Assembly: GCA_025361565.1 (NCBI GenBank)
Contig: JANYKN010000050.1
Location: 81,914-145,913 of the forward strand
Source: Bacteroidota bacterium
Lineage (GTDB): Bacteria > Bacteroidota > Bacteroidia > Bacteroidales > NBLH01
Length of the DNA: 64,000 nucleotides
Direction of reading: 5' to 3'
Shown in pieces: positions 1 to 64,000 of this stretch. Below the pieces are notes generated by a model that ran no database searches, was not told where the DNA came from, and was given only the letters and a program-made list of their open reading frames with translations. Within the stretch, counting starts at the first letter, position 1, and every line of letters begins with the position of its first letter. The translations under genes and the position numbers were made by a program.

Positions 1-547
1 CTATTATTTCAGGAAAGTACTTATATTCAAGGGCATGGATTTTATTCGCCAATGATTCTGGTGTCTCGCCTGTTTCAATGTCACATTTAGCTTTAAAGAT
101 TAATTCTCCTTCATCATAGTGCTCATTAACATAATGAATGCTAATTCCACTCTCCTTCTCTCCATTTTGGATAATTGCTTCATGAACTTTCATTCCAAAC
201 ATTCCCTTGCCTCCATATTTAGGCAATAAAGCAGGATGGATATTGATTATCCGATTGCGAAATTGATTTATCAATTTATCAGGAATCAACCATAAAAAAC
301 CAGCTAAAACTACATTATTAATCTTTCTATCCAATAAAATGTGCATAAGAGTATCAGACTCATAAAAATCAGATTTGTTGAAAACAAAAGTATCAATATT
401 GTAATTCCGGGCTTTATCCAAAACCAATGCATCAATCTTATTCGACAGTACCATTTCCACTTTTACCAATTGGCTATTTGCAAAATATTTTATTATATTC
501 TCGGCATTTGTTCCACTACCGGAAGCAAAAATGGCAATTTTTTTCAT
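1..547 (-). CDS. purN: Phosphoribosylglycinamide formyltransferase, 3' end cut by window edge
   Basis: Reading leftward from the ATG at 547, about 182 codons stay open to the window edge. The protein starts MKKIAIFASGSGTNAENI, the glycine/serine-rich phosphate-binding loop of PurN. It later shows IINIHPALLPKYGGKGMFG, which carries the catalytic Asn and His of the GART family, and HYVNEHYDEGELIFKA near the end. PurN transfers a formyl group from 10-formyl-tetrahydrofolate to glycinamide ribonucleotide, the third step of purine synthesis, in the cytoplasm. The usual length is 185-200 residues, so only a short tail is missing. It is transcribed away from acpP, so the two share the upstream region. 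Confidence 0.93.
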   Translation of the reverse strand, partial: MKKIAIFASGSGTNAENIIKYFANSQLVKVEMVLSNKIDALVLDKARNYNIDTFVFNKSDFYESDTLMHILLDRKINNVVLAGFLWLIPDKLINQFRNRIINIHPALLPKYGGKGMFGMKVHEAIIQNGEKESGISIHYVNEHYDEGELIFKAKCDIETGETPESLANKIHALEYKYFPEII

Positions 548-954
548 CTTTACTAAATAAGGGTGATTAAAAAATTTATAATACACTAAAATCTGCTAAA
601 TATTTATTTAAAGTTACAATTTTGAGCATAACTTTTAATAATATTAAGGTATAAAGATAAAAGTTGTATATGAATAAACCTTTCTTTAGCTTAAAAAATA
701 TCTCTAAAAAATTATTTGCTGAATATTTAAACAGATGAATTAAAGTTTCAATTCCATTCATTTAAAAGCTATAAATAAGCGAATTAATAAACCAAAATCC
801 ACGAATAAAATATCTATCTATAAGGGAATTTAATAAAAAAATAGAACTTAAAATTCACATTTCGTCTTTATTAATTTTTTTTTTCATTGAATTTATTATT
901 TCTTTGCACCTTGAAAAAGAAATTATTATTTATTATTAACTAAATTTTATAATT
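548..954. other. Divergent intergenic region between purN and acpP
   Basis: These 407 bases are very AT-rich and hold no convincing gene; the open frame at 576-761 on the minus strand has low-complexity composition and no family resemblance. TTTCTTTGC at 899-907 resembles the Bacteroidota -7 element (TAnnTTTG) about 50 bases before acpP, but no well-spaced TTG lies upstream of it. The purN promoter must also lie here but I could not place it. Confidence 0.4.
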
Positions 955-1191
955 ATGTCAGACATTGCATCAAGAGTTAAAGCTATTATTGTAGATAAAC
1001 TTGGAGTTGACGAAAACGAAGTTACTGAATCAGCAAGCTTCACCAACGACTTAGGTGCCGATTCTCTTGACACTGTGGAGTTGATTATGGAATTTGAAAA
1101 AGAATTCAACATCGCTATTCCAGACGATCAAGCTGAGACTATTGTTACAGTCGGAGATGCCATTAAGTATATCGGAGATAACGTAAAATAA
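955..1191 (+). CDS. acpP: Acyl carrier protein
   Basis: A 78-residue acidic protein of the exact size of bacterial ACP. The motif [16 protein letters not shown] contains Ser37, the serine that receives the 4'-phosphopantetheine arm. It carries growing acyl chains through type II fatty acid synthesis in the cytoplasm. It is followed by a stem-loop and then fabF on the same strand, the usual Bacteroidota order. The ATG at 955 gives the normal ACP amino terminus. Confidence 0.98.
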
Positions 1192-1212
1192 TACGATTTT
1201 TGTGTAGGGCAT

Positions 1213-1257
1213 GGAGCTGCAGCTAAAATCAATTCTGCATGCTCCTTATTTTTTTTA
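1213..1257 (+). terminator. Stem-loop with T-run between acpP and fabF
   Basis: GGAGCTGCAG (1213-1222) pairs with CTGCATGCTCC (1235-1245), with one bulged base, and is followed by a T-rich stretch to 1257. This is the shape of an intrinsic terminator, placed 22 bases after the acpP stop and 36 bases before fabF. It probably ends most acpP transcripts and lets a fraction read into fabF, as ACP is needed in much larger amounts. The structure is seen; the attenuation is inferred. Confidence 0.6.
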
Positions 1258-1292
1258 ATTTTTTGTAATCCACAAAAATAAAATTATTTTTT

Positions 1293-2540
1293 ATGGAGTT
1301 GAAAAGGGTTGTAGTTACCGGTATAGGTGCAATTACTCCTATTGGTAATACTTTACCAGAATTTTGGGAAAGTTTAAAAAATGGTGTAAGCGGAGCTGCT
1401 GCTATTACCAGATTTGATGCAAGTAAATTTAAAACACAATTTGCTTGTGAAGTTAAAAATTATGATCCTGATAAGTATTTTGATAAGAAAGAATCCAAAA
1501 GACTTGACTATTATGCCCAATTTGCGCTAATTGCAGCAGCAGAGGCTATGAAAGATTCTAATTTGGATCTTGAAAAAATAAACCACAACAAGGCTGGTGT
1601 TATTTGGGGATCGGGAATTGGCGGAATAGAAACATTTACACAGGAATTGAAAGAATATGTTAAAGGTGGTGAAAACCCCAAATTTAGTCCTTTTTTCATT
1701 CCCAAGATGATTTCTGATATTGCTGCTGGGCATATTTCAATGAAATATAATTTTAGAGGTCCTAATTTCACAACAGTATCCGCTTGTGCTTCAGCAACTA
1801 ATGCAATAATTGATGCATTCAATTATATTCGACTAAATAAAGCAGAAATAATCATTACAGGTGGTTCAGAAGCTTCAGTAAATGAAGCATCCCTTGGTGG
1901 ATTTACTTCAATGAAAGCACTTTCGACACGAAATGACGATCCAAAAACAGCTTCCAGACCATTTGATAGAGACCGAGATGGATTTGTTATGGGCGATGGT
2001 GGTGCAGCAATTATTCTTGAAGAATATGAACATGCAAAAAAACGTGGTGCTAAAATTTATGCCGAATTAGTTGGTGGAGGAATGTCTGCAGATGCTTATC
2101 ATTTAACTGCCCCACATCCAGATGGAGATGGTGCCAAATTGGTCATTCAAAATGCACTCGAAGATGCTCAAATGAATCCGGAGGAAGTTGATTATATCAA
2201 TGTACATGGAACATCAACGCCACTTGGTGATATTGCAGAAACTATTGCTATTAAAAAAGTATTTGGCGATCATGCTTACAATTTAAGTATAAGCTCAACA
2301 AAATCAATGACAGGGCATCTATTAGGAGCTACTGGTGCAATTGAAGCTGTTGCTGCAATTATGGCAATAAAATATGGAATTATTCCACCTACGATTAATC
2401 AATTCAATTTAGATCCGAATATTGATCCAAAATTGGATTTTACCTTTAATCAAGCAAAAGAGCGCGAAATTAAAGTGGCCCTGAGCAATACTTTTGGTTT
2501 TGGCGGCCATAATGCTTCGGTTCTATTTAAAAAACTATAA
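1293..2540 (+). CDS. fabF: 3-oxoacyl-[acyl-carrier-protein] synthase II
   Basis: A 415-residue beta-ketoacyl-ACP synthase, the normal FabF length. It condenses malonyl-ACP with acyl-ACP to lengthen fatty acids. The Cys-His-His catalytic set is complete: Cys165 in VSACASATNAI, His305 in NVHGTSTPLGD and His342 in KSMTGHLLGATGA. The N terminus (RVVVTGIGAITPIG) and C terminus (SNTFGFGGHNASV) are typical. It lies in an operon-like row with acpP upstream and rnc 10 bases downstream. Confidence 0.98.
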   Translation: MELKRVVVTGIGAITPIGNTLPEFWESLKNGVSGAAAITRFDASKFKTQFACEVKNYDPDKYFDKKESKRLDYYAQFALIAAAEAMKDSNLDLEKINHNKAGVIWGSGIGGIETFTQELKEYVKGGENPKFSPFFIPKMISDIAAGHISMKYNFRGPNFTTVSACASATNAIIDAFNYIRLNKAEIIITGGSEASVNEASLGGFTSMKALSTRNDDPKTASRPFDRDRDGFVMGDGGAAIILEEYEHAKKRGAKIYAELVGGGMSADAYHLTAPHPDGDGAKLVIQNALEDAQMNPEEVDYINVHGTSTPLGDIAETIAIKKVFGDHAYNLSISSTKSMTGHLLGATGAIEAVAAIMAIKYGIIPPTINQFNLDPNIDPKLDFTFNQAKEREIKVALSNTFGFGGHNASVLFKKL

Positions 2541-2550
2541 TTGAACTGCT

Positions 2551-3273
2551 GTGCTACGGAAACTCCTGGCATTCAAATTATTAAATTCTAGAAATCACGA
2601 TTTCATAATAAAACTTAGAGAGATCCTGGGATTTTATCCTTCGGATCTTTCTTTGTATCAAATAGCGCTTACCCATAAGTCTGCTTCATACACATTAAAA
2701 GGCGAAAGAGTGAACAACGAAAGGTTGGAATTTCTTGGTGATGCCATTCTTGACGCAGTAATCAGTGATTTTTTGTACAAAAAATATCCGAATGAACGAG
2801 AAGGATTTTTAACCGAAATGCGATCTAAAATTGTCAATGGCGAAAAACTAAAAGAACTTGCAGTAAAAATAAAGATTGAAGATTTTGTTAACCAGAAAAC
2901 AAATTTGCCATACACCAGTAGCAGAATATTCGAAGATGCATTTGAAGCACTCATCGGTGCTATCTATCTTGACAAGGGTTATAAAAAGGTTTATAAATTT
3001 ATTAATAAAAAAATAATTGTAAAACATTTAGATTTCCCAAAACTTGAATTAATCAATCATAATTATAAGAGCCAATTGATTGAATGGTCGCAGAAAACTA
3101 AAAGTCAAATTGAGTTTAACTCGTTCAGTGATGGAGATAGTTTAAATAATTTTACATCTCAGGTAATAATTAATGATACAATAATTGGCCTTGGTAAAGG
3201 AAACTCAAAAAAAGAGGCAGAACAGAATGCCGCTCAGGAAGCATTAATTACAATTAGGGAGTTTGAATATTAA
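2551..3273 (+). CDS. rnc: Ribonuclease III
   Basis: A 240-residue double-strand-specific endoribonuclease that processes rRNA precursors and structured mRNAs. The signature NNERLEFLGDAILDAV at about residues 53-68 carries the metal-binding acidic residues, and a second acidic site lies in FEDAFEALIGAIY. The C-terminal third is a double-stranded RNA binding domain ending in GKGNSKKEAEQNAAQEAL. A GTG start at 2551, 10 bases after fabF, gives the expected length; the TTG at 2541 is an in-frame alternative. The fabF-rnc pairing is conserved in Bacteroidota. Confidence 0.96.
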   Translation: MLRKLLAFKLLNSRNHDFIIKLREILGFYPSDLSLYQIALTHKSASYTLKGERVNNERLEFLGDAILDAVISDFLYKKYPNEREGFLTEMRSKIVNGEKLKELAVKIKIEDFVNQKTNLPYTSSRIFEDAFEALIGAIYLDKGYKKVYKFINKKIIVKHLDFPKLELINHNYKSQLIEWSQKTKSQIEFNSFSDGDSLNNFTSQVIINDTIIGLGKGNSKKEAEQNAAQEALITIREFEY

Positions 3274-3317
3274 TGTATTGATAATACTTAAAAGCTCAAT
3301 TCGCAATAGATATTTTA

Positions 3318-3348
3318 TTGGAAATCAGTATAAAACTTCGTACTTTTG
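3318..3348 (+). promoter_or_regulatory. Bacteroidota-type promoter before the IPExxVDY gene
   Basis: TTG at 3318-3320 and TACTTTTG at 3341-3348 are separated by 20 bases, matching the Bacteroidota sigma-A consensus (TTG at -33, TAnnTTTG at -7). The predicted transcript start falls at about 3353-3356, on or just after the ATG at 3352, so the message may have no leader. Confidence 0.6.
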
Positions 3349-3351
3349 AAA

Positions 3352-3798
3352 ATGGGATTTGAAAAACGAACCTTGTTGAAAGCAAAAGTACATACATTAT
3401 CTGGCGAAAAAGATTATAAACTTATAGGAATTGCCTCTCATTTAAGTGACTACAAGCTTAGTTGGCTTTTAAATGAAGAATTGGACTTCAAGTTTAGACA
3501 ATCAGAAGAGATTATTTTCGAAGCCTATAAATCCTTGGAAACTTCAAAGTTTTCAGTCTACAAATCTGAAGATGAAAACGATACAATTTATACGCTTTTC
3601 TCAAATCGATCAGATATGGCCATTCTTGTAAAAGCACTCAAAAACATTGATTATATCCTTAAGATTGAGGGAGAACTATCAAATCCGCAATTATTGGAAC
3701 TTGTTGAAAAAATAAAAAAACTTAAGCATATTTTAACGGCATTTGAGATTGACCAAAATAGCTTGAAATCTAAAGAAAAGGAGTTAATCAGTAACTAA
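3352..3798 (+). CDS. IPExxVDY family protein
   Basis: A 148-residue soluble protein with no signal peptide. The segment VKALKNIDYILKIEGEL at about residues 105-121 fits the motif that names the Bacteroidota IPExxVDY family, whose function is unknown. In many relatives this gene lies between rnc and the pyruvate kinase gene; here it follows rnc, but no pyk is next to it. The ATG at 3352 was preferred over a TTG two codons upstream. A strong promoter match overlaps the start, so the message may be leaderless. Confidence 0.7.
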   Translation: MGFEKRTLLKAKVHTLSGEKDYKLIGIASHLSDYKLSWLLNEELDFKFRQSEEIIFEAYKSLETSKFSVYKSEDENDTIYTLFSNRSDMAILVKALKNIDYILKIEGELSNPQLLELVEKIKKLKHILTAFEIDQNSLKSKEKELISN

Positions 3799-4481
3799 TT
3801 ACCCAGTTCTGCCTTTACGTGCAATAATCGACTGACATCAAAATAATAACCACGCACATTATTTTCATTGGGCTGAATGATCAAATAATCACAAAGAGAA
3901 TTGGTTAAATCGCTCGTACCGCCATATTTATAGCCTAATTCATTGATAATATCAAATTCATGAGCAGGATCAATGACATGAAAAGCGGTTTGCTCAGAAA
4001 TTCCATTTCCGGATGAAAATATGGCCTTAATAATCGATGATTTTTTAAATTCAGCAACTCGACTGCGCAATGTATCGTTTTTTTGTCTATAACTGTAAGA
4101 TAAAATATTCAAAGTCCGGATATCAAAAGGCAAGTCTTTCAGGTTCAATTCGGCCAACTTAATAAATTCGTTGAGTTCCTTGCTGTTTAAAGTCCCTTTT
4201 TTTAAGTATACAAGCATTTTGTCCTGATATCTAGATTCTTGATAAGGCATATAACCGGTTTGAAAAGTATATCCATAATATACATTCCTAAAATGCTCAG
4301 GGCTTAATGTTGTATCGCCAACCAAATAGCGTTGAAATAATTTTGGATAGAAGTATTCGGAAGTATTATCAGAAACTTGCTTGCGAATTGATGAATAATC
4401 GGGTTTTGTAAAAGCTGTCTTTTGGGCAATTCCAAGAGCAGAAATGAAAACAAGAGAAAAAATTAAAAGAATTCGATTCAT
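3795..4481 (-). CDS. Exported DUF4919 family protein
   Basis: A 228-residue protein with an N-terminal signal peptide (LLIFSLVFISALGIAQ, cleavage expected near residue 18). The body has KPDYSSIRKQVSD near the start and ends RGYYFDVSRLLHVKAELGN, features I associate with the DUF4919 family of Bacteroidota exported proteins, which has no assigned function. It overlaps the end of the IPExxVDY gene by 4 bases in convergent orientation. The ATG at 4481 is preferred over a TTG three codons upstream. Family assignment is from memory of the pattern. Confidence 0.65.
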   Translation of the reverse strand: MNRILLIFSLVFISALGIAQKTAFTKPDYSSIRKQVSDNTSEYFYPKLFQRYLVGDTTLSPEHFRNVYYGYTFQTGYMPYQESRYQDKMLVYLKKGTLNSKELNEFIKLAELNLKDLPFDIRTLNILSYSYRQKNDTLRSRVAEFKKSSIIKAIFSSGNGISEQTAFHVIDPAHEFDIINELGYKYGGTSDLTNSLCDYLIIQPNENNVRGYYFDVSRLLHVKAELGN

Positions 4482-4629
4482 AGCGTTCAAATTATTTGAA
4501 AGATCTAATTTACGACAAAATTATTACTAATATCTATTCTGATAATGAACAAAATATTAAATCCATAGATTAAATAGGGCCTTGATTAAAAATGAAATAA
4601 TCCTGATGGATCCTCAAACCAATTAAGCA
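4482..4629. other. Intergenic DNA before the peptide island
   Basis: AT-rich DNA without an open frame of note. It holds the upstream region of the DUF4919 gene and ends where similarity to the redoxin genes of the island begins. Confidence 0.35.
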
Positions 4630-4822
4630 GCAATCAAATCATTTTCAAATAAATATGCCTTATCCGGTCATCAAAACATAGTTTTTCTTGAAGACAAAGA
4701 TTTAATTTTTAGCAATATTTCGGTAAACCAGATGTGCCAAGTTCATTTATCTGCAACAAACAGAGCAAATTTTTATTGGAGAAACGAAGATTGAAGCATT
4801 GCTTAAATACCTTAACTTATAG
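4630..4822 (+). pseudogene. Remnant of a thioredoxin-like gene (C-terminal third)
   Basis: This stretch is nearly identical at DNA level to the last third of the redoxin genes at 9330, 12619 and 15246. In one frame it reads AIKSFSNKYALSGHQNIVF, then a small deletion shifts the frame before the segment matching the cis-proline motif. It ends with the same codons, stop and downstream sequence as the intact copies. No N-terminal part, membrane anchor or CxxC remains. It shows that at least one more module once stood to the left. Confidence 0.85.
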
Positions 4823-5103
4823 AACACAGATGACACGAATTGAACTGATTAACACGGATTTGTGATTATTCGTTTGATTAGTGTTATCCGTGTTGAATCT
4901 ACAAATAAATATCCATTTCTTATAATCGTACAATACCTATAAAGTTATATATCTAAATCACTAAATATATCCTGTTCGATTATAAATACGGTTCATTAGT
5001 CAATCAAATAATGAATTTTGTCAAAAAAAAAAAAACAATTGTCAAATTGTTTCAATACTTTCATAACCTTTATTTAATAAATACTAATTTAAACTTTTTG
5101 ATT
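4823..5103 (+). repeat. Module boundary repeat, copy 1 (putative promoter region of peptide 1)
   Basis: About 280 bases shared with 9852-10129, 13141-13419 and 15768-16044. In order they contain ACACAGATGACACG and an AACACGGAT/ATCCGTGTT inverted repeat, a segment near AAATCACTAAATAT, a poly-A run, the palindrome ACAATT-GTCA-AATTGT (5035-5050), ATACTTTCAT and TACTAATTTAAAC, ending at the peptide ATG. The first part probably ends transcription of the preceding module and the last part starts transcription of the peptide gene. The similarity is seen; the roles are inferred. Confidence 0.75.
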
Positions 5104-5259
5104 ATGAAAAAATTGAATTTGGAACAAATGGAATTGGTTGAAGGTGGCGGCACTAGTAACTATTGTACAACATTAAGGTATTGGATAAATCATGATGGAG
5201 AAGGATATCAGGGTGATTTTCTATATTTGCTTAAAACATATTATACTAATTGTGCTTAA
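5104..5259 (+). CDS. Double-glycine leader peptide precursor 1
   Basis: A 51-residue peptide. The leader MKKLNLEQMELVEGG fits the double-glycine consensus: Leu at -12, Gln at -8, Met at -7, Val at -4, Gly-Gly at -2/-1 (taking residue 15 as -1). The remaining 36 residues (GTSNYCTTLRYWINHD and on) are rich in Tyr and Gly and have exactly two cysteines, 29 residues apart, the second next to last. The ATG at 5104 was chosen because the leader and spacing match the other four peptides; an in-frame ATG at 5011 would put the promoter repeat inside the gene. Cleavage and export by the transporter at 18328 are inferred. Bacteriocin or signal peptide cannot be decided. Confidence 0.8.
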   Translation: MKKLNLEQMELVEGGGTSNYCTTLRYWINHDGEGYQGDFLYLLKTYYTNCA

Positions 5260-5364
5260 ATATAAAATAATTTGAAATTTGTCATTAACAAATAATAAAG
5301 TGCGATATCTTTTATTAAGTTAATAAGATAAATTAATATTACAATATATTTAGATCTGTTATTG

Positions 5365-5391
5365 AGGCTGCTATATTTTTTGCAGCCTTTT
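5365..5391 (+). terminator. Stem-loop after peptide gene 1
   Basis: AGGCTGC (5365-5371) pairs with GCAGCCT (5382-5388), followed by TTT, just before the next gene at 5405. It probably stops part of the transcripts, giving more peptide than partner protein. Confidence 0.6.
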
Positions 5392-5404
5392 AAATATCAA
5401 AACC

Positions 5405-6667
5405 ATGAAAAGATTTTTCCTATTTCAAATTCTAGTGATAATTTGTATAAATACAATTGCGCAAGATGGCTATATTACAATAAAAGGCACCATTTATAAC
5501 CAAGAAGATTCTTCAAAAATTTTATTTGCAAATATATATGTTGAAGCTAGCAGCATAAGTACAATAAGCGATGAAACAGGTTCTTTTGTATTCCATATAC
5601 CTGATTCCCTTAAAGAACGCAGACTTGTTGTATCATCCATTGGCTATTACAATTTTGTAAAAGAAATCAAAGACTTGGAATTGGATAATAAAATTCTATT
5701 GCAACCCCACACTTATATGATCAATGAAGTTGTGATATTGTCGGATAGCTTGGAACCAAAAGAAATTGTAAGAAAGGCGCTGAAAAATTTTTCTAAAAAT
5801 TATCCAAAGAAAAAATACTACCTCGATGCATTTTATAGGGGATTGGCTTATGATCAAACGCAATACTTAAGACTCATTGAAGCAGCAATTGGCATCTTTG
5901 ACTTTGGCTATGACAGCGATGCTGAAAGGGCAAGGATAAAAGTGCTGGAACTAAGAAAAAGCAATGATTATGTAAAATACTATAAATATAAGACTATACT
6001 TGATTTTATGTTTGGAAAAGAAAACGCTTTATATAAGGCATATTATTCGAATCCTTTAAGATCAGAAATGACGGAATTTGGATTCCGGTTTGATAAAGAC
6101 TTTGTCAACAAATACACATTTGAATTGCAAGAATTAACCTATTTAGATTCCACGCTTGTTTACCAGATAGCTTTCAATATTTGTACACATGGACCAAATA
6201 CTGGAAACCGGGGGGTGTTGTATATTCGGCTAGATGATTTTGCCATTATAAAAATCATTAGTGGGATGTATTTTGACACAGCTGTAGGTAACCGTTTGCG
6301 GGAATATCTATATAATGAATGCTATTTTCATTACAATACAGTCATCTTTAGAAAATTTGAAGGGAAATACTATCCCAGTTTTATCGAACACAATGGGGTG
6401 ATGGAAGATAATGCAGACAAAGAAGGTAGGTTTCAGAATATTTTGGTAGTAAATAATATCTATACCAATAAAGATTATTACGAAAAAATAATAAAAAAGT
6501 ATGCCGAAAAGAAGGATGTTTCACTAACTGAACAAACCTTCAAGTACAATCCAGAATTTTGGAAAAACTACAATGTATTGACGAGTAATCCATTGCCATT
6601 CAAGGTTTTTAAAGACCTCGAAAAAGAAAAAACCATAGAAAAACAATTTAAAGAAAACAGCAAATGA
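5405..6667 (+). CDS. Exported CarboxypepD_reg-like domain protein of module A
   Basis: A 420-residue protein with a signal peptide (FFLFQILVIICINTIAQ, cleavage near residue 20). Residues 24-108 form a carboxypeptidase D regulatory-like beta-sandwich: IKGTIYNQED, ISDETGSFVFHIP, VVSSIGYYNF and ending INEVVILSD. Such domains occur at the N terminus of many Bacteroidota envelope proteins. The remaining 310 residues match no domain I know, and no TonB-dependent barrel follows. It sits in the second slot of the module, where each module has a different exported protein. Its stop overlaps the start of the next gene by 4 bases (ATGA), so translation is probably coupled. Confidence 0.75.
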   Translation: MKRFFLFQILVIICINTIAQDGYITIKGTIYNQEDSSKILFANIYVEASSISTISDETGSFVFHIPDSLKERRLVVSSIGYYNFVKEIKDLELDNKILLQPHTYMINEVVILSDSLEPKEIVRKALKNFSKNYPKKKYYLDAFYRGLAYDQTQYLRLIEAAIGIFDFGYDSDAERARIKVLELRKSNDYVKYYKYKTILDFMFGKENALYKAYYSNPLRSEMTEFGFRFDKDFVNKYTFELQELTYLDSTLVYQIAFNICTHGPNTGNRGVLYIRLDDFAIIKIISGMYFDTAVGNRLREYLYNECYFHYNTVIFRKFEGKYYPSFIEHNGVMEDNADKEGRFQNILVVNNIYTNKDYYEKIIKKYAEKKDVSLTEQTFKYNPEFWKNYNVLTSNPLPFKVFKDLEKEKTIEKQFKENSK

Positions 6668-7290
6668 AATTGAGTCTTGTAATTTACAAATTTGAAAAAG
6701 ACCGTTGGTATATCTTTGGCTTTTTTTGTTTGTTGAATATCTTGTTTTTGTTCCTGATAAATGATGTAATTATTACTGATCCAAAATACTTCACGGGAGG
6801 TAACGATAACAGTGTAAACCTTTTTCGCAATGTTTATACTGCAATCTATTTTATCAATCCCATATACTCCTTTATAAAAATTGCATCCATTGCTCTTGTG
6901 TTAAAACTTGGGGCTGCTTTATATTGTAATTTGGAATTGGAATTCAGGCAATTGTTTACACTGGCAACCATTGCTGGTTTTGTGCTGCTTTTGCCCGATT
7001 TATTAGAGGTGATTTGGTTTCTGATAATTCATACCGGTTACACAATGGAAGAAGTGAAATTTTTTGCACCACTTTCTTTATTTAGCTTGTATGATATTAA
7101 CGAGTTTCCAGAGTCTTATGGGTATCTTTTAAAGTTAATCAACCTTTTTGAGTTGGTTTATTGGTTTATTCTCATTATTGGTCTGGCTGGTTTGGGAGCA
7201 AAATCAAAACTACACGGACTAAAAATTGTTGCCGGTTCATATGGTATTGGCTTGCTGGTGATTATTTTGTTCACATGGCTCATCTTCTAA
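6664..7290 (+). CDS. Five-helix membrane protein, module A (Yip1-like layout)
   Basis: A 208-residue integral membrane protein with about five hydrophobic helices, near residues 17-35, 60-85, 92-122, 150-175 and 185-207. It shares layout and short motifs with the proteins at 11934 and 14567: a first helix ending IL..F..N.V, KLGAALYCNLELEFRQLF, LLPDLLEVIWFLI, SLFSLYDINEF, and NLFELVYWFILIIGL. The arrangement recalls Yip1-domain proteins, but I cannot assign it firmly. Position in every module suggests immunity, peptide maturation or electron supply to the redoxin, all inferred. Confidence 0.65.
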   Translation: MKLSLVIYKFEKDRWYIFGFFCLLNILFLFLINDVIITDPKYFTGGNDNSVNLFRNVYTAIYFINPIYSFIKIASIALVLKLGAALYCNLELEFRQLFTLATIAGFVLLLPDLLEVIWFLIIHTGYTMEEVKFFAPLSLFSLYDINEFPESYGYLLKLINLFELVYWFILIIGLAGLGAKSKLHGLKIVAGSYGIGLLVIILFTWLIF

Positions 7291-7313
7291 TCCGTTTTTC
7301 CAATATCTAATAG

Positions 7314-7562
7314 AATGACAAAGAAATTGAAAATCGTGTTGATAGTGTCTTTATTTCATTGGAATGGCTAGGAGAAATAGATATTAATAATAAATTGAGC
7401 AAGAATACAATAGTTATTAGTCCAAAATCTAAAATTAGTATCGTAGATTTAGATCCGAAAATATTTTTTCGATCATGGGGAATAAAATGGGCAAATCCCG
7501 AAAAATTTCCTACACCTATAGGTTATTTTCAGCCCCTTTTTGGAATAATCCTAGAACCTTAA
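7314..7562 (+). pseudogene. Remnant of a CarboxypepD-like module protein (C-terminal end)
   Basis: An open stretch with no plausible start reads VFISLEWLGEID, then a divergent middle, and ends WGIKWANPEKF...YFQPLFGIILEP. This matches the C-terminal ends of the proteins at 7569, 8446 and 17038 (F[VI]S[ML]EW[IV]G and then PL[FY]G). The N-terminal two thirds are missing. It appears to be the tail of a deleted first copy in a row of duplicates. Confidence 0.7.
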
Positions 7563-7571
7563 AATGAGTTG

Positions 7572-8426
7572 ATGAAAAATATAATTATAATTTTGTTTGT
7601 ATTGCTCTCTCCAGATTTGCTGGCTCAGAATTCTGTGTCCTTTACTGTTATAGATTCTGTTTCAAAACAAGCTGTTCCTTTTCTCAAAATAGTTGTTGTT
7701 GGGAAAGAAAAAGGGACATATAGTGATGAACATGGATTTGCGAAAATTGATAATCTATCTGATTATGATACAATTTCAATTGATAACATTTTCTATCAAA
7801 GAATATTGCTGCCAACGAAGAATTTACGAAACATTAAACAAATTATACTTTTACCCAAACCTTTTATTTTAAATGAAGCAATAGTTAAACCTTATAGTGA
7901 CAAAGAGATTGAAATTGGCTATTCAAAAATTAGATCAAATGGTAGTTTTGGCACCGATATAATTGGTACTGAAATAACTGTATTAATAAAACCTGGGGAT
8001 ATTCAAAATGCTTATATTAATTTTATTATCCTGAAATTTAAATATAAAGTAAAAAACACTCAAGTAAGAGTTCATTTATACCAAAACGAACAGGGAAAAC
8101 CAGGAACAGAAATATATATAAAGGATAACCTTATATCTGTAGCTGGAAAAGATGAAGTGAGATTTAATATTGTAAACCAGCACATTAAATTACCTTTAGA
8201 AGGTATGTTTGTTTCAATGGAATGGATTGGAAATAATAAAGTAAAAGGTGAAATTTATAATGAAGCTGAATTTAAATCAAGCCCCAGGGTCAAAGCGACA
8301 ACAGTTAATCAAAAACGTAAAGTAATAAGTTTGTTTAGATCTTATGGGAAATGGGAACCTATTCCTCGTTCAGATAGTAAAGTATACCTGCCCTTATTCG
8401 GACTAATAGTTCAAGAACAGAAGTAA
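7572..8426 (+). CDS. Exported CarboxypepD_reg-like protein, tandem copy 1
   Basis: About 284 residues. A signal peptide (IIIILFVLLSPDLLAQ) is followed by a carboxypeptidase regulatory-like domain at about residues 22-100 (FTVIDSVSKQAVPFLKI, GTYSDEHGFAKI, LNEAIVKP). The C-terminal 180 residues begin with IGTEITVLIK and contain RVHLYQNEQGKPGTEIY and FVSMEWIGN. They match the proteins at 8446 and 17038 and nothing else I recognise. Two ATG codons adjoin at 7572 and 7569. It is a clear duplicate of the next gene, sharing DNA around the regulatory domain. It lacks a TonB barrel, so a periplasmic or surface role in the module is most likely. Confidence 0.75.
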   Translation: MKNIIIILFVLLSPDLLAQNSVSFTVIDSVSKQAVPFLKIVVVGKEKGTYSDEHGFAKIDNLSDYDTISIDNIFYQRILLPTKNLRNIKQIILLPKPFILNEAIVKPYSDKEIEIGYSKIRSNGSFGTDIIGTEITVLIKPGDIQNAYINFIILKFKYKVKNTQVRVHLYQNEQGKPGTEIYIKDNLISVAGKDEVRFNIVNQHIKLPLEGMFVSMEWIGNNKVKGEIYNEAEFKSSPRVKATTVNQKRKVISLFRSYGKWEPIPRSDSKVYLPLFGLIVQEQK

Positions 8427-8445
8427 ACTAATAGGTCAATAAAAA

Positions 8446-9318
8446 ATGAAAAATGTAACAATAGCACTATTTCTGTTAATTGCATCAAACTTGCATGGCC
8501 AAAAGTCTGTTTCCTTCACTATTATTGATTCTGTTTCAAAACAAGCTGTTCCTTTTCTTAAAATTAGTGTTGCAGGAAAAGATAAGGGAACATATAGTGA
8601 TGAAAACGGGTTTGTGAAAATTAATGATCTGTCAAGCAATGATACGCTATTTATTACTGACATTTTCTATGAACATAAATTCCTACCGGTAAAAACATTA
8701 CAGAAAAATCAACAAATTTTGTTTTCTCCAAATCCAATTAGCTTAAATGAAGTAATCGTTAAACCTTTTACAGAAAGAGAAAAAGAAATAGGTTATGCCA
8801 CAATCAGACCAAATACGAATTTCTTTAATTCAATTATAGGCACAGAATTGGCTTTTCTAATAGAGCACAAAAATATTAAACCTGCATATATAAATGATAT
8901 CATTATTAAGATTAAGAAAAATTCAAAAATTAATTCAATGGTGAAAATTCATTTATACCATAACAACCAAGGAATGCCGGGTATGGAAGTTTATCTGAAA
9001 AATAACCTAAATACTATATCCGATAAAAACCAGTTGAAATACAATATTAAAGACCAGAATATCCAACTGCCTGAAAATGGTATATTTGTATCAGTGGAAT
9101 GGATTGGGAGGTTTAATGAAAATGGTAAAATATTTAATGATAAATCACATATTTTAACACCTTGTATTAATATCAGGTCAACTTCTGATAAAAAAATAAA
9201 AGGAAAAGGTTATATCAGACATTACGGTAATTGGGATCCATTTATATTAAAATCCACAAGTGGTAAAGAAGAATTTTATATACCATTATACGGACTAATA
9301 ATAGAAGAACAAAAATAA
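8446..9318 (+). CDS. Exported CarboxypepD_reg-like protein, tandem copy 2
   Basis: A 290-residue paralogue of the preceding gene, 19 bases downstream of it. Signal peptide IALFLLIASNLHGQ; regulatory-like domain at about residues 21-100 (FTIIDSVSKQAVPFLKI, GTYSDENGFVKI, LNEVIVKPF); then IGTELAFLIEH, KIHLYHNNQGMPGMEVY and FVSVEWIGR. The two proteins agree over their whole length, with long identical stretches at the start and more divergence toward the end. That suggests a recent duplication with selection or drift in the C-terminal part. The redoxin gene follows after 11 bases. Confidence 0.75.
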   Translation: MKNVTIALFLLIASNLHGQKSVSFTIIDSVSKQAVPFLKISVAGKDKGTYSDENGFVKINDLSSNDTLFITDIFYEHKFLPVKTLQKNQQILFSPNPISLNEVIVKPFTEREKEIGYATIRPNTNFFNSIIGTELAFLIEHKNIKPAYINDIIIKIKKNSKINSMVKIHLYHNNQGMPGMEVYLKNNLNTISDKNQLKYNIKDQNIQLPENGIFVSVEWIGRFNENGKIFNDKSHILTPCINIRSTSDKKIKGKGYIRHYGNWDPFILKSTSGKEEFYIPLYGLIIEEQK

Positions 9319-9329
9319 GTAAACCCATT

Positions 9330-9851
9330 ATGAGAAAGAAACTTAAAATACTTATCCCAACTATTTTTATCTTGCTTATTGTTTTTATGGTATATAAAAT
9401 ATCAGCAAAAAAAATACAAGAGCTCAAACAAATCGAACAAATACAAAACTTGCCTTCATTCTCTTTTAGCAATATTAATACTGGGAAAGTATTTACCGAC
9501 AAGGATATAGAACAGAACAAGCAAAAACTAATCATTTATTTCCACCCCGATTGTGAGTTTTGCCAAGAACAGGCTACAGGAATTAGCAAGAAAATAGATG
9601 ACTTCAACAGCTTTCAATTGCTTTTTGTTTCTCCTGCAGATAGTGTTGCAATTAAATCATTTTCAAATAAATATGCCTTATCCGGTCATCAAAACATAGT
9701 TTTTCTCGAAGACAAAGATTTGATATTCAGCACTATTTTTGGTAAATCCGGTGTGCCAAGTTCATTCATCTACAACAAACAGGGCAAATTGGTAAAGGAA
9801 TTTAGGGGTGAGGCAAATATTGATGAATTACTAAAATACTTAAAAGATTAG
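9330..9851 (+). CDS. Membrane-anchored thioredoxin-fold protein, module A
   Basis: A 173-residue protein with one N-terminal membrane helix (residues 7-23) and an exported thioredoxin/AhpC-like domain. The active-site motif FHPDCEFCQEQ places Cys75 and Cys78, and GVPSSFIYNKQGKLV carries the cis-proline loop. This is the TlpA/ResA type of periplasmic thiol-disulfide protein. It lies last in the module, 11 bases after the previous gene. A likely role is making, isomerising or reducing the disulfide of the module's two-cysteine peptide, which is inferred. It is closely similar to the copies at 12619 and 15246. Confidence 0.85.
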   Translation: MRKKLKILIPTIFILLIVFMVYKISAKKIQELKQIEQIQNLPSFSFSNINTGKVFTDKDIEQNKQKLIIYFHPDCEFCQEQATGISKKIDDFNSFQLLFVSPADSVAIKSFSNKYALSGHQNIVFLEDKDLIFSTIFGKSGVPSSFIYNKQGKLVKEFRGEANIDELLKYLKD

Positions 9852-10129
9852 AACACGAATAACGCGGATTAAACGGATCAACACCGATCTGTGAAAATTC
9901 GTAATATCCGTGTCATCCTTGTTCAAACCATAATAAAATATCCATTTCATATAATTGCTCCATACAAATAAAGCTATATATCTAAATCACTAAATATGTT
10001 CTATTCGATTGTAAAAACAGTTTGCTCGTCAATCAAATATTGAAATTTGTCAAAAAAAAACAATTGTCAAAATACTATGCTAACTTCATAATTGATATTC
10101 TTTTGGTACTAATCTAAATTTTAAAAAAA
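9852..10129 (+). repeat. Module boundary repeat, copy 2
   Basis: Second copy of the boundary found at 4823-5103. It keeps the AACACGGAT-type inverted repeat, the AAATCACTAAATAT segment and the poly-A run followed by ACAATTGTCA, but the right arm of the palindrome is changed (10060-10075). The stretch between it and the ATG is also more divergent than in the other copies, so peptide 2 may be regulated differently. Confidence 0.7.
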
Positions 10130-10324
10130 ATGAAAAAACTTAGTTTTGAACAAATGGAAAATGTTGAAGGCGGCTTAGGTCAAGATTGTCAAGGATTTAC
10201 TACAGCAGAAATGTGGACAGAAGTATGGTTTCTGCTTACTCCAGGTCTATTCACCAATGTAAATGCAACATTCACGAATATTGGTAATAATTGTTGGTTT
10301 GGAGAATCGGGTTGGATGAATTAA
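10130..10324 (+). CDS. Double-glycine leader peptide precursor 2
   Basis: A 64-residue precursor: leader MKKLSFEQMENVEGG, then 49 residues beginning LGQDCQGFTTAEMW and ending CWFGESGWMN. The core is rich in Trp, Phe, Asn and Gly and has exactly two cysteines, 35 residues apart. The core shares no sequence with the other peptides while the leader is nearly the same, the pattern expected when one processing transporter serves several products. Processing at Gly15 by the transporter at 18328 is inferred. Confidence 0.8.
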   Translation: MKKLSFEQMENVEGGLGQDCQGFTTAEMWTEVWFLLTPGLFTNVNATFTNIGNNCWFGESGWMN

Positions 10325-10332
10325 TAATAATC

Positions 10333-10372
10333 GTGTATGCCTAAATTTTGAAAAGTTTAGGTATATACTTTA
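10333..10372 (+). terminator. Stem-loop after peptide gene 2
   Basis: Positions 10333-10345 pair with 10356-10368 over 13 positions, counting G-T wobbles, around a 10-base loop, followed by TTTAG. It starts 9 bases after the peptide stop. It could act as a partial terminator or as a 3' end that protects an abundant peptide message. Confidence 0.55.
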
Positions 10373-10568
10373 GTATGAATTTTGTTTGAAAATATTCATG
10401 CACGAATTTATTAATTTATTGATACCTATATAATGAAGATTAATTATTTTAGTTTGCAATAAGTCAAAATCGAATAAAAGCTTTTAAATTATAAGGTTTA
10501 TTCATAAATCTGAGTTGTCTCTTGAAAAACATTTAGTTAAATTACATAAAAGATTAATAATAAGGAAA

Positions 10569-11789
10569 ATGAGTAATTGCAATAAAAAATATAGATTATC
10601 ATTAATTAAAAGAAAACAAATATTTTTTTGCAAAATAGATCCTAAAAATCTATTTTTAAATAATTTAAAGTCAGTATTGTTTCTTTTTTTATTATTTAAT
10701 AGCTTATTTCTCCAAGGGCAAAATATAAATTCATTTTCGATTAAATCTGAAAACAAAAATCCAATAAACAAAAATAACTTGGATAGTATCTATAAAAACA
10801 ATATTTTATGCACAAAATATAAGGAAGTTGTAAGACTTGACACTTTATTCTGGAAACAATATCCAAAGATTTCTCTCGACAGTATTCCTCAGTTAAAAGT
10901 AATTAATGCAAACGAGCTTGCTAAAAAAGCACTCGATATTAAACATTCTGAATATTATACAAATCAGCCTTTTAATCTTATTGGAACATATAGTGAAAGC
11001 GAAATGCGGAATAATACTCATACCTCACAAAACATAGAAACAAAAGTATTGGTATACGATCCAGGTTTTTCTAGTGGCAAGTTACCTTGGGCACAAACTG
11101 AAAAATGTTATTATAAGTATAAGTCGGCAGATATTTCACTATCGACAGCCGAAATCTGGATGATTTCATTGGTTGGTGAATATAGTAATCTGTATTTTTC
11201 CCTCGATTATGATTTTTTGAGGATGTATAATTTCCCAACTTGTAATGAATTAGGAGGAGATAGAAGAATATGGAGCACCCACAATTTCAATTCTGAACAT
11301 GATTCCGATGATTATTGCTATTACAAGGCTTATAAAAAAGACAGTGCAATATACGTGATATTGGTAAGTACCCGAAGTTATTCAATCATGGATAAAGCTA
11401 GAAATTTTAATTATAATTTACCAAAAGATTTTGTCAAACCAGTAACAACTGAATATAAATACTTATTAATCAACTTAAACACAAATGCAATTGAAAAAAC
11501 AGGTTTTTACATTAACAATTCTCATAATTCCATACCTTTTATGGTAACATCATATGAAACATCATATAAGTTTAATGGAAATAAATATTTTTTGAACCAT
11601 GTTAAAAATAATAGCTTTTTGCTTGGTGAGTATGCTTCAATAAGATCCATTTCATTTGATGTTGATAGTGTTGTAAATGACCCTTCAAAAGTTAAGAAAA
11701 TAAAGGAATCTCAGGCAGATCCAAGAAAAGTGAATTATATCGATTACTTTATTGGTAACAATTTGATAATAGATAAAATCAAAGATTGA
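10569..11789 (+). CDS. Exported protein of unknown family, module B
   Basis: A protein of about 406 residues from the ATG at 10569; a TTG at 10515 would add 18 residues. A hydrophobic stretch VLFLFLLFNSLFLQGQ near residues 36-51 looks like a signal peptide after an unusually long basic N-terminal region. The mature part has no domain I can name. The stretch NELAKKALDIKHSEYY followed by LVYDPGF faintly resembles the part after the regulatory domain in the module A protein at 5405 (EIVRKALKNFSKNYP). It takes the same slot, between peptide and five-helix membrane protein. It has no CarboxypepD-like domain. Confidence 0.6.
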   Translation: MSNCNKKYRLSLIKRKQIFFCKIDPKNLFLNNLKSVLFLFLLFNSLFLQGQNINSFSIKSENKNPINKNNLDSIYKNNILCTKYKEVVRLDTLFWKQYPKISLDSIPQLKVINANELAKKALDIKHSEYYTNQPFNLIGTYSESEMRNNTHTSQNIETKVLVYDPGFSSGKLPWAQTEKCYYKYKSADISLSTAEIWMISLVGEYSNLYFSLDYDFLRMYNFPTCNELGGDRRIWSTHNFNSEHDSDDYCYYKAYKKDSAIYVILVSTRSYSIMDKARNFNYNLPKDFVKPVTTEYKYLLINLNTNAIEKTGFYINNSHNSIPFMVTSYETSYKFNGNKYFLNHVKNNSFLLGEYASIRSISFDVDSVVNDPSKVKKIKESQADPRKVNYIDYFIGNNLIIDKIKD

Positions 11790-11933
11790 TATAGGTCGGT
11801 AAGTAATATTTTTTTATAAAACAATCTCTTCCCTTTATCAAATTGGGAATTAATAAGTTTATATTTGAAAACTCAGATACTCTGATTTTGATAATAATAT
11901 TTGAAATTGAATAAAAGCAAGAATTAAATCGCA

Positions 11934-12617
11934 ATGGATACAATTATAATTAATAATTCTAATAAACTTGAAACATTTCTCAGAAAGCATTATAAGCCTA
12001 ACTGGTTTTTTGTCTTTTTCTGTTTCGTTTCAATTTTACAGTCTTTTATTCTAAATAAATTTGTATTTACTAATGATGTATTTTATAAAAGCTATTCTGA
12101 ACAGCTTACAACTGAAAAAATACAGGATTTGTTACACACTATTTCAAAAGTAAAATGGTTTGTTTATTCATTAACTCCAATATTATACATAATCAAGTTT
12201 ACAATTGTAGCAATGGTTTTAGCCACAGGAGACCTAGTATTTGATTATAAAATGGGATTTCGCAAACTATTCCAAATTGCGATGATAGCGGAAACCATAT
12301 TTTTGGTGCCCCAATCTATCAAATTGATTTGGTTCTTAGTTTTTGAAAATGCTGAAACTATTAGGCAGGTAGGAAGTTTTGAAATCCTTTCAATATATTC
12401 CATGTTTAATGAACAAGATATTTACGATTGGCTTAGATATCCGTTTAGTCTAGCTAATATATTTGAGTTGACATATTGGTTAATACTTGCCATAGGCATT
12501 AAGCACATAACTAATTTTAATTTCAATAAATCCCTTAAATTTGTTTTAAGCACATATGTTTCTGCACTTTTTCTCTGGGCAGTATTCGTGGTCTTTTTAA
12601 GCCTCAACCTAAGCTAA
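11934..12617 (+). CDS. Five-helix membrane protein, module B (Yip1-like layout)
   Basis: A 227-residue integral membrane protein, very similar along its whole length to the protein at 14567 and more distantly to 6664. Conserved stretches include KVKWFVYSLTPILYIIKFTI, VMVLATGDLVFDYKMGFRKLF, LIWFLVFENAETIRQVGSF, EILSIYSMFNEQDIYDWLRY and NIFELTYWLILAIG. The helices are near residues 25-43, 78-95, 105-135, 168-190 and 203-225. The gene ends one base before the redoxin start, so both are probably made from one message. Function unknown; immunity or a membrane partner of the redoxin are possible. Confidence 0.7.
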   Translation: MDTIIINNSNKLETFLRKHYKPNWFFVFFCFVSILQSFILNKFVFTNDVFYKSYSEQLTTEKIQDLLHTISKVKWFVYSLTPILYIIKFTIVAMVLATGDLVFDYKMGFRKLFQIAMIAETIFLVPQSIKLIWFLVFENAETIRQVGSFEILSIYSMFNEQDIYDWLRYPFSLANIFELTYWLILAIGIKHITNFNFNKSLKFVLSTYVSALFLWAVFVVFLSLNLS

Positions 12618-12618
12618 A

Positions 12619-13140
12619 ATGAAACAAAAACTAAAAATAATACTACCTGCAATAGTCATATTCCTTGTTACTTTCATGGGATATAAAATATTTGCAATGC
12701 TTGCTCAAAAAGATAAAATTGCTGCCCAAATCCAGTCCATGCCTCCATTTACATTCACCAATACAAGCACGGGCAGTATTTTTACCGATGGCAATTTACA
12801 GCCCAATTTATCAAGCCTTATCATATATTTCCACCCCGATTGTGAGTTTTGCCAAGAACAGGCCGCAGGAATTAGCAAGAAAATAGATGACTTCAACAGC
12901 TTTCAATTGCTTTTTGTTTCTCATGCAGGTAGTGTTGCAATTAAATCATTTTCAGATAAATATGCCTTATCCAGTCATCAAAACATTGTTTTTCTTGAAG
13001 ATACAAATTTGATAATCAGTTCTATATTTGGTAAATCCGGTGTTCCAAGTTCATTCATCTACAACAAACATGGAAAACTGGTAAAGCATTTTAAGGGTGA
13101 AGCAAAGATTGAAGAATTACTTAAATACCTTAACTTATAG
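12619..13140 (+). CDS. Membrane-anchored thioredoxin-fold protein, module B
   Basis: A 173-residue copy of the redoxin in module A with the same layout: membrane helix at residues 7-26, FHPDCEFCQEQ with Cys75 and Cys78, and GVPSSFIYNKHGKLV near the end. The DNA from the CxxC motif onward is almost the same as in the 9330 gene, while the region before it is closer to the 15246 gene. This patchwork suggests recombination between copies. It starts one base after the membrane protein gene. Confidence 0.85.
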   Translation: MKQKLKIILPAIVIFLVTFMGYKIFAMLAQKDKIAAQIQSMPPFTFTNTSTGSIFTDGNLQPNLSSLIIYFHPDCEFCQEQAAGISKKIDDFNSFQLLFVSHAGSVAIKSFSDKYALSSHQNIVFLEDTNLIISSIFGKSGVPSSFIYNKHGKLVKHFKGEAKIEELLKYLNL

Positions 13141-13419
13141 AACACAGATGACACGGATTGAACTGATTAACACAGATTTGTGATTATTCGTAATATCGGT
13201 GTCATCCGTGTTCAAACCATAATAAAATACCAATTTCATATGAATGATCCATGCATATAAAGCCCTAAATTTAAATCACTAAATATCTTCAATTAGATTA
13301 CAAAAACAGTTTGTACGTCAACAAATCTTTGAACTTAGTCAAAAAAAAAAAAACAATTGTCAAATTGTTTCTATACTTTCATGACCGTTAAAATAAATAC
13401 TAATTTAAACTTTTAGATT
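13141..13419 (+). repeat. Module boundary repeat, copy 3
   Basis: Third copy, following the redoxin stop directly. It contains GAACACAGATGACACGG and an AACACAGAT/ATCCGTGTT inverted repeat, the AAATCACTAAATAT segment, a run of 13 A, a perfect ACAATT-GTCA-AATTGT palindrome at 13353-13368, and CTATACTTTCATGACC before the peptide start. Confidence 0.75.
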
Positions 13420-13620
13420 ATGAAAAAACTTAGTTTAGTACAAATGGAAGTTGTTGAAGGTGGTATTGCATGTTATGGTTCTAATGGTGTAGGTGCTGTA
13501 ATGAATTATTTATACACTCATGGTCAACTTGATCAATGGTCTGCAATAATGAATTCATCAACTGTCATGTGTTACATGTCAGATGGATCATATGTAAATT
13601 TTTGGTCAGGTGTAAATTAA
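13420..13620 (+). CDS. Double-glycine leader peptide precursor 3
   Basis: A 66-residue precursor: leader MKKLSLVQMEVVEGG, then 51 residues beginning IACYGSNGVGAVMNY and ending MSDGSYVNFWSGVN. The core is rich in Gly, Ser, Tyr, Asn and Met and nearly uncharged. It has two cysteines 33 residues apart. As with the other precursors, the leader is shared and the core is unique. The neutral, small-residue core resembles pore-forming class II bacteriocins in composition only. Confidence 0.8.
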   Translation: MKKLSLVQMEVVEGGIACYGSNGVGAVMNYLYTHGQLDQWSAIMNSSTVMCYMSDGSYVNFWSGVN

Positions 13621-13641
13621 GCTGATTTTTAAAAAAGCTCT

Positions 13642-13690
13642 TGGTTATTTATTTCACTATTCCAGTGTTACGAATAACCATTTCTATTTT
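13642..13690 (+). terminator. Stem-loop after peptide gene 3
   Basis: TGGTTATT (13642-13649) pairs with AATAACCA (13673-13680), with a smaller CACT/AGTG stem inside the loop, followed by TTTCTATTTT. It lies 21 bases after the peptide stop and probably ends most of its transcripts. Confidence 0.5.
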
Positions 13691-13904
13691 ATTGCTTGAA
13701 TTATAATAAATAAAAATTAAAGGCTTTGATGAAAACATTCATAACAATTATTATAAATAATTTATAGTTATGTTCATGAAATTCAATAATATGCTAAATT
13801 CTATTGTCCAATTCATCATACATATGTTTTCAATTCAAATGTTATAAATAAAATAGAAATAGTAATAGTAATAATCAAACCGAAAACTAAAAACAATTAA
13901 TGCA

Positions 13905-14567
13905 ATGAAAATACAAATTATACTAATAACAATATGTTTCTCAAAATTTATTTCAAATGCACAGTCATTTGAAGGAAAGATTATTATAAAAACCGAATTC
14001 TATAAAAATATTCCAAATACAAATATATCTGAAAATCAAGCATCAACAATCGACACTTCAGTGTTTTATATACAAAATGATAAATTCAGAAGTTCATCTT
14101 TAACATTCAATAAATTTTCCTATACCATCCAATTACATAACAAAAATTATTTTGTTGAAGAAAAATCTAAAACAATAATTTATGATACAGGTTCGGATTC
14201 AACAATAAAGATCTTCAACAATTTATCTCATTCGCTGAAACAAAAAAGATCTAAAAAGAAAATAATAGGCTATCCTTGCGTAGAATATGATTTTATTATC
14301 AAATCAAAAATAGATGGTAAGTTATCTAAAAGTGCATGGATAAGTAATTCATTGCAATTTGAACAATCATATTTCGAGTTTTTCATCAAAGATATTGGTT
14401 TGGTAATAAGATCTATAAGCAAATTCAAAAGTGGTATTGCCTACCAAGATGTCATAGAAGTATTGCCGATGAAACTTGATACTAAGATTTTTGAATTACC
14501 AAATTACCCAGTTGAAGAAGTAGATATGGCAAAGAAAGCTAAAGCTTTTATTAATAATAATGAATAA
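13905..14567 (+). CDS. Exported DUF4412/GLPGLI-like protein, module C
   Basis: A 220-residue protein with a signal peptide (IILITICFSKFISNAQ). The mature part starts SFEGKIIIKTEFYKN, and then has TSVFYIQNDKFRSS, KSKTIIYDTG, and KKIIGYPCVEYDFII. This order (F-x-G-x-I start, a recorded-molecule strand, then I-x-G-Y-x-C-x-x-Y) is typical of Bacteroidota proteins of the DUF4412 or GLPGLI type, which are exported beta-rich proteins without known function. It takes the variable second slot of the module. Its stop and the next start share one base (TAATG), so translation is coupled. Assignment is from pattern only. Confidence 0.6.
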   Translation: MKIQIILITICFSKFISNAQSFEGKIIIKTEFYKNIPNTNISENQASTIDTSVFYIQNDKFRSSSLTFNKFSYTIQLHNKNYFVEEKSKTIIYDTGSDSTIKIFNNLSHSLKQKRSKKKIIGYPCVEYDFIIKSKIDGKLSKSAWISNSLQFEQSYFEFFIKDIGLVIRSISKFKSGIAYQDVIEVLPMKLDTKIFELPNYPVEEVDMAKKAKAFINNNE

Positions 14568-15244
14568 TGGATATTTCAGAAGTATTTATAAAAACAAAAT
14601 CCGATTTATTTAAACATTATTCCCCTTTTCGGTTTTTTGCGTTTTTCTGCCTATTAGCAATTTCACAGTCATTTATATTGGATAATTTCATTATTACGCA
14701 TGAGGTATTTTATAAGAGTTACGCAGAGCAGTATACATTTGCCAAAATTCAGGAATTTGTCAATCTAATTTCAAAAGTAAAATGGTTTATTTATGCATTA
14801 ACTCCAATATTATATCTGATTAAATTTACTATTGTAGCAATGGTTTTAGCCACAGGTGATCAGATATTTGATTACAAAATGGGGTTTCGTAAACTATTCC
14901 ATATTGCCATGATATCGGAAACTATATTTTTGTTACCCCAATTTATAAAATTGATTTGGTTCCTTGTTTTTGAACATGCAGAAACCCTTAGACAAGTTGG
15001 TAGTTTTGAAATCCTTTCGATATATTCCATGTTTAATGAACGAGAAATTTACGATTGGCTCAGATATCCGTTTAGTCTAGCCAATATATTTGAGTTGACA
15101 TATTGGCTAATACTTGCCATTGGAATTAAGTACCTCACAAAATTTAGTTTTAATAAATCCTTAAAATTTGTTTTAAGTACATATGTTTCTGCACTTTTAC
15201 TCTGGGCAGTTTTTGTAATCTTTTTAAGCCTCAACCTCAGCTAA
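14567..15244 (+). CDS. Five-helix membrane protein, module C (Yip1-like layout)
   Basis: A 225-residue membrane protein, nearly a duplicate of the one at 11934: KVKWFIYALTPILYLIKFTI, VMVLATGDQIFDYKMGFRKLF, LIWFLVFEHAETLRQVGSF and NIFELTYWLILAIG. Differences gather in the first 60 residues and in the loop after helix 1, which would face the same side of the membrane as the N-terminal loop. It starts inside the stop codon of the exported protein and ends one base before the redoxin. Confidence 0.7.
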   Translation: MDISEVFIKTKSDLFKHYSPFRFFAFFCLLAISQSFILDNFIITHEVFYKSYAEQYTFAKIQEFVNLISKVKWFIYALTPILYLIKFTIVAMVLATGDQIFDYKMGFRKLFHIAMISETIFLLPQFIKLIWFLVFEHAETLRQVGSFEILSIYSMFNEREIYDWLRYPFSLANIFELTYWLILAIGIKYLTKFSFNKSLKFVLSTYVSALLLWAVFVIFLSLNLS

Positions 15245-15245
15245 A

Positions 15246-15767
15246 ATGAAACAAAAATTAAAAATTATTATCCCAATAACTCTTATTTTACTCGTTACTT
15301 TTATGGGATATAAGATATTTGCCATACTAAAACAAAAAGATAAAATTGCAGCCCAAATCCAGTCCATGCCTCCATTTGCATTCACCAATACTAGCACGGG
15401 CAGTATTTATACTGATGCCAATTTACAGCCTAATATATCAAGCCTTATCATTTATTTCCACCCCGATTGTGAATATTGCCAAGAACAGGCCGCAGGAATA
15501 AACAAGCAGATAGATGACTTCAACAACTTTCAATTGCTTTTTATTTCACATGCCGATAGTGCTGCTATCAAATCATTTTCAAACAAATATGGCTTATCTG
15601 GGCATCAAAACATTGTTTTCCTCGAAGACAAAGATTTGATTTTTAAATCCATTTTTGGAAAAACGCCTGTTCCAAGTTCATTTATTTACAATAAACAGGG
15701 CAAATTGGTTAAGCAATTTAAAGGTGAGGCAAAGATTGAAGATTTACTTAAGTACCTTAACTTATAG
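15246..15767 (+). CDS. Membrane-anchored thioredoxin-fold protein, module C
   Basis: A 173-residue redoxin, most similar to the module B copy: membrane helix at residues 7-26, FHPDCEYCQEQ with Cys75 and Cys78, and TPVPSSFIYNKQGKLV with the cis-proline loop. Exported by its N-terminal anchor, it should act on thiols outside the inner membrane. It is the last intact redoxin of the island; only a fragment remains further right. Confidence 0.85.
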   Translation: MKQKLKIIIPITLILLVTFMGYKIFAILKQKDKIAAQIQSMPPFAFTNTSTGSIYTDANLQPNISSLIIYFHPDCEYCQEQAAGINKQIDDFNNFQLLFISHADSAAIKSFSNKYGLSGHQNIVFLEDKDLIFKSIFGKTPVPSSFIYNKQGKLVKQFKGEAKIEDLLKYLNL

Positions 15768-16044
15768 AACACAGATGACACGGATTGAACAGATTAACAC
15801 GGATTTGTGATTATTCGTTAGATTAGTGTTATCCGTGTTCAAACCATAATAAAATAACAATTTCATATGAATGCTCCATACATATAAAGCCATATATTTA
15901 AATCACTAAATATGTTCATTTAGATTACAAAAAAAGTTCGTCCGTCAACAAATATTTGAGCTTAGTCAAAAAAAAACAATTGTCAAATCGTTTCTATACT
16001 TTCATGACCGTTATTTAATAAATACTAATTTAAACTTTTTTAAA
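15768..16044 (+). repeat. Module boundary repeat, copy 4
   Basis: Fourth copy. It has ACACAGATGACACGG and an AACACGGAT/ATCCGTGTT inverted repeat, the AAATCACTAAATAT segment, a run of 9 A, the palindrome with one mismatch (ACAATT-GTCA-AATCGT, 15976-15991), and CTATACTTTCATGACC. It leads into peptide gene 4. Confidence 0.75.
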
Positions 16045-16206
16045 ATGAAAAAACTTAGTTTAGAACAAATGGAAGTTGTTGAAGGTGGTAGAGTATTTTG
16101 GGGTGAGGAATATGTATATTTAGGCGATGGCATGTTTACTCGTACTTATTATGTTTTAGGTATTGCAGTTTCAACCGAATATATTTGTGTTTTAGGCATG
16201 GATTAA
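16045..16206 (+). CDS. Double-glycine leader peptide precursor 4
   Basis: A short 53-residue precursor. Leader MKKLSLEQMEVVEGG; core starts RVFWGEEYVYLGDG and continues FTRTYYVLGIAVSTEY, ending ICVLGMD. It has one cysteine. The boundary repeat stands directly upstream and the ATG matches the other peptides. It is a paralogue of peptide 5, the only pair in the island whose cores are alike. No exported protein, membrane protein or redoxin follows before peptide 5. Confidence 0.75.
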   Translation: MKKLSLEQMEVVEGGRVFWGEEYVYLGDGMFTRTYYVLGIAVSTEYICVLGMD

Positions 16207-16596
16207 GAAAAGTAAGGTTTTCTTTTTTCTTATTTAAACTTTGCATATTTGTAAAGAAACCTAATAAATTATTGGACCTTTCGAGCCAAAAATTATTTGA
16301 TTGAAACAAATAGTCAAATCAATTCTGTTTCTTTTATTATTCAATATTAAATTTTTTCTTATTTATTTGAGTAATATATAATATGTAAATAAGTGCAGTC
16401 AATTCTTATTTAATTCTAAATTCTAAAACTAAAAACAAATGAATAAATCGATATCTTAAGATATTATTCACTAATGCATGGTTTTGATTATTTGGTCATG
16501 GATTATAGATTTTTGGTCAAAAATAAAATACGATTATTAAAATACTATTCAATTTATATTACAAATATTTTTAATATTAATTTAAATCTTTTAACT
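16207..16596. other. Intergenic region between peptide genes 4 and 5
   Basis: AT-rich, without an open frame of note. A weak AAGAAAA/TTTTCTT stem lies at 16206-16231 just after peptide 4. Before peptide 5, TTGGTCA occurs twice, 21 bases apart (about 16492 and 16513), a spacing of two helical turns that would suit a dimeric regulator. The palindrome of the boundary repeat is absent, so peptide 5 has a different upstream region from the other four. Confidence 0.4.
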
Positions 16597-16758
16597 ATGA
16601 AAAAACTTAGTCTGGAACAAATGGAAGTGATTGAAGGCGGTAGAGTATTTTGGGGTGCAGAATACGTAAATGAAGGCGATGGTTGGTGGACTCGTACTTA
16701 TTATGTATTTGGTATAGCAGTTAGAACTGAACACATTTATGTTGAACTTCTTGAATAA
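16597..16758 (+). CDS. Double-glycine leader peptide precursor 5
   Basis: A 53-residue precursor. Leader MKKLSLEQMEVIEGG; core starts RVFWGAEYVNEGDGWWTRTY and ends with EHIYVELLE. It contains no cysteine. It aligns without gaps to peptide 4 (same RVFWG, EYV, GDG, TRTYYV and GIAV segments) but has swapped the single Cys for Tyr and gained two Trp. The ATG at 16597 was preferred over upstream in-frame starts because it begins the shared leader. Confidence 0.78.
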   Translation: MKKLSLEQMEVIEGGRVFWGAEYVNEGDGWWTRTYYVFGIAVRTEHIYVELLE

Positions 16759-16784
16759 ATCACTTCTCAATTCATAAGTTTACG

Positions 16785-16815
16785 GAATTCGCAAAATGAT
16801 AAATTTTGCGAATTC
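16785..16815 (+). terminator. Perfect 12-bp stem-loop after peptide gene 5
   Basis: GAATTCGCAAAA (16785-16796) and TTTTGCGAATTC (16804-16815) are exact inverted repeats around a 7-base loop, 26 bases after the peptide stop. No long T-run follows beyond the stem's own T residues. Confidence 0.55.
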
Positions 16816-17037
16816 ATTCTAAATAAGTTTTAACATATTGAGTATTTTGAAAAATCTAAACTTTTTCTGAATCTGATCAGTTTAATTCATGAATTTTACA
16901 TTCTTGTTGCAACTTAGTGTTTTTGTGCCAAAAATAATACTTGGCCCAAAGGTTATAAGATATATAAGATTCACAAAGTTTATAAACACGAAGGGCTTTG
17001 CGATGCAAATTAATCAGGCTAGATTAATTAAATTTCT

Positions 17038-17952
17038 ATGAACAAATTCAATTTAAGATTTTTATCTTCATTTATATTATTTTCAATTTGGACATTAAGC
17101 AATGCTCAAAATTCTGAACAAATATACGTAATAGACTCTTTGACAAAAGAACCAGTTTCGTATTCAATAATTAGAAACTTAAAAGATTCAACCGGCTTTT
17201 ATTCTAATATTGAGGGTCAATTCGATAAAAAGGATTTGATTGGAAAAGAAATTGAAGTATCAAGTATTGGTTATTACTCTAAAGAAACAAAACTTACAAT
17301 CAAAAGTAAGTACATCAACCTAAAGCCTAAGAATTATACTATTGATGAAGTCATAATCAAGCCACAAAAATATAAAACGAAAAAAATAGGGTATGCTAAT
17401 AACAAGGATGAAAATAAAGTCTATCAAACATATACTTGCGGAAGTGAATTAGCTGTATTTATAAAAAATCCAAATGGTAGCATAGCATTTATTAATAAAA
17501 TAATAATAGATGCAAATATTAATGCTAGAAAAATAAAAGAACTCAATTTAAATTTTGTAAGTGTTTTTAAAATAAATATGTACTCCATTGGTGAAAATGA
17601 AAAAATTGGAGAAATAATTAATAAGGTACCATTAATATTCACCAGTAAAAATTTAAATAAGAAAACTACACTTGATATTTCACAGGAACGCTTTTTAATG
17701 CCCAACAATGGTGTTTTTATATCAATTGAATGGGTTGGAATTGAAAACCAAGTGACCAAAGAAATAAAAACAACAAAAGAAGCTATTGAACCATTTATCG
17801 GTCTTTCCTTAAAACCCAGTGATGCAATTGTTTATAAGCGGAATAAACTAGGAAGTAACAGATGGCAATTATATGATTCAAATGATATTATATTAAAAAA
17901 TAGAGTTATGAAAAATTATATTCCTAAGATTAGTATTGAAATTGCGTATTAA
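17038..17952 (+). CDS. Exported CarboxypepD_reg-like protein, distal copy
   Basis: A 304-residue relative of the proteins at 7572 and 8446. Signal peptide LSSFILFSIWTLSNAQ; regulatory-like domain at about residues 28-110 (YVIDSLTKEPVSYSII, STGFYSNIEGQFDKK, VSSIGYYSKE, IDEVIIKP). The C-terminal region has CGSELAVFIKN and GVFISIEWVG. It lacks the LY.N.QG.PG stretch of the other two, where it reads FKINMYSIGENEKIG. It is the most diverged of the group and follows peptides 4 and 5 in place of a full module. Confidence 0.7.
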   Translation: MNKFNLRFLSSFILFSIWTLSNAQNSEQIYVIDSLTKEPVSYSIIRNLKDSTGFYSNIEGQFDKKDLIGKEIEVSSIGYYSKETKLTIKSKYINLKPKNYTIDEVIIKPQKYKTKKIGYANNKDENKVYQTYTCGSELAVFIKNPNGSIAFINKIIIDANINARKIKELNLNFVSVFKINMYSIGENEKIGEIINKVPLIFTSKNLNKKTTLDISQERFLMPNNGVFISIEWVGIENQVTKEIKTTKEAIEPFIGLSLKPSDAIVYKRNKLGSNRWQLYDSNDIILKNRVMKNYIPKISIEIAY

Positions 17953-18148
17953 TAGAATAGCTGGGTAGATTTTTTGCTCAGAAAGTTCTAGGTTTTTGTT
18001 TCTAGATTAATCCAACTATTGCTCTTCGTTAAAATGCATTTAACCGATTAAAACAATACCAAAAAATTAATTCGTTTTCAAGGAAGAATGATCTGGTTTT
18101 CTGAATTTTTTTTCCTATATGTAAAGTTCAAATGTTTCTATATAGAAA
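17953..18148. other. Intergenic DNA before the redoxin fragment
   Basis: Nothing recognisable. It joins the last CarboxypepD-like gene to a redoxin fragment and then the transporter gene. Confidence 0.3.
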
Positions 18149-18254
18149 ATCAGCAGTGCCCACAAGTTTTATCTACAACAAAAACAGAAAGCTGGTGAAG
18201 CAAATTAAAGGGGAAGCAAAGATTGAGGAATTACTTAAATATTTGAATGAGTGA
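18149..18254 (+). pseudogene. Remnant of a thioredoxin-like gene (last 35 codons)
   Basis: Reads KSAVPTSFIYNKNRKLV and then KGEAKIEELLKYLN to a stop, the exact C terminus of the island redoxins including the cis-proline segment. Everything before it, including the CxxC motif, is gone. It marks the right end of a lost module next to the transporter. Confidence 0.85.
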
Positions 18255-18327
18255 ATGCATGAATGCTTAAATGTATGAATTTTAATAATTGTTTTACTAA
18301 AAATAGATATAAAATATCTACCGCACA

Positions 18328-20496
18328 TTGAGTACTTTGAACCTAAAACACATAAAAAAAACTTTCACTCCCCAGCACGATCAATCCGATTGTGGTGTTG
18401 CTTGCCTTGCCTCGTTAACAAAATATTATGGAGGCGATATTTCCATTGAAAAATTCCGCGAATATAGCGGAACAACCAAACAAGGAACTACATTGTTGGG
18501 ATTATACCAGGGCGCTGAAAAAGCTGGTTTTGAAGCTGAAGGCAATGAAGCAGATATTCAAGCCATTATTGAACATAGCGAGCCTTTAATCCTCCATGTG
18601 GTTATTGACAAAAAACTGAACCATTATGTGATTTGTTATGGTTACACAGATAAGCAGTTCATCATTGGCGACCCGGGCAAAGGAATAGTAAATTATAGTC
18701 CAGCGGAGTTAGAAGAAATATGGGTTTCGAAAAAATGCCTTACTTTAAAGCCCAATGGTCAATTTCAGCAAAAAAATGAAGTAACAAACCGAAAAAAAGA
18801 TTGGATAAAAACTTTGGTTAAAGAAGATTATGAGCTTCTTGGAATCAGCATTGCCCTAGGTGTAGTTATCTCTGTTTTGGGAATGGTGATGGCCGTGTTT
18901 TCGCAAAAATTAATCGACAATATTTTGCCATCAAAAGATTTGAACAAACTGATAATGGGCATTGTACTGGTTGGTATTTTATTGCTTGCGCGCAACGCCT
19001 TGTCTGCAATCAGGCAATATCTGCTTATTTCGCAAAGTAAAAATTTCAACAATCGCATTACTGCTTCATTTTATGGGGCTTTGCTCTTTTTGCCCAAACC
19101 TTTTTTCGATACCCGTAAAATTGGCGAACTGGTTGCACGGTTGAACGATACAACACGCATACAACGTGTAATTACCCAAATAGCTGGCAATTTTATAATC
19201 GACTTGTTAATTTCGATAATATCGATTGGTTTCCTTTTTTTATATTCCTGGCAAAGTGGAATGATTGCAGCAATAAGTTTACCATTTTATTTTATCCTGA
19301 TTTATCGGTTTAACAATCAAATTATTTCAGCCCAAAAAGATACCATGGTTGCTTATGCGCAAAGCGAAAGCAATTACATCAGTAGCATGAACGGAATCGC
19401 TGCCATCAAAAACTTCAACAAACAGGATTATTTTGCCAATCTGAATAAAATCATTTATGGAAAACTTCAGGAAAAGATGTTTCATTTGGGAAAAATCAAT
19501 ATCAATCTTGGATTGATTTCAGGCATTGCCAGCGTGTTGTTTTTAATTGCCATTCTTGCCTTTACGTCAATAGAAGTTTACCACAACACCATGAAATTGG
19601 GTGAATTGATGGCCATATTGGGCATTGCAGCATCGTTAATCCCTTCCATTGGCAACCTGGCCTTGATATCAATACCGGTAAACGAAGCCAAAGTTGCATT
19701 TAACAGAATGTTTGAATTTACAGATATCCGATCGGAGTTAGCAGGAGAGAACATAACAGATACATTCCATTTGGAAAAACTTGAAATCCGAAATCTTGGT
19801 TTCCGTTTTACTGGCCGCAAAAGGCTATTGGAAAACATCAACATCAGCCTTAAAAAATCGGAACTCGTTGCCATTGTTGGCGAAAGTGGTGGTGGCAAAA
19901 GCACTTTGGGAAATATTTTACAAAAGTTTTATCAATCAGAAACGGGTACAATTCAAGTAAATGATACTATTGATATCCAAACCATTGCAACCGATATTTG
20001 GAGAACCAAAATAGCGGTTGTACCCCAAGATATTCATATTTTCAACGGAAATGTATTGGATAATATTTGTTTGGACAATATAGCCGAAGAAGGCGAAAAT
20101 GTACTCCGGTTTTTAATTGAATATGGTTTCGATAAATACATCAACAACCTACCAAATGGTTATTTAACCATGTTGGGTGAGGAAGGAATCAACCTTTCGG
20201 GTGGTCAAAAACAAATTGTTGCTTTTGCAAGGGCATTGTATAAAAAACCACAACTTTTAATCCTCGACGAGGCTACAGCAGCCATGGACAGGGAAACTGA
20301 AAAATTCATCATTGATTTGCTCAAAAAATTGAAAGGCGAAATGGCTGTTTTTTACATTTCACATCGATTACATGTTTTAAAAGACATTGCTGACAGGATT
20401 TATGTGCTTGAAAATGGAACACTCCAAACATTTGGTACCCATGATGAATTAATGAAAACGAAGAATTTTTATAGTGGATATTTTGGAGGGTTTTAG
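18328..20496 (+). CDS. Peptidase-containing ABC transporter (C39 protease, exporter)
   Basis: A 722-residue PCAT. Residues 10-140 are a C39 cysteine protease: Cys22 in HDQSDCGVACLAS, His99 in KLNHYVICYG and Asp115 in IIGDPGKG. Residues 160-460 are an exporter membrane domain with about six helices. Residues 480-722 are the ATPase, with Walker A GESGGGKST, signature NLSGGQKQ, Walker B LLILDEATAAMD and H-loop YISHR. Such proteins cut the leader after Gly-Gly and export the peptide. It is the only exporter in the island and so the likely shared one for all five precursors. No ATG precedes the protease motif, so the start must be TTG (18328 or 18337). No HlyD adaptor gene is adjacent, unlike many Bacteroidota clusters. 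Confidence 0.93.
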   Translation: MSTLNLKHIKKTFTPQHDQSDCGVACLASLTKYYGGDISIEKFREYSGTTKQGTTLLGLYQGAEKAGFEAEGNEADIQAIIEHSEPLILHVVIDKKLNHYVICYGYTDKQFIIGDPGKGIVNYSPAELEEIWVSKKCLTLKPNGQFQQKNEVTNRKKDWIKTLVKEDYELLGISIALGVVISVLGMVMAVFSQKLIDNILPSKDLNKLIMGIVLVGILLLARNALSAIRQYLLISQSKNFNNRITASFYGALLFLPKPFFDTRKIGELVARLNDTTRIQRVITQIAGNFIIDLLISIISIGFLFLYSWQSGMIAAISLPFYFILIYRFNNQIISAQKDTMVAYAQSESNYISSMNGIAAIKNFNKQDYFANLNKIIYGKLQEKMFHLGKININLGLISGIASVLFLIAILAFTSIEVYHNTMKLGELMAILGIAASLIPSIGNLALISIPVNEAKVAFNRMFEFTDIRSELAGENITDTFHLEKLEIRNLGFRFTGRKRLLENINISLKKSELVAIVGESGGGKSTLGNILQKFYQSETGTIQVNDTIDIQTIATDIWRTKIAVVPQDIHIFNGNVLDNICLDNIAEEGENVLRFLIEYGFDKYINNLPNGYLTMLGEEGINLSGGQKQIVAFARALYKKPQLLILDEATAAMDRETEKFIIDLLKKLKGEMAVFYISHRLHVLKDIADRIYVLENGTLQTFGTHDELMKTKNFYSGYFGGF

Positions 20497-20640
20497 TCAA
20501 TGATAAGGAATACCCTAAAAAAATGAACGAAGTACTGACAAATTGAGCCAATACCTTCAATTTTATGACATAGGATTCGTTAGTACCTTATCAGTTCAAT
20601 CTCGACGATATTTGGCAAAATATTTTAACGAAATCTCTAC
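20497..20640. other. Left part of the gene-free stretch 20497-21654
   Basis: The first 140 bases of a 1158-base gene-free stretch show nothing recognisable. Repeats listed separately fill much of the rest; between 20885 and 21146 and between 21411 and 21654 I see no gene or named element. Confidence 0.35.
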
Positions 20641-20884
20641 TTAGGGCTTGCTGAAAAAGTCTGAAAGACTTTAACTATGAATAACCAATGGTGTAACCGT
20701 TGGTAAGAATGAACTACACCCAGCAACCCAGAAAGGGTTGAACAGTCAATGGTTCAACCCTTTCTGGGTTTTCTTTTGTATCTTAATTTAATTCCCCGCA
20801 CTTCGTACGGGGCTATTCAAAGTTCAATCCTTTCGGGATTAAGTGCTAGAAAATTAGAATTTTTTATTGATTTTCTATGCACTT
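20641..20884. repeat. Cluster of inverted repeats (REP-like element)
   Basis: Five hairpins in 240 bases. ACCAATGG/CCGTTGGT is at about 20681-20703. Next come an exact 19-bp stem (20725-20743 with 20752-20770) followed by TTCTTTT, CCCCG/CGGGG (20794-20812), AATCC/GGGATT (20826-20840), and AAGTGCTAGAAAAT with ATTTTCTATGCACTT (20841-20884). The 19-bp stem may terminate the transporter transcript. The compact set resembles dispersed palindromic repeats of Bacteroidota chromosomes; I see only one copy here. Confidence 0.6.
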
Positions 20885-21146
20885 AGATATCCACAAATAA
20901 TTGTATCATAATTATTAACAAAGAGATAGTAAATAAACAGCAGAACCTACTTGTGCTTATTAACACAATATTTAATTATGAATATCGATCAACGAATGTT
21001 GCTTTTAGAAGTAATTGTACTTCATTATTCTAAAATCCTTAATCGATATTCTTAATTCATTTCTGTTTGGTTGCGGTTTGTCCACCTTGGAGTAAATAAC
21101 TTTTCTTCCAAAAAGCATTTTGCCAATATCCTAAAAATCTCCATTT

Positions 21147-21410
21147 TTCCTGCCAGCACAGTTTTAATACTATTATAATCGTCATTTTTTCAGCTAGCAT
21201 AGTTTTTATACTATTTTAATCATCTTTTTTTCAGCCAGCATGATTTTAATACTATAAGAATCGCTATTTTTTCAGCCAGCTTAGTTTTAATACTATTGCG
21301 ATCGCTATTTTTTCAGCCAGCACAGTTTTAATACTATTGCAATCGCTATTTTTTCGGCCAGCATAGTTTCAATAGTATTATAATCAACAATTTTGCAATC
21401 AACACAATTT
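21147..21410. repeat. Tandem array of a 41-bp unit, 6 clear copies plus a decayed seventh
   Basis: The core CCAGCANAGTTTTAATACTAT recurs with its CCAGCA (or a one-base variant) at 21153, 21194, 21235, 21276, 21317 and 21358, each exactly 41 bases from the last. A weak copy follows near 21399. The first 30 or so bases of each unit are well kept; the last 11 vary (for example TGCGATCGCTA, TGCAATCGCTA, AAGAATCGCTA). As 41 is not a multiple of three, the array is unlikely to encode protein. It lies 250 bases before the pyrophosphatase-like gene. Confidence 0.9.
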
Positions 21411-21654
21411 AACATCTTATAAAACATCTTTCCAGCATATTTTGCTTAACGTTAAAATCAGTTTTAGCGTTGTAATTTAAGTTACCATAAACATAAATTT
21501 AGTTAAATATCATTTTATGAATAAGATAGAAAGCCTTATTAGTGTAATACTTTAAGATTTTTTAGATAAATTATTCAAGTAAAATTGGATTTATGTAACA
21601 ATATATGTACTTTTATATGCTAATTAAAACTTGTAGAACTTATTACTTAGATAA

Positions 21655-23949
21655 ATGGGAAATATTCTTTATTATTTAATCGTTTCAGGCTTTCTAGGTC
21701 TGGCATATAGCTTTTGGAAATCTTACCAGATAAATGGCTTAGAACCAGGTACCTCAAAAACTGCCGAAGTTGCAACTTCAATAAAAAAAGGTACAATAAC
21801 TTATATTCAGGCAGAATACAAGTTCCTTTTATTGTTTGCCCTATCTTTAGGTATTTTGTTATTCTTTAAAGGAAAATCAGAATCTGAATCTAACGGGTTT
21901 ATTGTAATTTCATACGTTGTAGGAGCTGGACTTTCTGCCTTGGCAGGCTATCTTCAAATGCAAGTTTCGCTCAAAACCAATGAAAAGGTAACTATCCAAA
22001 GTCAGAATTCATTTGAAGAAGGTTTTTCAAAAGCATTTTACGGGAGTATATCTATTGGATTAATAGGCGTTTCATTTGTAATAATAGGTTTGGCAAGTCT
22101 TTTTGTTGGATTTAGTTTTTTAGGGCACGATTGGGATATCGCTAAAACTTTAAATGTGATTGCAGGATTTGCACTAGGAGCAAGCTCCATTGCCCTGTTC
22201 GCAAGGATGGGTGGAGGTATTTTTGCAAAAAGTGCCGAATTGAGCGAAGCTTATATTGTTAAAAATGAGCCAGGAATTAAGGACAAATCCTTATATAACC
22301 CATCTTCTATTGCTAACGACGCTGGTCAGAATATTAGCAACGTTGCCGGAATCGGTTCAGATATTTATGAATCTTTAAGTATTGCTTTAATATCAAGTAT
22401 GATATTGGGAATTAGCTTTTTAGCAACAAATGCAGTAATGGATCATTTTGCTTTCGGCCCAATTTTAATTCCGCTTATCATATCAACAGTAGGTATTTTT
22501 ACCACTATTGGAGCCAGCTTTTTACTTAACGCAAGTGAGCCTGTATCATCAAAAAAAGCAATTGAAATTGCTGAAGGTTTTGCAGCTATAATTATGGTGA
22601 TTGCTTCATTTTTTGCGATTAAATATTTATTACCCGCAACATGGGATGTGGAGAAAAAAACAAGTGAAGAACTTATTACTACTACTTATAAATCATTGGG
22701 TGTTTTCTGGTCTGTGTTTTTTGGAATTGCAGCATCCGTAGCAATAGGAAGATTAACCAATATTTATCTAGGATCAAAAACAAAATCAATAAATTCAATT
22801 GTTGACAAATCATTTTCAGGGCCTGCAGGCAATATTTCAGGGGGTATTGAACAAGGATTTATATCTACAGGAATTCCCTTACTTCTGGTGTTAACTGTTA
22901 GTATTGCAGCTTATTATTTTGCAGGTTTTTATGGAGTGGGAATGGCTGCGGTTGGTATGCTAAGCAACATGGGATTACAGCTTGCACTTAATGCTTATGC
23001 GCCAATTACTGATAATTCAAACAGTATTGCAATAAAAGCAGGACTTGGGGATCAAACTATCAAGCAAACCAACAATTTAAAATTATCTGGTGTACAATTG
23101 ATTGCAAAAGGTAAAGGATTTCTTACCGTTGCTGCTTCAATCAGTGTACTTGCCCTATTAAGTGCCTTTATCCAGCAATCAGGATTGGGTATGGTAGACT
23201 TAACAATGCCTTTGGTATTGGCAGGATTATTGGCAGGTGTTGCACTCCCTTTCATTTTATCTTCAAATATGCTGGCAGCAGTATTTAGGGTAAGTAATAA
23301 AATGATTAAAGAAACCAAGCGACAATTTACTGAAATACCCGCGCTTGCAGCGGCTAAAGAAATATTGGACAAATACAATGGTGATTTAACTTATGCTACC
23401 GAAGGTGAGAAAGAAACCGTATTTGCTGCACAAAATAGTGCTGACTACAAACAATGTATTGAAATAGGGACATTTGCCACCATTTGGGAAACTTTAATTC
23501 CATCATTAATTGCTATCGCTATCCCTGTTTTATTAGGATATTTTGCAGGGGCAGAAATTCTGACAAGCTTACTTATCGGAGTAATTTCCGGCAGTCTTAT
23601 CATGTCAGTATATCAGGCAACTGCTGGAAGTGCATGGGAAAGTACAAAAAACACCATTGAAGAAGGAGTTGAATACAAAGGTGAAATTTATGGAAAAGAA
23701 TCTGCTGCATATCAAGCTGCACTGGTTGGCGAAAAAGTAGGTAAGCCGTTAAAAGATACTGCCTCACCCGCTATGGTTGTACTTATGAAAATAATGCTTG
23801 TAGTTGCTATTATCCTTGCTCCCGGACTATCTGATAAATCGGCCAAAAAAGAAGGATTGAGTGTTGAAAATAAGGAAATTATAAAACAATCAAATGTGAA
23901 GGAAACACCAAAAACGGCAGACGATACTTTTGTTTTAGACTCAAAATAA
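21655..23949 (+). CDS. Membrane pyrophosphatase-like protein with altered active site
   Basis: A 764-residue polytopic membrane protein with the full fold of membrane pyrophosphatases: about 15-16 helices, GGGIFAKSAEL, NVAGIGSDIYESL, PITDNSNSIA, GSAWESTKNTIEEG and LKDTASPA all align in order with the canonical protein at 24246. However, the metal-pyrophosphate ligands are changed. The usual DVGADL is ELSEAY, EDDPRNP is DKSLYNP, DNVGDNVGD is NDAGQNISN, and GDTVGDPFKDT is GEKVGKPLKDT. The frame is intact along its full length. It may therefore be a non-hydrolysing partner, a channel or sensor, or use another substrate. It also has a hydrophilic C-terminal tail of about 35 residues. A terminator follows at 23992. 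Confidence 0.8.
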   Translation: MGNILYYLIVSGFLGLAYSFWKSYQINGLEPGTSKTAEVATSIKKGTITYIQAEYKFLLLFALSLGILLFFKGKSESESNGFIVISYVVGAGLSALAGYLQMQVSLKTNEKVTIQSQNSFEEGFSKAFYGSISIGLIGVSFVIIGLASLFVGFSFLGHDWDIAKTLNVIAGFALGASSIALFARMGGGIFAKSAELSEAYIVKNEPGIKDKSLYNPSSIANDAGQNISNVAGIGSDIYESLSIALISSMILGISFLATNAVMDHFAFGPILIPLIISTVGIFTTIGASFLLNASEPVSSKKAIEIAEGFAAIIMVIASFFAIKYLLPATWDVEKKTSEELITTTYKSLGVFWSVFFGIAASVAIGRLTNIYLGSKTKSINSIVDKSFSGPAGNISGGIEQGFISTGIPLLLVLTVSIAAYYFAGFYGVGMAAVGMLSNMGLQLALNAYAPITDNSNSIAIKAGLGDQTIKQTNNLKLSGVQLIAKGKGFLTVAASISVLALLSAFIQQSGLGMVDLTMPLVLAGLLAGVALPFILSSNMLAAVFRVSNKMIKETKRQFTEIPALAAAKEILDKYNGDLTYATEGEKETVFAAQNSADYKQCIEIGTFATIWETLIPSLIAIAIPVLLGYFAGAEILTSLLIGVISGSLIMSVYQATAGSAWESTKNTIEEGVEYKGEIYGKESAAYQAALVGEKVGKPLKDTASPAMVVLMKIMLVVAIILAPGLSDKSAKKEGLSVENKEIIKQSNVKETPKTADDTFVLDSK

Positions 23950-23991
23950 TAGAATACTTTTTTTGAATTTCCATACTTATCTCATTAAAAT

Positions 23992-24022
23992 AAAAACCCG
24001 GCATATAGTCCGGGTTTTTTTT
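23992..24022 (+). terminator. Terminator of the pyrophosphatase-like gene
   Basis: AAAACCCGG and CCGGGTTTT form a GC-rich stem around an 8-base loop, followed by T residues to 24022. It lies 43 bases after the gene. Confidence 0.85.
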
Positions 24023-24200
24023 ATTGCATTTTCAACATTATATTCTTTAGTGTTTTATTACAACTCACTGTTTTATATTGGCATAGAAAAACCAACAGTG
24101 GTATCAAAAATAGATACAGTGCATCAAGTAAGCAGAATTTAAACTGTAATGTATTAAAGGCCATGTGTGTTTTCCAAAAATATATTCAATTACCAATAAT

Positions 24201-24228
24201 AAAAAACCCGGCACAAAGTCCGGGTTTT
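24201..24228 (-). terminator. Terminator of hppA
   Basis: AAAACCCGG/CCGGGTTTT stem with a run of A before it, which is a T-run on the minus strand. It is 18 bases beyond the hppA stop and nearly the same in sequence as the terminator at 23992, so the two convergent genes each have one. Confidence 0.8.
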
Positions 24229-24245
24229 CATTGTTTATTGAAAAT

Positions 24246-26777
24246 TTATTCTTTCGTTTCTTTCGAATCGATTCTCATACCAAAGAATGATTTATATACA
24301 AAGGTAAGTGCAATAGCAGCGAAAACAAGGCCAAAATAAGGAGCAATATCTCTAAATGCCTCAGAAATTGCAATTTCCATAGCAAGTAGGCCAAATAAAG
24401 TTGTAAATTTAATGATAGGATTCAAAGCAACTGAAGAAGTATCTTTAAATGGATCACCAACTGTATCGCCAATAACTACTGCTGCATGGAGATCCGTACC
24501 TTTTTGTTTTAGGTCAACTTCAACAACTTTTTTGGCATTATCCCAAGCACCACCGGCATTGGCCATAAAAATAGCCTGGAACAATCCAAATACTGCGATT
24601 GAAATCAAATAACTGATAAACAATGATATAGGCTGAGACAACAAAATAGTAGTTTTAATTTGTTCTGCAGAAGCTGTACCGTCTATTATTGATTTTGCAA
24701 AACTTGAATCCAATCCTTTTGGAGCGGCTATGCATGCAAAAGCCAATGCAAAAAAGAAAATGGCAACAAAAATATTAAACATCCCTTTTTGTGCATATTG
24801 AGTACATATTTTAACAACTTCTATTGATTTAGCTACATCAGCCTTTTTAGGTGCATTGGGGTCAAGGTTAATGTTTTTCTTAATATATTCTACAGCCCGA
24901 TAAGCACCTGTGGTTACGGCTTGCGTTGAAGCTCCTGTAAACCAATATATAACAGATCCACCAAGGATGAAGCCCAAAATTGTGTATGGATTTAACAAAT
25001 TAAGAATAGTTTCAGGTTCAATACCCAGAGTTGATTTAATCATCAAAATTAATGAGAATATCATGGTGGTAGCACCTACAACAGCTGTACCAATTAAAAC
25101 CGGCTTGGCTGTAGCTTTAAATGTATTACCAGCGCCATCATTAGCTTCTAAATAATACTTTGATTTTTCCCAATCTGGTTTAAAACCAAAATCTCTTTCA
25201 ATTTCTGCATCTATATTTGGAACTTCTTCAATTAATGAAAGTTCATAAATTGACTGGGCATTGTCAGTAACCGGACCATAACTGTCAACAGCAATTGTAA
25301 CCGGTCCCATTCCTAACATACCAAAGGCTACAAGACCAAAGGCAAAAACAGAAGGATAAACCATAAATTCATGTAATCCAAAAGTACTTGCAAAATAAGC
25401 AGTAAACATCAAAACAAAGAATACCATACCTGTCCAAAAGGCGCTAAAGTTACCTGCAACTAGTCCTGAAAGGATGGTCAATGATGCGCCGCCTTCTTTT
25501 GAAGCCTGCACTACTTCATTTACATGTGTTGATTTAGTAGATGTAAATATTTTGGTAAATTCTGGGATAATAGCAGCACCTAGTGTTCCACAGCTAATGA
25601 TAGTAGAAAGAATCCACCAAACATCAGTATTTCCGTTTATATCCGGAATCATTATATAACTTGCAATAAACGTGGCAATTATAGAAAGAATAGAAGAAAT
25701 CCAAACCAAACGTGTTAAAGGAACTTCAAAATCAAGTTCATCCACATTTTTGTACTTCATATCAGCTATTGCTGTATTGATAAAATAGGCTATTACAGAT
25801 GTAATAATCATAAGGATACGCATCACAAAAATCCAAACCAATAATTTAACCTGTAAATCTGATGTTAAACCAATATTCATTCCAAGTGCTTTGCCACCAA
25901 CAGCTAATAAAATAAAAGAAATTAAAGCAACACCTGTTACGCCATAAGTTTCAAAACCATCGGCAGTTGGGCCAACTGAGTCACCAGCATTGTCACCAGT
26001 ACAGTCAGCAATAACGCCAGGATTACGAGGATCATCTTCGCCAATTTTAAAAACAACTTTCATCAAGTCAGATCCTACATCAGCGATTTTGGTAAAAATA
26101 CCGCCGGCGATACGCAGTGCAGATGCACCAAGAGACTCACCAATTGCAAATCCAATAAAACAAGCTCCGGCCAATTTACCAGGCATCAGCAATAAAATAA
26201 TAAGCATCATCATCAATTCCACGCTTATTAATAAAACGCCAATACTCATACCTGCCTTTAACGGGATATGCAAGAGTTTAATTGGTTTACGCTCCAACGA
26301 AGCAAAAGCCATCCGTGCATTGGCCAGAGTATTCATTCGAATACCAAATGCAGCAACTGAATAAGAACCTAATATACCTATAATGGTCCATGAAAGGATT
26401 AGAATAACTCCTCCAATTCCAAAAAGCGAATTGCCTTCGTGATCTTTGGCCAGAAATCCAAAATATCCTGCTACAGCAGCGCCAATAAAAATAAAAAGTA
26501 TGGCTAAAAATTTACCTTGTTGCTTTAAATATGCAGAACAGGTTTTGTAAATAACATCGGCAATTTCAAGCATCGATCTGTGCGCAGGAAGTTTTCTCAC
26601 TTTCATAAATTGATACAAGCCAAAGAGCATCCCCAAGGTTGTAATAAGGAACCCAAAGTACAATATACTTTGACTTTTTATTGCATCCGGAATTACTAAA
26701 TCAGCTTCACTTGCAAAGGTTTGAAATGGAACGAAAATCAACAAGAGCATCGTACCAAGTAGAGATTTAATTTTCAT
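24246..26777 (-). CDS. hppA: Membrane-bound proton/sodium-pumping pyrophosphatase
   Basis: An 843-residue integral membrane ion pump that uses pyrophosphate hydrolysis. All catalytic motifs are present: GGIFTKIADVGSDL, GEDDPRNPGVIADCTGDNAGD, TDNAQSIYEL, GGAWDNAKK and IGDTVGDPFKDTSS. The GNTFKA segment has Lys where potassium-dependent enzymes have Ala, so it is probably of the potassium-independent type; the pumped ion cannot be read safely. An N-terminal hydrophobic segment (LLGTMLLLIFVPFQTFA) looks like a signal peptide or first helix. It converges with the active-site-altered paralogue at 21655. Confidence 0.95.
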   Translation of the reverse strand: MKIKSLLGTMLLLIFVPFQTFASEADLVIPDAIKSQSILYFGFLITTLGMLFGLYQFMKVRKLPAHRSMLEIADVIYKTCSAYLKQQGKFLAILFIFIGAAVAGYFGFLAKDHEGNSLFGIGGVILILSWTIIGILGSYSVAAFGIRMNTLANARMAFASLERKPIKLLHIPLKAGMSIGVLLISVELMMMLIILLLMPGKLAGACFIGFAIGESLGASALRIAGGIFTKIADVGSDLMKVVFKIGEDDPRNPGVIADCTGDNAGDSVGPTADGFETYGVTGVALISFILLAVGGKALGMNIGLTSDLQVKLLVWIFVMRILMIITSVIAYFINTAIADMKYKNVDELDFEVPLTRLVWISSILSIIATFIASYIMIPDINGNTDVWWILSTIISCGTLGAAIIPEFTKIFTSTKSTHVNEVVQASKEGGASLTILSGLVAGNFSAFWTGMVFFVLMFTAYFASTFGLHEFMVYPSVFAFGLVAFGMLGMGPVTIAVDSYGPVTDNAQSIYELSLIEEVPNIDAEIERDFGFKPDWEKSKYYLEANDGAGNTFKATAKPVLIGTAVVGATTMIFSLILMIKSTLGIEPETILNLLNPYTILGFILGGSVIYWFTGASTQAVTTGAYRAVEYIKKNINLDPNAPKKADVAKSIEVVKICTQYAQKGMFNIFVAIFFFALAFACIAAPKGLDSSFAKSIIDGTASAEQIKTTILLSQPISLFISYLISIAVFGLFQAIFMANAGGAWDNAKKVVEVDLKQKGTDLHAAVVIGDTVGDPFKDTSSVALNPIIKFTTLFGLLAMEIAISEAFRDIAPYFGLVFAAIALTFVYKSFFGMRIDSKETKE

Positions 26778-26983
26778 AAAATTATTTTTAAGTTAGATTC
26801 TTATTATTGTAGCAATATTAAATACTTAACTATTTGAAAATAAGACAATTTAAATAAGTCGAGATATTTAGAGATTTATCTTGCCCAATATTGTTACGAA
26901 AATAGTAAAAAATCTCAATCATATAAATTTTAAATCATTTTAAACTGTAATATATAAATAACTCTTCGATAAAATTTTAGGCA

Positions 26984-27018
26984 TTTGAGCTACTTTAGAT
27001 TATACTCAATTATTTTTG
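26984..27018 (+). promoter_or_regulatory. Possible ruvA promoter
   Basis: TATTTTTG at 27011-27018 fits the TAnnTTTG element, with TTTG at 26984-26987 upstream at a spacing of 23, slightly longer than usual. It lies about 45 bases before ruvA. Confidence 0.35.
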
Positions 27019-27061
27019 TTTATTTTAGCACAGAATTTATAAAAATCGAATCACATACTAT

Positions 27062-27643
27062 ATGTTTGAATATATCAAGGCAAAACTAGTTGAATTAAAT
27101 CCTGCTTATGCAATTATGGATACAGGAGGTGTTGCATATTTTATAAATATATCGCTCAATACATATTCTTCACTAAAAGAAGGAAGTGAGCCAACCTTGT
27201 TCGTTCATCAGGTTGTAAGGGAGGATGCACACATTCTATATGGCTTTGCCGAAAAAGCTGAACGTGAACTTTTCAGGTTACTTATTACAGTATCTGGAAT
27301 AGGTTCAAATACAGCAAGGATGATGCTTTCTTCATTATCCATTAAAGAATTGAAAAACGCAATCCTTACAGGAAATGTTAATATCCTGAAAAGCATTAAA
27401 GGTATTGGCTTAAAAACTGCCCAACGGCTCATCATCGATTTAAAAGATAAAATTGTAAAATCCGGATCAGAAACCGATATTTTTGCTGACCAAAGCAATA
27501 CTAAAAGAGAAGAAGCGTTATCTGCTTTAGTAATGTTAGGATTTAATAAACTTGCAGTTGAAAAAAATCTTGATAAGATGATTCATGAAGAAGAAGATTT
27601 AAGTGTAGAAGGAATGATTAAGCTAGCCTTAAAAAGACTTTAA
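27062..27643 (+). CDS. ruvA: Holliday junction branch migration protein RuvA
   Basis: A 193-residue protein of normal RuvA length. It binds four-way DNA junctions and loads the RuvB motor. The N-terminal OB fold (residues 1-62) has the usual HQVVREDAHILYGF ending. The helix-hairpin-helix motifs follow as ISGIGSNTARMMLS-type (VSGIGSNTA) and IKGIGLKTAQRLI, and the C-terminal RuvB-binding domain starts near residue 150 (KREEALSALVMLGFN). It precedes sprA, a gene order common in Bacteroidota. Confidence 0.96.
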   Translation: MFEYIKAKLVELNPAYAIMDTGGVAYFINISLNTYSSLKEGSEPTLFVHQVVREDAHILYGFAEKAERELFRLLITVSGIGSNTARMMLSSLSIKELKNAILTGNVNILKSIKGIGLKTAQRLIIDLKDKIVKSGSETDIFADQSNTKREEALSALVMLGFNKLAVEKNLDKMIHEEEDLSVEGMIKLALKRL

Positions 27644-27865
27644 TCCATTTTTGTTAATCTATTCAAAAAGATGTTAATGAATAAATGCAATAGTTTTAAT
27701 TATAAAATTAGACATCGGATATTATTTATTTTTCATCATTCATTATTAATTTTGGCCTTTCAAATTCCAGGGCCTAATTAGTTCTAATGATTTATTTTTT
27801 GTGGTTTTCTCTAATCCGGAATTGAATAATCTTAAACAAATATAAACCTAAACCATTTGTGATTC

Positions 27866-30800
27866 TTGAAAAGAATTGGTAAAAATATTCTTAAAAGCCT
27901 TCTTTTTGTTCCATTTACTCTCATTCTGTTTAACTCCAACTACAAAGGGCTAGGAGAAACAGGCAATGGTTCAAATAGGTTTCCTGCCTGGGAAGGAGTA
28001 AAAGATACCATTGTTCAGGACACAACCAAATTGCCTTTCCCTTTTAAAGATTCTAACGATCCTTATTCAAAAAGGTCCCAAAATTCACCTTTATATCTTA
28101 AAAATCCTTCAAATGTAACAACTGTGGTTGAGTATGATCCAATTTCAGGTGAATATATTGTTAAAGAAAAAGTGGGAGATATTGAAGTTCGTCCTTCAAA
28201 TTCCATGTCGGCTAATGAGTTTGGAAATTTTTCGCGTACAAATTCAATTTCAGATTATTGGGTAGAACAAAGAAAATTAAATAGCAAAAACAGCAATTCG
28301 AACGAAAGTTTCCTCGAAAAATACTTAAATCCAAAATTGAATGTCAATATTAAAGGATTTGATAAAATTTTTGGAAGCAATGTAATTGATATCAAACCTC
28401 AAGGTTCGGCAGAATTAATATTTGGAGTAAATATTTCAAAAATCGAAAACCCTACTTTACCAATAAACCTTCAACGAAGCACAACTTTTGATTTTGACAT
28501 GAAAATTCAAATGGGTGTAACCGGTAAAATTGGTGATAAAATGAAAGTTGGAATCAACTATAATACCGAAGCCCAATTTGATTTTGAAAATCAAACAACC
28601 ATTTCATACACCGGAAATGAAGACGAAATAATCCAAAGTATAGAAGCCGGCAATGTTTCTCTTCCACTCACCGGAACTCTAATTACAGGCAGTCAAAGTC
28701 TTTTTGGAATAAAAACAGCCTTGCAGTTTGGAAAATTGAAAGTAACAAGTATTTTTTCGCAACAAAAATCGGAATCTTCGGTAATAAATGTCGAAGGCGG
28801 TGCCCAAACTACAGATTACCAGTTTAAAGTGGATGAATACGAGTCAAACAAACATTTTTTCCTTTCACAATATTTCAAGGATAGTTATGATCGGTCACTT
28901 CAAAATTTGCCAATTGTCAATTCAGGAGTAAACATTACCAGAATTGAAGTTTGGGTAACCAATAAAACCGAAAATTTTGAAAATTCCAGGAATATTCTTG
29001 GATTGATGGACTTGGCTGAAACAAATCCGAATATTTATGCGACGAATTATGTACATAGCATAGGTTCTGGTCTTTATCCGGAAAACGGATTGAATGATTT
29101 GTACCAAAATATGAAAGGTATTCCGGCAGTACGCGATATCAATCAAATAAGCTCAGCTATGCCTTCGCAATTGCGCCCAGTAATTGATTATGCAAAAATT
29201 GAGAATGCACGACTGCTTTCATCAAATGAATATTCCATAAATCAAAAGCTTGGCTACATTTCTCTTAATACACCCTTAAATGATGATGAAGTTTTAGCTG
29301 TTGCTTTTGAATACACGGTAAGTGGAAAAACATATGTTGTAGGTGAATTTTCGAACAGTGGCATTGCTGCACCTCAAACACTTTTCCTTAAACTTATTAA
29401 GGGCTCAGCTCTTCAGCCTGGAATTCCAACCTGGGATTTAATGATGAAAAACGTTTATTCAATTGGTGCGTATCAGATTAACAGCGAGGATTTTAAATTG
29501 GATATTTTCTACAATGACGATAAATCAGGAACAACCGTAAATTACATTGATGCAGGTGCCATAGCTGGAATTCCGTTGTTAAAAGTAATGGGGCTTGACC
29601 AATTAAATACACAACTAGACCCACAACCTGATGGTTACTTTGATTTTATCGATAAATTGACTATAAATGCAGCAAACGGAAGGATATTTTTTCCTGTAAG
29701 AGAGCCTTTCGGAAAGCATTTAAGAGATAAAATAAACGACAAATCAATAGCCGATAAATACGTTTTTGAAGAACTTTACGATTCAACGCAAAGCAAAGCC
29801 AGACAAATAGCAGAAAAAAGCAAATACATTCTTAAGGGAAGCTTTAAATCCCTGGGCGGTGCCGAAATATCGTTAAATGCATTTAATATTCCTGAAGGAT
29901 CTGTAAAAGCAACAGCAAATGGTGTAGAACTAGTCGAAGGTACTGATTACCTGGTTGATTATAATTTAGGCAAGGTAAGTATTTTGAACCAGGGTTTACT
30001 TGAATCAGGGACTCCCATCAGAATTTCGCTCGAAAACAACAGCATGTTCAACATTAACCGCAAAACATTGCTGGGAACGCATCTGGACTATATCATTTCT
30101 GATAAATTTTCGCTTGGTGGTACCATACTTCATCTTTCAGAAAAACCATTGACCAACAAAGTAAATATTGGAAACGAACCCATTTCAAATACAATTTGGG
30201 GAGTTGACGGAAGTTACAGCACAGATGTACCTTTGCTTACAAGAATTATTGATGCTTTGCCATTTTTAGAAACAAAAGAAATGTCATCAGTTGAAGTGAG
30301 TGGTGAGTTTGCTGATCTCATTCCCGGACATTCCAAAGCCATTGGGAAAGACGGAAATGCATATATTGATGATTTTGAAGGTACAAAAACATCCATTGAT
30401 TTAAAAGCACAATATACCTGGGTAATAGCAAGTACTCCAAAAGGGCAGCCAGATTTATTTCCGGAAGGCGATTTAATCAACAATCTGGAAAATGGTTTTA
30501 ACAGAGCAAAATTTGCATGGTATAATGTGAATACCGATTTATTGCGAAATACTTCTGCAACACCTGGGCATATTACTGTTGATGATCAATCCGATAATTA
30601 TGTGCGCGAGATTCCTGAAAAAGAAATATTCCCTTTCAAAGAGAGCATTACCGGCTATCCAACAATCCTAAGCATAACAAACCTTGCCTTTTATCCAAAT
30701 GAAAAAGGGCCCTATAATTATGATGTTAAAGGGGTGCCCAATATTTCTGCTGGAATAAATGCAGATGGAAAATTAAATGAACCCGAAACCCGCTGGGGTG

Positions 30801-33800
30801 GCATTATGCGCCGTCTTCAAACCAATGATTTTGAAGCTTCAAATATCGAATCCATAGAATTTTGGGTAATGGATCCTTTTGTAAATAAAAAAACAGAAGG
30901 AGGAGATCTATATTTTAATCTGGGCTATATTTCTGAAGATATTTTAAAAGATAGCAGAAAAAGTTTTGAAAATGGACTTCCTACTTCAACAAGCTTAAAT
31001 TTAGTTGATACTACAGTTTGGGGGCGCGTTCCTTTGCAACAATCATTGGTAAATGCATTTGACAATGATCCCAACTCTAGAGTTTACCAGGATATCGGTA
31101 TGGATGGATTATCTGATAATGATGAAAAAACTTTCTTTAGGACTTATCTTGATTCCATCGCTGCAAATTTTGGAAATGGATCTACCGCATACATAAATGC
31201 TACAACCGATCCTTCAAACGATGATTATCACTTTTTCAGAGGAAGCGATTACGATGCTCAACAAAAATCAATTCTTGACAGGTATAAAAATTTTAATGGA
31301 CTTGAAGGGAATTCTCCAACTGCATCACAATCGCCGGAATCATATCCAACATCAGCAACATTATTGCCTGATGTTGAAGACATAAACCAAGACAATACCT
31401 TGAATGAAGAAGAAACCTATTTTCAATACAAGGTTAGCGTAAGACCTGAAGACATGGTAGTTGGACAAAACTACATTACTGACATGATTGAAAGCCAGGT
31501 TACTTTAAAAAATAAAAAGGTAGAAAATGTAAAATGGTATCAATTCAAAATCCCAATTCAACATCCAGATAAACAAATAGGCCCTATCTCTGATTTTAGG
31601 TCGATCCGTTTTATGAGAATGTTCATGAAAGATTTTGCGGATACCGCTATTTTACGATTTGCACGATTGGATTTGGTGCGCAGCGAATGGAGAATTTATG
31701 AAGGAAGTATACCTGAAGGGTCAGAAAGCACAGGTTTGCCACAACCTTCTGGTGGTGAGGGTTTTGATGTAACAGTAGCTAGTATTGAAGAAAATGGTTC
31801 AAGGAGCCCAATCAATTATGTTTTGCCTCCGGGAATCTCCAGGGTCACAGATCCTACAAATCCATACCTAACACAATTAAATGAACAATCCATTGTGTTT
31901 AAAGTTACTAATCTAGGCGATGGAGACGCTAGGGCCTCCTATAAAAATATGGATATTGATGTTAGGCAGTACAAAAAACTTCAATTGGAAGTACATGCCG
32001 AAGCCATTGAATCAGAAACTTTAAATAATGGTGATTTAACAGCTTTTCTACGTTTGGGTTCTGATTACCGCGAAAACTATTACGAAATTGAGAAACCTTT
32101 GGATTTAACACCCTATAAATATTACAACAATGAAATTGATGCTGACAGACGGGCTGTTTGGCCTGAAAATAACCGTTTCGACTTTGAGCTGGAGCTATTA
32201 CAACTGGTAAAACAGCACCGAAACAACAAAATGAATCAATTTGGATCCAATATCCAATATTCAACAGCCTATTACGAAATTATTGATGGTATGAAAATTA
32301 CCGTTGTTGGAAATCCTAATCTTAGCAATATTAAAACAGCAATGTTGGGTATTAGGAATCCAAGCCGTGAAAACAATACCAGGACTGATGATGGATTATC
32401 AAAATCTGGGATTGTCTGGTTTGATGAATTAAGGTTAAGCGATTTCCGCGAAAATGGCGGTTGGGCAGCAAACACTAATATTTCGACAAAGCTGGCAGAT
32501 TTAGGCAGTGTAACAATTGCAGGAAGCACAAGTACTCATGGTTTTGGAAGTATCGACCAAAAAATTAACGAAAGGCAAAAAGAAGATATTTTTCAATATG
32601 ATATTTCTTCGAATATTGAATTGGGCAAATTCTTCCCGCAAAAAAGCAGGGTTAGAATTCCGCTTTACTTTGGTTTTTCAGAAAATACTAAAACTCCTGA
32701 ATACAACCCACTTGATCCTGATATTTTACTTAAAACAACATTAAGCGATCCTGAACTTACAAAGTCAGAGAAAACCCAGTTGGAGAAAATTGCACAGGAT
32801 TATACTCAGCGTAAAAGCTTTAATGTCACTAATTTAAAAATAGAAGGAGATCCACTTAAGCTTGACGGCAAGAAAAAAAGATTCTATCACATTTCTAATT
32901 TTTCAATGAGTTTTGCTTATAGCGAACTTTTTTCAAGAAATATAAAAACGGATCATAATATTCAACGCAATTATGCTGGATCTTTTGCATATGTTTTTAA
33001 TAACCGCCCAAAGGCATTTGAACCTTTAAGCAAGGTTAAATTCTTGCAAAAAAAGACATTCCTGATACTTAAAGATATGAATCTTTACCTGGCCCCAACT
33101 ATGGTTTCTTTTAGATCTGATATGATTAGGCAATATCAGGAAGTAAAAACCCGTGATATTACGCAGGAAAATTCAATTATTATACCAACATTTAAAAAAG
33201 ACTTTCTTTGGAACAGGGTTTATGATGTAAAATATAGCATAACCAAAGCCTTGAAATTTGAATTCAGTGCAAACAATAAAGCCCGGATTGATGAACCTTT
33301 TGGCACAATGGATAAAAATGATCCATCTTATCAAGCAAAAAAAGATACAATCTGGCAAAATATTATGGGGTTTGGTAGAAATGTAAATTACAACCACACA
33401 TTTAATGCAACCTATTCTATCCCAATTAATAAATTGCCTTTATTGCGATGGACATCAGCTACAGCAATGTATAAATCAACTTATGAATGGGCTGCTGCAC
33501 CAATATTAGCCAATACTTCAATAAATATTGGAAATACAATTGCCAATTCAAATACAATACAATTAAATGGTACCCTTAATTTTACGAAAGTGTACGACAA
33601 GGTTCCCTTTTTAAAATCGATAGCCGATAAAATGAAAGTGGGTGGTAAATCAAATAAAAAGTACAGAGACGTTAAATTTTCAAAAGAAAAGGTTAATCTT
33701 AAAAAAGACGTACCGAAGTCCATTACCCATAATTTGCTTACCGAAGATGTTCAAATAGCAGTTAAAGATGAAAAGGGTAATGAAGTTCAGGGTGAATTAA

Positions 33801-35353
33801 TTGTTGTAAACCAGAATAAAGTAAAATTTAAAGCAAAAGGCGATTACAAAAATACAACGGTTGAAGTTACCGGAAAAAAGGAAGTTAAAGATAATATTTT
33901 GAGAAAGATTGGAGAAGGAACAGTTTATGCGTTGATTGGGCTAAAAAATGTTTCCATGTCATATAGCGAAACTAGCGGGACTATTTTACCAGGTTATAAT
34001 CCTTCAACAAAATATTTAGGTTTATCTCAGCAAAATGGAATTTATGCACCAGGAGTACCTTTTATTTTAGGTATTCAGGATAATAATTTTGCAAAATATG
34101 CTTCTCAGAACGGATGGCTCACAAAAGATTCGCTTCAAACCTCACCTTATTTGATGAACTATTCAAATAACTTTTCGATAAAAGCAACAGTTGAGCCTTT
34201 GAGAGGATTTAAAATTGACATATCAACTTCACGGAGATCTACAAAAAACCAGAATGAATACTGGTCCTTCAGTAATGGGGAATTTGCTGCGCATAACCGT
34301 ATATATACTGGAAATTTCAGCATGTCATACATGATGATAGGGACTTCGTTCTGGAAATTTGGTAGTAATTATTCTTCAAAGGCTTTTGATAATTTTAAAC
34401 AAAACCGGATTATAATAGCTAACAGGCTGGCCGATAGCCGAAGCTTAGCAATGATTCCTGGTGTTAGCCCCGGTTATGATAAAACCCAACCCAACCATGA
34501 TCCAATTACAGGAGAAAATTTAAATGATGGTTTCCCGAATGGATATGGTCCTGAATCACAAGAAGTACTTATCCCTTCCCTTTTAGCTGCATATTCTGGA
34601 AGTTCTGTGAATAAGGTCGGTTTATCTCCATTTCCTAAATTTCCGCTTCCAAACTGGAGTATTACCTACGATGGATTGTCGGAGATTGATATCGTAAAAC
34701 GAATTATTAAAACCATCAGCTTAAACCACATTTATACTTCAAGCTACAATGTTGGAGGCTTTACTACCAATCCAAATTACACCTTTACAGATGAGTCAGC
34801 CGATGGGATGAGCTGGGCAAGACATGAACTAAATGGATTGTTTATCCCTTCTGAAGAAATAAACTCAGTTTCGCTTATTGAAGAATTCAAACCACTAATT
34901 GGGGCAGATATTACATGGATAAATAATTTCAATTCTAAAGTAGAAATTAATAGAAGCAGAAGCATTACTTTGAGTTTTTCAAACAATCAGCTCATAGATT
35001 TATCTGATAAAGAGTTAATTATAGGACTTGGATACCGCTTTGATAAGCTACCCATCATCATTAAAACAGGAAAAGGGAATCAACAAAAATTTGAAAGTGA
35101 TCTAAACCTACGAGGCGATCTTTCAATCATTGAAATGATGACTATTATTAGAAAAATTGAAGAACAAGTTGATCAGATTACTGCAGGGCAAAAAGCAGTT
35201 TCGATCAAATTTTCGGCAGACTATGCATTGAATGAACGGTTTAATTTAAAATTATTTTACGATCAAGCCATCTCATCTCCAAAAATTTCTACTTCATTCA
35301 GAACATCTAACATTAAATTTGGTATCAGTGTCAGATTTACTTTAATTCCATAA
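27866..35353 (+). CDS. sprA: Type IX secretion outer membrane translocon SprA
   Basis: A very large protein of 2495 residues, matching the size of SprA (about 2400 residues in Flavobacterium). SprA forms the outer membrane pore of the type IX secretion system and is needed for gliding in many species. A signal segment (ILKSLLFVPFTLILFNS) is followed by repeated beta-strand regions. Typical parts include VNIKGFDKIFGSNVIDIKPQG and GKIGDKMKVGINYNTEAQFD near the start, and GLGYRFDKLPI and ISVRFTL at the end. No ATG fits the start, so TTG 27866 is used. The position between ruvA and gcvH supports the call. Confidence 0.95.
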   Translation: MKRIGKNILKSLLFVPFTLILFNSNYKGLGETGNGSNRFPAWEGVKDTIVQDTTKLPFPFKDSNDPYSKRSQNSPLYLKNPSNVTTVVEYDPISGEYIVKEKVGDIEVRPSNSMSANEFGNFSRTNSISDYWVEQRKLNSKNSNSNESFLEKYLNPKLNVNIKGFDKIFGSNVIDIKPQGSAELIFGVNISKIENPTLPINLQRSTTFDFDMKIQMGVTGKIGDKMKVGINYNTEAQFDFENQTTISYTGNEDEIIQSIEAGNVSLPLTGTLITGSQSLFGIKTALQFGKLKVTSIFSQQKSESSVINVEGGAQTTDYQFKVDEYESNKHFFLSQYFKDSYDRSLQNLPIVNSGVNITRIEVWVTNKTENFENSRNILGLMDLAETNPNIYATNYVHSIGSGLYPENGLNDLYQNMKGIPAVRDINQISSAMPSQLRPVIDYAKIENARLLSSNEYSINQKLGYISLNTPLNDDEVLAVAFEYTVSGKTYVVGEFSNSGIAAPQTLFLKLIKGSALQPGIPTWDLMMKNVYSIGAYQINSEDFKLDIFYNDDKSGTTVNYIDAGAIAGIPLLKVMGLDQLNTQLDPQPDGYFDFIDKLTINAANGRIFFPVREPFGKHLRDKINDKSIADKYVFEELYDSTQSKARQIAEKSKYILKGSFKSLGGAEISLNAFNIPEGSVKATANGVELVEGTDYLVDYNLGKVSILNQGLLESGTPIRISLENNSMFNINRKTLLGTHLDYIISDKFSLGGTILHLSEKPLTNKVNIGNEPISNTIWGVDGSYSTDVPLLTRIIDALPFLETKEMSSVEVSGEFADLIPGHSKAIGKDGNAYIDDFEGTKTSIDLKAQYTWVIASTPKGQPDLFPEGDLINNLENGFNRAKFAWYNVNTDLLRNTSATPGHITVDDQSDNYVREIPEKEIFPFKESITGYPTILSITNLAFYPNEKGPYNYDVKGVPNISAGINADGKLNEPETRWGGIMRRLQTNDFEASNIESIEFWVMDPFVNKKTEGGDLYFNLGYISEDILKDSRKSFENGLPTSTSLNLVDTTVWGRVPLQQSLVNAFDNDPNSRVYQDIGMDGLSDNDEKTFFRTYLDSIAANFGNGSTAYINATTDPSNDDYHFFRGSDYDAQQKSILDRYKNFNGLEGNSPTASQSPESYPTSATLLPDVEDINQDNTLNEEETYFQYKVSVRPEDMVVGQNYITDMIESQVTLKNKKVENVKWYQFKIPIQHPDKQIGPISDFRSIRFMRMFMKDFADTAILRFARLDLVRSEWRIYEGSIPEGSESTGLPQPSGGEGFDVTVASIEENGSRSPINYVLPPGISRVTDPTNPYLTQLNEQSIVFKVTNLGDGDARASYKNMDIDVRQYKKLQLEVHAEAIESETLNNGDLTAFLRLGSDYRENYYEIEKPLDLTPYKYYNNEIDADRRAVWPENNRFDFELELLQLVKQHRNNKMNQFGSNIQYSTAYYEIIDGMKITVVGNPNLSNIKTAMLGIRNPSRENNTRTDDGLSKSGIVWFDELRLSDFRENGGWAANTNISTKLADLGSVTIAGSTSTHGFGSIDQKINERQKEDIFQYDISSNIELGKFFPQKSRVRIPLYFGFSENTKTPEYNPLDPDILLKTTLSDPELTKSEKTQLEKIAQDYTQRKSFNVTNLKIEGDPLKLDGKKKRFYHISNFSMSFAYSELFSRNIKTDHNIQRNYAGSFAYVFNNRPKAFEPLSKVKFLQKKTFLILKDMNLYLAPTMVSFRSDMIRQYQEVKTRDITQENSIIIPTFKKDFLWNRVYDVKYSITKALKFEFSANNKARIDEPFGTMDKNDPSYQAKKDTIWQNIMGFGRNVNYNHTFNATYSIPINKLPLLRWTSATAMYKSTYEWAAAPILANTSINIGNTIANSNTIQLNGTLNFTKVYDKVPFLKSIADKMKVGGKSNKKYRDVKFSKEKVNLKKDVPKSITHNLLTEDVQIAVKDEKGNEVQGELIVVNQNKVKFKAKGDYKNTTVEVTGKKEVKDNILRKIGEGTVYALIGLKNVSMSYSETSGTILPGYNPSTKYLGLSQQNGIYAPGVPFILGIQDNNFAKYASQNGWLTKDSLQTSPYLMNYSNNFSIKATVEPLRGFKIDISTSRRSTKNQNEYWSFSNGEFAAHNRIYTGNFSMSYMMIGTSFWKFGSNYSSKAFDNFKQNRIIIANRLADSRSLAMIPGVSPGYDKTQPNHDPITGENLNDGFPNGYGPESQEVLIPSLLAAYSGSSVNKVGLSPFPKFPLPNWSITYDGLSEIDIVKRIIKTISLNHIYTSSYNVGGFTTNPNYTFTDESADGMSWARHELNGLFIPSEEINSVSLIEEFKPLIGADITWINNFNSKVEINRSRSITLSFSNNQLIDLSDKELIIGLGYRFDKLPIIIKTGKGNQQKFESDLNLRGDLSIIEMMTIIRKIEEQVDQITAGQKAVSIKFSADYALNERFNLKLFYDQAISSPKISTSFRTSNIKFGISVRFTLIP

Positions 35354-35450
35354 TTATTTATTAAAGATCTCTGGGATCGAATCTAAATTATTGGTATTTT
35401 CACCGACAATTTAAAACCGCAATAATCGTAAAATTCTAAAATAGAAAAAT

Positions 35451-35831
35451 ATGAATTTACCTGAAAATCTGAAGTATACCAAAGACCATGAATGGTTAAG
35501 AGTAGATGGCAACCACGCTTATGTTGGAATTACTGATTTTGCCCAGGGAGAGTTGGGAGATATCGTTTTTATTGAAATCGAAACTCAGGGTGAAACACTT
35601 AACAAAGAGGAAGTATTTGGAACAATTGAAGCAGTAAAGACTGTTTCGGATTTATTTATGCCTGTTTCCGGTGAAATAGTAGAAGTTAATCCTAATATTG
35701 AGGATAAACCAGAATTAACCAACAAAGATCCGTATGGTGAAGGATGGTTGATTAAAATTAAAATCACTGATGCTTCTCAAATTGATGCTTTATTAGATGT
35801 AAATGCTTATAAAGCACACATCAATGCTTAA
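35451..35831 (+). CDS. gcvH: Glycine cleavage system H protein
   Basis: A 126-residue protein of normal length. The lipoyl attachment site is Lys63 in [12 protein letters not shown]. It shuttles the aminomethyl group between the P, T and L proteins of the glycine cleavage complex. N-terminal [14 protein letters not shown] and GEGWLIKIK are typical. It lies 97 bases after sprA; the other gcv genes are not in the window. Confidence 0.97.
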
Positions 35832-35908
35832 AATAATAAAGTGGTGAATTTAAACCTCTGCAATTATTAATTAGCAAAATCAAATAACAAGTTTCAATTT
35901 AATGACAT

Positions 35909-35945
35909 AAAAATCCTGTCCTTCCGGCAGGATTTCATTTTTTTA
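35909..35945. terminator. Bidirectional terminator between gcvH and the glycosyltransferase
   Basis: AAATCCTGTCC pairs with GGCAGGATTT (one bulge), with A-runs on the left and T-runs on the right, between two convergent genes. Confidence 0.8.
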
Positions 35946-36692
35946 TCAAAAGAATTGATTCAATTTTCTGAAATTTTTCAAAAAAAGTGTATAAATATTC
36001 CCAACTTCATTTTCTTTCAACGCTTTAAAATCCTCTTTTGATTTTTTAATAATATTATTAAAACTGCGGTTGCTCGTACCTCCAGTCCGCATTTTAACCA
36101 ATACCTCTGGAATGTATTCCGTAGAAATTTTGTGCTTGCCTAAAAACCTGAGAATTAAATCATAATCAGACGAAATTTGGTAGTTTGTATTAAATAAACC
36201 ATAACTTAAATAGCATTTCCTTTTCACAAAAAAAGAAGGATGGGGCGGCATCCAGCCATTTAGCAATTTTTTGCGATTAAATTCGCTGGCAATCCAATTC
36301 CGAATTATTTTATTTGGATTATTTTTCGAAACATACTGCAAATCGCCATATACAGAATCGGCATTAGTGGCGTCAAACTTCGACATTACATCTTCAATTA
36401 CATTAGGCGAAGCATAAAAATCATCAGCGTGTAAAAATCCTATTACATCGCCCGAAGCTATTTTTATTCCTTTATTAAGTGCATCGAAAATTCCTTTATC
36501 TGGTTCTGAGATAATACGACTGATATGTTCAGAATAAGTTTTTGCTATATCCAGAGTCGTGTCCGTTGAGCAATTGTCTATGATGATATACTCTATTTCT
36601 GGATAAGTCTGCGCCAACACTGACTTAATACATTGTTCCAATCCTTGCGCAGAATTGTATGTGGCTGTAATTATGGTAATTAACTTATTCAA
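35946..36692 (-). CDS. Family 2 glycosyltransferase
   Basis: A 248-residue GT2 enzyme. It has ITIITATYNSAQGLEQCIKS at the start, EYIIIDNCSTDTT for nucleotide binding, GIFDALNKGIKIASGD, and GFLHADDFYA with the metal-binding acidic pair. The C-terminal half has GWMPPHPSFFVKRKCY, often seen in colanic-acid-type transferases. It should add one sugar to a lipid-linked polysaccharide intermediate on the cytoplasmic side. It overlaps the acetyltransferase gene upstream by 8 bases, so the two form an operon. Confidence 0.88.
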   Translation of the reverse strand: MNKLITIITATYNSAQGLEQCIKSVLAQTYPEIEYIIIDNCSTDTTLDIAKTYSEHISRIISEPDKGIFDALNKGIKIASGDVIGFLHADDFYASPNVIEDVMSKFDATNADSVYGDLQYVSKNNPNKIIRNWIASEFNRKKLLNGWMPPHPSFFVKRKCYLSYGLFNTNYQISSDYDLILRFLGKHKISTEYIPEVLVKMRTGGTSNRSFNNIIKKSKEDFKALKENEVGNIYTLFLKNFRKLNQFF

Positions 36693-37245
36693 TGATTCTT
36701 TCTTTTATTTTGATTGCAGGGTTTCCTTTGTAAATATAGTAAGCATCCATATTTGAACTTAAAAAAGATCCTCCTGATAGGACACTATGGCTTGAACAAA
36801 TTGTGTTTCCAGAAACAACTGACCTTGCACCAATCCATACTCCTTCTTGCAATTGAATTGAACCGGTTATTAAATCAAAACTACTTTTTTTATAATTATG
36901 ATTTCCTGTAAGTAAGAGCGCATTTTGCGAAATACAGCAATTATCACCAATTATAACCTCTGCAAGATTATCAATCCAAACTTTTTCACCTATCCAAACA
37001 TAGTTCCCAATTTCTAATTTCCATGGATATTTGATGTTTACAGAAGGTTTAATAACGACTCCTTTTCCAACTTTTGCCCCAAAAAAACGCAAAATTAAAA
37101 TCTTTAATCTGCTGAAAGGATTTAAAGGATTTATAAAAAATAAAACATTTGTAAAATACCAGAATCCTCTGACAAAACTGCTTTTACCAGGAAAATATTG
37201 ATTTTTATTGTAATTTACTAAACTCGTCCTTTTTTTTTCTGCCAT
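36685..37245 (-). CDS. WcaF-like sugar O-acetyltransferase
   Basis: A protein of about 186 residues with a left-handed beta-helix of hexapeptide repeats (VGKGVVIKPSVNIK, IGDNCCISQNALLLTGNH, LQEGVWIGARSVVSG) and a C-terminal YKGNPAIKIKERI. The N terminus (LVNYNKNQYFPGKSSFVRGFWYF) is the form found in WcaF of colanic acid synthesis. It would use acetyl-CoA to acetylate a sugar of an exopolysaccharide. The start MAEKK at 37245 is preferred over an ATG eight codons upstream. Confidence 0.85.
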   Translation of the reverse strand: MAEKKRTSLVNYNKNQYFPGKSSFVRGFWYFTNVLFFINPLNPFSRLKILILRFFGAKVGKGVVIKPSVNIKYPWKLEIGNYVWIGEKVWIDNLAEVIIGDNCCISQNALLLTGNHNYKKSSFDLITGSIQLQEGVWIGARSVVSGNTICSSHSVLSGGSFLSSNMDAYYIYKGNPAIKIKERIIE

Positions 37246-37317
37246 CAACGCATACAAATAAACATTCAAATATAATTACAAAAATTAACTAAAAACTTGA
37301 AAAGGAATTTTTTTGAA

Positions 37318-38421
37318 TTATTTGTCACTTTCAATTTTAGGGTGGAGTTTTGCTCCCTTCTTTTTTCGAATAATCAAATACGGAGGTATGTATGATAAAA
37401 CCAAGGCTATAATCAATATTAACAATAATTGCCTTCGAATACTGAGAAATCGAGATGTGTAAAACACAAAGCAAATAAACATAGTGTTAACCAATGAGAT
37501 GATTATTGTAACCTGACGATGATTCAAGCCCAATTGTAAAAGCTGATGGTGCAAATGATTCTTATCTGGCTTAAGCAGTGGCCGGTTAATTATCAAACGT
37601 ATAAACATTACCCGCATCAAATCAAACAATGGAATAATTAAAATCCCGAAAGAAACTGCTGGTGCAGGATAAATCACAAATATTTTGCTTTTATCTATAT
37701 TAAATTGATTAAACTTTATAACCATAACCGACAAAATTAGTCCAATAATTAATGAACCTGTATCGCCCATGAAAATTTTATTCTTAACCCCAAAAACATT
37801 AAAAAAGAAAAACGCCAACAAGGCACCAATTAAAGCAAATCCAAGAATTGCAAATTGATATTCTTTAACAATTAAAAACCAAAACGAAAAAGTTGATGCC
37901 GAGATAATGCCAATAGACGCAGACAATCCATCCACCCCATCGATAAAATTAAAACCATTAATTATAACCAGGATTGTTAAAAGGGTGATACATATACTTG
38001 AAAAATAATCAATATCATGAATCCCAAAAAAACCATGAAGATTGGTGAAACGGATTCCTCCAAAAACGATAAGAATAAGACCAGCAGCTAGCTGGCCTGC
38101 AAATTTTGTAAAGGGGGCAATTACGAGAATATCATCTTTAATACCAATAAAAAAGATAACTACTAAAGATGCAATAATGTATTGAAATTCTGGAAATAGA
38201 CTATGATTAATCCACAAACCTGTTGATATAACCAATCCACCAAAAATTGCCAACCCTCCTAACGTAGGTGTCATTAAGGTATGTGAACTCCTCTCATCCG
38301 GCTCATCAAAGAGATGCTTAGTGCGTGCAACCCTTACAATTGTAGGTATGGAGATATAAGCCACAATAAAAGCGGTTAGTAAGCTAAAAAAAGGTACTGC
38401 TGTATTTATGTTAAATTCCAT
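37318..38421 (-). CDS. WecA/MraY-like undecaprenyl-phosphate sugar-1-phosphate transferase
   Basis: A 367-residue membrane protein with about ten helices. It transfers a sugar-1-phosphate from a UDP-sugar to undecaprenyl phosphate, the first step of a lipid-linked glycan. Family motifs are complete: DEPDERSSHTLMTPTLGGLA, NGFNFIDGVDGLSA with the metal-binding Asp, KIFMGDTGSLIIG, and KPDKNHLHHQLLQLGL with the His motif. The last motif and the lack of peptidoglycan-cluster neighbours favour the WecA/TagO branch over MraY. It lies 72 bases before the WcaF-like gene on the same strand. Confidence 0.9.
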   Translation of the reverse strand: MEFNINTAVPFFSLLTAFIVAYISIPTIVRVARTKHLFDEPDERSSHTLMTPTLGGLAIFGGLVISTGLWINHSLFPEFQYIIASLVVIFFIGIKDDILVIAPFTKFAGQLAAGLILIVFGGIRFTNLHGFFGIHDIDYFSSICITLLTILVIINGFNFIDGVDGLSASIGIISASTFSFWFLIVKEYQFAILGFALIGALLAFFFFNVFGVKNKIFMGDTGSLIIGLILSVMVIKFNQFNIDKSKIFVIYPAPAVSFGILIIPLFDLMRVMFIRLIINRPLLKPDKNHLHHQLLQLGLNHRQVTIIISLVNTMFICFVFYTSRFLSIRRQLLLILIIALVLSYIPPYLIIRKKKGAKLHPKIESDK

Positions 38422-38657
38422 TTATTAAAAAACTGAACAAAATTAATCATTCATTCATAAAAAATAGAATAGCATCTTATATTTGTACATTCAAATTTGA
38501 TAAAAAGAATCCATTCAATGGTTCTGGTAAAATTATGTGTTGATAATAAGGAGCGGAGAATAAACATAAGCCATTACTGGTTAATGTTTAGAACCAAATT
38601 ATTGACTAAAAATTGCAAAAATAAACCAATTAAATATTTACATAAAGAAATTTTTAA

Positions 38658-39668
38658 ATGATACTTGTTACCGGAGCAACAGGAATGCTAGGTGCCCATC
38701 TTGTATATGATTTAGTTACAAAAGGTGCAAAAGTGAGGGCATTGAAACGTTCAAAAAGTAATTTAGAAATCGTAAAACGAATCTTCGGTTATTACCATCC
38801 AAATCCAGAAGAAATTTTCGAGAAAATAGAATGGTTTGAAGCAGATTTAATGGACGAAGAAAGTATTTTTCTGTCCATGAAAGGAATTGAAAAAGTTTAT
38901 CACCTGGCAGCAACAATTTCATTTAATCCAAGTGATAAAAGGTTGATGATACGTAACAATGTTAAAGGAACCGCCAATGTGGTCAATGCTGCTCTTGAAA
39001 ACAGAATTTCTAAATTGTGCCATGTAAGCTCAATATCTGCATTGGGCTCAAATGATCAAGGAGATGAGATTACTGAAGATACTTTTAGAAATCCAAAAGG
39101 AAGATATTCCGGATATTCATTAAGCAAATTCTATTCGGAACTTGAGGTTTGGAGAGGTATTACAGAAGGTTTGAACGCAGTAATTGTGAACCCTTCCATC
39201 ATTTTAGGTCCGGGTGATTGGAATAACGGGAGCCCTGGTTTATTTTCGACTATCAACAAGGGCTTGAAGTTTTATACTCAAGGCATTACTGGTTACGTTG
39301 ATGTTTTAGATGTAGTAAAAACTATGACTAAACTAATGGAAAGCGATATTATAAATGAAAGATTCATTGTATCGGCTGAAAATTTAAGTTTTAAAGATAT
39401 TTTTTCGAAAATGGCTCTAGCTTTGGGTGTGGAAAAACCCAAAATTAAGGCAACAGCAAGCATGCTTGCAATTGCATGGCGGTTGGAACATTTTAAAAGT
39501 ATAATTACTTCAAAACCTGTTTTGATAACAAAAGATACTGCTTTTTCTGCATTAAAGACCAATCTATTCTCTAGCAAAAAACTTATCCACGCCCTTGATT
39601 TTAGTTTTATGCCAATTAATGATAGTATAACGCGTATTGCCGAAATATTTAAAAAAGACATTCAATGA
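38658..39668 (+). CDS. NAD-dependent epimerase/dehydratase (extended SDR)
   Basis: A 336-residue protein with a Rossmann nucleotide-binding start MILVTGATGMLGAHLVYDL, then HLAATISF, CHVSSISALG with the catalytic Ser, and YSGYSLSKF with the Tyr-xxx-Lys pair. NPSIILGPGDW follows. This is the layout of the extended SDR family, with the dihydroflavonol-reductase-like branch as nearest in feel. Substrate unknown. It is transcribed away from the WecA-like gene. Confidence 0.88.
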   Translation: MILVTGATGMLGAHLVYDLVTKGAKVRALKRSKSNLEIVKRIFGYYHPNPEEIFEKIEWFEADLMDEESIFLSMKGIEKVYHLAATISFNPSDKRLMIRNNVKGTANVVNAALENRISKLCHVSSISALGSNDQGDEITEDTFRNPKGRYSGYSLSKFYSELEVWRGITEGLNAVIVNPSIILGPGDWNNGSPGLFSTINKGLKFYTQGITGYVDVLDVVKTMTKLMESDIINERFIVSAENLSFKDIFSKMALALGVEKPKIKATASMLAIAWRLEHFKSIITSKPVLITKDTAFSALKTNLFSSKKLIHALDFSFMPINDSITRIAEIFKKDIQ

Positions 39669-39817
39669 TTTCAAAAAAATCTATCCATTGAAATACAGTA
39701 TTTTTAAAATAATTTCTGATTTCAAATTATAAAGAATTAAACATTTTTATAATTTTTTTTATAAATCAAAGACTAAGAAATCTTTTTATACGTTTTAATG
39801 ATGAATTGATTTATGGA

Positions 39818-39874
39818 ATGAAGCTAAGTTTGGATGAGTTCCATACTATTGGCTTGAAAATTGAAGCAGAATGA
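39818..39874 (+). CDS. Possible micro-ORF resembling a double-glycine leader
   Basis: An 18-residue frame, MKLSLDEFHTIGLKIEAE, ends exactly where the stem of a strong terminator begins. Its LSLDEF..I pattern matches the leader consensus used by the island (Leu-Ser at -12/-11, Glu, Phe, Ile at -8, -7, -4) but the Gly-Gly is missing. It could be a decayed peptide gene, a leader peptide, or chance. Confidence 0.25.
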   Translation: MKLSLDEFHTIGLKIEAE

Positions 39875-39920
39875 TTTCCCCGCTCTTTATAATCCGGTTA
39901 TTGGCGGGGAAATTTTTTTT
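39875..39920 (+). terminator. Strong intrinsic terminator
   Basis: TTTCCCCGC (39875-39883) pairs with GCGGGGAAA (39904-39912), followed by eight T. It lies 206 bases after the epimerase gene and 13 bases before the next gene, so it ends the epimerase message or a small transcript that includes 39818-39874. Confidence 0.85.
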
Positions 39921-39932
39921 ACCTACTAAACT

Positions 39933-40778
39933 ATGCATAATAAATTTCTACATATTTGTTTCATTTCTCTTTTCTTTTTGAATTCTTTTAAAGCAATTTC
40001 CCAGCAAGAAATTTGGACAGTAGGTACAGCGAAAACAATACATGAAGGAAATCTTGAAATTAGCCTTTTAAGACCAGCGCGTTATGGAATAACCAGGACC
40101 TTTGAAGTTTCAGCTCAACCATTTTGCTTCCCTATTTTTCCGAATGTTCAAATTAAAAAAAACTGGTACGACAAAAAGTTTGCAATTGCCACAGTTCATG
40201 GAATAAATTATCCAACATTGTTTTTAAATATAGTACGAAAAAGAGATAAAGAAGACCTTATCCCGGTTGATTCAATAGTTCCTCAATTAATTGTTTTCAA
40301 GAACGAAGTAATTGCAAGTAAAATGCTTAAGGAAGCAACTTCGTGCGAAGCACCTAATTATTTTCTTTCATTGAAAATAGGTGTCCAATTTGCCTTGAAA
40401 TTTAATGAATCAACACTTCCCTTAATTGAAAAACCTATTATTTATCAAAGAACATCAGTTTATCATAATCAAATACTTTGGTATGTTGGTGCTGATTTAG
40501 ATGCCCATTTAAATGAAGTTATTAATTATTCAGTTGATTTGGATTTTCTCTCCGTTGGAATTGGGATAGACGATTGGGCGGTTGAGCATAAAGGAATGCT
40601 GATGATGAAAATAACTAAAAGCCTTATGGCACTCGTAGGTTACAAAATTTCGTACGGCACTTATCCTGATGGATCAAAATTCGGCATTTACCCGTTGGCT
40701 GATATTTCGTGGACCTACAAATTTAAAAAGTTAAAAAAGGAAGAGCTCCAATTGTTCAAAGATCAAAAAGGATATTAA
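39933..40778 (+). CDS. Exported protein of unknown function, probable small beta-barrel
   Basis: A 281-residue protein with a signal peptide (ICFISLFFLNSFKAISQ). The mature part starts IWTVGTAKTIHEGNLEISLLRPARYGIT and contains alternating hydrophobic strands, including FALKFNESTLPLI and WYVGADLDAHLNE. It ends with ADISWTYKFKK. The pattern and lack of other domains suggest an outer membrane beta-barrel of 8 to 12 strands, which is inferred. The gene has its own start only 13 bases after a strong terminator, so its promoter must lie in or before the terminator. Confidence 0.6.
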   Translation: MHNKFLHICFISLFFLNSFKAISQQEIWTVGTAKTIHEGNLEISLLRPARYGITRTFEVSAQPFCFPIFPNVQIKKNWYDKKFAIATVHGINYPTLFLNIVRKRDKEDLIPVDSIVPQLIVFKNEVIASKMLKEATSCEAPNYFLSLKIGVQFALKFNESTLPLIEKPIIYQRTSVYHNQILWYVGADLDAHLNEVINYSVDLDFLSVGIGIDDWAVEHKGMLMMKITKSLMALVGYKISYGTYPDGSKFGIYPLADISWTYKFKKLKKEELQLFKDQKGY

Positions 40779-41098
40779 AATTAATTCATCGAAAAAAAGT
40801 ACCAATTTTTCATTTAACCACACAAGAAAAGCAAAAGGTTTTTCAAATTGTTGTCATTACCTTTATTTTTAGTAGACTTTGTGGAAATGTACTGATATTT
40901 TGTCTTGTATATTGATGATTATAAATATCGTTCCATTTGATATTCAGACTTATACAATTGTGGTAAATTTAAATAAGATATTGATTATCGGCGAATTAAA
41001 TAAGAACAACTTTTGCTTATTATACACATCTTCAAATAGTTATCAACATTAATAGTGAAGTATTGTTTTTAAATCAGTATAATTAAAATCACTATAAA
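40779..41098. other. Intergenic region, convergent genes
   Basis: 320 AT-rich bases with no gene, clear stem-loop or repeat that I can see. Confidence 0.35.
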
Positions 41099-41716
41099 CT
41101 ATCCAAATGGATTGGTTCTTACTTTAGAGCCAGCTTTCCGTTCATCTAAAGTTAAAAAAGTAATAAATTCTTGTTCACCACCAACCCATTTCACAACTAT
41201 TATTGCTTTTATTTGCTTTGGATAATTATCCAATAACAGCTCATTGTCTACAAATAAGCTATTAATTCTATCCTCCGTATTAAACTCACTTGGAAACATT
41301 AATTTGTTTAAACCTCCGGTATAATTTATTTCTCCATATCCATATCTGTTATAACTATAGTAAGGATAATCATAATGTGCATAAGTGTTTTTAATGATTA
41401 CCTCGTCATCGTATAAACCTGTTTTTTCATTCCTGGCATACAGTTTTAAATTCATAGATAATAATTTTTCTGCATATATTCTTTGTCCTTTAAATTCGGT
41501 TTGAAGAAACATAGGTTTTTCACTTTCCTTTTTAACTGGTTGCGGAAATAGGCTAATGAGCTGATTAATTGTATCCTCTGGCTGAAATTTAAACGTAAAT
41601 CTAATAATCGTATTATTATCCTTTGTAATATATTGAAGAACTGTATTTGAAGATTTACAGCGGATATAAAAGAGGATTCCAATTATAACTAAAACACCAA
41701 TAATTGACCATTTCAT
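41099..41716 (-). CDS. Membrane-anchored protein of unknown function
   Basis: A 205-residue protein with one N-terminal helix (WSIIGVLVIIGILFYI) followed by a soluble domain with many Tyr and Asn, including a tyrosine-rich stretch HYDYPYYSYNRYGYG near residue 116. The last third reads QIKAIIVVKWVGGEQEFITFLTLDERK. I recognise no family. The anchor suggests the periplasmic side of the inner membrane or, if cleaved, the periplasm. The gene stands alone. Confidence 0.55.
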   Translation of the reverse strand: MKWSIIGVLVIIGILFYIRCKSSNTVLQYITKDNNTIIRFTFKFQPEDTINQLISLFPQPVKKESEKPMFLQTEFKGQRIYAEKLLSMNLKLYARNEKTGLYDDEVIIKNTYAHYDYPYYSYNRYGYGEINYTGGLNKLMFPSEFNTEDRINSLFVDNELLLDNYPKQIKAIIVVKWVGGEQEFITFLTLDERKAGSKVRTNPFG

Positions 41717-42385
41717 AGCTTTTATTTTTTAGATTAGTAAATCTAATTAATTTTCTCGGATTTTCAGCATTTATTTATTTCACAATTTTAAATTCTATTT
41801 CCCAGAAAGTAAAAATTACCGATAGTGGATCAATATCCACACTTGCGACATTCGATCAATTATACCAAACTATAAATTTATTTTGCAAAGTTTCTTATCA
41901 AATAAATAAAAAAAGTGAGCTATATAAAGTTACAGAAATTAAATAAAATGTGAATAGCACATGCCTTGAATGAATTATGGCAGACTAAATGAAAGTTTTG
42001 ATAATGCTGGTGAATTAGTAAATGCATGAATGTGAGAATGATTAAATTATAAGGGATCCATTACTGGTGGGTTTCGAATGTTCAGGAAACGACCAAACGA
42101 CCCGAATACATTATAAACCCAAGTTGGTTGGTTTTGCAGTCGCAAGAGTAAAATCTTCGAAATTGTGATATAAGGGTTGGGTATTGAAAGTGTTTGAAGC
42201 ATGGGCAAAAGCAAGCAAGATAGGTGTAGTAATATGGTATCCAAATGAATGATGTTTAGGCGTGGGAGGGGGCTCCGAGTTGCAAGTTCCGAGTTTTTAA
42301 ATGACTGACTCCACCCTTTCTCTTTGAAAATGAGAAGGGCTAACAATTGCAGCAGGTGGCGGTTGTAGCTGATAGACTTTTTATT
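41717..42385. other. Gene-poor region left of the integrase remnant
   Basis: About 670 bases without a convincing gene. A CCCTTTCTC/GAGAAGGG stem lies near 42314-42340. The minus-strand open frame at 42047-42346 has no family resemblance. With the integrase remnant to the right, this is plausibly debris of an integrated element. Confidence 0.35.
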
Positions 42386-42598
42386 CTACCATTTTATTTC
42401 TTTTAATTTGTTTTGAACTATTTTTCCTGACGTTTTAATATAGTCCATCGAAGTTTTAATGTCTTTGTGTCCCATTAAATCTTCTATTAAATATGGATCA
42501 TGCTTTATTTCAGACAATCTACTGCCAAAAGTATGCCTTGCTATATGAAAAAATAATACACCTAAACCTATTAAATTGGCTAATATTTTAAGGTTTCA
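42386..42598 (-). pseudogene. Tyrosine recombinase (integrase) C-terminal remnant
   Basis: On the minus strand, about 70 codons read NLKILANLIGLG, then FFHIARHTFGSRLSE, then LIEDLMGHKDIKTSMDYIKT to a TAG at 42386. This is the C-terminal catalytic part of phage-type integrases: His-x-x-Arg, the second His in GHKDI and the nucleophile Tyr. The rest of the enzyme is missing upstream. It lies 52 bases from the 3' end of tRNA-Arg, the usual place for an integrase of an element that used the tRNA as attachment site. Confidence 0.85.
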
Positions 42599-42649
42599 GT
42601 TCGGCATTAAAAAAACCACTGCTTAGGGCAATGGCTTTTTTTGATGGAG

Positions 42650-42723
42650 TGACCCCGGCGGGATTCAAACCCACAACCCTCAGAGCCGAAATCTGATATT
42701 CTATTCAATTGAACTACGGAGCC
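42650..42723 (-). tRNA. tRNA-Arg (anticodon TCG)
   Basis: 74 bases fold as a cloverleaf. The acceptor arm is GGCTCCG/CGGGGTC and the D-arm GTTC/GAAT. The anticodon arm is TCAGA-TTTCGGC-TCTGA, giving anticodon TCG, and the T-arm is GTGGG-TTTGAAT-CCCGC. Discriminator A; CCA is not encoded. The second wobble-rich acceptor pair positions (G-T, T-G) are tolerable. An integrase remnant lies just beyond the 3' end. Confidence 0.93.
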
Positions 42724-42916
42724 AGAAACCTTTTATCTATTCAATGATTTAATAAATAAATGGGTGGGCAAAAGTAGTAAAAATGTATTAACACTGCAAT
42801 TCTGAATTTGCTTTCTGCAAAACGGCGATGATTCTTATAAACAACCATTCTGCTTATCAAGTATATCCTCATTTCAATATTTCCAAAAAAATATCCTTAT
42901 TTACATCTAAGTTTTC

Positions 42917-42924
42917 TACTTTTG
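42917..42924 (+). promoter_or_regulatory. Possible leuS -7 element
   Basis: TACTTTTG is an exact TAnnTTTG match 85 bases before leuS. No TTG lies at the proper distance upstream, so the call rests on one element. Confidence 0.4.
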
Positions 42925-43008
42925 CAGCCTGTTTAATATAAATGGTTAGTACCAATAAATTAGACAAATATTTTACTGATAAAGACTTAAACAATAATAA
43001 AGATATAC

Positions 43009-45768
43009 ATGGAATATAATTTTGGCGAAATTGAAAAGAAATGGCAAAGCTTTTGGAAAGAGAATAAAACCTATCAGGTTCAGGTAAATAAATCAAAACC
43101 AAAATATTATGTACTCGATATGTTTCCGTATCCTTCAGGTGCCGGCTTGCATGTTGGCCACCCATTGGGATATATAGCTTCCGATATTTACAGCAGGTTC
43201 AAACGCCTGAAAGGTTTCAATGTGCTGCACCCCATGGGTTATGATGCATTTGGGTTACCTGCCGAACAATATGCAATCCAAACCGGCCAACATCCTGCAA
43301 TCACAACTGATATAAATATAAAAAGATACCGAGAACAGCTTGACAAAATTGGCTTTTCTTATGACTGGAGCCGAGAAGTTAGAACCTCAGATCCTTCTTA
43401 TTACAAATGGACGCAATGGGCATTTATTCAAATGTTTAAGCATTGGTTCAATATCAATACTCAAAAAGCCGAACCCATTGAAAAGCTTGTTGAAGAATTT
43501 CAAAAGAATGGAAATAAAAATGTGAAAGCTGCTTGTTCCCAAACTGAAATATTTACCAGTGCAGAGTGGAAGAGTTTTTCAGAAAAAAGACAGCAGGAAA
43601 TCTTATTAAATTACAGATTGGCTTATCGTGCTGTAACGAAGGTTAATTGGTGTCCCGAATTAGGCACTGTTTTGGCCAATGATGAGGTCAAGGATGGGTT
43701 TTCGGTACGGGGTGGACATCCTGTTGTACAAAAGAAAATGGAGCAATGGCTTTTGCGCATAACAGCTTATGCACAAAGGCTTTTGGATGGTTTGGATACC
43801 TTAAACTGGACCGATTCATTGAAAGAAATGCAACGCAACTGGATTGGACGTTCCGAAGGTGCTCAGGTATTTTTTGGATTGAAAGGTTCCGAACAAAAAA
43901 TTGAAATTTTTACAACCAGGCCCGATACCATTTATGGAGCAACTTTTATGGTTTTAGCTCCTGAAAGTGAATTGGCAACTGCTTTAACAACGACAGAACA
44001 AAAAACTGCTGTGGAGGAATATATCATAGAATCAAAAAAACGAACAGAAAGAGAGCGCATTGCCGATGTTAAATTGGTAAGCGGTGTTTTCAGTGGTTCT
44101 TATGCTATTAATCCATTTACAAACGAAGAGGTTCCCATTTGGATTGCTGATTATGTTTTGGCCGGATATGGAACAGGCGCAATTATGGCTGTTCCTGCGC
44201 ACGATAGCCGCGATTATGCTTTTGCAAAGAAGTATAGCCTGATTATCCGCGAAGTGGTTTCAGGTGGCGATATCACCAATGAATCTTATGATGCAAAAGA
44301 TGGTATTTTGATTAATTCAAGATTAATCGATGGCTTGCAAGTTAAAGATGCCATTACCAAAATAATCGGCATTATAGAAGAACGAAATATTGGTACCAAA
44401 CAAATCAATTATCGTCTAAGGGATGCCATTTTTAGCAGACAAAGATATTGGGGTGAGCCATTTCCTGTTTATTATAAAGAAGGAATTCCTTATATGCTTG
44501 ATGAAAGCAAATTACCATTGGAATTACCTGAAATTGATGCGTTTAAACCAACCGAAGATGGTGATCCACCTTTGGGAAGGGCCAAAAACTGGCACACAGA
44601 TGAGGGTCACCCATACGAATTGAGCACAATGCCTGGATTTGCTGGTTCATCAGCTTATTATTTGCGCTATATGGATGCATTAAATCCAAATGCATTGGTT
44701 TCGAAAGAAGCGAACGAATATTGGCAGGATGTTGATTTGTATATTGGTGGAACCGAGCATGCAGTTGGCCATTTGATGTATTCGAGATTCTGGAACAAAA
44801 TTTTGTTCGATCTTGGTTTTGTGGTTAAAGATGAGCCTTTTAAAAAGCTAATCAACCAAGGCATGATTCAGGGAAGATCAAATTTTGTTTACCGGATTAA
44901 AAATTCAAACCAATTTGTTTCTTACCATTTAATAGATAAATATGAAGTAACTGCTATCCATGTAGATGTAAATATTGTACATAACGATATTCTTGATATT
45001 GAGGAATTTAAAAAATGGAATCCCGATTTTGCTAAGGCAGAGTTTATTTTAGAAGATGGTAAATATCATTGCGGACATGCGGTTGAAAAAATGTCAAAAT
45101 CGATGTACAATGTGGTAAATCCGGATAGTATTATTGAACAATATGGCGCCGATACCTTGCGCTTATACGAAATGTTCCTTGGACCAATAGAACAGGCAAA
45201 GCCCTGGGATACCAGTGGAATTGAAGGAGTTCATAAATTCCTTAAAAAATATTGGCGATTGTTTTATGGAACTGAAGGACTCTCAATTTCAGATGAAGAG
45301 CCCACCAATGAAGAATTAAAGGTTTTACATAAAACCATTAAAAAAGTGCAGGAAGATATCGAACGCTTTTCGTTCAATACCGCCGTTAGTGCTTTTATGA
45401 TATGTGTAAACGAGCTAAGCAGTTTAAAATGCAACAAGAGGGCTGTTTTAAGTCCTTTAACAAGACTTCTGGCTTCTTTTGCACCTCACATTACCGAAGA
45501 AATTTGGGCTGCCCTTGGAAATAAAACATCGATTACAGATGCCCAATTTCCTGATTTCGATATGAATTATCTGATTGAAGATACCATTAGTTATCCTGTT
45601 GCCATAAATGGAAAACGCAGATTTGAAATTCAGGTTTCCAGCAACGCCACCGATCAGGAAATCGAGAAATTGGCCCTTGAACATGAAATAACCATGAAAT
45701 GGCTTGAAGGTAAACCTCCAAAAAAAGTGATTGTTGTACCAAAACGGATGGTTAATATTGTTTTGTAG
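43009..45768 (+). CDS. leuS: Leucyl-tRNA synthetase
   Basis: A 919-residue class I synthetase that charges tRNA-Leu. [16 protein letters not shown] holds the HIGH-type motif near residue 50; the CP1 editing domain has [18 protein letters not shown] and [23 protein letters not shown] near residue 694 is the KMSKS loop. Before it there is an insertion of some 60 residues (from [10 protein letters not shown] to [10 protein letters not shown]) of the kind I know from Bacteroidota LeuRS. The C-terminal domain ends [15 protein letters not shown]. The length is complete. Confidence 0.97.
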
Positions 45769-46035
45769 AAATATTGTTTCATCATTTTTGTGCAAACACC
45801 ATTTAACGATAAAATCTGCCTCTGAATGAGGCGGATTTTGGCTTTTTTTAAAATCAATCCAGTTTATTAACAAATTTGGCAAAGTTTTAGTATCTACCAT
45901 TTCAAGTAATGTATAATTAATTACATTATGAAAAGGATGGTTTAAAATTAGTCGCACAAAATTAAAAATTTGTATATTATATTTAATTTTCTATTTTAGC
46001 CGCCTTTACTTAATCTATCAATCTAAATTAACTAC

Positions 46036-47292
46036 ATGAACAAAAATTTTCTCAGATCGTTGTTGATTACTATCCTTATTTTGCCTTTATTCGATTCCGA
46101 TTGTCATAAATATGAGCCACCTGTTCAAAAAATTGATGTTAGTAAAGATCACAAATCAGTCAAGGAATATGGCTTAGCCGTGGATTCATTCATAGTAGAA
46201 GAAAAAGTGATTCAGGCAGGAACTAGTTTATCCTCTTTAATTGGAAGTCTTAATATTGCATCAAAAAATATAGAATCCATTCTTTCCAAGGCTTCTGAAG
46301 TTTTTGATTTAAGAAAAATAAAAAAGGGAAATAAATACAAAGTTTTTCAATCAAAAGATGGATTGAAAACAGTTGATTATCTTGTTTATGAGCACAATGC
46401 TACTGATTATATTTTGTTTAACCTGAAGGACACCATCCAAATCGAGAAAAAGCAAAAAGAAGTAAAATCGGTAACAAGCACAGCTTCTGGAACCATTGAA
46501 TCCTCATTATGGAGTGTAATTGTAGAAAAGGGGAAAAATCCCATGTTGGCACTTAAATTATCAGATGTTTATGCCTGGGCAATTGACTTTTTTGGTTTAC
46601 AAAAAGGTGATCAATTCAAAGTATTTTACAACGAACAATTTGTTGATGGCCAATCAATTGGAATAGATATAATACATGCAGCCTGGTTCAAACATATGGG
46701 CAAGGAATATTATGCCATTCCGTTTTGTCAGGATAGTGTTATTGAGTTTTTTGATGAAAATGGGAACAGTATCAAAAAAGCATTTTTAAAAGCTCCATTG
46801 AATTATAGCAGGATTGCTTCAAGGTTTTCGGAAAGTAGAATGCATCCAATTTTAAAAATCAGAAGACCGCATCACGGGGTTGATTATTGTGCTCCAAAAG
46901 GCACACCGGTTCAGGCAATTGGAGATGGAATTATTGTTCATGCAAGTTATAGCGGAGAGGCTGGCAATTTCGTCAAAATCAAGCACAATGGTACCTTTAC
47001 CACAGGGTATATGCATCTTTCAGGATATGGAAGTGGAATAAGGCCGGGCAAACAAGTCCGTCAAGGCGATATTATCGGATATGTCGGCAGCACAGGTCTT
47101 TCAACAGGGCCACATCTTGATTTCAGGGTCTGGAAAAACGATACGAATATTGATCCATTGAAACTTGAATCTCCCACAGTTGAACCTGTAAGGAAAGATA
47201 AGCTTGACTTTTTCTATCAAATCAGAGATATTTGGACCAGAGAACTTGGAAAGCTTTCGATTGATAGTTTGGAGGTTGTGGCAGCGAAGTAG
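46036..47292 (+). CDS. M23 family metallopeptidase (murein endopeptidase type)
   Basis: A 418-residue exported protein. The N terminus has a signal sequence (SLLITILILPLF). A LysM/OapA-like region (VIQAGTSLSSLIGSLNI, KIKKGNKYKVFQS) fills residues 50-130. The M23 domain near residues 275-375 has HHGVDYCAPKGTPVQAIGDG, YMHLSGYGSG and GPHLDFRVW, with the three zinc ligands His, Asp and the His of H-x-D. It should cut peptide cross-links in peptidoglycan in the periplasm, or regulate such enzymes. DSDC near residue 23 is not a good lipobox. Confidence 0.9.
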   Translation: MNKNFLRSLLITILILPLFDSDCHKYEPPVQKIDVSKDHKSVKEYGLAVDSFIVEEKVIQAGTSLSSLIGSLNIASKNIESILSKASEVFDLRKIKKGNKYKVFQSKDGLKTVDYLVYEHNATDYILFNLKDTIQIEKKQKEVKSVTSTASGTIESSLWSVIVEKGKNPMLALKLSDVYAWAIDFFGLQKGDQFKVFYNEQFVDGQSIGIDIIHAAWFKHMGKEYYAIPFCQDSVIEFFDENGNSIKKAFLKAPLNYSRIASRFSESRMHPILKIRRPHHGVDYCAPKGTPVQAIGDGIIVHASYSGEAGNFVKIKHNGTFTTGYMHLSGYGSGIRPGKQVRQGDIIGYVGSTGLSTGPHLDFRVWKNDTNIDPLKLESPTVEPVRKDKLDFFYQIRDIWTRELGKLSIDSLEVVAAK

Positions 47293-47350
47293 AGTTTTAT
47301 TTATCCAATACTTTTTCAAAAGAACCAGCTTGATTAAGCTGGTTCTTTTG

Positions 47351-47422
47351 TGACCCCCACGGGATTCGAACCCATATCTTTAGAACCGGAATCTAAAATT
47401 CTATCCATTGAACTAGGGAGCC
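47351..47422 (-). tRNA. tRNA-Arg (anticodon CCG)
   Basis: 72 bases with acceptor GGCTCCC/GGGGGTC, anticodon arm TTTAGA-TTCCGGT-TCTAAA giving CCG, and T-arm ATGGG-TTCGAAT-CCCGT. Discriminator A, no encoded CCA, and a short D-loop. A second arginine tRNA 4.6 kb from the first, on the same strand. Confidence 0.93.
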
Positions 47423-47545
47423 AGTATTTTTACTTCGAACGCAAATGTAGAAACTAATAATGGAACTTGGAACTTTTCTCATGAACGAAGTGAATAAATT
47501 AGAAATTTCAGCAGTTCACAATTGTTAAAATTCTAATTTCCAATT

Positions 47546-48091
47546 CTATTTTCTAACTTCCAGTGCCTTGAATTTGACAAATACATCCCAAATTACAATC
47601 CCAGCCGAAACAGAAATATTGAGGGAATGTTTTGTTCCAAACTGTGGAATTTCTATACAAGCATCCGACATATCAACAATTTCTTGTTTTACGCCTTTCA
47701 CCTCATGCCCAAATACAAAGGCATATTGTTTACCTTGCTCAGGATAAAATTCTTCCAAAGAGATACTTCCCTGAGCTTGCTCAATTGACATGATTTGAAA
47801 TCCCGCTGTTTTTAAATCTAAAATTGCATCTTTGGTCTGCTCATAATATTTCCATGGCACTGATTCAGTGGCACCTAGCGCAGTTTTACTTATTTCTTTA
47901 TTGGGTGGGCAAGCTGTAATTCCACATAAATAAATGCAATTAATAAGAAAAGCATCTGAAGTTCGAAAAACAGAACCTATATTATTTAAACTTCGTACAT
48001 TATCAAGTACAACAATGAATGGAGTCTTTTCAGCCAACTTGTGTTCGCCAATTGATTTTCGTCCTAATTCGTGATTTCTGAGTTTTCGCAT
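47546..48091 (-). CDS. TrmH/SpoU family RNA 2'-O-methyltransferase
   Basis: A protein of about 181 residues with the three SPOUT motifs: LDNVRSLNNIGSVFRTSDAF, AFVFGHEVKGV, and CIEIPQFGTKHSLNISVSAGIVIW. It should methylate a ribose in tRNA or rRNA with S-adenosylmethionine; the target cannot be read. It has no N-terminal substrate-binding extension. The start MRKLRNHE at 48091 is preferred over an ATG 12 codons upstream that adds an atypical Phe-rich stretch. Confidence 0.9.
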   Translation of the reverse strand: MRKLRNHELGRKSIGEHKLAEKTPFIVVLDNVRSLNNIGSVFRTSDAFLINCIYLCGITACPPNKEISKTALGATESVPWKYYEQTKDAILDLKTAGFQIMSIEQAQGSISLEEFYPEQGKQYAFVFGHEVKGVKQEIVDMSDACIEIPQFGTKHSLNISVSAGIVIWDVFVKFKALEVRK

Positions 48092-48132
48092 GACTACAAA
48101 ATTAAACCAGCGATTAAAAAAAAACAAAAGTA

Positions 48133-48163
48133 TTGGTAGGAAATGTATTTTAACTTACTTTTA
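48133..48163 (+). promoter_or_regulatory. Likely sucC promoter
   Basis: TTG at 48133-48135 and TACTTTTA at 48156-48163 are 20 bases apart, one base off the TAnnTTTG consensus, 36 bases before sucC. Confidence 0.5.
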
Positions 48164-48199
48164 TAGTTCATTTTTAACCTAATCCAAAAAGATTATACA

Positions 48200-49387
48200 A
48201 TGAATTTACACGAATATCAAGGAAAAGAAATATTGAAAAGTTTCGGAGTCCGCATTCAGGAAGGAATTGTGGCCATTTCACCGGAAAAGGCAGTTGAAGC
48301 TGCAAAGCAATTGCAAAAAGATACCGGTACAAGCTGGTGGGTTGTAAAAGCACAAATACATGCAGGTGGTCGAGGAAAAGGTGGAGGTGTAAAATTGGCC
48401 AAATCGTTGGATGAAGTGAAAGAATTGGCTACCAAAATTATTGGAATGCAATTGATTACCCACCAAACCGGACCTGAGGGTAAAAAGGTAGGCAAAGTGT
48501 TAATTGCACAGGATGTTTATTACCCTGGCGCATCTCCAGTATCAGAATTTTACATGAGTATACTACTTAATAGAGCAACAGCAAGAAACACAGTAATGTA
48601 TTCAACCGAAGGTGGAATGGATATTGAAGCTGTTGCTGAAAAAACACCGCATTTGATTTTCAAAGAAGAAATTGACCCAAGCGTTGGAATTATGCCCTTT
48701 CAGGCAAGGAGAATAGCTTTTAACTTAGGACTTTCGGGTGATGCGATTAAGGAAATGACAAAATTTATCCTTTCGCTTTACAAGGCATTTGAAGCAACTG
48801 ATGCTTCATTATTTGAAATTAATCCAGTTTTAAAAACCTCAGACAATAAAATTTTGGCTGTTGATGCTAAAGTAAATATTGACGATAACGCATTATACCG
48901 ACATCCTGAATTTGAAGCACTTAGAGATTTGGCTGAAGAAGATCCTTCTGAAATTGAAGCAGGTAAATATGATTTAAATTTTATTAAATTGACTGGAAAT
49001 GTGGGCTGCATGGTTAACGGGGCAGGACTTGCTATGGCAACAATGGATATAATAAAGCTTTCCGGTGGTGATCCTGCCAATTTCCTTGATGTTGGAGGCG
49101 GCGCCAATGCTGAAAAAGTGGAAGCCGGTTTCCGTATTATCCTACAGGATCCTAATGTTAAAGCCATATTGGTTAATATTTTTGGAGGAATTGTTCGCTG
49201 CGACAGAGTCGCTCAAGGTGTGGTAGACGCATATCATAAAATTGGAGACATCAGAGTTCCGGTTATTGTTAGGTTGCAAGGTACTAATGCTTTGGAAGGT
49301 AAAGCATTAATTGATAATTCGGGGCTTAAAGTTCATTCTGCTATAACATTAAAAGAAGCAGCCGATTTGGTTAAAGAATTGGTTTAA
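48200..49387 (+). CDS. sucC: Succinyl-CoA ligase beta subunit
   Basis: A 395-residue ATP-grasp protein of normal SucC length. [16 protein letters not shown] at the start, [20 protein letters not shown] for nucleotide binding, FEINPVLKT, and [13 protein letters not shown] with [12 protein letters not shown] in the C-terminal CoA-ligase domain. With SucD it makes ATP or GTP from succinyl-CoA in the citric acid cycle. sucD is not adjacent, as is common in Bacteroidota. Confidence 0.97.
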
Positions 49388-49404
49388 GTTTTGGTGATAA
49401 ATTC

Positions 49405-49440
49405 AAAAAATCCTTGGAATTTTATTTCGGGGATTTTTTT
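49405..49440 (+). terminator. Terminator of sucC
   Basis: AAAAAATCC pairs with GGATTTTTT around a 17-base loop, 18 bases after the sucC stop. Confidence 0.7.
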
Positions 49441-49671
49441 TGTTTTTATGGTTTATTATCCATTGTAATTATTTAATATTTAATATTTAATAACTTACGC
49501 TTATATTCTATATGTTTTATAACATCAATTAATCCTTATCATTTTAGAGTTTAGTACTAAACCAATATTGAAATCGTTTCAAATAAAGCTATTATTAAAG
49601 ATAGGCTAATAATTTATTTTATCATTTGTTTAGCTTATTTTTGAAGTATCACAACCCTAAATCCAATTACA

Positions 49672-50634
49672 ATGAAAAAGTTTAGTTTATTTTTAATTAT
49701 CTATCTGATTTCTTTTTGGTCTGTTGCCCAGGAAATCAAAATTGTAAAGACCAGCGGAAAATCACAGGTACAATGGTATCCCGAAAGAGAATCAATGACC
49801 CAGGCTAAAGAAAAAGCACTTGAACTGGCTAAAATAAATGCGCTCGAAAATGCCTTTGGAACACTTGTTATGCAAGGAAATACTGTTTATATTGAGAACA
49901 AAGAGACAGGCCAAAAAGTGGAAACAAAAACCACGTTTAAAATGATTGGAAATACTGCTGTTAAAGGCGAAATTATTCAAGTATTAAAAACCAATTATAA
50001 AGAAACGGTAAGGAAAGAAAAAATAAAACGTAAAAAAGTGGACATTACCTATATTGACTGCGAAATTACACTTGAAGCTAAAGAAATAACAGACAGTAAT
50101 ATTGAGATTCAAAGCTATACTTTAAATACTTTGGATATGATTAAACCGGTTACCGATTTTTATGAGGGTGATGACTTGTTTTTGTATTTTCGTTCACCGG
50201 TTAATGGCTATCTTGCTGTATACCTTGATGATGGACAACAAGCACAATGCCTGCTCCCTTATAGAAAAATGCCGGCAGGAATGGAAGAAGCTATGCCAAT
50301 TGTGGCAGATAAAGAATATATTTTTTTCTCCGATAAACCTCAATTTAACTACTTTAATGATGATTTCTTTGCTGAGGATATTTATACACTTGTTGCTTCG
50401 AGCGAAAAGGACATTAACCGGATTTATGTTGTTTTTTCAAAGCAACTGTTGAATAAGCCAATTTTAAATAGAGATAACAATAACAAACTGTTGGTTGAGT
50501 TTGAAAATAATAATTACGAATTGCCAAGGGTAATCAATTCTGATGCTTTTCAAGAGTGGTTGATTAAAATTCAACAAATCAGAAACGATATTAAAATTAC
50601 CAATATCTTAATAAGTATAGAAAAGAAAAAGTAA
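49672..50634 (+). CDS. Exported DUF4384-like protein
   Basis: A 320-residue protein with a signal peptide (LFLIIYLISFWSVAQ). Residues 25-145 form an LPP20/flagellar-assembly-like region (SMTQAKEKALELAKINALENAFG). From about residue 155, FYEGDDLFLYFRSPVNGYLAVYLDD and QCLLPYRKM fit the DUF4384 beta-sandwich. Such proteins are exported and of unknown function. A TATTTTTG element at 49636-49643 precedes it. Confidence 0.7.
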   Translation: MKKFSLFLIIYLISFWSVAQEIKIVKTSGKSQVQWYPERESMTQAKEKALELAKINALENAFGTLVMQGNTVYIENKETGQKVETKTTFKMIGNTAVKGEIIQVLKTNYKETVRKEKIKRKKVDITYIDCEITLEAKEITDSNIEIQSYTLNTLDMIKPVTDFYEGDDLFLYFRSPVNGYLAVYLDDGQQAQCLLPYRKMPAGMEEAMPIVADKEYIFFSDKPQFNYFNDDFFAEDIYTLVASSEKDINRIYVVFSKQLLNKPILNRDNNNKLLVEFENNNYELPRVINSDAFQEWLIKIQQIRNDIKITNILISIEKKK

Positions 50635-50862
50635 AACTTGGATAGTTAATTGTTGTTTAACCTTAAAGTATTAAATGTCCATGAATTACTTGGAGGCTTA
50701 ATTTTTTTAATTTGCACTTTTTTCGTTGAGCATTTTACCTTGGAAAGCTTAAACTAAATCCTACCAATCTTGGATTCGCTCTAAATCGATTCCAGTCTTT
50801 TCTGAATGTTAATTAATATTAAATAATTTAACTATATTTGGCCTAAACTTTAATGTTCCTGA

Positions 50863-51708
50863 ATGAAAGTTGTCAAAACAGAGGCGGATAAATTGATTGA
50901 GGCGATTGGTGATAATTCTTCATACGATTTTAATCAATATTCCGAAAAATCATTCCAACGAAGGGTTGAGAAAATATTGAGTGATTATAAGTTAGGTATT
51001 GACGATTTAATTGATAAGCTTCATCAGGATCCCGTTTTTTTAGAAGAAGTTGTTAAAAATATTACGGTCAACACAACTGAAATATTCAGAGATACAGTAA
51101 CCTGGCAAATATTAAAGCATAAAGTTCTAAAGAAATATATGCATAAGTCAGAAATTAATATCTGGCATATTGGATGTTCTACTGGCCAGGAGGTTTATTC
51201 GACTTTAATCCTTTTAAATGAACTTGATCTTTTTACCAAATCCCAAATATTTGCAACCGATTTAAATACCGATGTTTTAAATATAGCTGAAAAAGGCATT
51301 TATAAATTCAGAGAAATTGATGAATTTATCGAGAGCTATAATAAAGTAATGTGTACAAATCCTTTTGAAAGTGATACACATGAAGATGTAACTTATGAAA
51401 AATATTTTATTATAAACCGCAAAAAAAATCTCATAACAATTAAGCCTCCATTGTTGAACAAAACTATTTTTGTGAAACATGACATTGTAAAACAAGGAAA
51501 TATTTTTGAAAGGAAGTTTGATATTATTTTTTGTAGAAATGTTTTGATTTATTTTAACCACGAACTGCAGAACAAGTTGTTTGAATTCTTTTATGATAAT
51601 CTTGATGATGATGGGGTATTAATTATTGGAAGGCATGAAGGAATGTTGGGTGAGATAGCTACAAAATTTAAAAAAGAAGAATCCATTTATTCAAAACGTA
51701 CAATATAA
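50863..51708 (+). CDS. CheR-type protein-glutamate methyltransferase
   Basis: A 281-residue methyltransferase. The N-terminal helical domain reads SEKSFQRRVEKILSDYKLG, followed by TVNTTEIFRDTVTWQILK. The SAM-binding part has INIWHIGCSTGQEVYSTLIL and FDIIFCRNVLIYFN. In chemotaxis CheR methylates receptor glutamates, but no other che gene is visible here, so it may serve another sensory pathway. A TATATTTG element stands 22 bases before the start. The arginine deiminase gene follows after 8 bases. Confidence 0.88.
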   Translation: MKVVKTEADKLIEAIGDNSSYDFNQYSEKSFQRRVEKILSDYKLGIDDLIDKLHQDPVFLEEVVKNITVNTTEIFRDTVTWQILKHKVLKKYMHKSEINIWHIGCSTGQEVYSTLILLNELDLFTKSQIFATDLNTDVLNIAEKGIYKFREIDEFIESYNKVMCTNPFESDTHEDVTYEKYFIINRKKNLITIKPPLLNKTIFVKHDIVKQGNIFERKFDIIFCRNVLIYFNHELQNKLFEFFYDNLDDDGVLIIGRHEGMLGEIATKFKKEESIYSKRTI

Positions 51709-51716
51709 TCAAGTTC

Positions 51717-52964
51717 ATGCAAATAAAGATAAATTCAGAAATTGGGCGTTTAAAAGGTGTTATATTACATACACCTGGCCAGGAATTGGAAAACATGACC
51801 CCTGAAAATGCACAGAGAGCGCTTTATAGTGACATTTTAAACCTGAGCGTAGTTTTGGATGAATATGCCCAATTGAAAGGAGTTCTAAGCAAATTAACAA
51901 AAACATTCGAAGTAAGTGTATTACTCGAAGAAGTTTTAAGGAACGATAAAGTCCGGATGGATCTGGTAAACCGGATTTGTACCACCGAGAATGCATTTGA
52001 AATCAGGGATTATTTGCTTGAACTTCCTTCTGAAGAACTAGGACGCCAGCTTCTTGAAGGTGTTAATATGAAAAAAGACAGCCTTACCAAATTTCTTTCT
52101 AAAGATAAATATGCTTTGCAGCCATTGCATAACTTCTTTTTTACACGCGATTCAGCTATTGCAGTGAGCGATAGAATGCTTATAAGCCGAATGGCAAACC
52201 ACGTTCGAAAGCGCGAAAGTCAAATCATGGAAGTAATTTTAAGTAAACATCCAGATTTTGCTGCAAAAACAGTAAATCCTGAAAACTACCATGGATGCAT
52301 GCCCGAAATGACCATTGAAGGTGGTGATATGCTGATAGCAAGGGATGATATTTTTCTGATTGGCAGTAGTACTAGAACAAGCACCCAGGGTATTGATTTT
52401 ATCATTAACCGGTTTAAAGACAGAAAGTTAGAACGACATATTATTATTCAGGAACTACCCGCCTCTCCTGAATCGTTTATTCACCTCGATATGGTTTTTA
52501 CGCTTCTCGATAGGGACACTTGTATGGTTTATGAACCATTGATTTTAAAGCCAAACAAATACCAAACCATCCATGTTCATATACTCAATGGAAATGTGGA
52601 GTCAATTGAAAGGGTCGAAAATATACCTACCATACTCAAAAAATTGGGAATGGATCTAAAGCCTATTATGTGTGGAGGTGCCAAAGATGGATGGGTTCAG
52701 GAGCGTGAGCAATGGCACAGTGGGGCAAACTTTTTTGCAATTGCGCCCGGTAAAATAATGGGCTATGGCCGAAATGTTTATACAATAGAAGAACTGAATA
52801 AAGCTGGATTTGAAGTTATCCATTCGCAGGATATTATTGATGGGAAAATAGATTTTGATAAGACCAAAAAATGTGTGATTACTATTGAAGGATCAGAACT
52901 AGCCCGTGGTGGTGGAGGTGCACGTTGTATGACCATGCCATTGAACAGGGATGCAGTTCATTGA
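51717..52964 (+). CDS. arcA: Arginine deiminase
   Basis: A 415-residue enzyme that converts arginine to citrulline and ammonia. Family signs are EIGRLKGVILHTPGQELENMTP, HNFFFTRDSAIAVSDRM, MTIEGGDMLIARDDIFLIG, SFIHLDMVFTLLD with the catalytic His, and ELARGGGGARCMTMPL with the nucleophile Cys404. Ornithine carbamoyltransferase and carbamate kinase are not adjacent, so a full energy-yielding pathway is not shown here. Confidence 0.93.
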   Translation: MQIKINSEIGRLKGVILHTPGQELENMTPENAQRALYSDILNLSVVLDEYAQLKGVLSKLTKTFEVSVLLEEVLRNDKVRMDLVNRICTTENAFEIRDYLLELPSEELGRQLLEGVNMKKDSLTKFLSKDKYALQPLHNFFFTRDSAIAVSDRMLISRMANHVRKRESQIMEVILSKHPDFAAKTVNPENYHGCMPEMTIEGGDMLIARDDIFLIGSSTRTSTQGIDFIINRFKDRKLERHIIIQELPASPESFIHLDMVFTLLDRDTCMVYEPLILKPNKYQTIHVHILNGNVESIERVENIPTILKKLGMDLKPIMCGGAKDGWVQEREQWHSGANFFAIAPGKIMGYGRNVYTIEELNKAGFEVIHSQDIIDGKIDFDKTKKCVITIEGSELARGGGGARCMTMPLNRDAVH

Positions 52965-53090
52965 TTTTAAAATTAGATCAGGAATGTTTAGTGATTTTCA
53001 ATTTTCAGGATCAGTTTCTACAAATGAGTTTTATTAATTGTGATTTTTTCAGAATCAAATTGGTAAATTCTAAAATTGATGGGAATTGAC

Positions 53091-53552
53091 CTAAAAATAT
53101 TTAAACAACAATTGGATTGAAGAAACAGCAATTGACCAAAACAGAATGGAACCGAACAAATAAGTGATAATCTTTTTTTTATCGCTAAAATAGCGTACAG
53201 CTAAAAAACACCCAAGTGGAATAGGAATTAGAAAAGGAATCATAAGTGAGAAACCCAAAAGTCCAAAACGTTGTTTTACGATAATTATGATTTTATTTAT
53301 TCTCGTAAATTTTTTCTTTTCAGGAAGATCTGGATTTTTTGCTTTTTTTAATGCACTTCTTTTATTGATATAAAGCAATAATTTTTCACTTAAGATTACA
53401 AAAGTGAAAACTCCAGTAAAACCGCCTAATGATGTCACCAAAACAGCTTCGAAAAATGAAAATTTCAAACTTAAGGCCATTGGAACTCCACCAAATACAA
53501 ATTTAACTGTACTTAATAAAAAAACAGATACTATTTCCCACCAATACTCCAC
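53091..53552 (-). CDS. Small polytopic membrane protein of unknown function
   Basis: A 153-residue membrane protein with four helices near residues 5-24, 30-55, 92-115 and 128-150, split by a basic central loop (KKAKNPDLPEKKKFTRINK). The FFEAVLVTSLGGFTGV and PFLIPIPLGCFLAVRYF segments recall the small multidrug-export/DedA-like membrane families, but I cannot assign one. It converges with the arginine deiminase gene. Confidence 0.55.
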   Translation of the reverse strand: MEYWWEIVSVFLLSTVKFVFGGVPMALSLKFSFFEAVLVTSLGGFTGVFTFVILSEKLLLYINKRSALKKAKNPDLPEKKKFTRINKIIIIVKQRFGLLGFSLMIPFLIPIPLGCFLAVRYFSDKKKIITYLFGSILFWSIAVSSIQLLFKYF

Positions 53553-53953
53553 TTCAAATATTTTTAACTTTATATTGCAAAATTATAAATCTAAAAATCT
53601 GACATCAATTTGTTATGATGCCATATAACATTGAGCCATCAATTGTTAATCAGCAGCAACTTTATAAAATAATTCAAATTTTATGAAATGCGTTTTGAGG
53701 CTCTAATTTTGGCAATAATATTAGCAAAGATAAGAGTATATTCATTATTTCGTTCATTTAATTGATTTATTAGGTATCATTAACAATCTGTTTTTCTTTA
53801 AAAACAAAGTTTGATACAATAATTAAAGAGTGAAATTTTAATTAAATTAATTTGCAGCTTTATGAATATTGATTGCCACCAATTTATCAAAACTTTATTG
53901 TTGAAATAAGATTTGATTTACCTTTGATATTTGCTTAACTATCATAACCGTAA
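53553..53953. other. Intergenic region before the exporter genes
   Basis: Four hundred AT-rich bases. The only element I can place is the promoter at 53898-53926; the region must also hold the start of the minus-strand membrane protein gene. Confidence 0.4.
53898..53926 (+). promoter_or_regulatory. Promoter of the threonine/serine exporter genes
   Basis: TTG at 53898-53900, 18 bases, then TACCTTTG at 53919-53926, an exact fit to the Bacteroidota consensus, 27 bases before the ATG. Confidence 0.6.
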
Positions 53954-54721
53954 ATGGACACAAAAAAAGACGAAATCAGGAAATTTGGGAAAATATTACT
54001 CGAAATTGGTTCTTTACTAATGAGTTCTGGAGCTAGTACCGGAAGAATAAGAGTAACTATTAACAGGATTTCTGAAGGCATGGGTTATAAAACAGAATTG
54101 CTTATAACGCAAAGGGCACTGGTGCTATCAATTACTGATGAACAGGAAAATGATTATTACTCAAGCATAAAACGCACCTTGCCGCATGGTGTAAACTTTA
54201 AACTGGTTTCTGGTATAAGCCGAATGAGTTGGCGAATCATTAATGAAAAATGGAGTGTTGATCAGATTAATACTGATTTGACCAGATTAAAATCTTTGCC
54301 ACATTTTCCACGTTTGGTCATTTTGACTTTTGTTGCTATGGCAGGAGCCTCTTTCTGCCGACTTTTTGGAGGGGGGTATCTTGAGATGATTGTTGCGTTT
54401 ATTGCCACCTTTTTTGGTTTATTTGTTCGGCAGGAAGCTATTAAGCGGAACTATAACACTTATTTATGTATTGTTTTCGCTTCTTTTGCTGCCACTTTAA
54501 TTGCCGGAGCTTCAGTCTATTATGGTGTTGGAAAAAGTGCCGAAGTGGCATTTGCAACATCTGTTTTGTTCCTCATACCCGGTGTACCGTTCATAAATGC
54601 CTTATCTGACATGATAGACGGTAATATCTCTGCTGGTGTAGCCAGAGTAATACATGGACTTATAATCTCTTTTGCTATTGCGCTTGGTATGTTTTTATCT
54701 ATGCTTATTTATAATATTTGA
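53954..54721 (+). CDS. Threonine/serine exporter, N-terminal component (ThrE family)
   Basis: A 255-residue protein. The soluble N-terminal part (EIGSLLMSSGASTGRIRVTINRI) is the conserved start of the ThrE/DUF1212 family, followed by five helices with PGVPFINALSDMIDGN near the end. In other bacteria the two parts of ThrE are one protein; here the second part is the next gene, 3 bases downstream. It is predicted to export threonine or serine from the cell. Confidence 0.85.
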   Translation: MDTKKDEIRKFGKILLEIGSLLMSSGASTGRIRVTINRISEGMGYKTELLITQRALVLSITDEQENDYYSSIKRTLPHGVNFKLVSGISRMSWRIINEKWSVDQINTDLTRLKSLPHFPRLVILTFVAMAGASFCRLFGGGYLEMIVAFIATFFGLFVRQEAIKRNYNTYLCIVFASFAATLIAGASVYYGVGKSAEVAFATSVLFLIPGVPFINALSDMIDGNISAGVARVIHGLIISFAIALGMFLSMLIYNI

Positions 54722-54724
54722 GTT

Positions 54725-55204
54725 ATGGAATGGTTATTTATTTTCGAAAAATTAATCTGGTTTGGTATTGCTGCCATGGGATTTGCAGTGCTATTTAATG
54801 TTCCGGCTCGTGCTATTCCTGCGGTTTTTATTATGGGTGCAACGGGTGGAATATTAAAAGTGATTTTAATGAAATTTGGAGTGGATATTATTTTTGCAAC
54901 TTTAGTTGGTGCTACAATCATAGGGATTATCAGTGTTTATGCTGCACATCTTAAACATGCACCACCACTCATTTTTTCAATTCCTTCTGTAATTCCGATG
55001 GTTCCAGGGGTTTTTGCTTATCGTATGATGCTTGGTTTTATTCATTTATCAGGTACCCCAAATAAAGCTTATTCTCAGATTTTAGAAAGCACAATTAATT
55101 ATGGTTTAAAAACATTTTTTATTCTTCTTTGTCTGGCAGCAGGAGTTTCTTTTCCAATGCTTATTACCAGAAAAGAATCTGTTAAGGATTTCAAGATTAG
55201 GTAG
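54725..55204 (+). CDS. Threonine/serine exporter, C-terminal component (DUF3815 type)
   Basis: A 159-residue membrane protein with four to five helices. FNVPARAIPAVFIMGATGG, the middle HAPPLIFSIPSVIPMVPGVFAYR and a final helix fit the ThrE second half. It begins 3 bases after its partner and so is probably made in equal amount. Confidence 0.83.
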   Translation: MEWLFIFEKLIWFGIAAMGFAVLFNVPARAIPAVFIMGATGGILKVILMKFGVDIIFATLVGATIIGIISVYAAHLKHAPPLIFSIPSVIPMVPGVFAYRMMLGFIHLSGTPNKAYSQILESTINYGLKTFFILLCLAAGVSFPMLITRKESVKDFKIR

Positions 55205-55273
55205 TTAATGATATAAAATAGATTTTTATTTGTTCAAAGATTCGTATTTCTATTAAAAAGTAATAGGTTTTAT

Positions 55274-55281
55274 TAATTTTG
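55274..55281 (+). promoter_or_regulatory. Possible pgi -7 element
   Basis: TAATTTTG is an exact TAnnTTTG match, 30 bases before pgi; the -33 TTG is not at the usual distance. Confidence 0.4.
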
Positions 55282-55310
55282 CAACCTCAAAAAAAGTAAA
55301 CTTAAAGCAT

Positions 55311-56960
55311 ATGTTACCAACAATTAATCCAACTTATACTGCTGCATGGAAAGCATTGGAAGATTACTTCAAAACTTTTGAAGGAATCCAAATGAAAGAT
55401 CTTTTTAATAAAGATGCCCAACGGTTTGATAAGTATTCAATCAAATTTGAAGATATTCTCGTCGACTATTCAAAAAACATTTTGGACGAAAAAGTGTTTT
55501 CATTTTTAATTCAACTTGCTTCTGAGTGTGGTTTAAAAGAAGCAATTATCAGCCAGTTTAAAGGAGATAAAATCAACAAAACTGAAGATAGACAAGTTTT
55601 ACATACTGCACTGCGTAATAGAAGCAATACACCTGTTTATGTTGAAGGTAAAGACGTAATGCCAGCTATAAATAAAGTGCTTGAACAAATGAAAGTATTT
55701 TCTGAAAGTATTATTTCAGGAAAATGGAAAGGATATTCAGGCAAACCTATCACCGACATTGTTAATATTGGCATTGGTGGTTCTGATTTAGGTCCGTTAA
55801 TGGTTACTGAAGCGTTAAAACCATATCAAAAAGAGAATATCAAAATACATTTCGTATCAAATATTGATGGAACTCACATTGCAGAAGCTTTAAAAAAAAT
55901 TAAGCCCGAAACCACGCTTTTTATTGTTGCATCTAAAACTTTTACCACGCAGGAAACCATGACAAATGCAGAATCTGCAAAAAAATGGTTTCTTAATGAG
56001 GCAAAAAATTTAGATTTTGTTAAAAATCATTTCGTGGCTCTTTCAACCAATTCAAAAGCAGTTGCAGAATTTGGCATCGATACAAAAAACATGTTCGAAT
56101 TTTGGGATTGGGTTGGTGGCCGTTATTCGTTGTGGTCAGCTATAGGCCTTTCAATAGCTTGCAGCATTGGATTCGAAAATTTTGTAGAATTACTTGAAGG
56201 TGCCCACGCTATGGACAAACATTTTGCTAATTCTGAATTTGGAAAAAATATACCTGTAATCCTTGCCGTTATTGGAATTTGGTATAATAACTTCTACAAG
56301 GCAGAAACCGAGGCAATATTGCCCTATGATCAATATATGCACCGTTTTTCAGCCTATTTTCAGCAGGGAAATATGGAAAGCAACGGAAAATATGTGGACA
56401 GAGCAGGTAAAAAAGTGACTTACCAAACTGGTCCAATTATTTGGGGAGAGCCCGGTACTAATGGACAACATGCATTTTATCAATTGATCCATCAGGGTAC
56501 AAAAATGATTCCATGCGACTTTTTAGCACCAGCTATAAGCCACAATCCAATTGGGGATCATCATCCTAAACTGCTAGCTAACTTTTTTGCGCAAACCAGT
56601 GCCCTGATGTTGGGTAAAACAGACCAGGTAGTTGAGGCCGAACTAAAATCTGCGGGTAAAAGTCAGGCTGAAATTGACCAGCTACTTCCTTTCATGGTTT
56701 TTGAAGGAAATATCCCAACTAACTCATTCTTGTTTAAAAAGTTGACTCCACATACTTTAGGTGCATTAATTGCTATGTATGAACATAAAATATTTGTTCA
56801 AGGTGTAATTTGGAATATCTTCAGTTTCGACCAATGGGGAGTTCAATTGGGCAAACAATTGGCTAATATCATCCTTCCGGAATTGGAAGGAAACGCAGAA
56901 GTTTCAAAGTTGGATGCTTCTACAAATGGACTGATTAATGAATATAAAAAAATGAGATAG
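55311..56960 (+). CDS. pgi: Glucose-6-phosphate isomerase
   Basis: A 549-residue enzyme that interconverts glucose-6-phosphate and fructose-6-phosphate. [51 protein letters not shown] and [16 protein letters not shown] are the family signatures, the last with active-site residues. Length matches the long (E. coli type) form. Confidence 0.97.
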
Positions 56961-57156
56961 CAACAATAAAGTTGCTGAATTTTTGAATGATACAAAATGA
57001 TTTCAAAATTTAACAGTTGACAAAGTTGATATTTCCAGAATTAATTGCTTCAAATTGCAGTAATGTAATTTGAAGCAATTTTGGAATTGTTATCTTAAGT
57101 TAAATAATTTTATTTAGTTGCAAATTTGACTATTTTTGCGCACTTTATTGATTAAA

Positions 57157-57681
57157 ATGAGACATTTACAATCTATACAATATTATATTAATCAGATAAT
57201 TGACTGGGTTTTCCCTTATTTTAAAGGCTTTGTACCAAAAGAAACTTTTAAATATGCTTTTTGTGGAGGTTCTAATACATTGTTTGATTTGGTGTTGTAT
57301 TTTGTAACTTATAATTTTATCCTAGACAAAAATGACCTGCATTTATTTTTTGTTACCATAAGCCCTCATATTGCCGCTTTCTTTCTGGTTTTTCCAATAA
57401 CATTCAGTTCAGGATTTCTGCTTTCGAAATATATCACTTTTACCCAATCGCAACTGCGTGGAAGAATTCAACTTTTCCGCTATGGAGTTACTGTTTTAGG
57501 AAGTATTGGCCTGAACTATTTATTTTTAAAATTGTTCGTAAATGTTTGCCATTTTTATCCAACTCCCTCAAAATTATTAACTACCATTGTTGTTGTGATT
57601 TATAGCTACTTTTCGCAACGTCATTATACTTTTCGAAGAAAAAAGGAATTGGTTGAGAATTTTTCTATAATTGAACAATAA
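57157..57681 (+). CDS. GtrA family membrane protein
   Basis: A 174-residue protein with four helices. ETFKYAFCGGSNTLFDLVLYF, FSSGFLLSKYITF and LFRYGVTVLGSIGLNYLFLKLF form the GtrA pattern, ending with QRHYTFRRKKE. Such proteins help move lipid-linked sugars across the membrane. The ATG at 57157 is used; a TATTTTTG element at 57131-57138 puts the transcript start just before it and excludes the upstream TTG. Confidence 0.85.
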   Translation: MRHLQSIQYYINQIIDWVFPYFKGFVPKETFKYAFCGGSNTLFDLVLYFVTYNFILDKNDLHLFFVTISPHIAAFFLVFPITFSSGFLLSKYITFTQSQLRGRIQLFRYGVTVLGSIGLNYLFLKLFVNVCHFYPTPSKLLTTIVVVIYSYFSQRHYTFRRKKELVENFSIIEQ

Positions 57682-57683
57682 TA

Positions 57684-57729
57684 AAGATCATCTAAATATT
57701 ATTGTTTTATTAAATATTTAGATGATCTT
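57684..57729. terminator. Bidirectional terminator, exact 17-bp stem
   Basis: Positions 57684-57700 and 57713-57729 are exact inverted repeats around a 12-base loop, between the convergent GtrA and PPK2 genes. Confidence 0.8.
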
Positions 57730-57734
57730 AAAAC

Positions 57735-58679
57735 TTATTTTTCAGATAATAAGTTTTCTTTCAGGTTTTTTAATTCAGCAATTTTTTCATCACTTACTTT
57801 TGGATACTCCAAATGCATGGAATGAAGTGCATGAATAATGGCTGAAGCTACTACCATTCTGGCATATGGTTTATTATCGGCAGGTACCACGTACCAAGGT
57901 GAGTTCTCAGTTGAGGTATTCTTAATCATGTCTTCATAAGCATGCATATATTCTTTCCAATATTTTCGTTCTTTGGCATCTGAAGCACTGAATTTCCAAT
58001 TCTTATCCGGATTATCGATACGTTCGATAAAACGTTTTTTTTGCTCATCACTTGAAAGATTAAGGAAGAATTTAATCACTAAAGTCCCATTTCTATTCAA
58101 ATATTCTTCAAAATGCTTGATGTCTTTTAGACGGTCATCCCAAATATCTTTAGTGACCAATTTTTCGGGAAGTTTTTGTGCTTGTAAAATTTGCTCATGA
58201 ACCCTAACTACCAATACTTCTTCGTAATAAGAACGGTTAAATATCCCGATACATCCACGTTCTGGCAAATGCTTCATACAACGCCAAAGATAATCATGAT
58301 CAAGATCCTCTGCACTTGGTGCTTTAAATGAGGAAACGCTGCAACTTTGTGGATTCACTCCCGACATCACATGTTTTATAGCACCATCTTTTCCGGCTGC
58401 ATCCATAGCCTGAAAAATGATAAGTAAAGACCATTTGTCCTGGGCATACATTTTATCTTGCAACGAAGCCAGAACATGCACACCTTGCTGTAAAGTTTCT
58501 TCAGCAAGTGATTTTTCCTCTTTGTTCAAAAGCTCATGAGCATTTGTATGGAAGTCCTTTAATTTAAAACTTTTTCCATCCGTTACACGAAATTGATTAG
58601 AAAATTTCTTGGCCCGTTCTATAAATTCTTTTTTGCTCAAATGATTGAGTTCAGACATACGTTCGATTGGAGTATCCAT
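57735..58679 (-). CDS. Polyphosphate kinase 2 family protein
   Basis: A protein of about 314 residues. LLIIFQAMDAAGKDGAIKHV is the Walker A region, IGIFNRSYYEEVLVVRVH the Walker B region, and WKFSASDAKERKYWKEYMHAYE the lid, all in the order of PPK2. It uses polyphosphate to phosphorylate nucleoside mono- or diphosphates; single-domain enzymes of this length usually act on diphosphates. The start MDTPIERM at 58679 is preferred over an ATG 21 codons upstream that begins with a Cys run. Confidence 0.92.
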   Translation of the reverse strand: MDTPIERMSELNHLSKKEFIERAKKFSNQFRVTDGKSFKLKDFHTNAHELLNKEEKSLAEETLQQGVHVLASLQDKMYAQDKWSLLIIFQAMDAAGKDGAIKHVMSGVNPQSCSVSSFKAPSAEDLDHDYLWRCMKHLPERGCIGIFNRSYYEEVLVVRVHEQILQAQKLPEKLVTKDIWDDRLKDIKHFEEYLNRNGTLVIKFFLNLSSDEQKKRFIERIDNPDKNWKFSASDAKERKYWKEYMHAYEDMIKNTSTENSPWYVVPADNKPYARMVVASAIIHALHSMHLEYPKVSDEKIAELKNLKENLLSEK

Positions 58680-58986
58680 TTTGGCTTGTATTAATGATTT
58701 GTCTCTATAAAGATAGTTTATAATACTTGAACAACAACACAATTATTTAAATAAAATTTTGTATAACACCGATCTCCAAATAGTTATGATTACAATATCC
58801 GACTTTTATCATTATTTGGATATAAAAACTATTAAAGTTTGATTTGCAAAACTCAAATATTATTTTTCTAACATAACCTGAAGACCCTTAATTTTCACTG
58901 ATGTTTTTAACTTTTTACTTTTGTTTTGCAGAAGTCATGTTTGTTTTACCAAATTAATATCTTTGTTGGAAATAAATCCAAAATAT

Positions 58987-60261
58987 ATGGAACAATTTCT
59001 TTTTTTACTTATTGGATTATTCATTGGCTTTTTGATTGGAAAATTTTGGTCGGACAGCAAGCTTAGGAATTCATTTAATAATGATTTACGTAAAATTGAA
59101 TATCAATTAAACGAAGAAAAAATCAATGGAGTTCAATTAAAAGCAAAGCTCGATAATGAAACTGAATTAAACAAAACTATACAGGATAATCTGAAAAGTA
59201 CATTTGATTCATTATCTGCAAAAGTGATGCAATCAAACAATGAAACTTTTATTCAATTGGCAAACGAAACCATGAAAGGATTTTTAATGAAAGCCGAAAC
59301 TGATTATTCCAAACGCAGCGAAGCTATCAATTTTGTTATTAAACCATTGAAAGACAGTCTTGAACGCCATGAAAAACTAGTGCTTGAATTCCAAAATGGA
59401 AATAGCAAAGCCATGGGTAGTCTAAAATCTTATCTCGAAGAGTTGGGAAAGAGCCAAAAAAGCCTCGAAAAGGAAACAGGTGCTTTGGTTAGTGCTTTAA
59501 AAAATCCAAAAGTAAGAGGGCGTTGGGGCGAAATTGGTTTAAAGCGGATTGTTGAGTTCTCGGGCATGTCACATTATTGCGATTTTGAGGAACAGGCAAG
59601 TACACATACTGAGGATGGAAATTTAAGGCCTGATATGATTGTAAATTTGCCTGAAAACCGAAAAATTATTGTAGATTCAAAAGTTCCGTTAAATGCTTAC
59701 CTCGATTACATTGAAACTGCCAATGAAAAAGAAAAAGTGCTTTATTTGGCCTCACATTCAAAAGCTGTTAGCCAGCATATGAAAAACTTGTCCGGCAAAG
59801 CATATTGGTCCAAATTTGATCATTCGATTGATTTTGTAGTACTTTATATCGAAGTAGAATCGGCATTTGCAGCAGCAGTGCATGAAAATCCACGCTTAAT
59901 CACCGATGGCCTTCAAAATAGGATTGTTTTTGCCACGCCAACTACATTAATTACCTTGCTTCAAACCGTGGCATACAGTTGGAAACAACAGAAAGCCGGT
60001 GAAAATGCAAAAAAAATCTTTGAAAGTGGTCGCGAATTGCATGAGCGGCTTAATACTTTTAATTCGTATCTGCAAAAACTAGGACAAAATTTGAATAGTA
60101 TGGTGGGAACATATAATCAAGCTGTTGGTTCATGGGAGAGCAGGGTTTCTCCTTCAATAAAAAGAATGGAAGAGTTGGGGGCGATTTCAGAAAAGAAAGC
60201 TATTCAGGAAATTGACCTGATTGAAAAATCAACCAGGGAATTAAAACCCGATGAAAATTAA
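58987..60261 (+). CDS. rmuC: DNA recombination protein RmuC
   Basis: A 424-residue protein with an N-terminal membrane anchor (FLFLLIGLFIGFLIGKFW), a coiled-coil region at about 25-155, and the RmuC nuclease-like domain (NPKVRGRWGEIGLKRIVEFSGM, RPDMIVNLPENRKIIVDSKVPL, FVVLYIEVESAFAAAV). RmuC limits DNA inversion at short repeats in E. coli. The ATG at 58987 begins the anchor; TATCTTTG at 58958-58965 is a likely -7 element. Confidence 0.93.
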   Translation: MEQFLFLLIGLFIGFLIGKFWSDSKLRNSFNNDLRKIEYQLNEEKINGVQLKAKLDNETELNKTIQDNLKSTFDSLSAKVMQSNNETFIQLANETMKGFLMKAETDYSKRSEAINFVIKPLKDSLERHEKLVLEFQNGNSKAMGSLKSYLEELGKSQKSLEKETGALVSALKNPKVRGRWGEIGLKRIVEFSGMSHYCDFEEQASTHTEDGNLRPDMIVNLPENRKIIVDSKVPLNAYLDYIETANEKEKVLYLASHSKAVSQHMKNLSGKAYWSKFDHSIDFVVLYIEVESAFAAAVHENPRLITDGLQNRIVFATPTTLITLLQTVAYSWKQQKAGENAKKIFESGRELHERLNTFNSYLQKLGQNLNSMVGTYNQAVGSWESRVSPSIKRMEELGAISEKKAIQEIDLIEKSTRELKPDEN

Positions 60262-60262
60262 A

Positions 60263-60288
60263 AAAGGACGGTTGCCCAACCGTCCTTT
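60263..60288 (+). terminator. Stem-loop after rmuC
   Basis: AAAGGACGGTTG and CAACCGTCCTTT form an exact 12-bp inverted repeat starting just after the rmuC stop; no long T-run follows. Confidence 0.65.
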
Positions 60289-60544
60289 ACAAACTCAATT
60301 AGCCTGAAATAGAGTCTAATAAAATCAAATTCTATAAAAATTGACCTTGACTTATTCCAGCATCACAAATTTAAGGAAATTCTGTTAATTAATGATCATT
60401 CAAAGTTAAATTTTGTTAAAGGCGGATTCATTTGTGGTCAAAAGTTTTAATTTTGCTTTGGGTTCAAAAAGATATACACACACGGTTATCTAATTTTAAT
60501 CAAACTATTTAACGGAAAATCACATAAAAGTAAAACTTTATTTT

Positions 60545-62077
60545 GTGAAACGAAGATACATCTGGATTCTTATAGTATTGATGACATTTGCATTAATGGG
60601 CCTAATTCTGGTACAATTCAAATGGATACAGAATGCAATTAAAATTGAAAGAAAGAAATTTGACCTTTTAGTAGAGAAAAGCCTTTCTGAAGTTGTCCAA
60701 AAAATTGCAGAACATGAAACTGTGCTTAATATCCAAGAAGAAACGGTTTCGTTCAGTACCAAAAATGATCCTTACAGACTTTCTGATCATAATAGTAGAA
60801 AATTATTTGATAGTTCTGCACAAATCATAAACAAACCGATTTTTGTTGTTTCACAAGATTCTTCTTATTACAGATTAAAAAAAGACAACGAAGCCATTAT
60901 TGATACCAATACCAGCGATAAGAGAATTTCAAAAGAAGAGCTCAAGGCAAATTTGATCAATAAACTTACAAATAAATCCATTTTTGTCGAAAACATAGTT
61001 AATAAGTTGACTCGTAGAGAGATAAAGATTAATGATAGAATTGATCAAAAATACCTGGAGTTAATTGTAAAAGCGGTATTTAAAAATAATAATATTGACC
61101 TGGCTCATGAATATGCCGTTGTTAGAGAAAATGAAACTGCGTTTTTCAAATCACCTGGTTTTGACCTAAGTGGAAATCCAAAAACCTACGAAAAACTATT
61201 ATTCTCTGATGATGTTTTAGCCAATGATATTCTAAATGAAAAGTACTCGTTGATTATCTATTTTCCCAATTCAAATTCAACCTATGAGTCTTTGCCTGCC
61301 ATCATTTTTACTTCTGTTATATTAATTTTGTTTATCCTTAGTATTTTTATTATCACACTTTATATCATTTTTAAGCAAAAGAAGCTTTCTGAAATTAAAA
61401 ATGATTTCATCAATAACATGACACACGAGCTCAAAACGCCTATTTCAACTATTTCCTTGGCATCTCAAATGCTAAATGACAGCAGCATTCCTGAAAAAGA
61501 TAGAAATTACCAACATATTTCTGCTATCATTGCCGATGAAAGTAAACGATTGGGTTTCCATGTGGAAAAAGTACTGCAAATGGCTATAATTGATAGAGGT
61601 GGAGTAGAATTAAGTTGTAAACCAATTCGGGTCCATGAATTGATCAATCAGATTTTGAATACTATCAATTTAAAACTTAGGGATAAAAACGGAGAACTTC
61701 AAAGTTTTTTAACAGCTCAAAAGGATGAGGTTTTTGCAGATGAATTGCATTTATCAAATGTATTCTCAAATATATTGGATAATGCAATTAAGTATAGCAA
61801 GGAAACCCCATCCATTGAAATAAAAACACGAAATTTGAATGGGCATATTATTATTTCGATTAAAGATAATGGTATTGGAATTCGAAAAGAAAACCAGAAA
61901 AAAGTATTCGAAAAGTTTTATAGAGTACCAACCGGTAACCTACATGACGTCAGAGGATTTGGACTTGGACTCAGCTATGTAAAAAAGATTGTGGAACAGC
62001 ATAAGGGACACATCCAATTGTACAGCGAAAGCGGAAAAGGCTCTGAATTTGAAATTTACATCCCTCTATTTAAATAA
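60545..62077 (+). CDS. Sensor histidine kinase
   Basis: A 510-residue membrane kinase. Helices lie near residues 5-26 and 255-280, enclosing a periplasmic sensor region of about 225 residues that matches nothing I know. Then come the dimerisation domain with His294 in NNMTHELKTPIS, and the ATPase domain with SNVFSNILDNAIKYS, IKDNGIGI and GFGLGLSYVKK. The GTG at 60545 is the only sensible start. It is followed after 112 bases by its probable partner regulator. Confidence 0.93.
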   Translation: MKRRYIWILIVLMTFALMGLILVQFKWIQNAIKIERKKFDLLVEKSLSEVVQKIAEHETVLNIQEETVSFSTKNDPYRLSDHNSRKLFDSSAQIINKPIFVVSQDSSYYRLKKDNEAIIDTNTSDKRISKEELKANLINKLTNKSIFVENIVNKLTRREIKINDRIDQKYLELIVKAVFKNNNIDLAHEYAVVRENETAFFKSPGFDLSGNPKTYEKLLFSDDVLANDILNEKYSLIIYFPNSNSTYESLPAIIFTSVILILFILSIFIITLYIIFKQKKLSEIKNDFINNMTHELKTPISTISLASQMLNDSSIPEKDRNYQHISAIIADESKRLGFHVEKVLQMAIIDRGGVELSCKPIRVHELINQILNTINLKLRDKNGELQSFLTAQKDEVFADELHLSNVFSNILDNAIKYSKETPSIEIKTRNLNGHIIISIKDNGIGIRKENQKKVFEKFYRVPTGNLHDVRGFGLGLSYVKKIVEQHKGHIQLYSESGKGSEFEIYIPLFK

Positions 62078-62189
62078 ATCCTCAATTTTGGACAACAGAT
62101 CCAAAACTTTTCTCTGAGATTTTATTATTAAAAATTTTAAGCTACATTTGTTAACAATATGTATAAAATGCTTTTATAAGAATTTTGCC

Positions 62190-62885
62190 ATGGAAGAAAA
62201 AACTAAAATTCTGCTCGCCGAAGACGATATTAACCTGGGATCATTATTAACACAGTATTTAAATGCAAAAGGATTTGAAACAGACCTATTTGCAGATGGT
62301 GAAAAAGCCTATGATGGCTATATGAAAAAAAGGTACGATATCTGTATTTTGGATGTGATGATGCCAAAAAAGGATGGTTTTACACTAGCCAAAGAAATCA
62401 GGCTGACCAATACAAAAATCCCAATTATATTCCTTACAGCCAAATCGTTGAAGGAAGATGTTTTGGAAGGTTTTAAAATTGGGGCTGATGATTATATCTC
62501 AAAACCATTCATTATGGATGAACTTCTTTTTAGAATAGAAGCCATTATGCGAAGGGTTAACGATAGTTCTGAAGGAAAACCAAATAAGGATACTTACATA
62601 TTGGGAATCTATCAATTTGATGTAAATAAACAATTGCTGCATAAAGGTGATACCACAATTAAGCTCACCACAAAAGAATCTGAGCTTTTAGCATTATTAT
62701 GTGCAAACAGAAATAATATCCTCGAACGAAATTATGCATTAAAAGCTATTTGGAAAGATGATAATTATTTCAATGCCAGAAGCATGGATGTTTATATTAC
62801 CAAACTCAGAAAGCATGTTAGCGATGATCCGACTATTGAAATAATTAATGTACATGGTAAAGGTTATAAATTGATTATAACATAA
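62190..62885 (+). CDS. OmpR-type response regulator
   Basis: A 231-residue regulator. The receiver has LLAEDDINLGSLL, the phosphorylation site Asp55 in CILDVMMPKKDG, IFLTAKS and GADDYISKPF. The C-terminal winged helix (LTTKESELLALLCAN, ARSMDVYITKLRKHV, NVHGKGYKLI) binds DNA. It lies downstream of the histidine kinase. The ATG at 62190 begins the receiver properly; an upstream start would add a Cys-rich tail. Confidence 0.94.
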   Translation: MEEKTKILLAEDDINLGSLLTQYLNAKGFETDLFADGEKAYDGYMKKRYDICILDVMMPKKDGFTLAKEIRLTNTKIPIIFLTAKSLKEDVLEGFKIGADDYISKPFIMDELLFRIEAIMRRVNDSSEGKPNKDTYILGIYQFDVNKQLLHKGDTTIKLTTKESELLALLCANRNNILERNYALKAIWKDDNYFNARSMDVYITKLRKHVSDDPTIEIINVHGKGYKLIIT

Positions 62886-62947
62886 AAATTGTTAATTCCG
62901 GTGCATTTCATTTGATTGATTGAAATGATCAACTACCAATAATATTT

Positions 62948-62974
62948 AATGCCACTCGCTTGGGTGGCATTTTG
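62948..62974 (+). terminator. Terminator of the two-component operon
   Basis: AATGCCAC pairs with GTGGCATT around an 8-base loop, followed by TTGTTT, 63 bases after the regulator stop. Confidence 0.7.
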
Positions 62975-63055
62975 TTTATGAATAGTCTAGCATTTCAAAT
63001 TGCTTGCCATAAGGCCAGATTAAAATTATTAATAGCAAATTAGAACTTTGTTTTA

Positions 63056-63063
63056 TAATTTTG
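63056..63063 (+). promoter_or_regulatory. Possible -7 element of the ABC-F gene
   Basis: TAATTTTG fits the TAnnTTTG consensus 29 bases before the ATG; no TTG at proper spacing. Confidence 0.4.
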
Positions 63064-63091
63064 CGGTTCGAAAAAAATTTTAACATTTATA

Positions 63092-64000
63092 ATGATTTCA
63101 ATAAATCAGGTTTCAGTTGATTTTGGAGGGTTTAGCCTCTTTAATGATATTACATTTTTAATCAACCCAAAAGATAGAATAGGATTGGTTGGCAAAAATG
63201 GGGCAGGAAAATCGACCTTGTTAAAAATTATTTTAGGGATTGATCAACCTACTAAAGGGATAATTGCAAAGCCAAAAGATTTAAGCTACGGATACCTTCC
63301 GCAGCAAATGAACTTTATTTCAGGAAATACGGTACTTGAAGAGGCTTTGTCTGCATTTTTTGTTCTTAATCAAATCGAATCGGAAATCGACGAACTTAAT
63401 CATGAAATTACCTCACGAAACGACTATGAATCAATAGAATATCACGCACTCATTGATAGACTTACTGATCATAACGAAAGGCTTCAAATTCTTGGTGTGG
63501 CCGATAAAGATGCCATGGTTGAACAAACACTAAAAGGCCTTGGATTTAAAATTTCTGATTTTTCAAGGCAAACTACTGAGTTTAGTGGCGGTTGGCGCAT
63601 GCGGATAGAATTGGCAAAAATATTACTTCAAAAGCCTGATGTTCTGCTTCTTGACGAGCCAACCAATCACTTAGATATAGAATCCATCCAATGGCTCGAA
63701 GATTTTTTGAGAGATTATTATGGTGCAGTGGTTATGGTTTCGCACGATAAAACCTTTTTAGATAATATAACCAAACGCACCATTGAAATATCGCTTGGAA
63801 AAATATACGATTATAAAGTGCCATATACCAAATATCTCGAATTGCGTAAAGAAAGGTATGATCAACAAATGGCATCTTATGAAAACCAACAAAAGAAAAT
63901 TGCTGATACAGAACGCTTTATTGAGAGATTCAGATACAAAGCCACCAAATCGGTGCAAGTTCAATCACGTATTAAACAGCTTGATAAAATTGACAGGATC
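63092..64000 (+). CDS. ABC-F family ATPase, 3' end cut by window edge
   Basis: The first 303 codons of a soluble protein with an ATP-binding cassette: Walker A GLVGKNGAGKSTLLK, signature FSGGWRMRIELA, Walker B VLLLDEPTNHLD and the switch SHDKTFLD. There are no membrane helices. After the first cassette comes a charged linker (QQKKIADTERFIERFRYKATK), the hallmark of ABC-F ribosome-associated ATPases such as EttA/Uup; a second cassette should follow beyond the edge. Confidence 0.93.
   Translation, partial: MISINQVSVDFGGFSLFNDITFLINPKDRIGLVGKNGAGKSTLLKIILGIDQPTKGIIAKPKDLSYGYLPQQMNFISGNTVLEEALSAFFVLNQIESEIDELNHEITSRNDYESIEYHALIDRLTDHNERLQILGVADKDAMVEQTLKGLGFKISDFSRQTTEFSGGWRMRIELAKILLQKPDVLLLDEPTNHLDIESIQWLEDFLRDYYGAVVMVSHDKTFLDNITKRTIEISLGKIYDYKVPYTKYLELRKERYDQQMASYENQQKKIADTERFIERFRYKATKSVQVQSRIKQLDKIDRI

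What the first reader, a model, noticed from the sequence alone, without database searches (positions are those of the whole stretch)
4630..20496. Tandemly expanded family of double-glycine-leader peptides with a repeated maturation module and one shared exporter
Seen: five precursors share one 15-residue leader (MKKLSLEQMEVVEGG type) and have four unrelated kinds of core. Three head modules of peptide, exported protein, five-helix membrane protein and membrane-anchored CxxC redoxin, and a C39-protease ABC transporter closes the island. Known: C39 transporters cut at Gly-Gly and export bacteriocins or pheromones. Inferred: a multi-product secretion system whose modules are copied and diversified, each product with its own partner proteins. 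The combination of these membrane and exported proteins with redoxins is not one I can match to a described class.
Basis: partly seen in the sequence, partly recalled or inferred. Interest (0 to 1): 0.9.

Follow-up and report, generated by a model that had tools for sequence, protein, structure and literature searches.

The report
Multi-product bacteroidetocin-type peptide toxin island
A Bacteroidales bacterium carries a tandemly copied set of genes for making and exporting small antibacterial-type peptides, a known kind of bacteriocin system (bacteroidetocins); what is new is that the toxin-making module has been copied several times, and that each peptide sits next to its own exported protein, possibly the self-protection protein that nobody has found for these toxins.

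Summary
Five GG-leader precursors, three five-helix membrane proteins, three intact CxxC redoxins (plus two remnants), exported proteins and one C39 exporter lie at 4630-20496. DNA similarity between copies runs through upstream DNA and leader and falls to chance exactly at Gly-Gly. The claim that the combination matches no described class is wrong: membrane protein + GG peptide + thiol oxidoreductase + C39 transporter is the bacteroidetocin (class IIf) locus of Coyne 2019. The three-gene cassette is conserved across Bacteroidota in fixed order (78 of 89 loci). P4 and P5 cores are related to a peptide that is very probably bacteroidetocin D. New: a four-fold module expansion served by one exporter, and exported partner proteins that track core type. 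None of 109 Gly/Ala-rich cores has such a partner, against 12 of 34 others. One partner family's only other member in 295 genomes follows a GG peptide in a second exporter island of the same genome. Best reading: a multi-product bacteroidetocin-type bacteriocin island whose cores and cognate exported partners (candidate immunity or escort proteins) are swapped onto a shared leader, membrane protein, redoxin and exporter. Activity is untested. New variant of a known kind.

The parts
4630..4822 (+). 3' remnant of a redoxin gene (decayed module before P1)
   Evidence: 78-82% DNA identity to the 3' part of the three redoxins, frame broken
5104..5259 (+). Precursor P1: leader MKKLNLEQMELVEGG, 36-aa core with 2 Cys
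5405..6667 (+). Exported protein (420 aa), CarbopepD_reg_2 N-domain; candidate partner of P1
   Evidence: Pfam E 8e-12; homologues beside a TM1-type membrane protein in Prolixibacteraceae L143
6664..7290 (+). Five-helix membrane protein TM1 (divergent copy)
7359..7562 (+). 3' remnant of a further CarbopepD_reg-type partner gene
   Evidence: C-terminal motif shared with 7569/8446/17038 family, read by eye
7569..8426 (+). Exported CarbopepD_reg-type partner (285 aa)
   Evidence: 410-bit homologue in same-genus locus L236 directly after a KFWG-core GG peptide
8446..9318 (+). Exported CarbopepD_reg-type partner (290 aa), paralogue of 7569
   Evidence: Pfam E 9e-10; 49-50% identical to 7569 product
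9330..9851 (+). Membrane-anchored thiol oxidoreductase RX1 (CxxC)
   Evidence: AhpC-TSA E 7e-9; 104 of 105 family members keep CxxC
10130..10324 (+). Precursor P2: 49-aa core, 2 Cys
10333..10368 (+). 16-bp hairpin directly after P2 (attenuator- or terminator-like)
   Evidence: z -6.2
10515..11789 (+). Exported protein (family without Pfam match), candidate partner of P2
   Evidence: only other member in 295 genomes follows a GG peptide in a second C39 island of the same genome, L266
11934..12617 (+). Five-helix membrane protein TM2 (Yip1/YknW-like family)
12619..13140 (+). Thiol oxidoreductase RX2 (CxxC)
13420..13620 (+). Precursor P3: 51-aa core, 2 Cys
13905..14567 (+). Exported protein (220 aa), candidate partner of P3
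   Evidence: strong homologues only after two GG peptides of same-genus locus L060
14567..15244 (+). Five-helix membrane protein TM3
15246..15767 (+). Thiol oxidoreductase RX3 (CxxC)
16045..16206 (+). Precursor P4: 38-aa core RVFWG.., 1 Cys
   Evidence: core related to L236/L095/L097 cores
16597..16758 (+). Precursor P5: 38-aa core RVFWG.., no Cys
   Evidence: as P4
17038..17952 (+). Exported CarbopepD_reg-type partner (304 aa) of P4/P5
   Evidence: homologue follows KFWG-core peptide in L095; model: SusC-NTE-like domain plus beta domain
18132..18254 (+). Redoxin 3' remnant in the P4/P5 module
18328..20496 (+). C39 peptidase-ABC exporter shared by all precursors
   Evidence: Pfam Peptidase_C39 5e-31, ABC_membrane 4e-32, ABC_tran 7e-29
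20725..20770 (+). Strong terminator-like hairpin closing the island
   Evidence: z -7.3

Best explanation
The island is an expanded, multi-product bacteroidetocin-type (class IIf) bacteriocin locus. Each precursor carries the same 15-residue leader. The single C39-ABC transporter is expected to cut after Gly-Gly and export the core into the periplasm (inferred from family). The membrane-anchored CxxC oxidoreductase is expected to form the core's disulfide, and the Yip1/YknW-like five-helix protein to assist processing or export; both are needed for full bacteroidetocin B activity in Bacteroides (published). Core-plus-partner units were put behind a copied promoter and leader, with breakpoints at Gly-Gly, and the peptide - exported partner - membrane protein - redoxin module was duplicated. 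The exported, non-membrane partner proteins most likely act on the mature peptide or its target in the producer's periplasm or outer membrane. I think immunity most likely, escort across the outer membrane next. Shown: gene content, module copying, leader/core breakpoint, conserved cassette, relation of P4/P5 cores to a probable known bacteroidetocin, partner-core association. Inferred: cleavage, disulfide formation, antibacterial activity, immunity role.
For: The four-gene bacteroidetocin composition, with leader of 15-16 aa and five TM helices, is published. Membrane protein + redoxin + C39 transporter lie together in 99 of 123 fetched loci, in the order TM-RX-C39 in 78 of 89 non-redundant ones. 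127 of 143 precursors found have a leader of exactly 15 aa, and 105 of 143 cores have exactly 2 Cys. The window-built membrane-protein profile finds the L097 locus (E 3e-5), which has the published order TM - peptide - redoxin - C39 ABC and a 45-aa, 4-Cys core. L097 is very probably bacteroidetocin D of Prevotella oryzae DSM 17970: 3,287,991 bp single contig and 36.8% G+C of the first 114 kb, against 3.29 Mb and 37.0% in PMC6767994; dnaA first; about 80 ORFs before the peptide, against locus tag 0090. Core chain: P4/P5 to L236 z 10.3/8.3, L236 to L095 z 7.3, L095 to L097 z 5.1, P5 to L097 shuffle p 0.007. Copy breakpoint at Gly-Gly. Partners: 12 of 34 low-Gly/Ala cores against 0 of 109 Gly/Ala-rich cores, Fisher 6e-9; next non-cassette gene is a multi-TM membrane protein for 49 Gly/Ala-rich cores and 0 low-Gly/Ala cores.
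Against: No activity data. P1-P3 cores have no significant similarity to any tested bacteroidetocin. P4 and P5 have 1 and 0 Cys, where the definition asks for at least two. Published bacteroidetocin producers show no immunity, and L097 has no such partner, so the partners may do something else. The CarbopepD_reg partner family is broad and mostly unlinked to peptides. The association counts come from related loci and the partner models were built from some of the same loci, so the p-value is optimistic.
Confidence: 0.75

Rival explanations
1. The exported partners are escort or outer-membrane delivery proteins (or surface display partners) for their peptides, not immunity proteins; the peptides are still bacteriocins.
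For: The exporter only reaches the periplasm and no HlyD/TolC-type gene was recognised in the island; the partners are exported and carry a domain like the N-terminal extension of SusC transporters; Flammeovirga loci have TonB-dependent or CarboxypepD_reg proteins nearby.
Against: Bacteroidetocin four-gene loci work without any such partner, even in E. coli; partners vary with core type, as immunity proteins do.
Confidence: 0.3
2. The peptides are signalling pheromones rather than toxins.
For: GG peptides of C39 exporters include pheromones in streptococci (established knowledge); cores are soluble and diverse.
Against: No sensor kinase or response regulator was recognised in the island; closest characterised relative kills Bacteroidales; core diversity with product-specific partners fits conflict genes.
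Confidence: 0.08
3. The exported proteins are unrelated hitchhikers, members of common envelope families caught between duplicated cassettes.
For: CarbopepD_reg-type proteins occur in 291 of 394 Bacteroidota genomes sampled, usually away from GG peptides.
Against: The closest full-length relatives in other genomes sit directly behind related cores (L095, L236, L112); the 13905-type and 10515-type families' strong members are all behind GG peptides.
Confidence: 0.15

Closest known systems
Bacteroidetocins A-D and relatives (class IIf bacteriocins; Coyne et al. 2019, PMC6671954; target BamA, PMC8546649)
   Same: 15-residue GG leader, five-TM protein, membrane thiol oxidoreductase, C39 ABC exporter; P4/P5 cores related in sequence to the probable bacteroidetocin D
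   Different: Five precursors and a four-fold copied module on one exporter; P4/P5 have lost the cysteines and their module's redoxin is a remnant; exported partner proteins not part of the published four-gene locus
Class IIa/IIb bacteriocins with C39 ABC exporters of Gram-positive bacteria
   Same: GG leader and C39 exporter
   Different: No YGNGVXC motif; extra five-TM protein and redoxin; Gram-negative host
YknW/Yip1 membrane protein family (Bacillus YknWXYZ, SDP-toxin efflux, PMC4887032)
   Same: Weak profile matches of the five-helix protein family: 8 of 44 members to YknW_fam, best 1e-5; 3 of 44 to Yip1, best 3e-4
   Different: Window copies match only weakly or not at all (6664 E 0.002); no YknXYZ partners
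GLPGLI family (TIGR01200)
   Same: In Flammeovirga plasmid loci a GLPGLI protein directly follows the GG peptide, in the place of 13905
   Different: 13905 itself does not match GLPGLI; profile comparison inconclusive

Membership tests
Bacteroidetocin (class IIf) locus | Leader of 15-16 aa ending in GG | tested here: met
   All five precursors 15 aa
Bacteroidetocin (class IIf) locus | C39 peptidase-ABC transporter in the locus | tested here: met
   18328-20496
Bacteroidetocin (class IIf) locus | Orthologue of the five-TM protein | tested here: met
   Window-built profile finds L097 TM protein in the published gene order (E 3e-5); five membrane helices, pLDDT 92
Bacteroidetocin (class IIf) locus | Thiol oxidoreductase gene | tested here: met
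   Three CxxC redoxins; L097 redoxin matches the same model
Bacteroidetocin (class IIf) locus | At least two Cys in the mature peptide | tested here: inconclusive
   Met for P1, P2, P3 (2 each); not met for P4 (1) and P5 (0)
Bacteroidetocin (class IIf) locus | Mature peptide of 42-53 residues | tested here: inconclusive
   P2 49 and P3 51 fit; P1 36, P4 38, P5 38 are shorter
Bacteroidetocin (class IIf) locus | Core sequence similarity to known bacteroidetocins | tested here: inconclusive
   P4/P5 linked to probable bacteroidetocin D directly (P5 p 0.007) and through L236 and L095; P1-P3 none. Identity of L097 as bacteroidetocin D is inferred
Bacteroidetocin (class IIf) locus | Kills Bacteroidales, through BamA | not testable with these tools
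   Needs peptide synthesis and overlay assays
Class IIa bacteriocin | YGNGVXC motif in the core | tested here: not met
   Absent from all five cores
GLPGLI family (for 13905) | Match to TIGR01200 above cut-off | tested here: not met
   No match for 13905 or the two L060 homologues; L180 and L181 proteins match

The most novel reading that the evidence does not exclude
The core-specific exported proteins (CarbopepD_reg ~300-aa type, 13905 type, 10515 type, GLPGLI type) are the missing immunity proteins of bacteroidetocin-type peptides, acting from the periplasm or outer membrane, with their kind matched to where the core acts. Core and partner form a portable toxin-immunity unit that is swapped onto a shared leader and exporter.
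Probability: 0.4. Interest if true: 0.75.

Novelty: new variant of a known kind. Interest (0 to 1): 0.52.

Why it matters
Bacteroidetocins kill gut and oral Bacteroidales through BamA and are proposed as therapeutics, yet no immunity protein is reported for them in the papers I could search. This locus and its relatives give named candidate partners for specific cores, an arrangement that suggests core swapping at Gly-Gly, and a simple rule for finding many further peptides across Bacteroidota (membrane protein - redoxin - C39 order plus a 15-aa leader). That makes the immunity and outer-membrane-passage questions directly testable.

Tried and rejected
Pfam, NCBIfam and PADLOC gave no name for the five-helix protein copies at 11934 and 14567 or for 10515 and 13905; the precursors gave only sub-threshold hits. 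Fold search of the membrane-protein model gave nothing. Fold search of 17038 gave only the CarbopepD/SusC-NTE domain; a hit to chain E of the extended Flavobacterium BAM complex was followed into the paper but is a match of a common domain and was not used. P2 against the peptides of the second C39 island: core similarity not significant, so 'same core, same partner' is not shown there. 13905 versus GLPGLI: inconclusive. The alternative that the membrane protein is the immunity protein was rejected on published data. Plasmid and phage searches with the L097 peptide found nothing relevant. A profile alignment of all membrane proteins was too diverse for a collection scan; a narrower one worked. 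The careful membrane-protein tree did not finish; the quick tree was used only as a guide.
Full report
OBSERVATION. The leader pattern occurs five times in the 6.76-Mb genome, all here, with no match for the reversed control. Between P1-P4 the DNA upstream (270 nt) and the leader are 0.71-0.98 identical while the cores are at the level of shuffled sequence; P3 and P4 share 98% of the leader and nothing of the core. The spacer from redoxin stop to peptide start is 277-279 nt in all three intact modules and holds an 80-nt hairpin that is largely private to this island. Redoxin 3' remnants flank the array at both ends. So this is copying of a peptide - exported protein - membrane protein - redoxin unit with replacement of the core.

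KNOWN CLASS. Coyne et al. 2019 (PMC6671954) describe bacteroidetocin loci as four genes: an unknown protein with five TM regions, a small GG peptide with a 15-16 aa leader, a thiol oxidoreductase, and a C39 ABC transporter. Deleting the membrane protein or oxidoreductase lowers activity, neither gives immunity, and the four genes suffice in E. coli. The target is BamA (PMC8546649).

HOMOLOGY. A profile from the three window membrane proteins found relatives in 29 of 394 sampled Bacteroidota genomes. A scan of one genome per species gave 80 more loci with organism names. In 99 of 123 loci the membrane protein, redoxin and C39 transporter lie together; the order is membrane protein - redoxin - C39 in 78 of 89 non-redundant loci. 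These loci were found through the membrane protein, so the figures describe its company, not the frequency of the cassette. The exceptions include a clade in Cytophagales that sits elsewhere in the genome. I found 143 precursors in 82 loci: 127 have a leader of exactly 15 residues, 105 have exactly two Cys, 22 have four. The membrane protein folds as five long membrane helices (pLDDT 92) and is remotely Yip1/YknW-like. The oxidoreductases keep CxxC in 104 of 105.

LINK TO A TESTED TOXIN. Locus L097 has the published gene order and a 15-aa leader with a 45-aa, 4-Cys core starting KFWG. Its genome is 3,287,991 bp in one contig, 36.8% G+C over the first 114 kb, begins with dnaA, and has about 80 ORFs of 90 aa or more plus two tRNAs before the peptide. 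Prevotella oryzae DSM 17970, source of bacteroidetocin D (gene XylorDRAFT_0090), has 3.29 Mb and 37.0% G+C (PMC6767994). I infer that L097 is the bacteroidetocin D locus; it is not proved. The P4 and P5 cores are significantly like the 4-Cys KFWG core of same-genus locus L236 (z 10.3 and 8.3), which is like L095 (7.3); L095 is like L097 (5.1), and P5 is like L097 directly (p 0.007). P4 and P5 keep one and no Cys, and the redoxin of their module is a remnant, which fits loss of the disulfide. P1-P3 are other core kinds.

PARTNERS. In L236 a KFWG peptide is followed by a homologue of 7569 (410 bits), redoxin and C39 gene. In L095 a KFWG peptide is followed by a homologue of 17038, and in L112 an FLGWG core likewise. 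In same-genus locus L060 two C-x(n)-C cores are each followed by a homologue of 13905; in two Flammeovirga plasmids a hydrophilic C-x(n)-C core is followed by a GLPGLI protein. None of 109 Gly/Ala-rich cores has such a partner, against 12 of 34 others (8 loci; Fisher 6e-9). The next non-cassette gene after Gly/Ala-rich cores is instead a multi-TM membrane protein in 49 cases and in none of the others. The 10515 family has one other member in 295 Bacteroidales genomes: it lies in the window's own genome, directly behind a GG peptide of a second C39 island with a different, longer leader. These counts come from related loci, and the partner models were built from some of them, so the p-values overstate the case; the direction is clear. 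Against a strict link, the CarbopepD_reg-type family at large is common, and most members are not near GG peptides: a branch was recruited.

MECHANISM. Established or published for the family: C39 cleavage after GG and export; need for membrane protein and oxidoreductase. Inferred here: disulfide formation in P1-P3, release to the periplasm, and a role for the exported partners in the compartment where the mature peptide first appears. Immunity is my first choice because the partner changes with the core and not with the exporter; escort over the outer membrane is second.

VERDICT. It is a bacteroidetocin-type locus by machinery and, for P4/P5, by sequence. It differs from the published loci by the four-fold module expansion, the cysteine-poor paralogues and the cognate exported partners. 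New variant of a known kind; the open point worth testing is whether the partners are the missing immunity proteins.

Noticed in passing
window 21136-21385: Six 41-bp tandem repeats between the exporter and an H+-pyrophosphatase gene.
   Followed up: no
window 21655-23949 (+) and 24246-26777 (-): Two different membrane H+-pyrophosphatases encoded side by side and convergent.
   Followed up: no
window 27866-35353: 2495-aa SprA-type protein, the type IX secretion translocon (Pfam SprA_N E 2e-203), so the host probably has T9SS.
   Followed up: no
L266 (own genome C103:97000-113000): Second C39 exporter island with an HlyD-like protein and GG peptides with a different 25-aa leader (MKNFDLNAMGVQEMDA..DGG), sharing the 10515 partner family with the window.
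   Followed up: partly
L116, L121 (Aquimarina): Loci with 6-7 GG precursors, among them a second, 12-aa leader type (MNxxQLxSxKGG) rich in Cys, beside one C39 gene.
   Followed up: no
L075, L078, L079, L085, L090, L092, L093: Relatives of the five-helix protein in Cytophagales with no peptide or exporter nearby; in L075, L078 and L079 next to a large ~990-aa membrane protein gene (DUF2723-like by eye): a non-bacteriocin branch of the family.
   Followed up: partly
L180 (Flammeovirga pectinis plasmid) 11505-14376: LanC-like and glycosyltransferase genes directly after the GG peptide and GLPGLI gene, hinting at modified products.
   Followed up: no
L068 (G255) 375-19109: Another multi-module locus: three membrane proteins, two redoxins and five Gly/Ala-rich precursors, an independent expansion.
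   Followed up: partly
window 4833-4898, 9851-9927, 13141-13216, 15768-15843: 80-nt imperfect palindrome after each redoxin, z -4 to -6, with only partial matches elsewhere in the genome; possible recombination substrate or terminator.
   Followed up: partly
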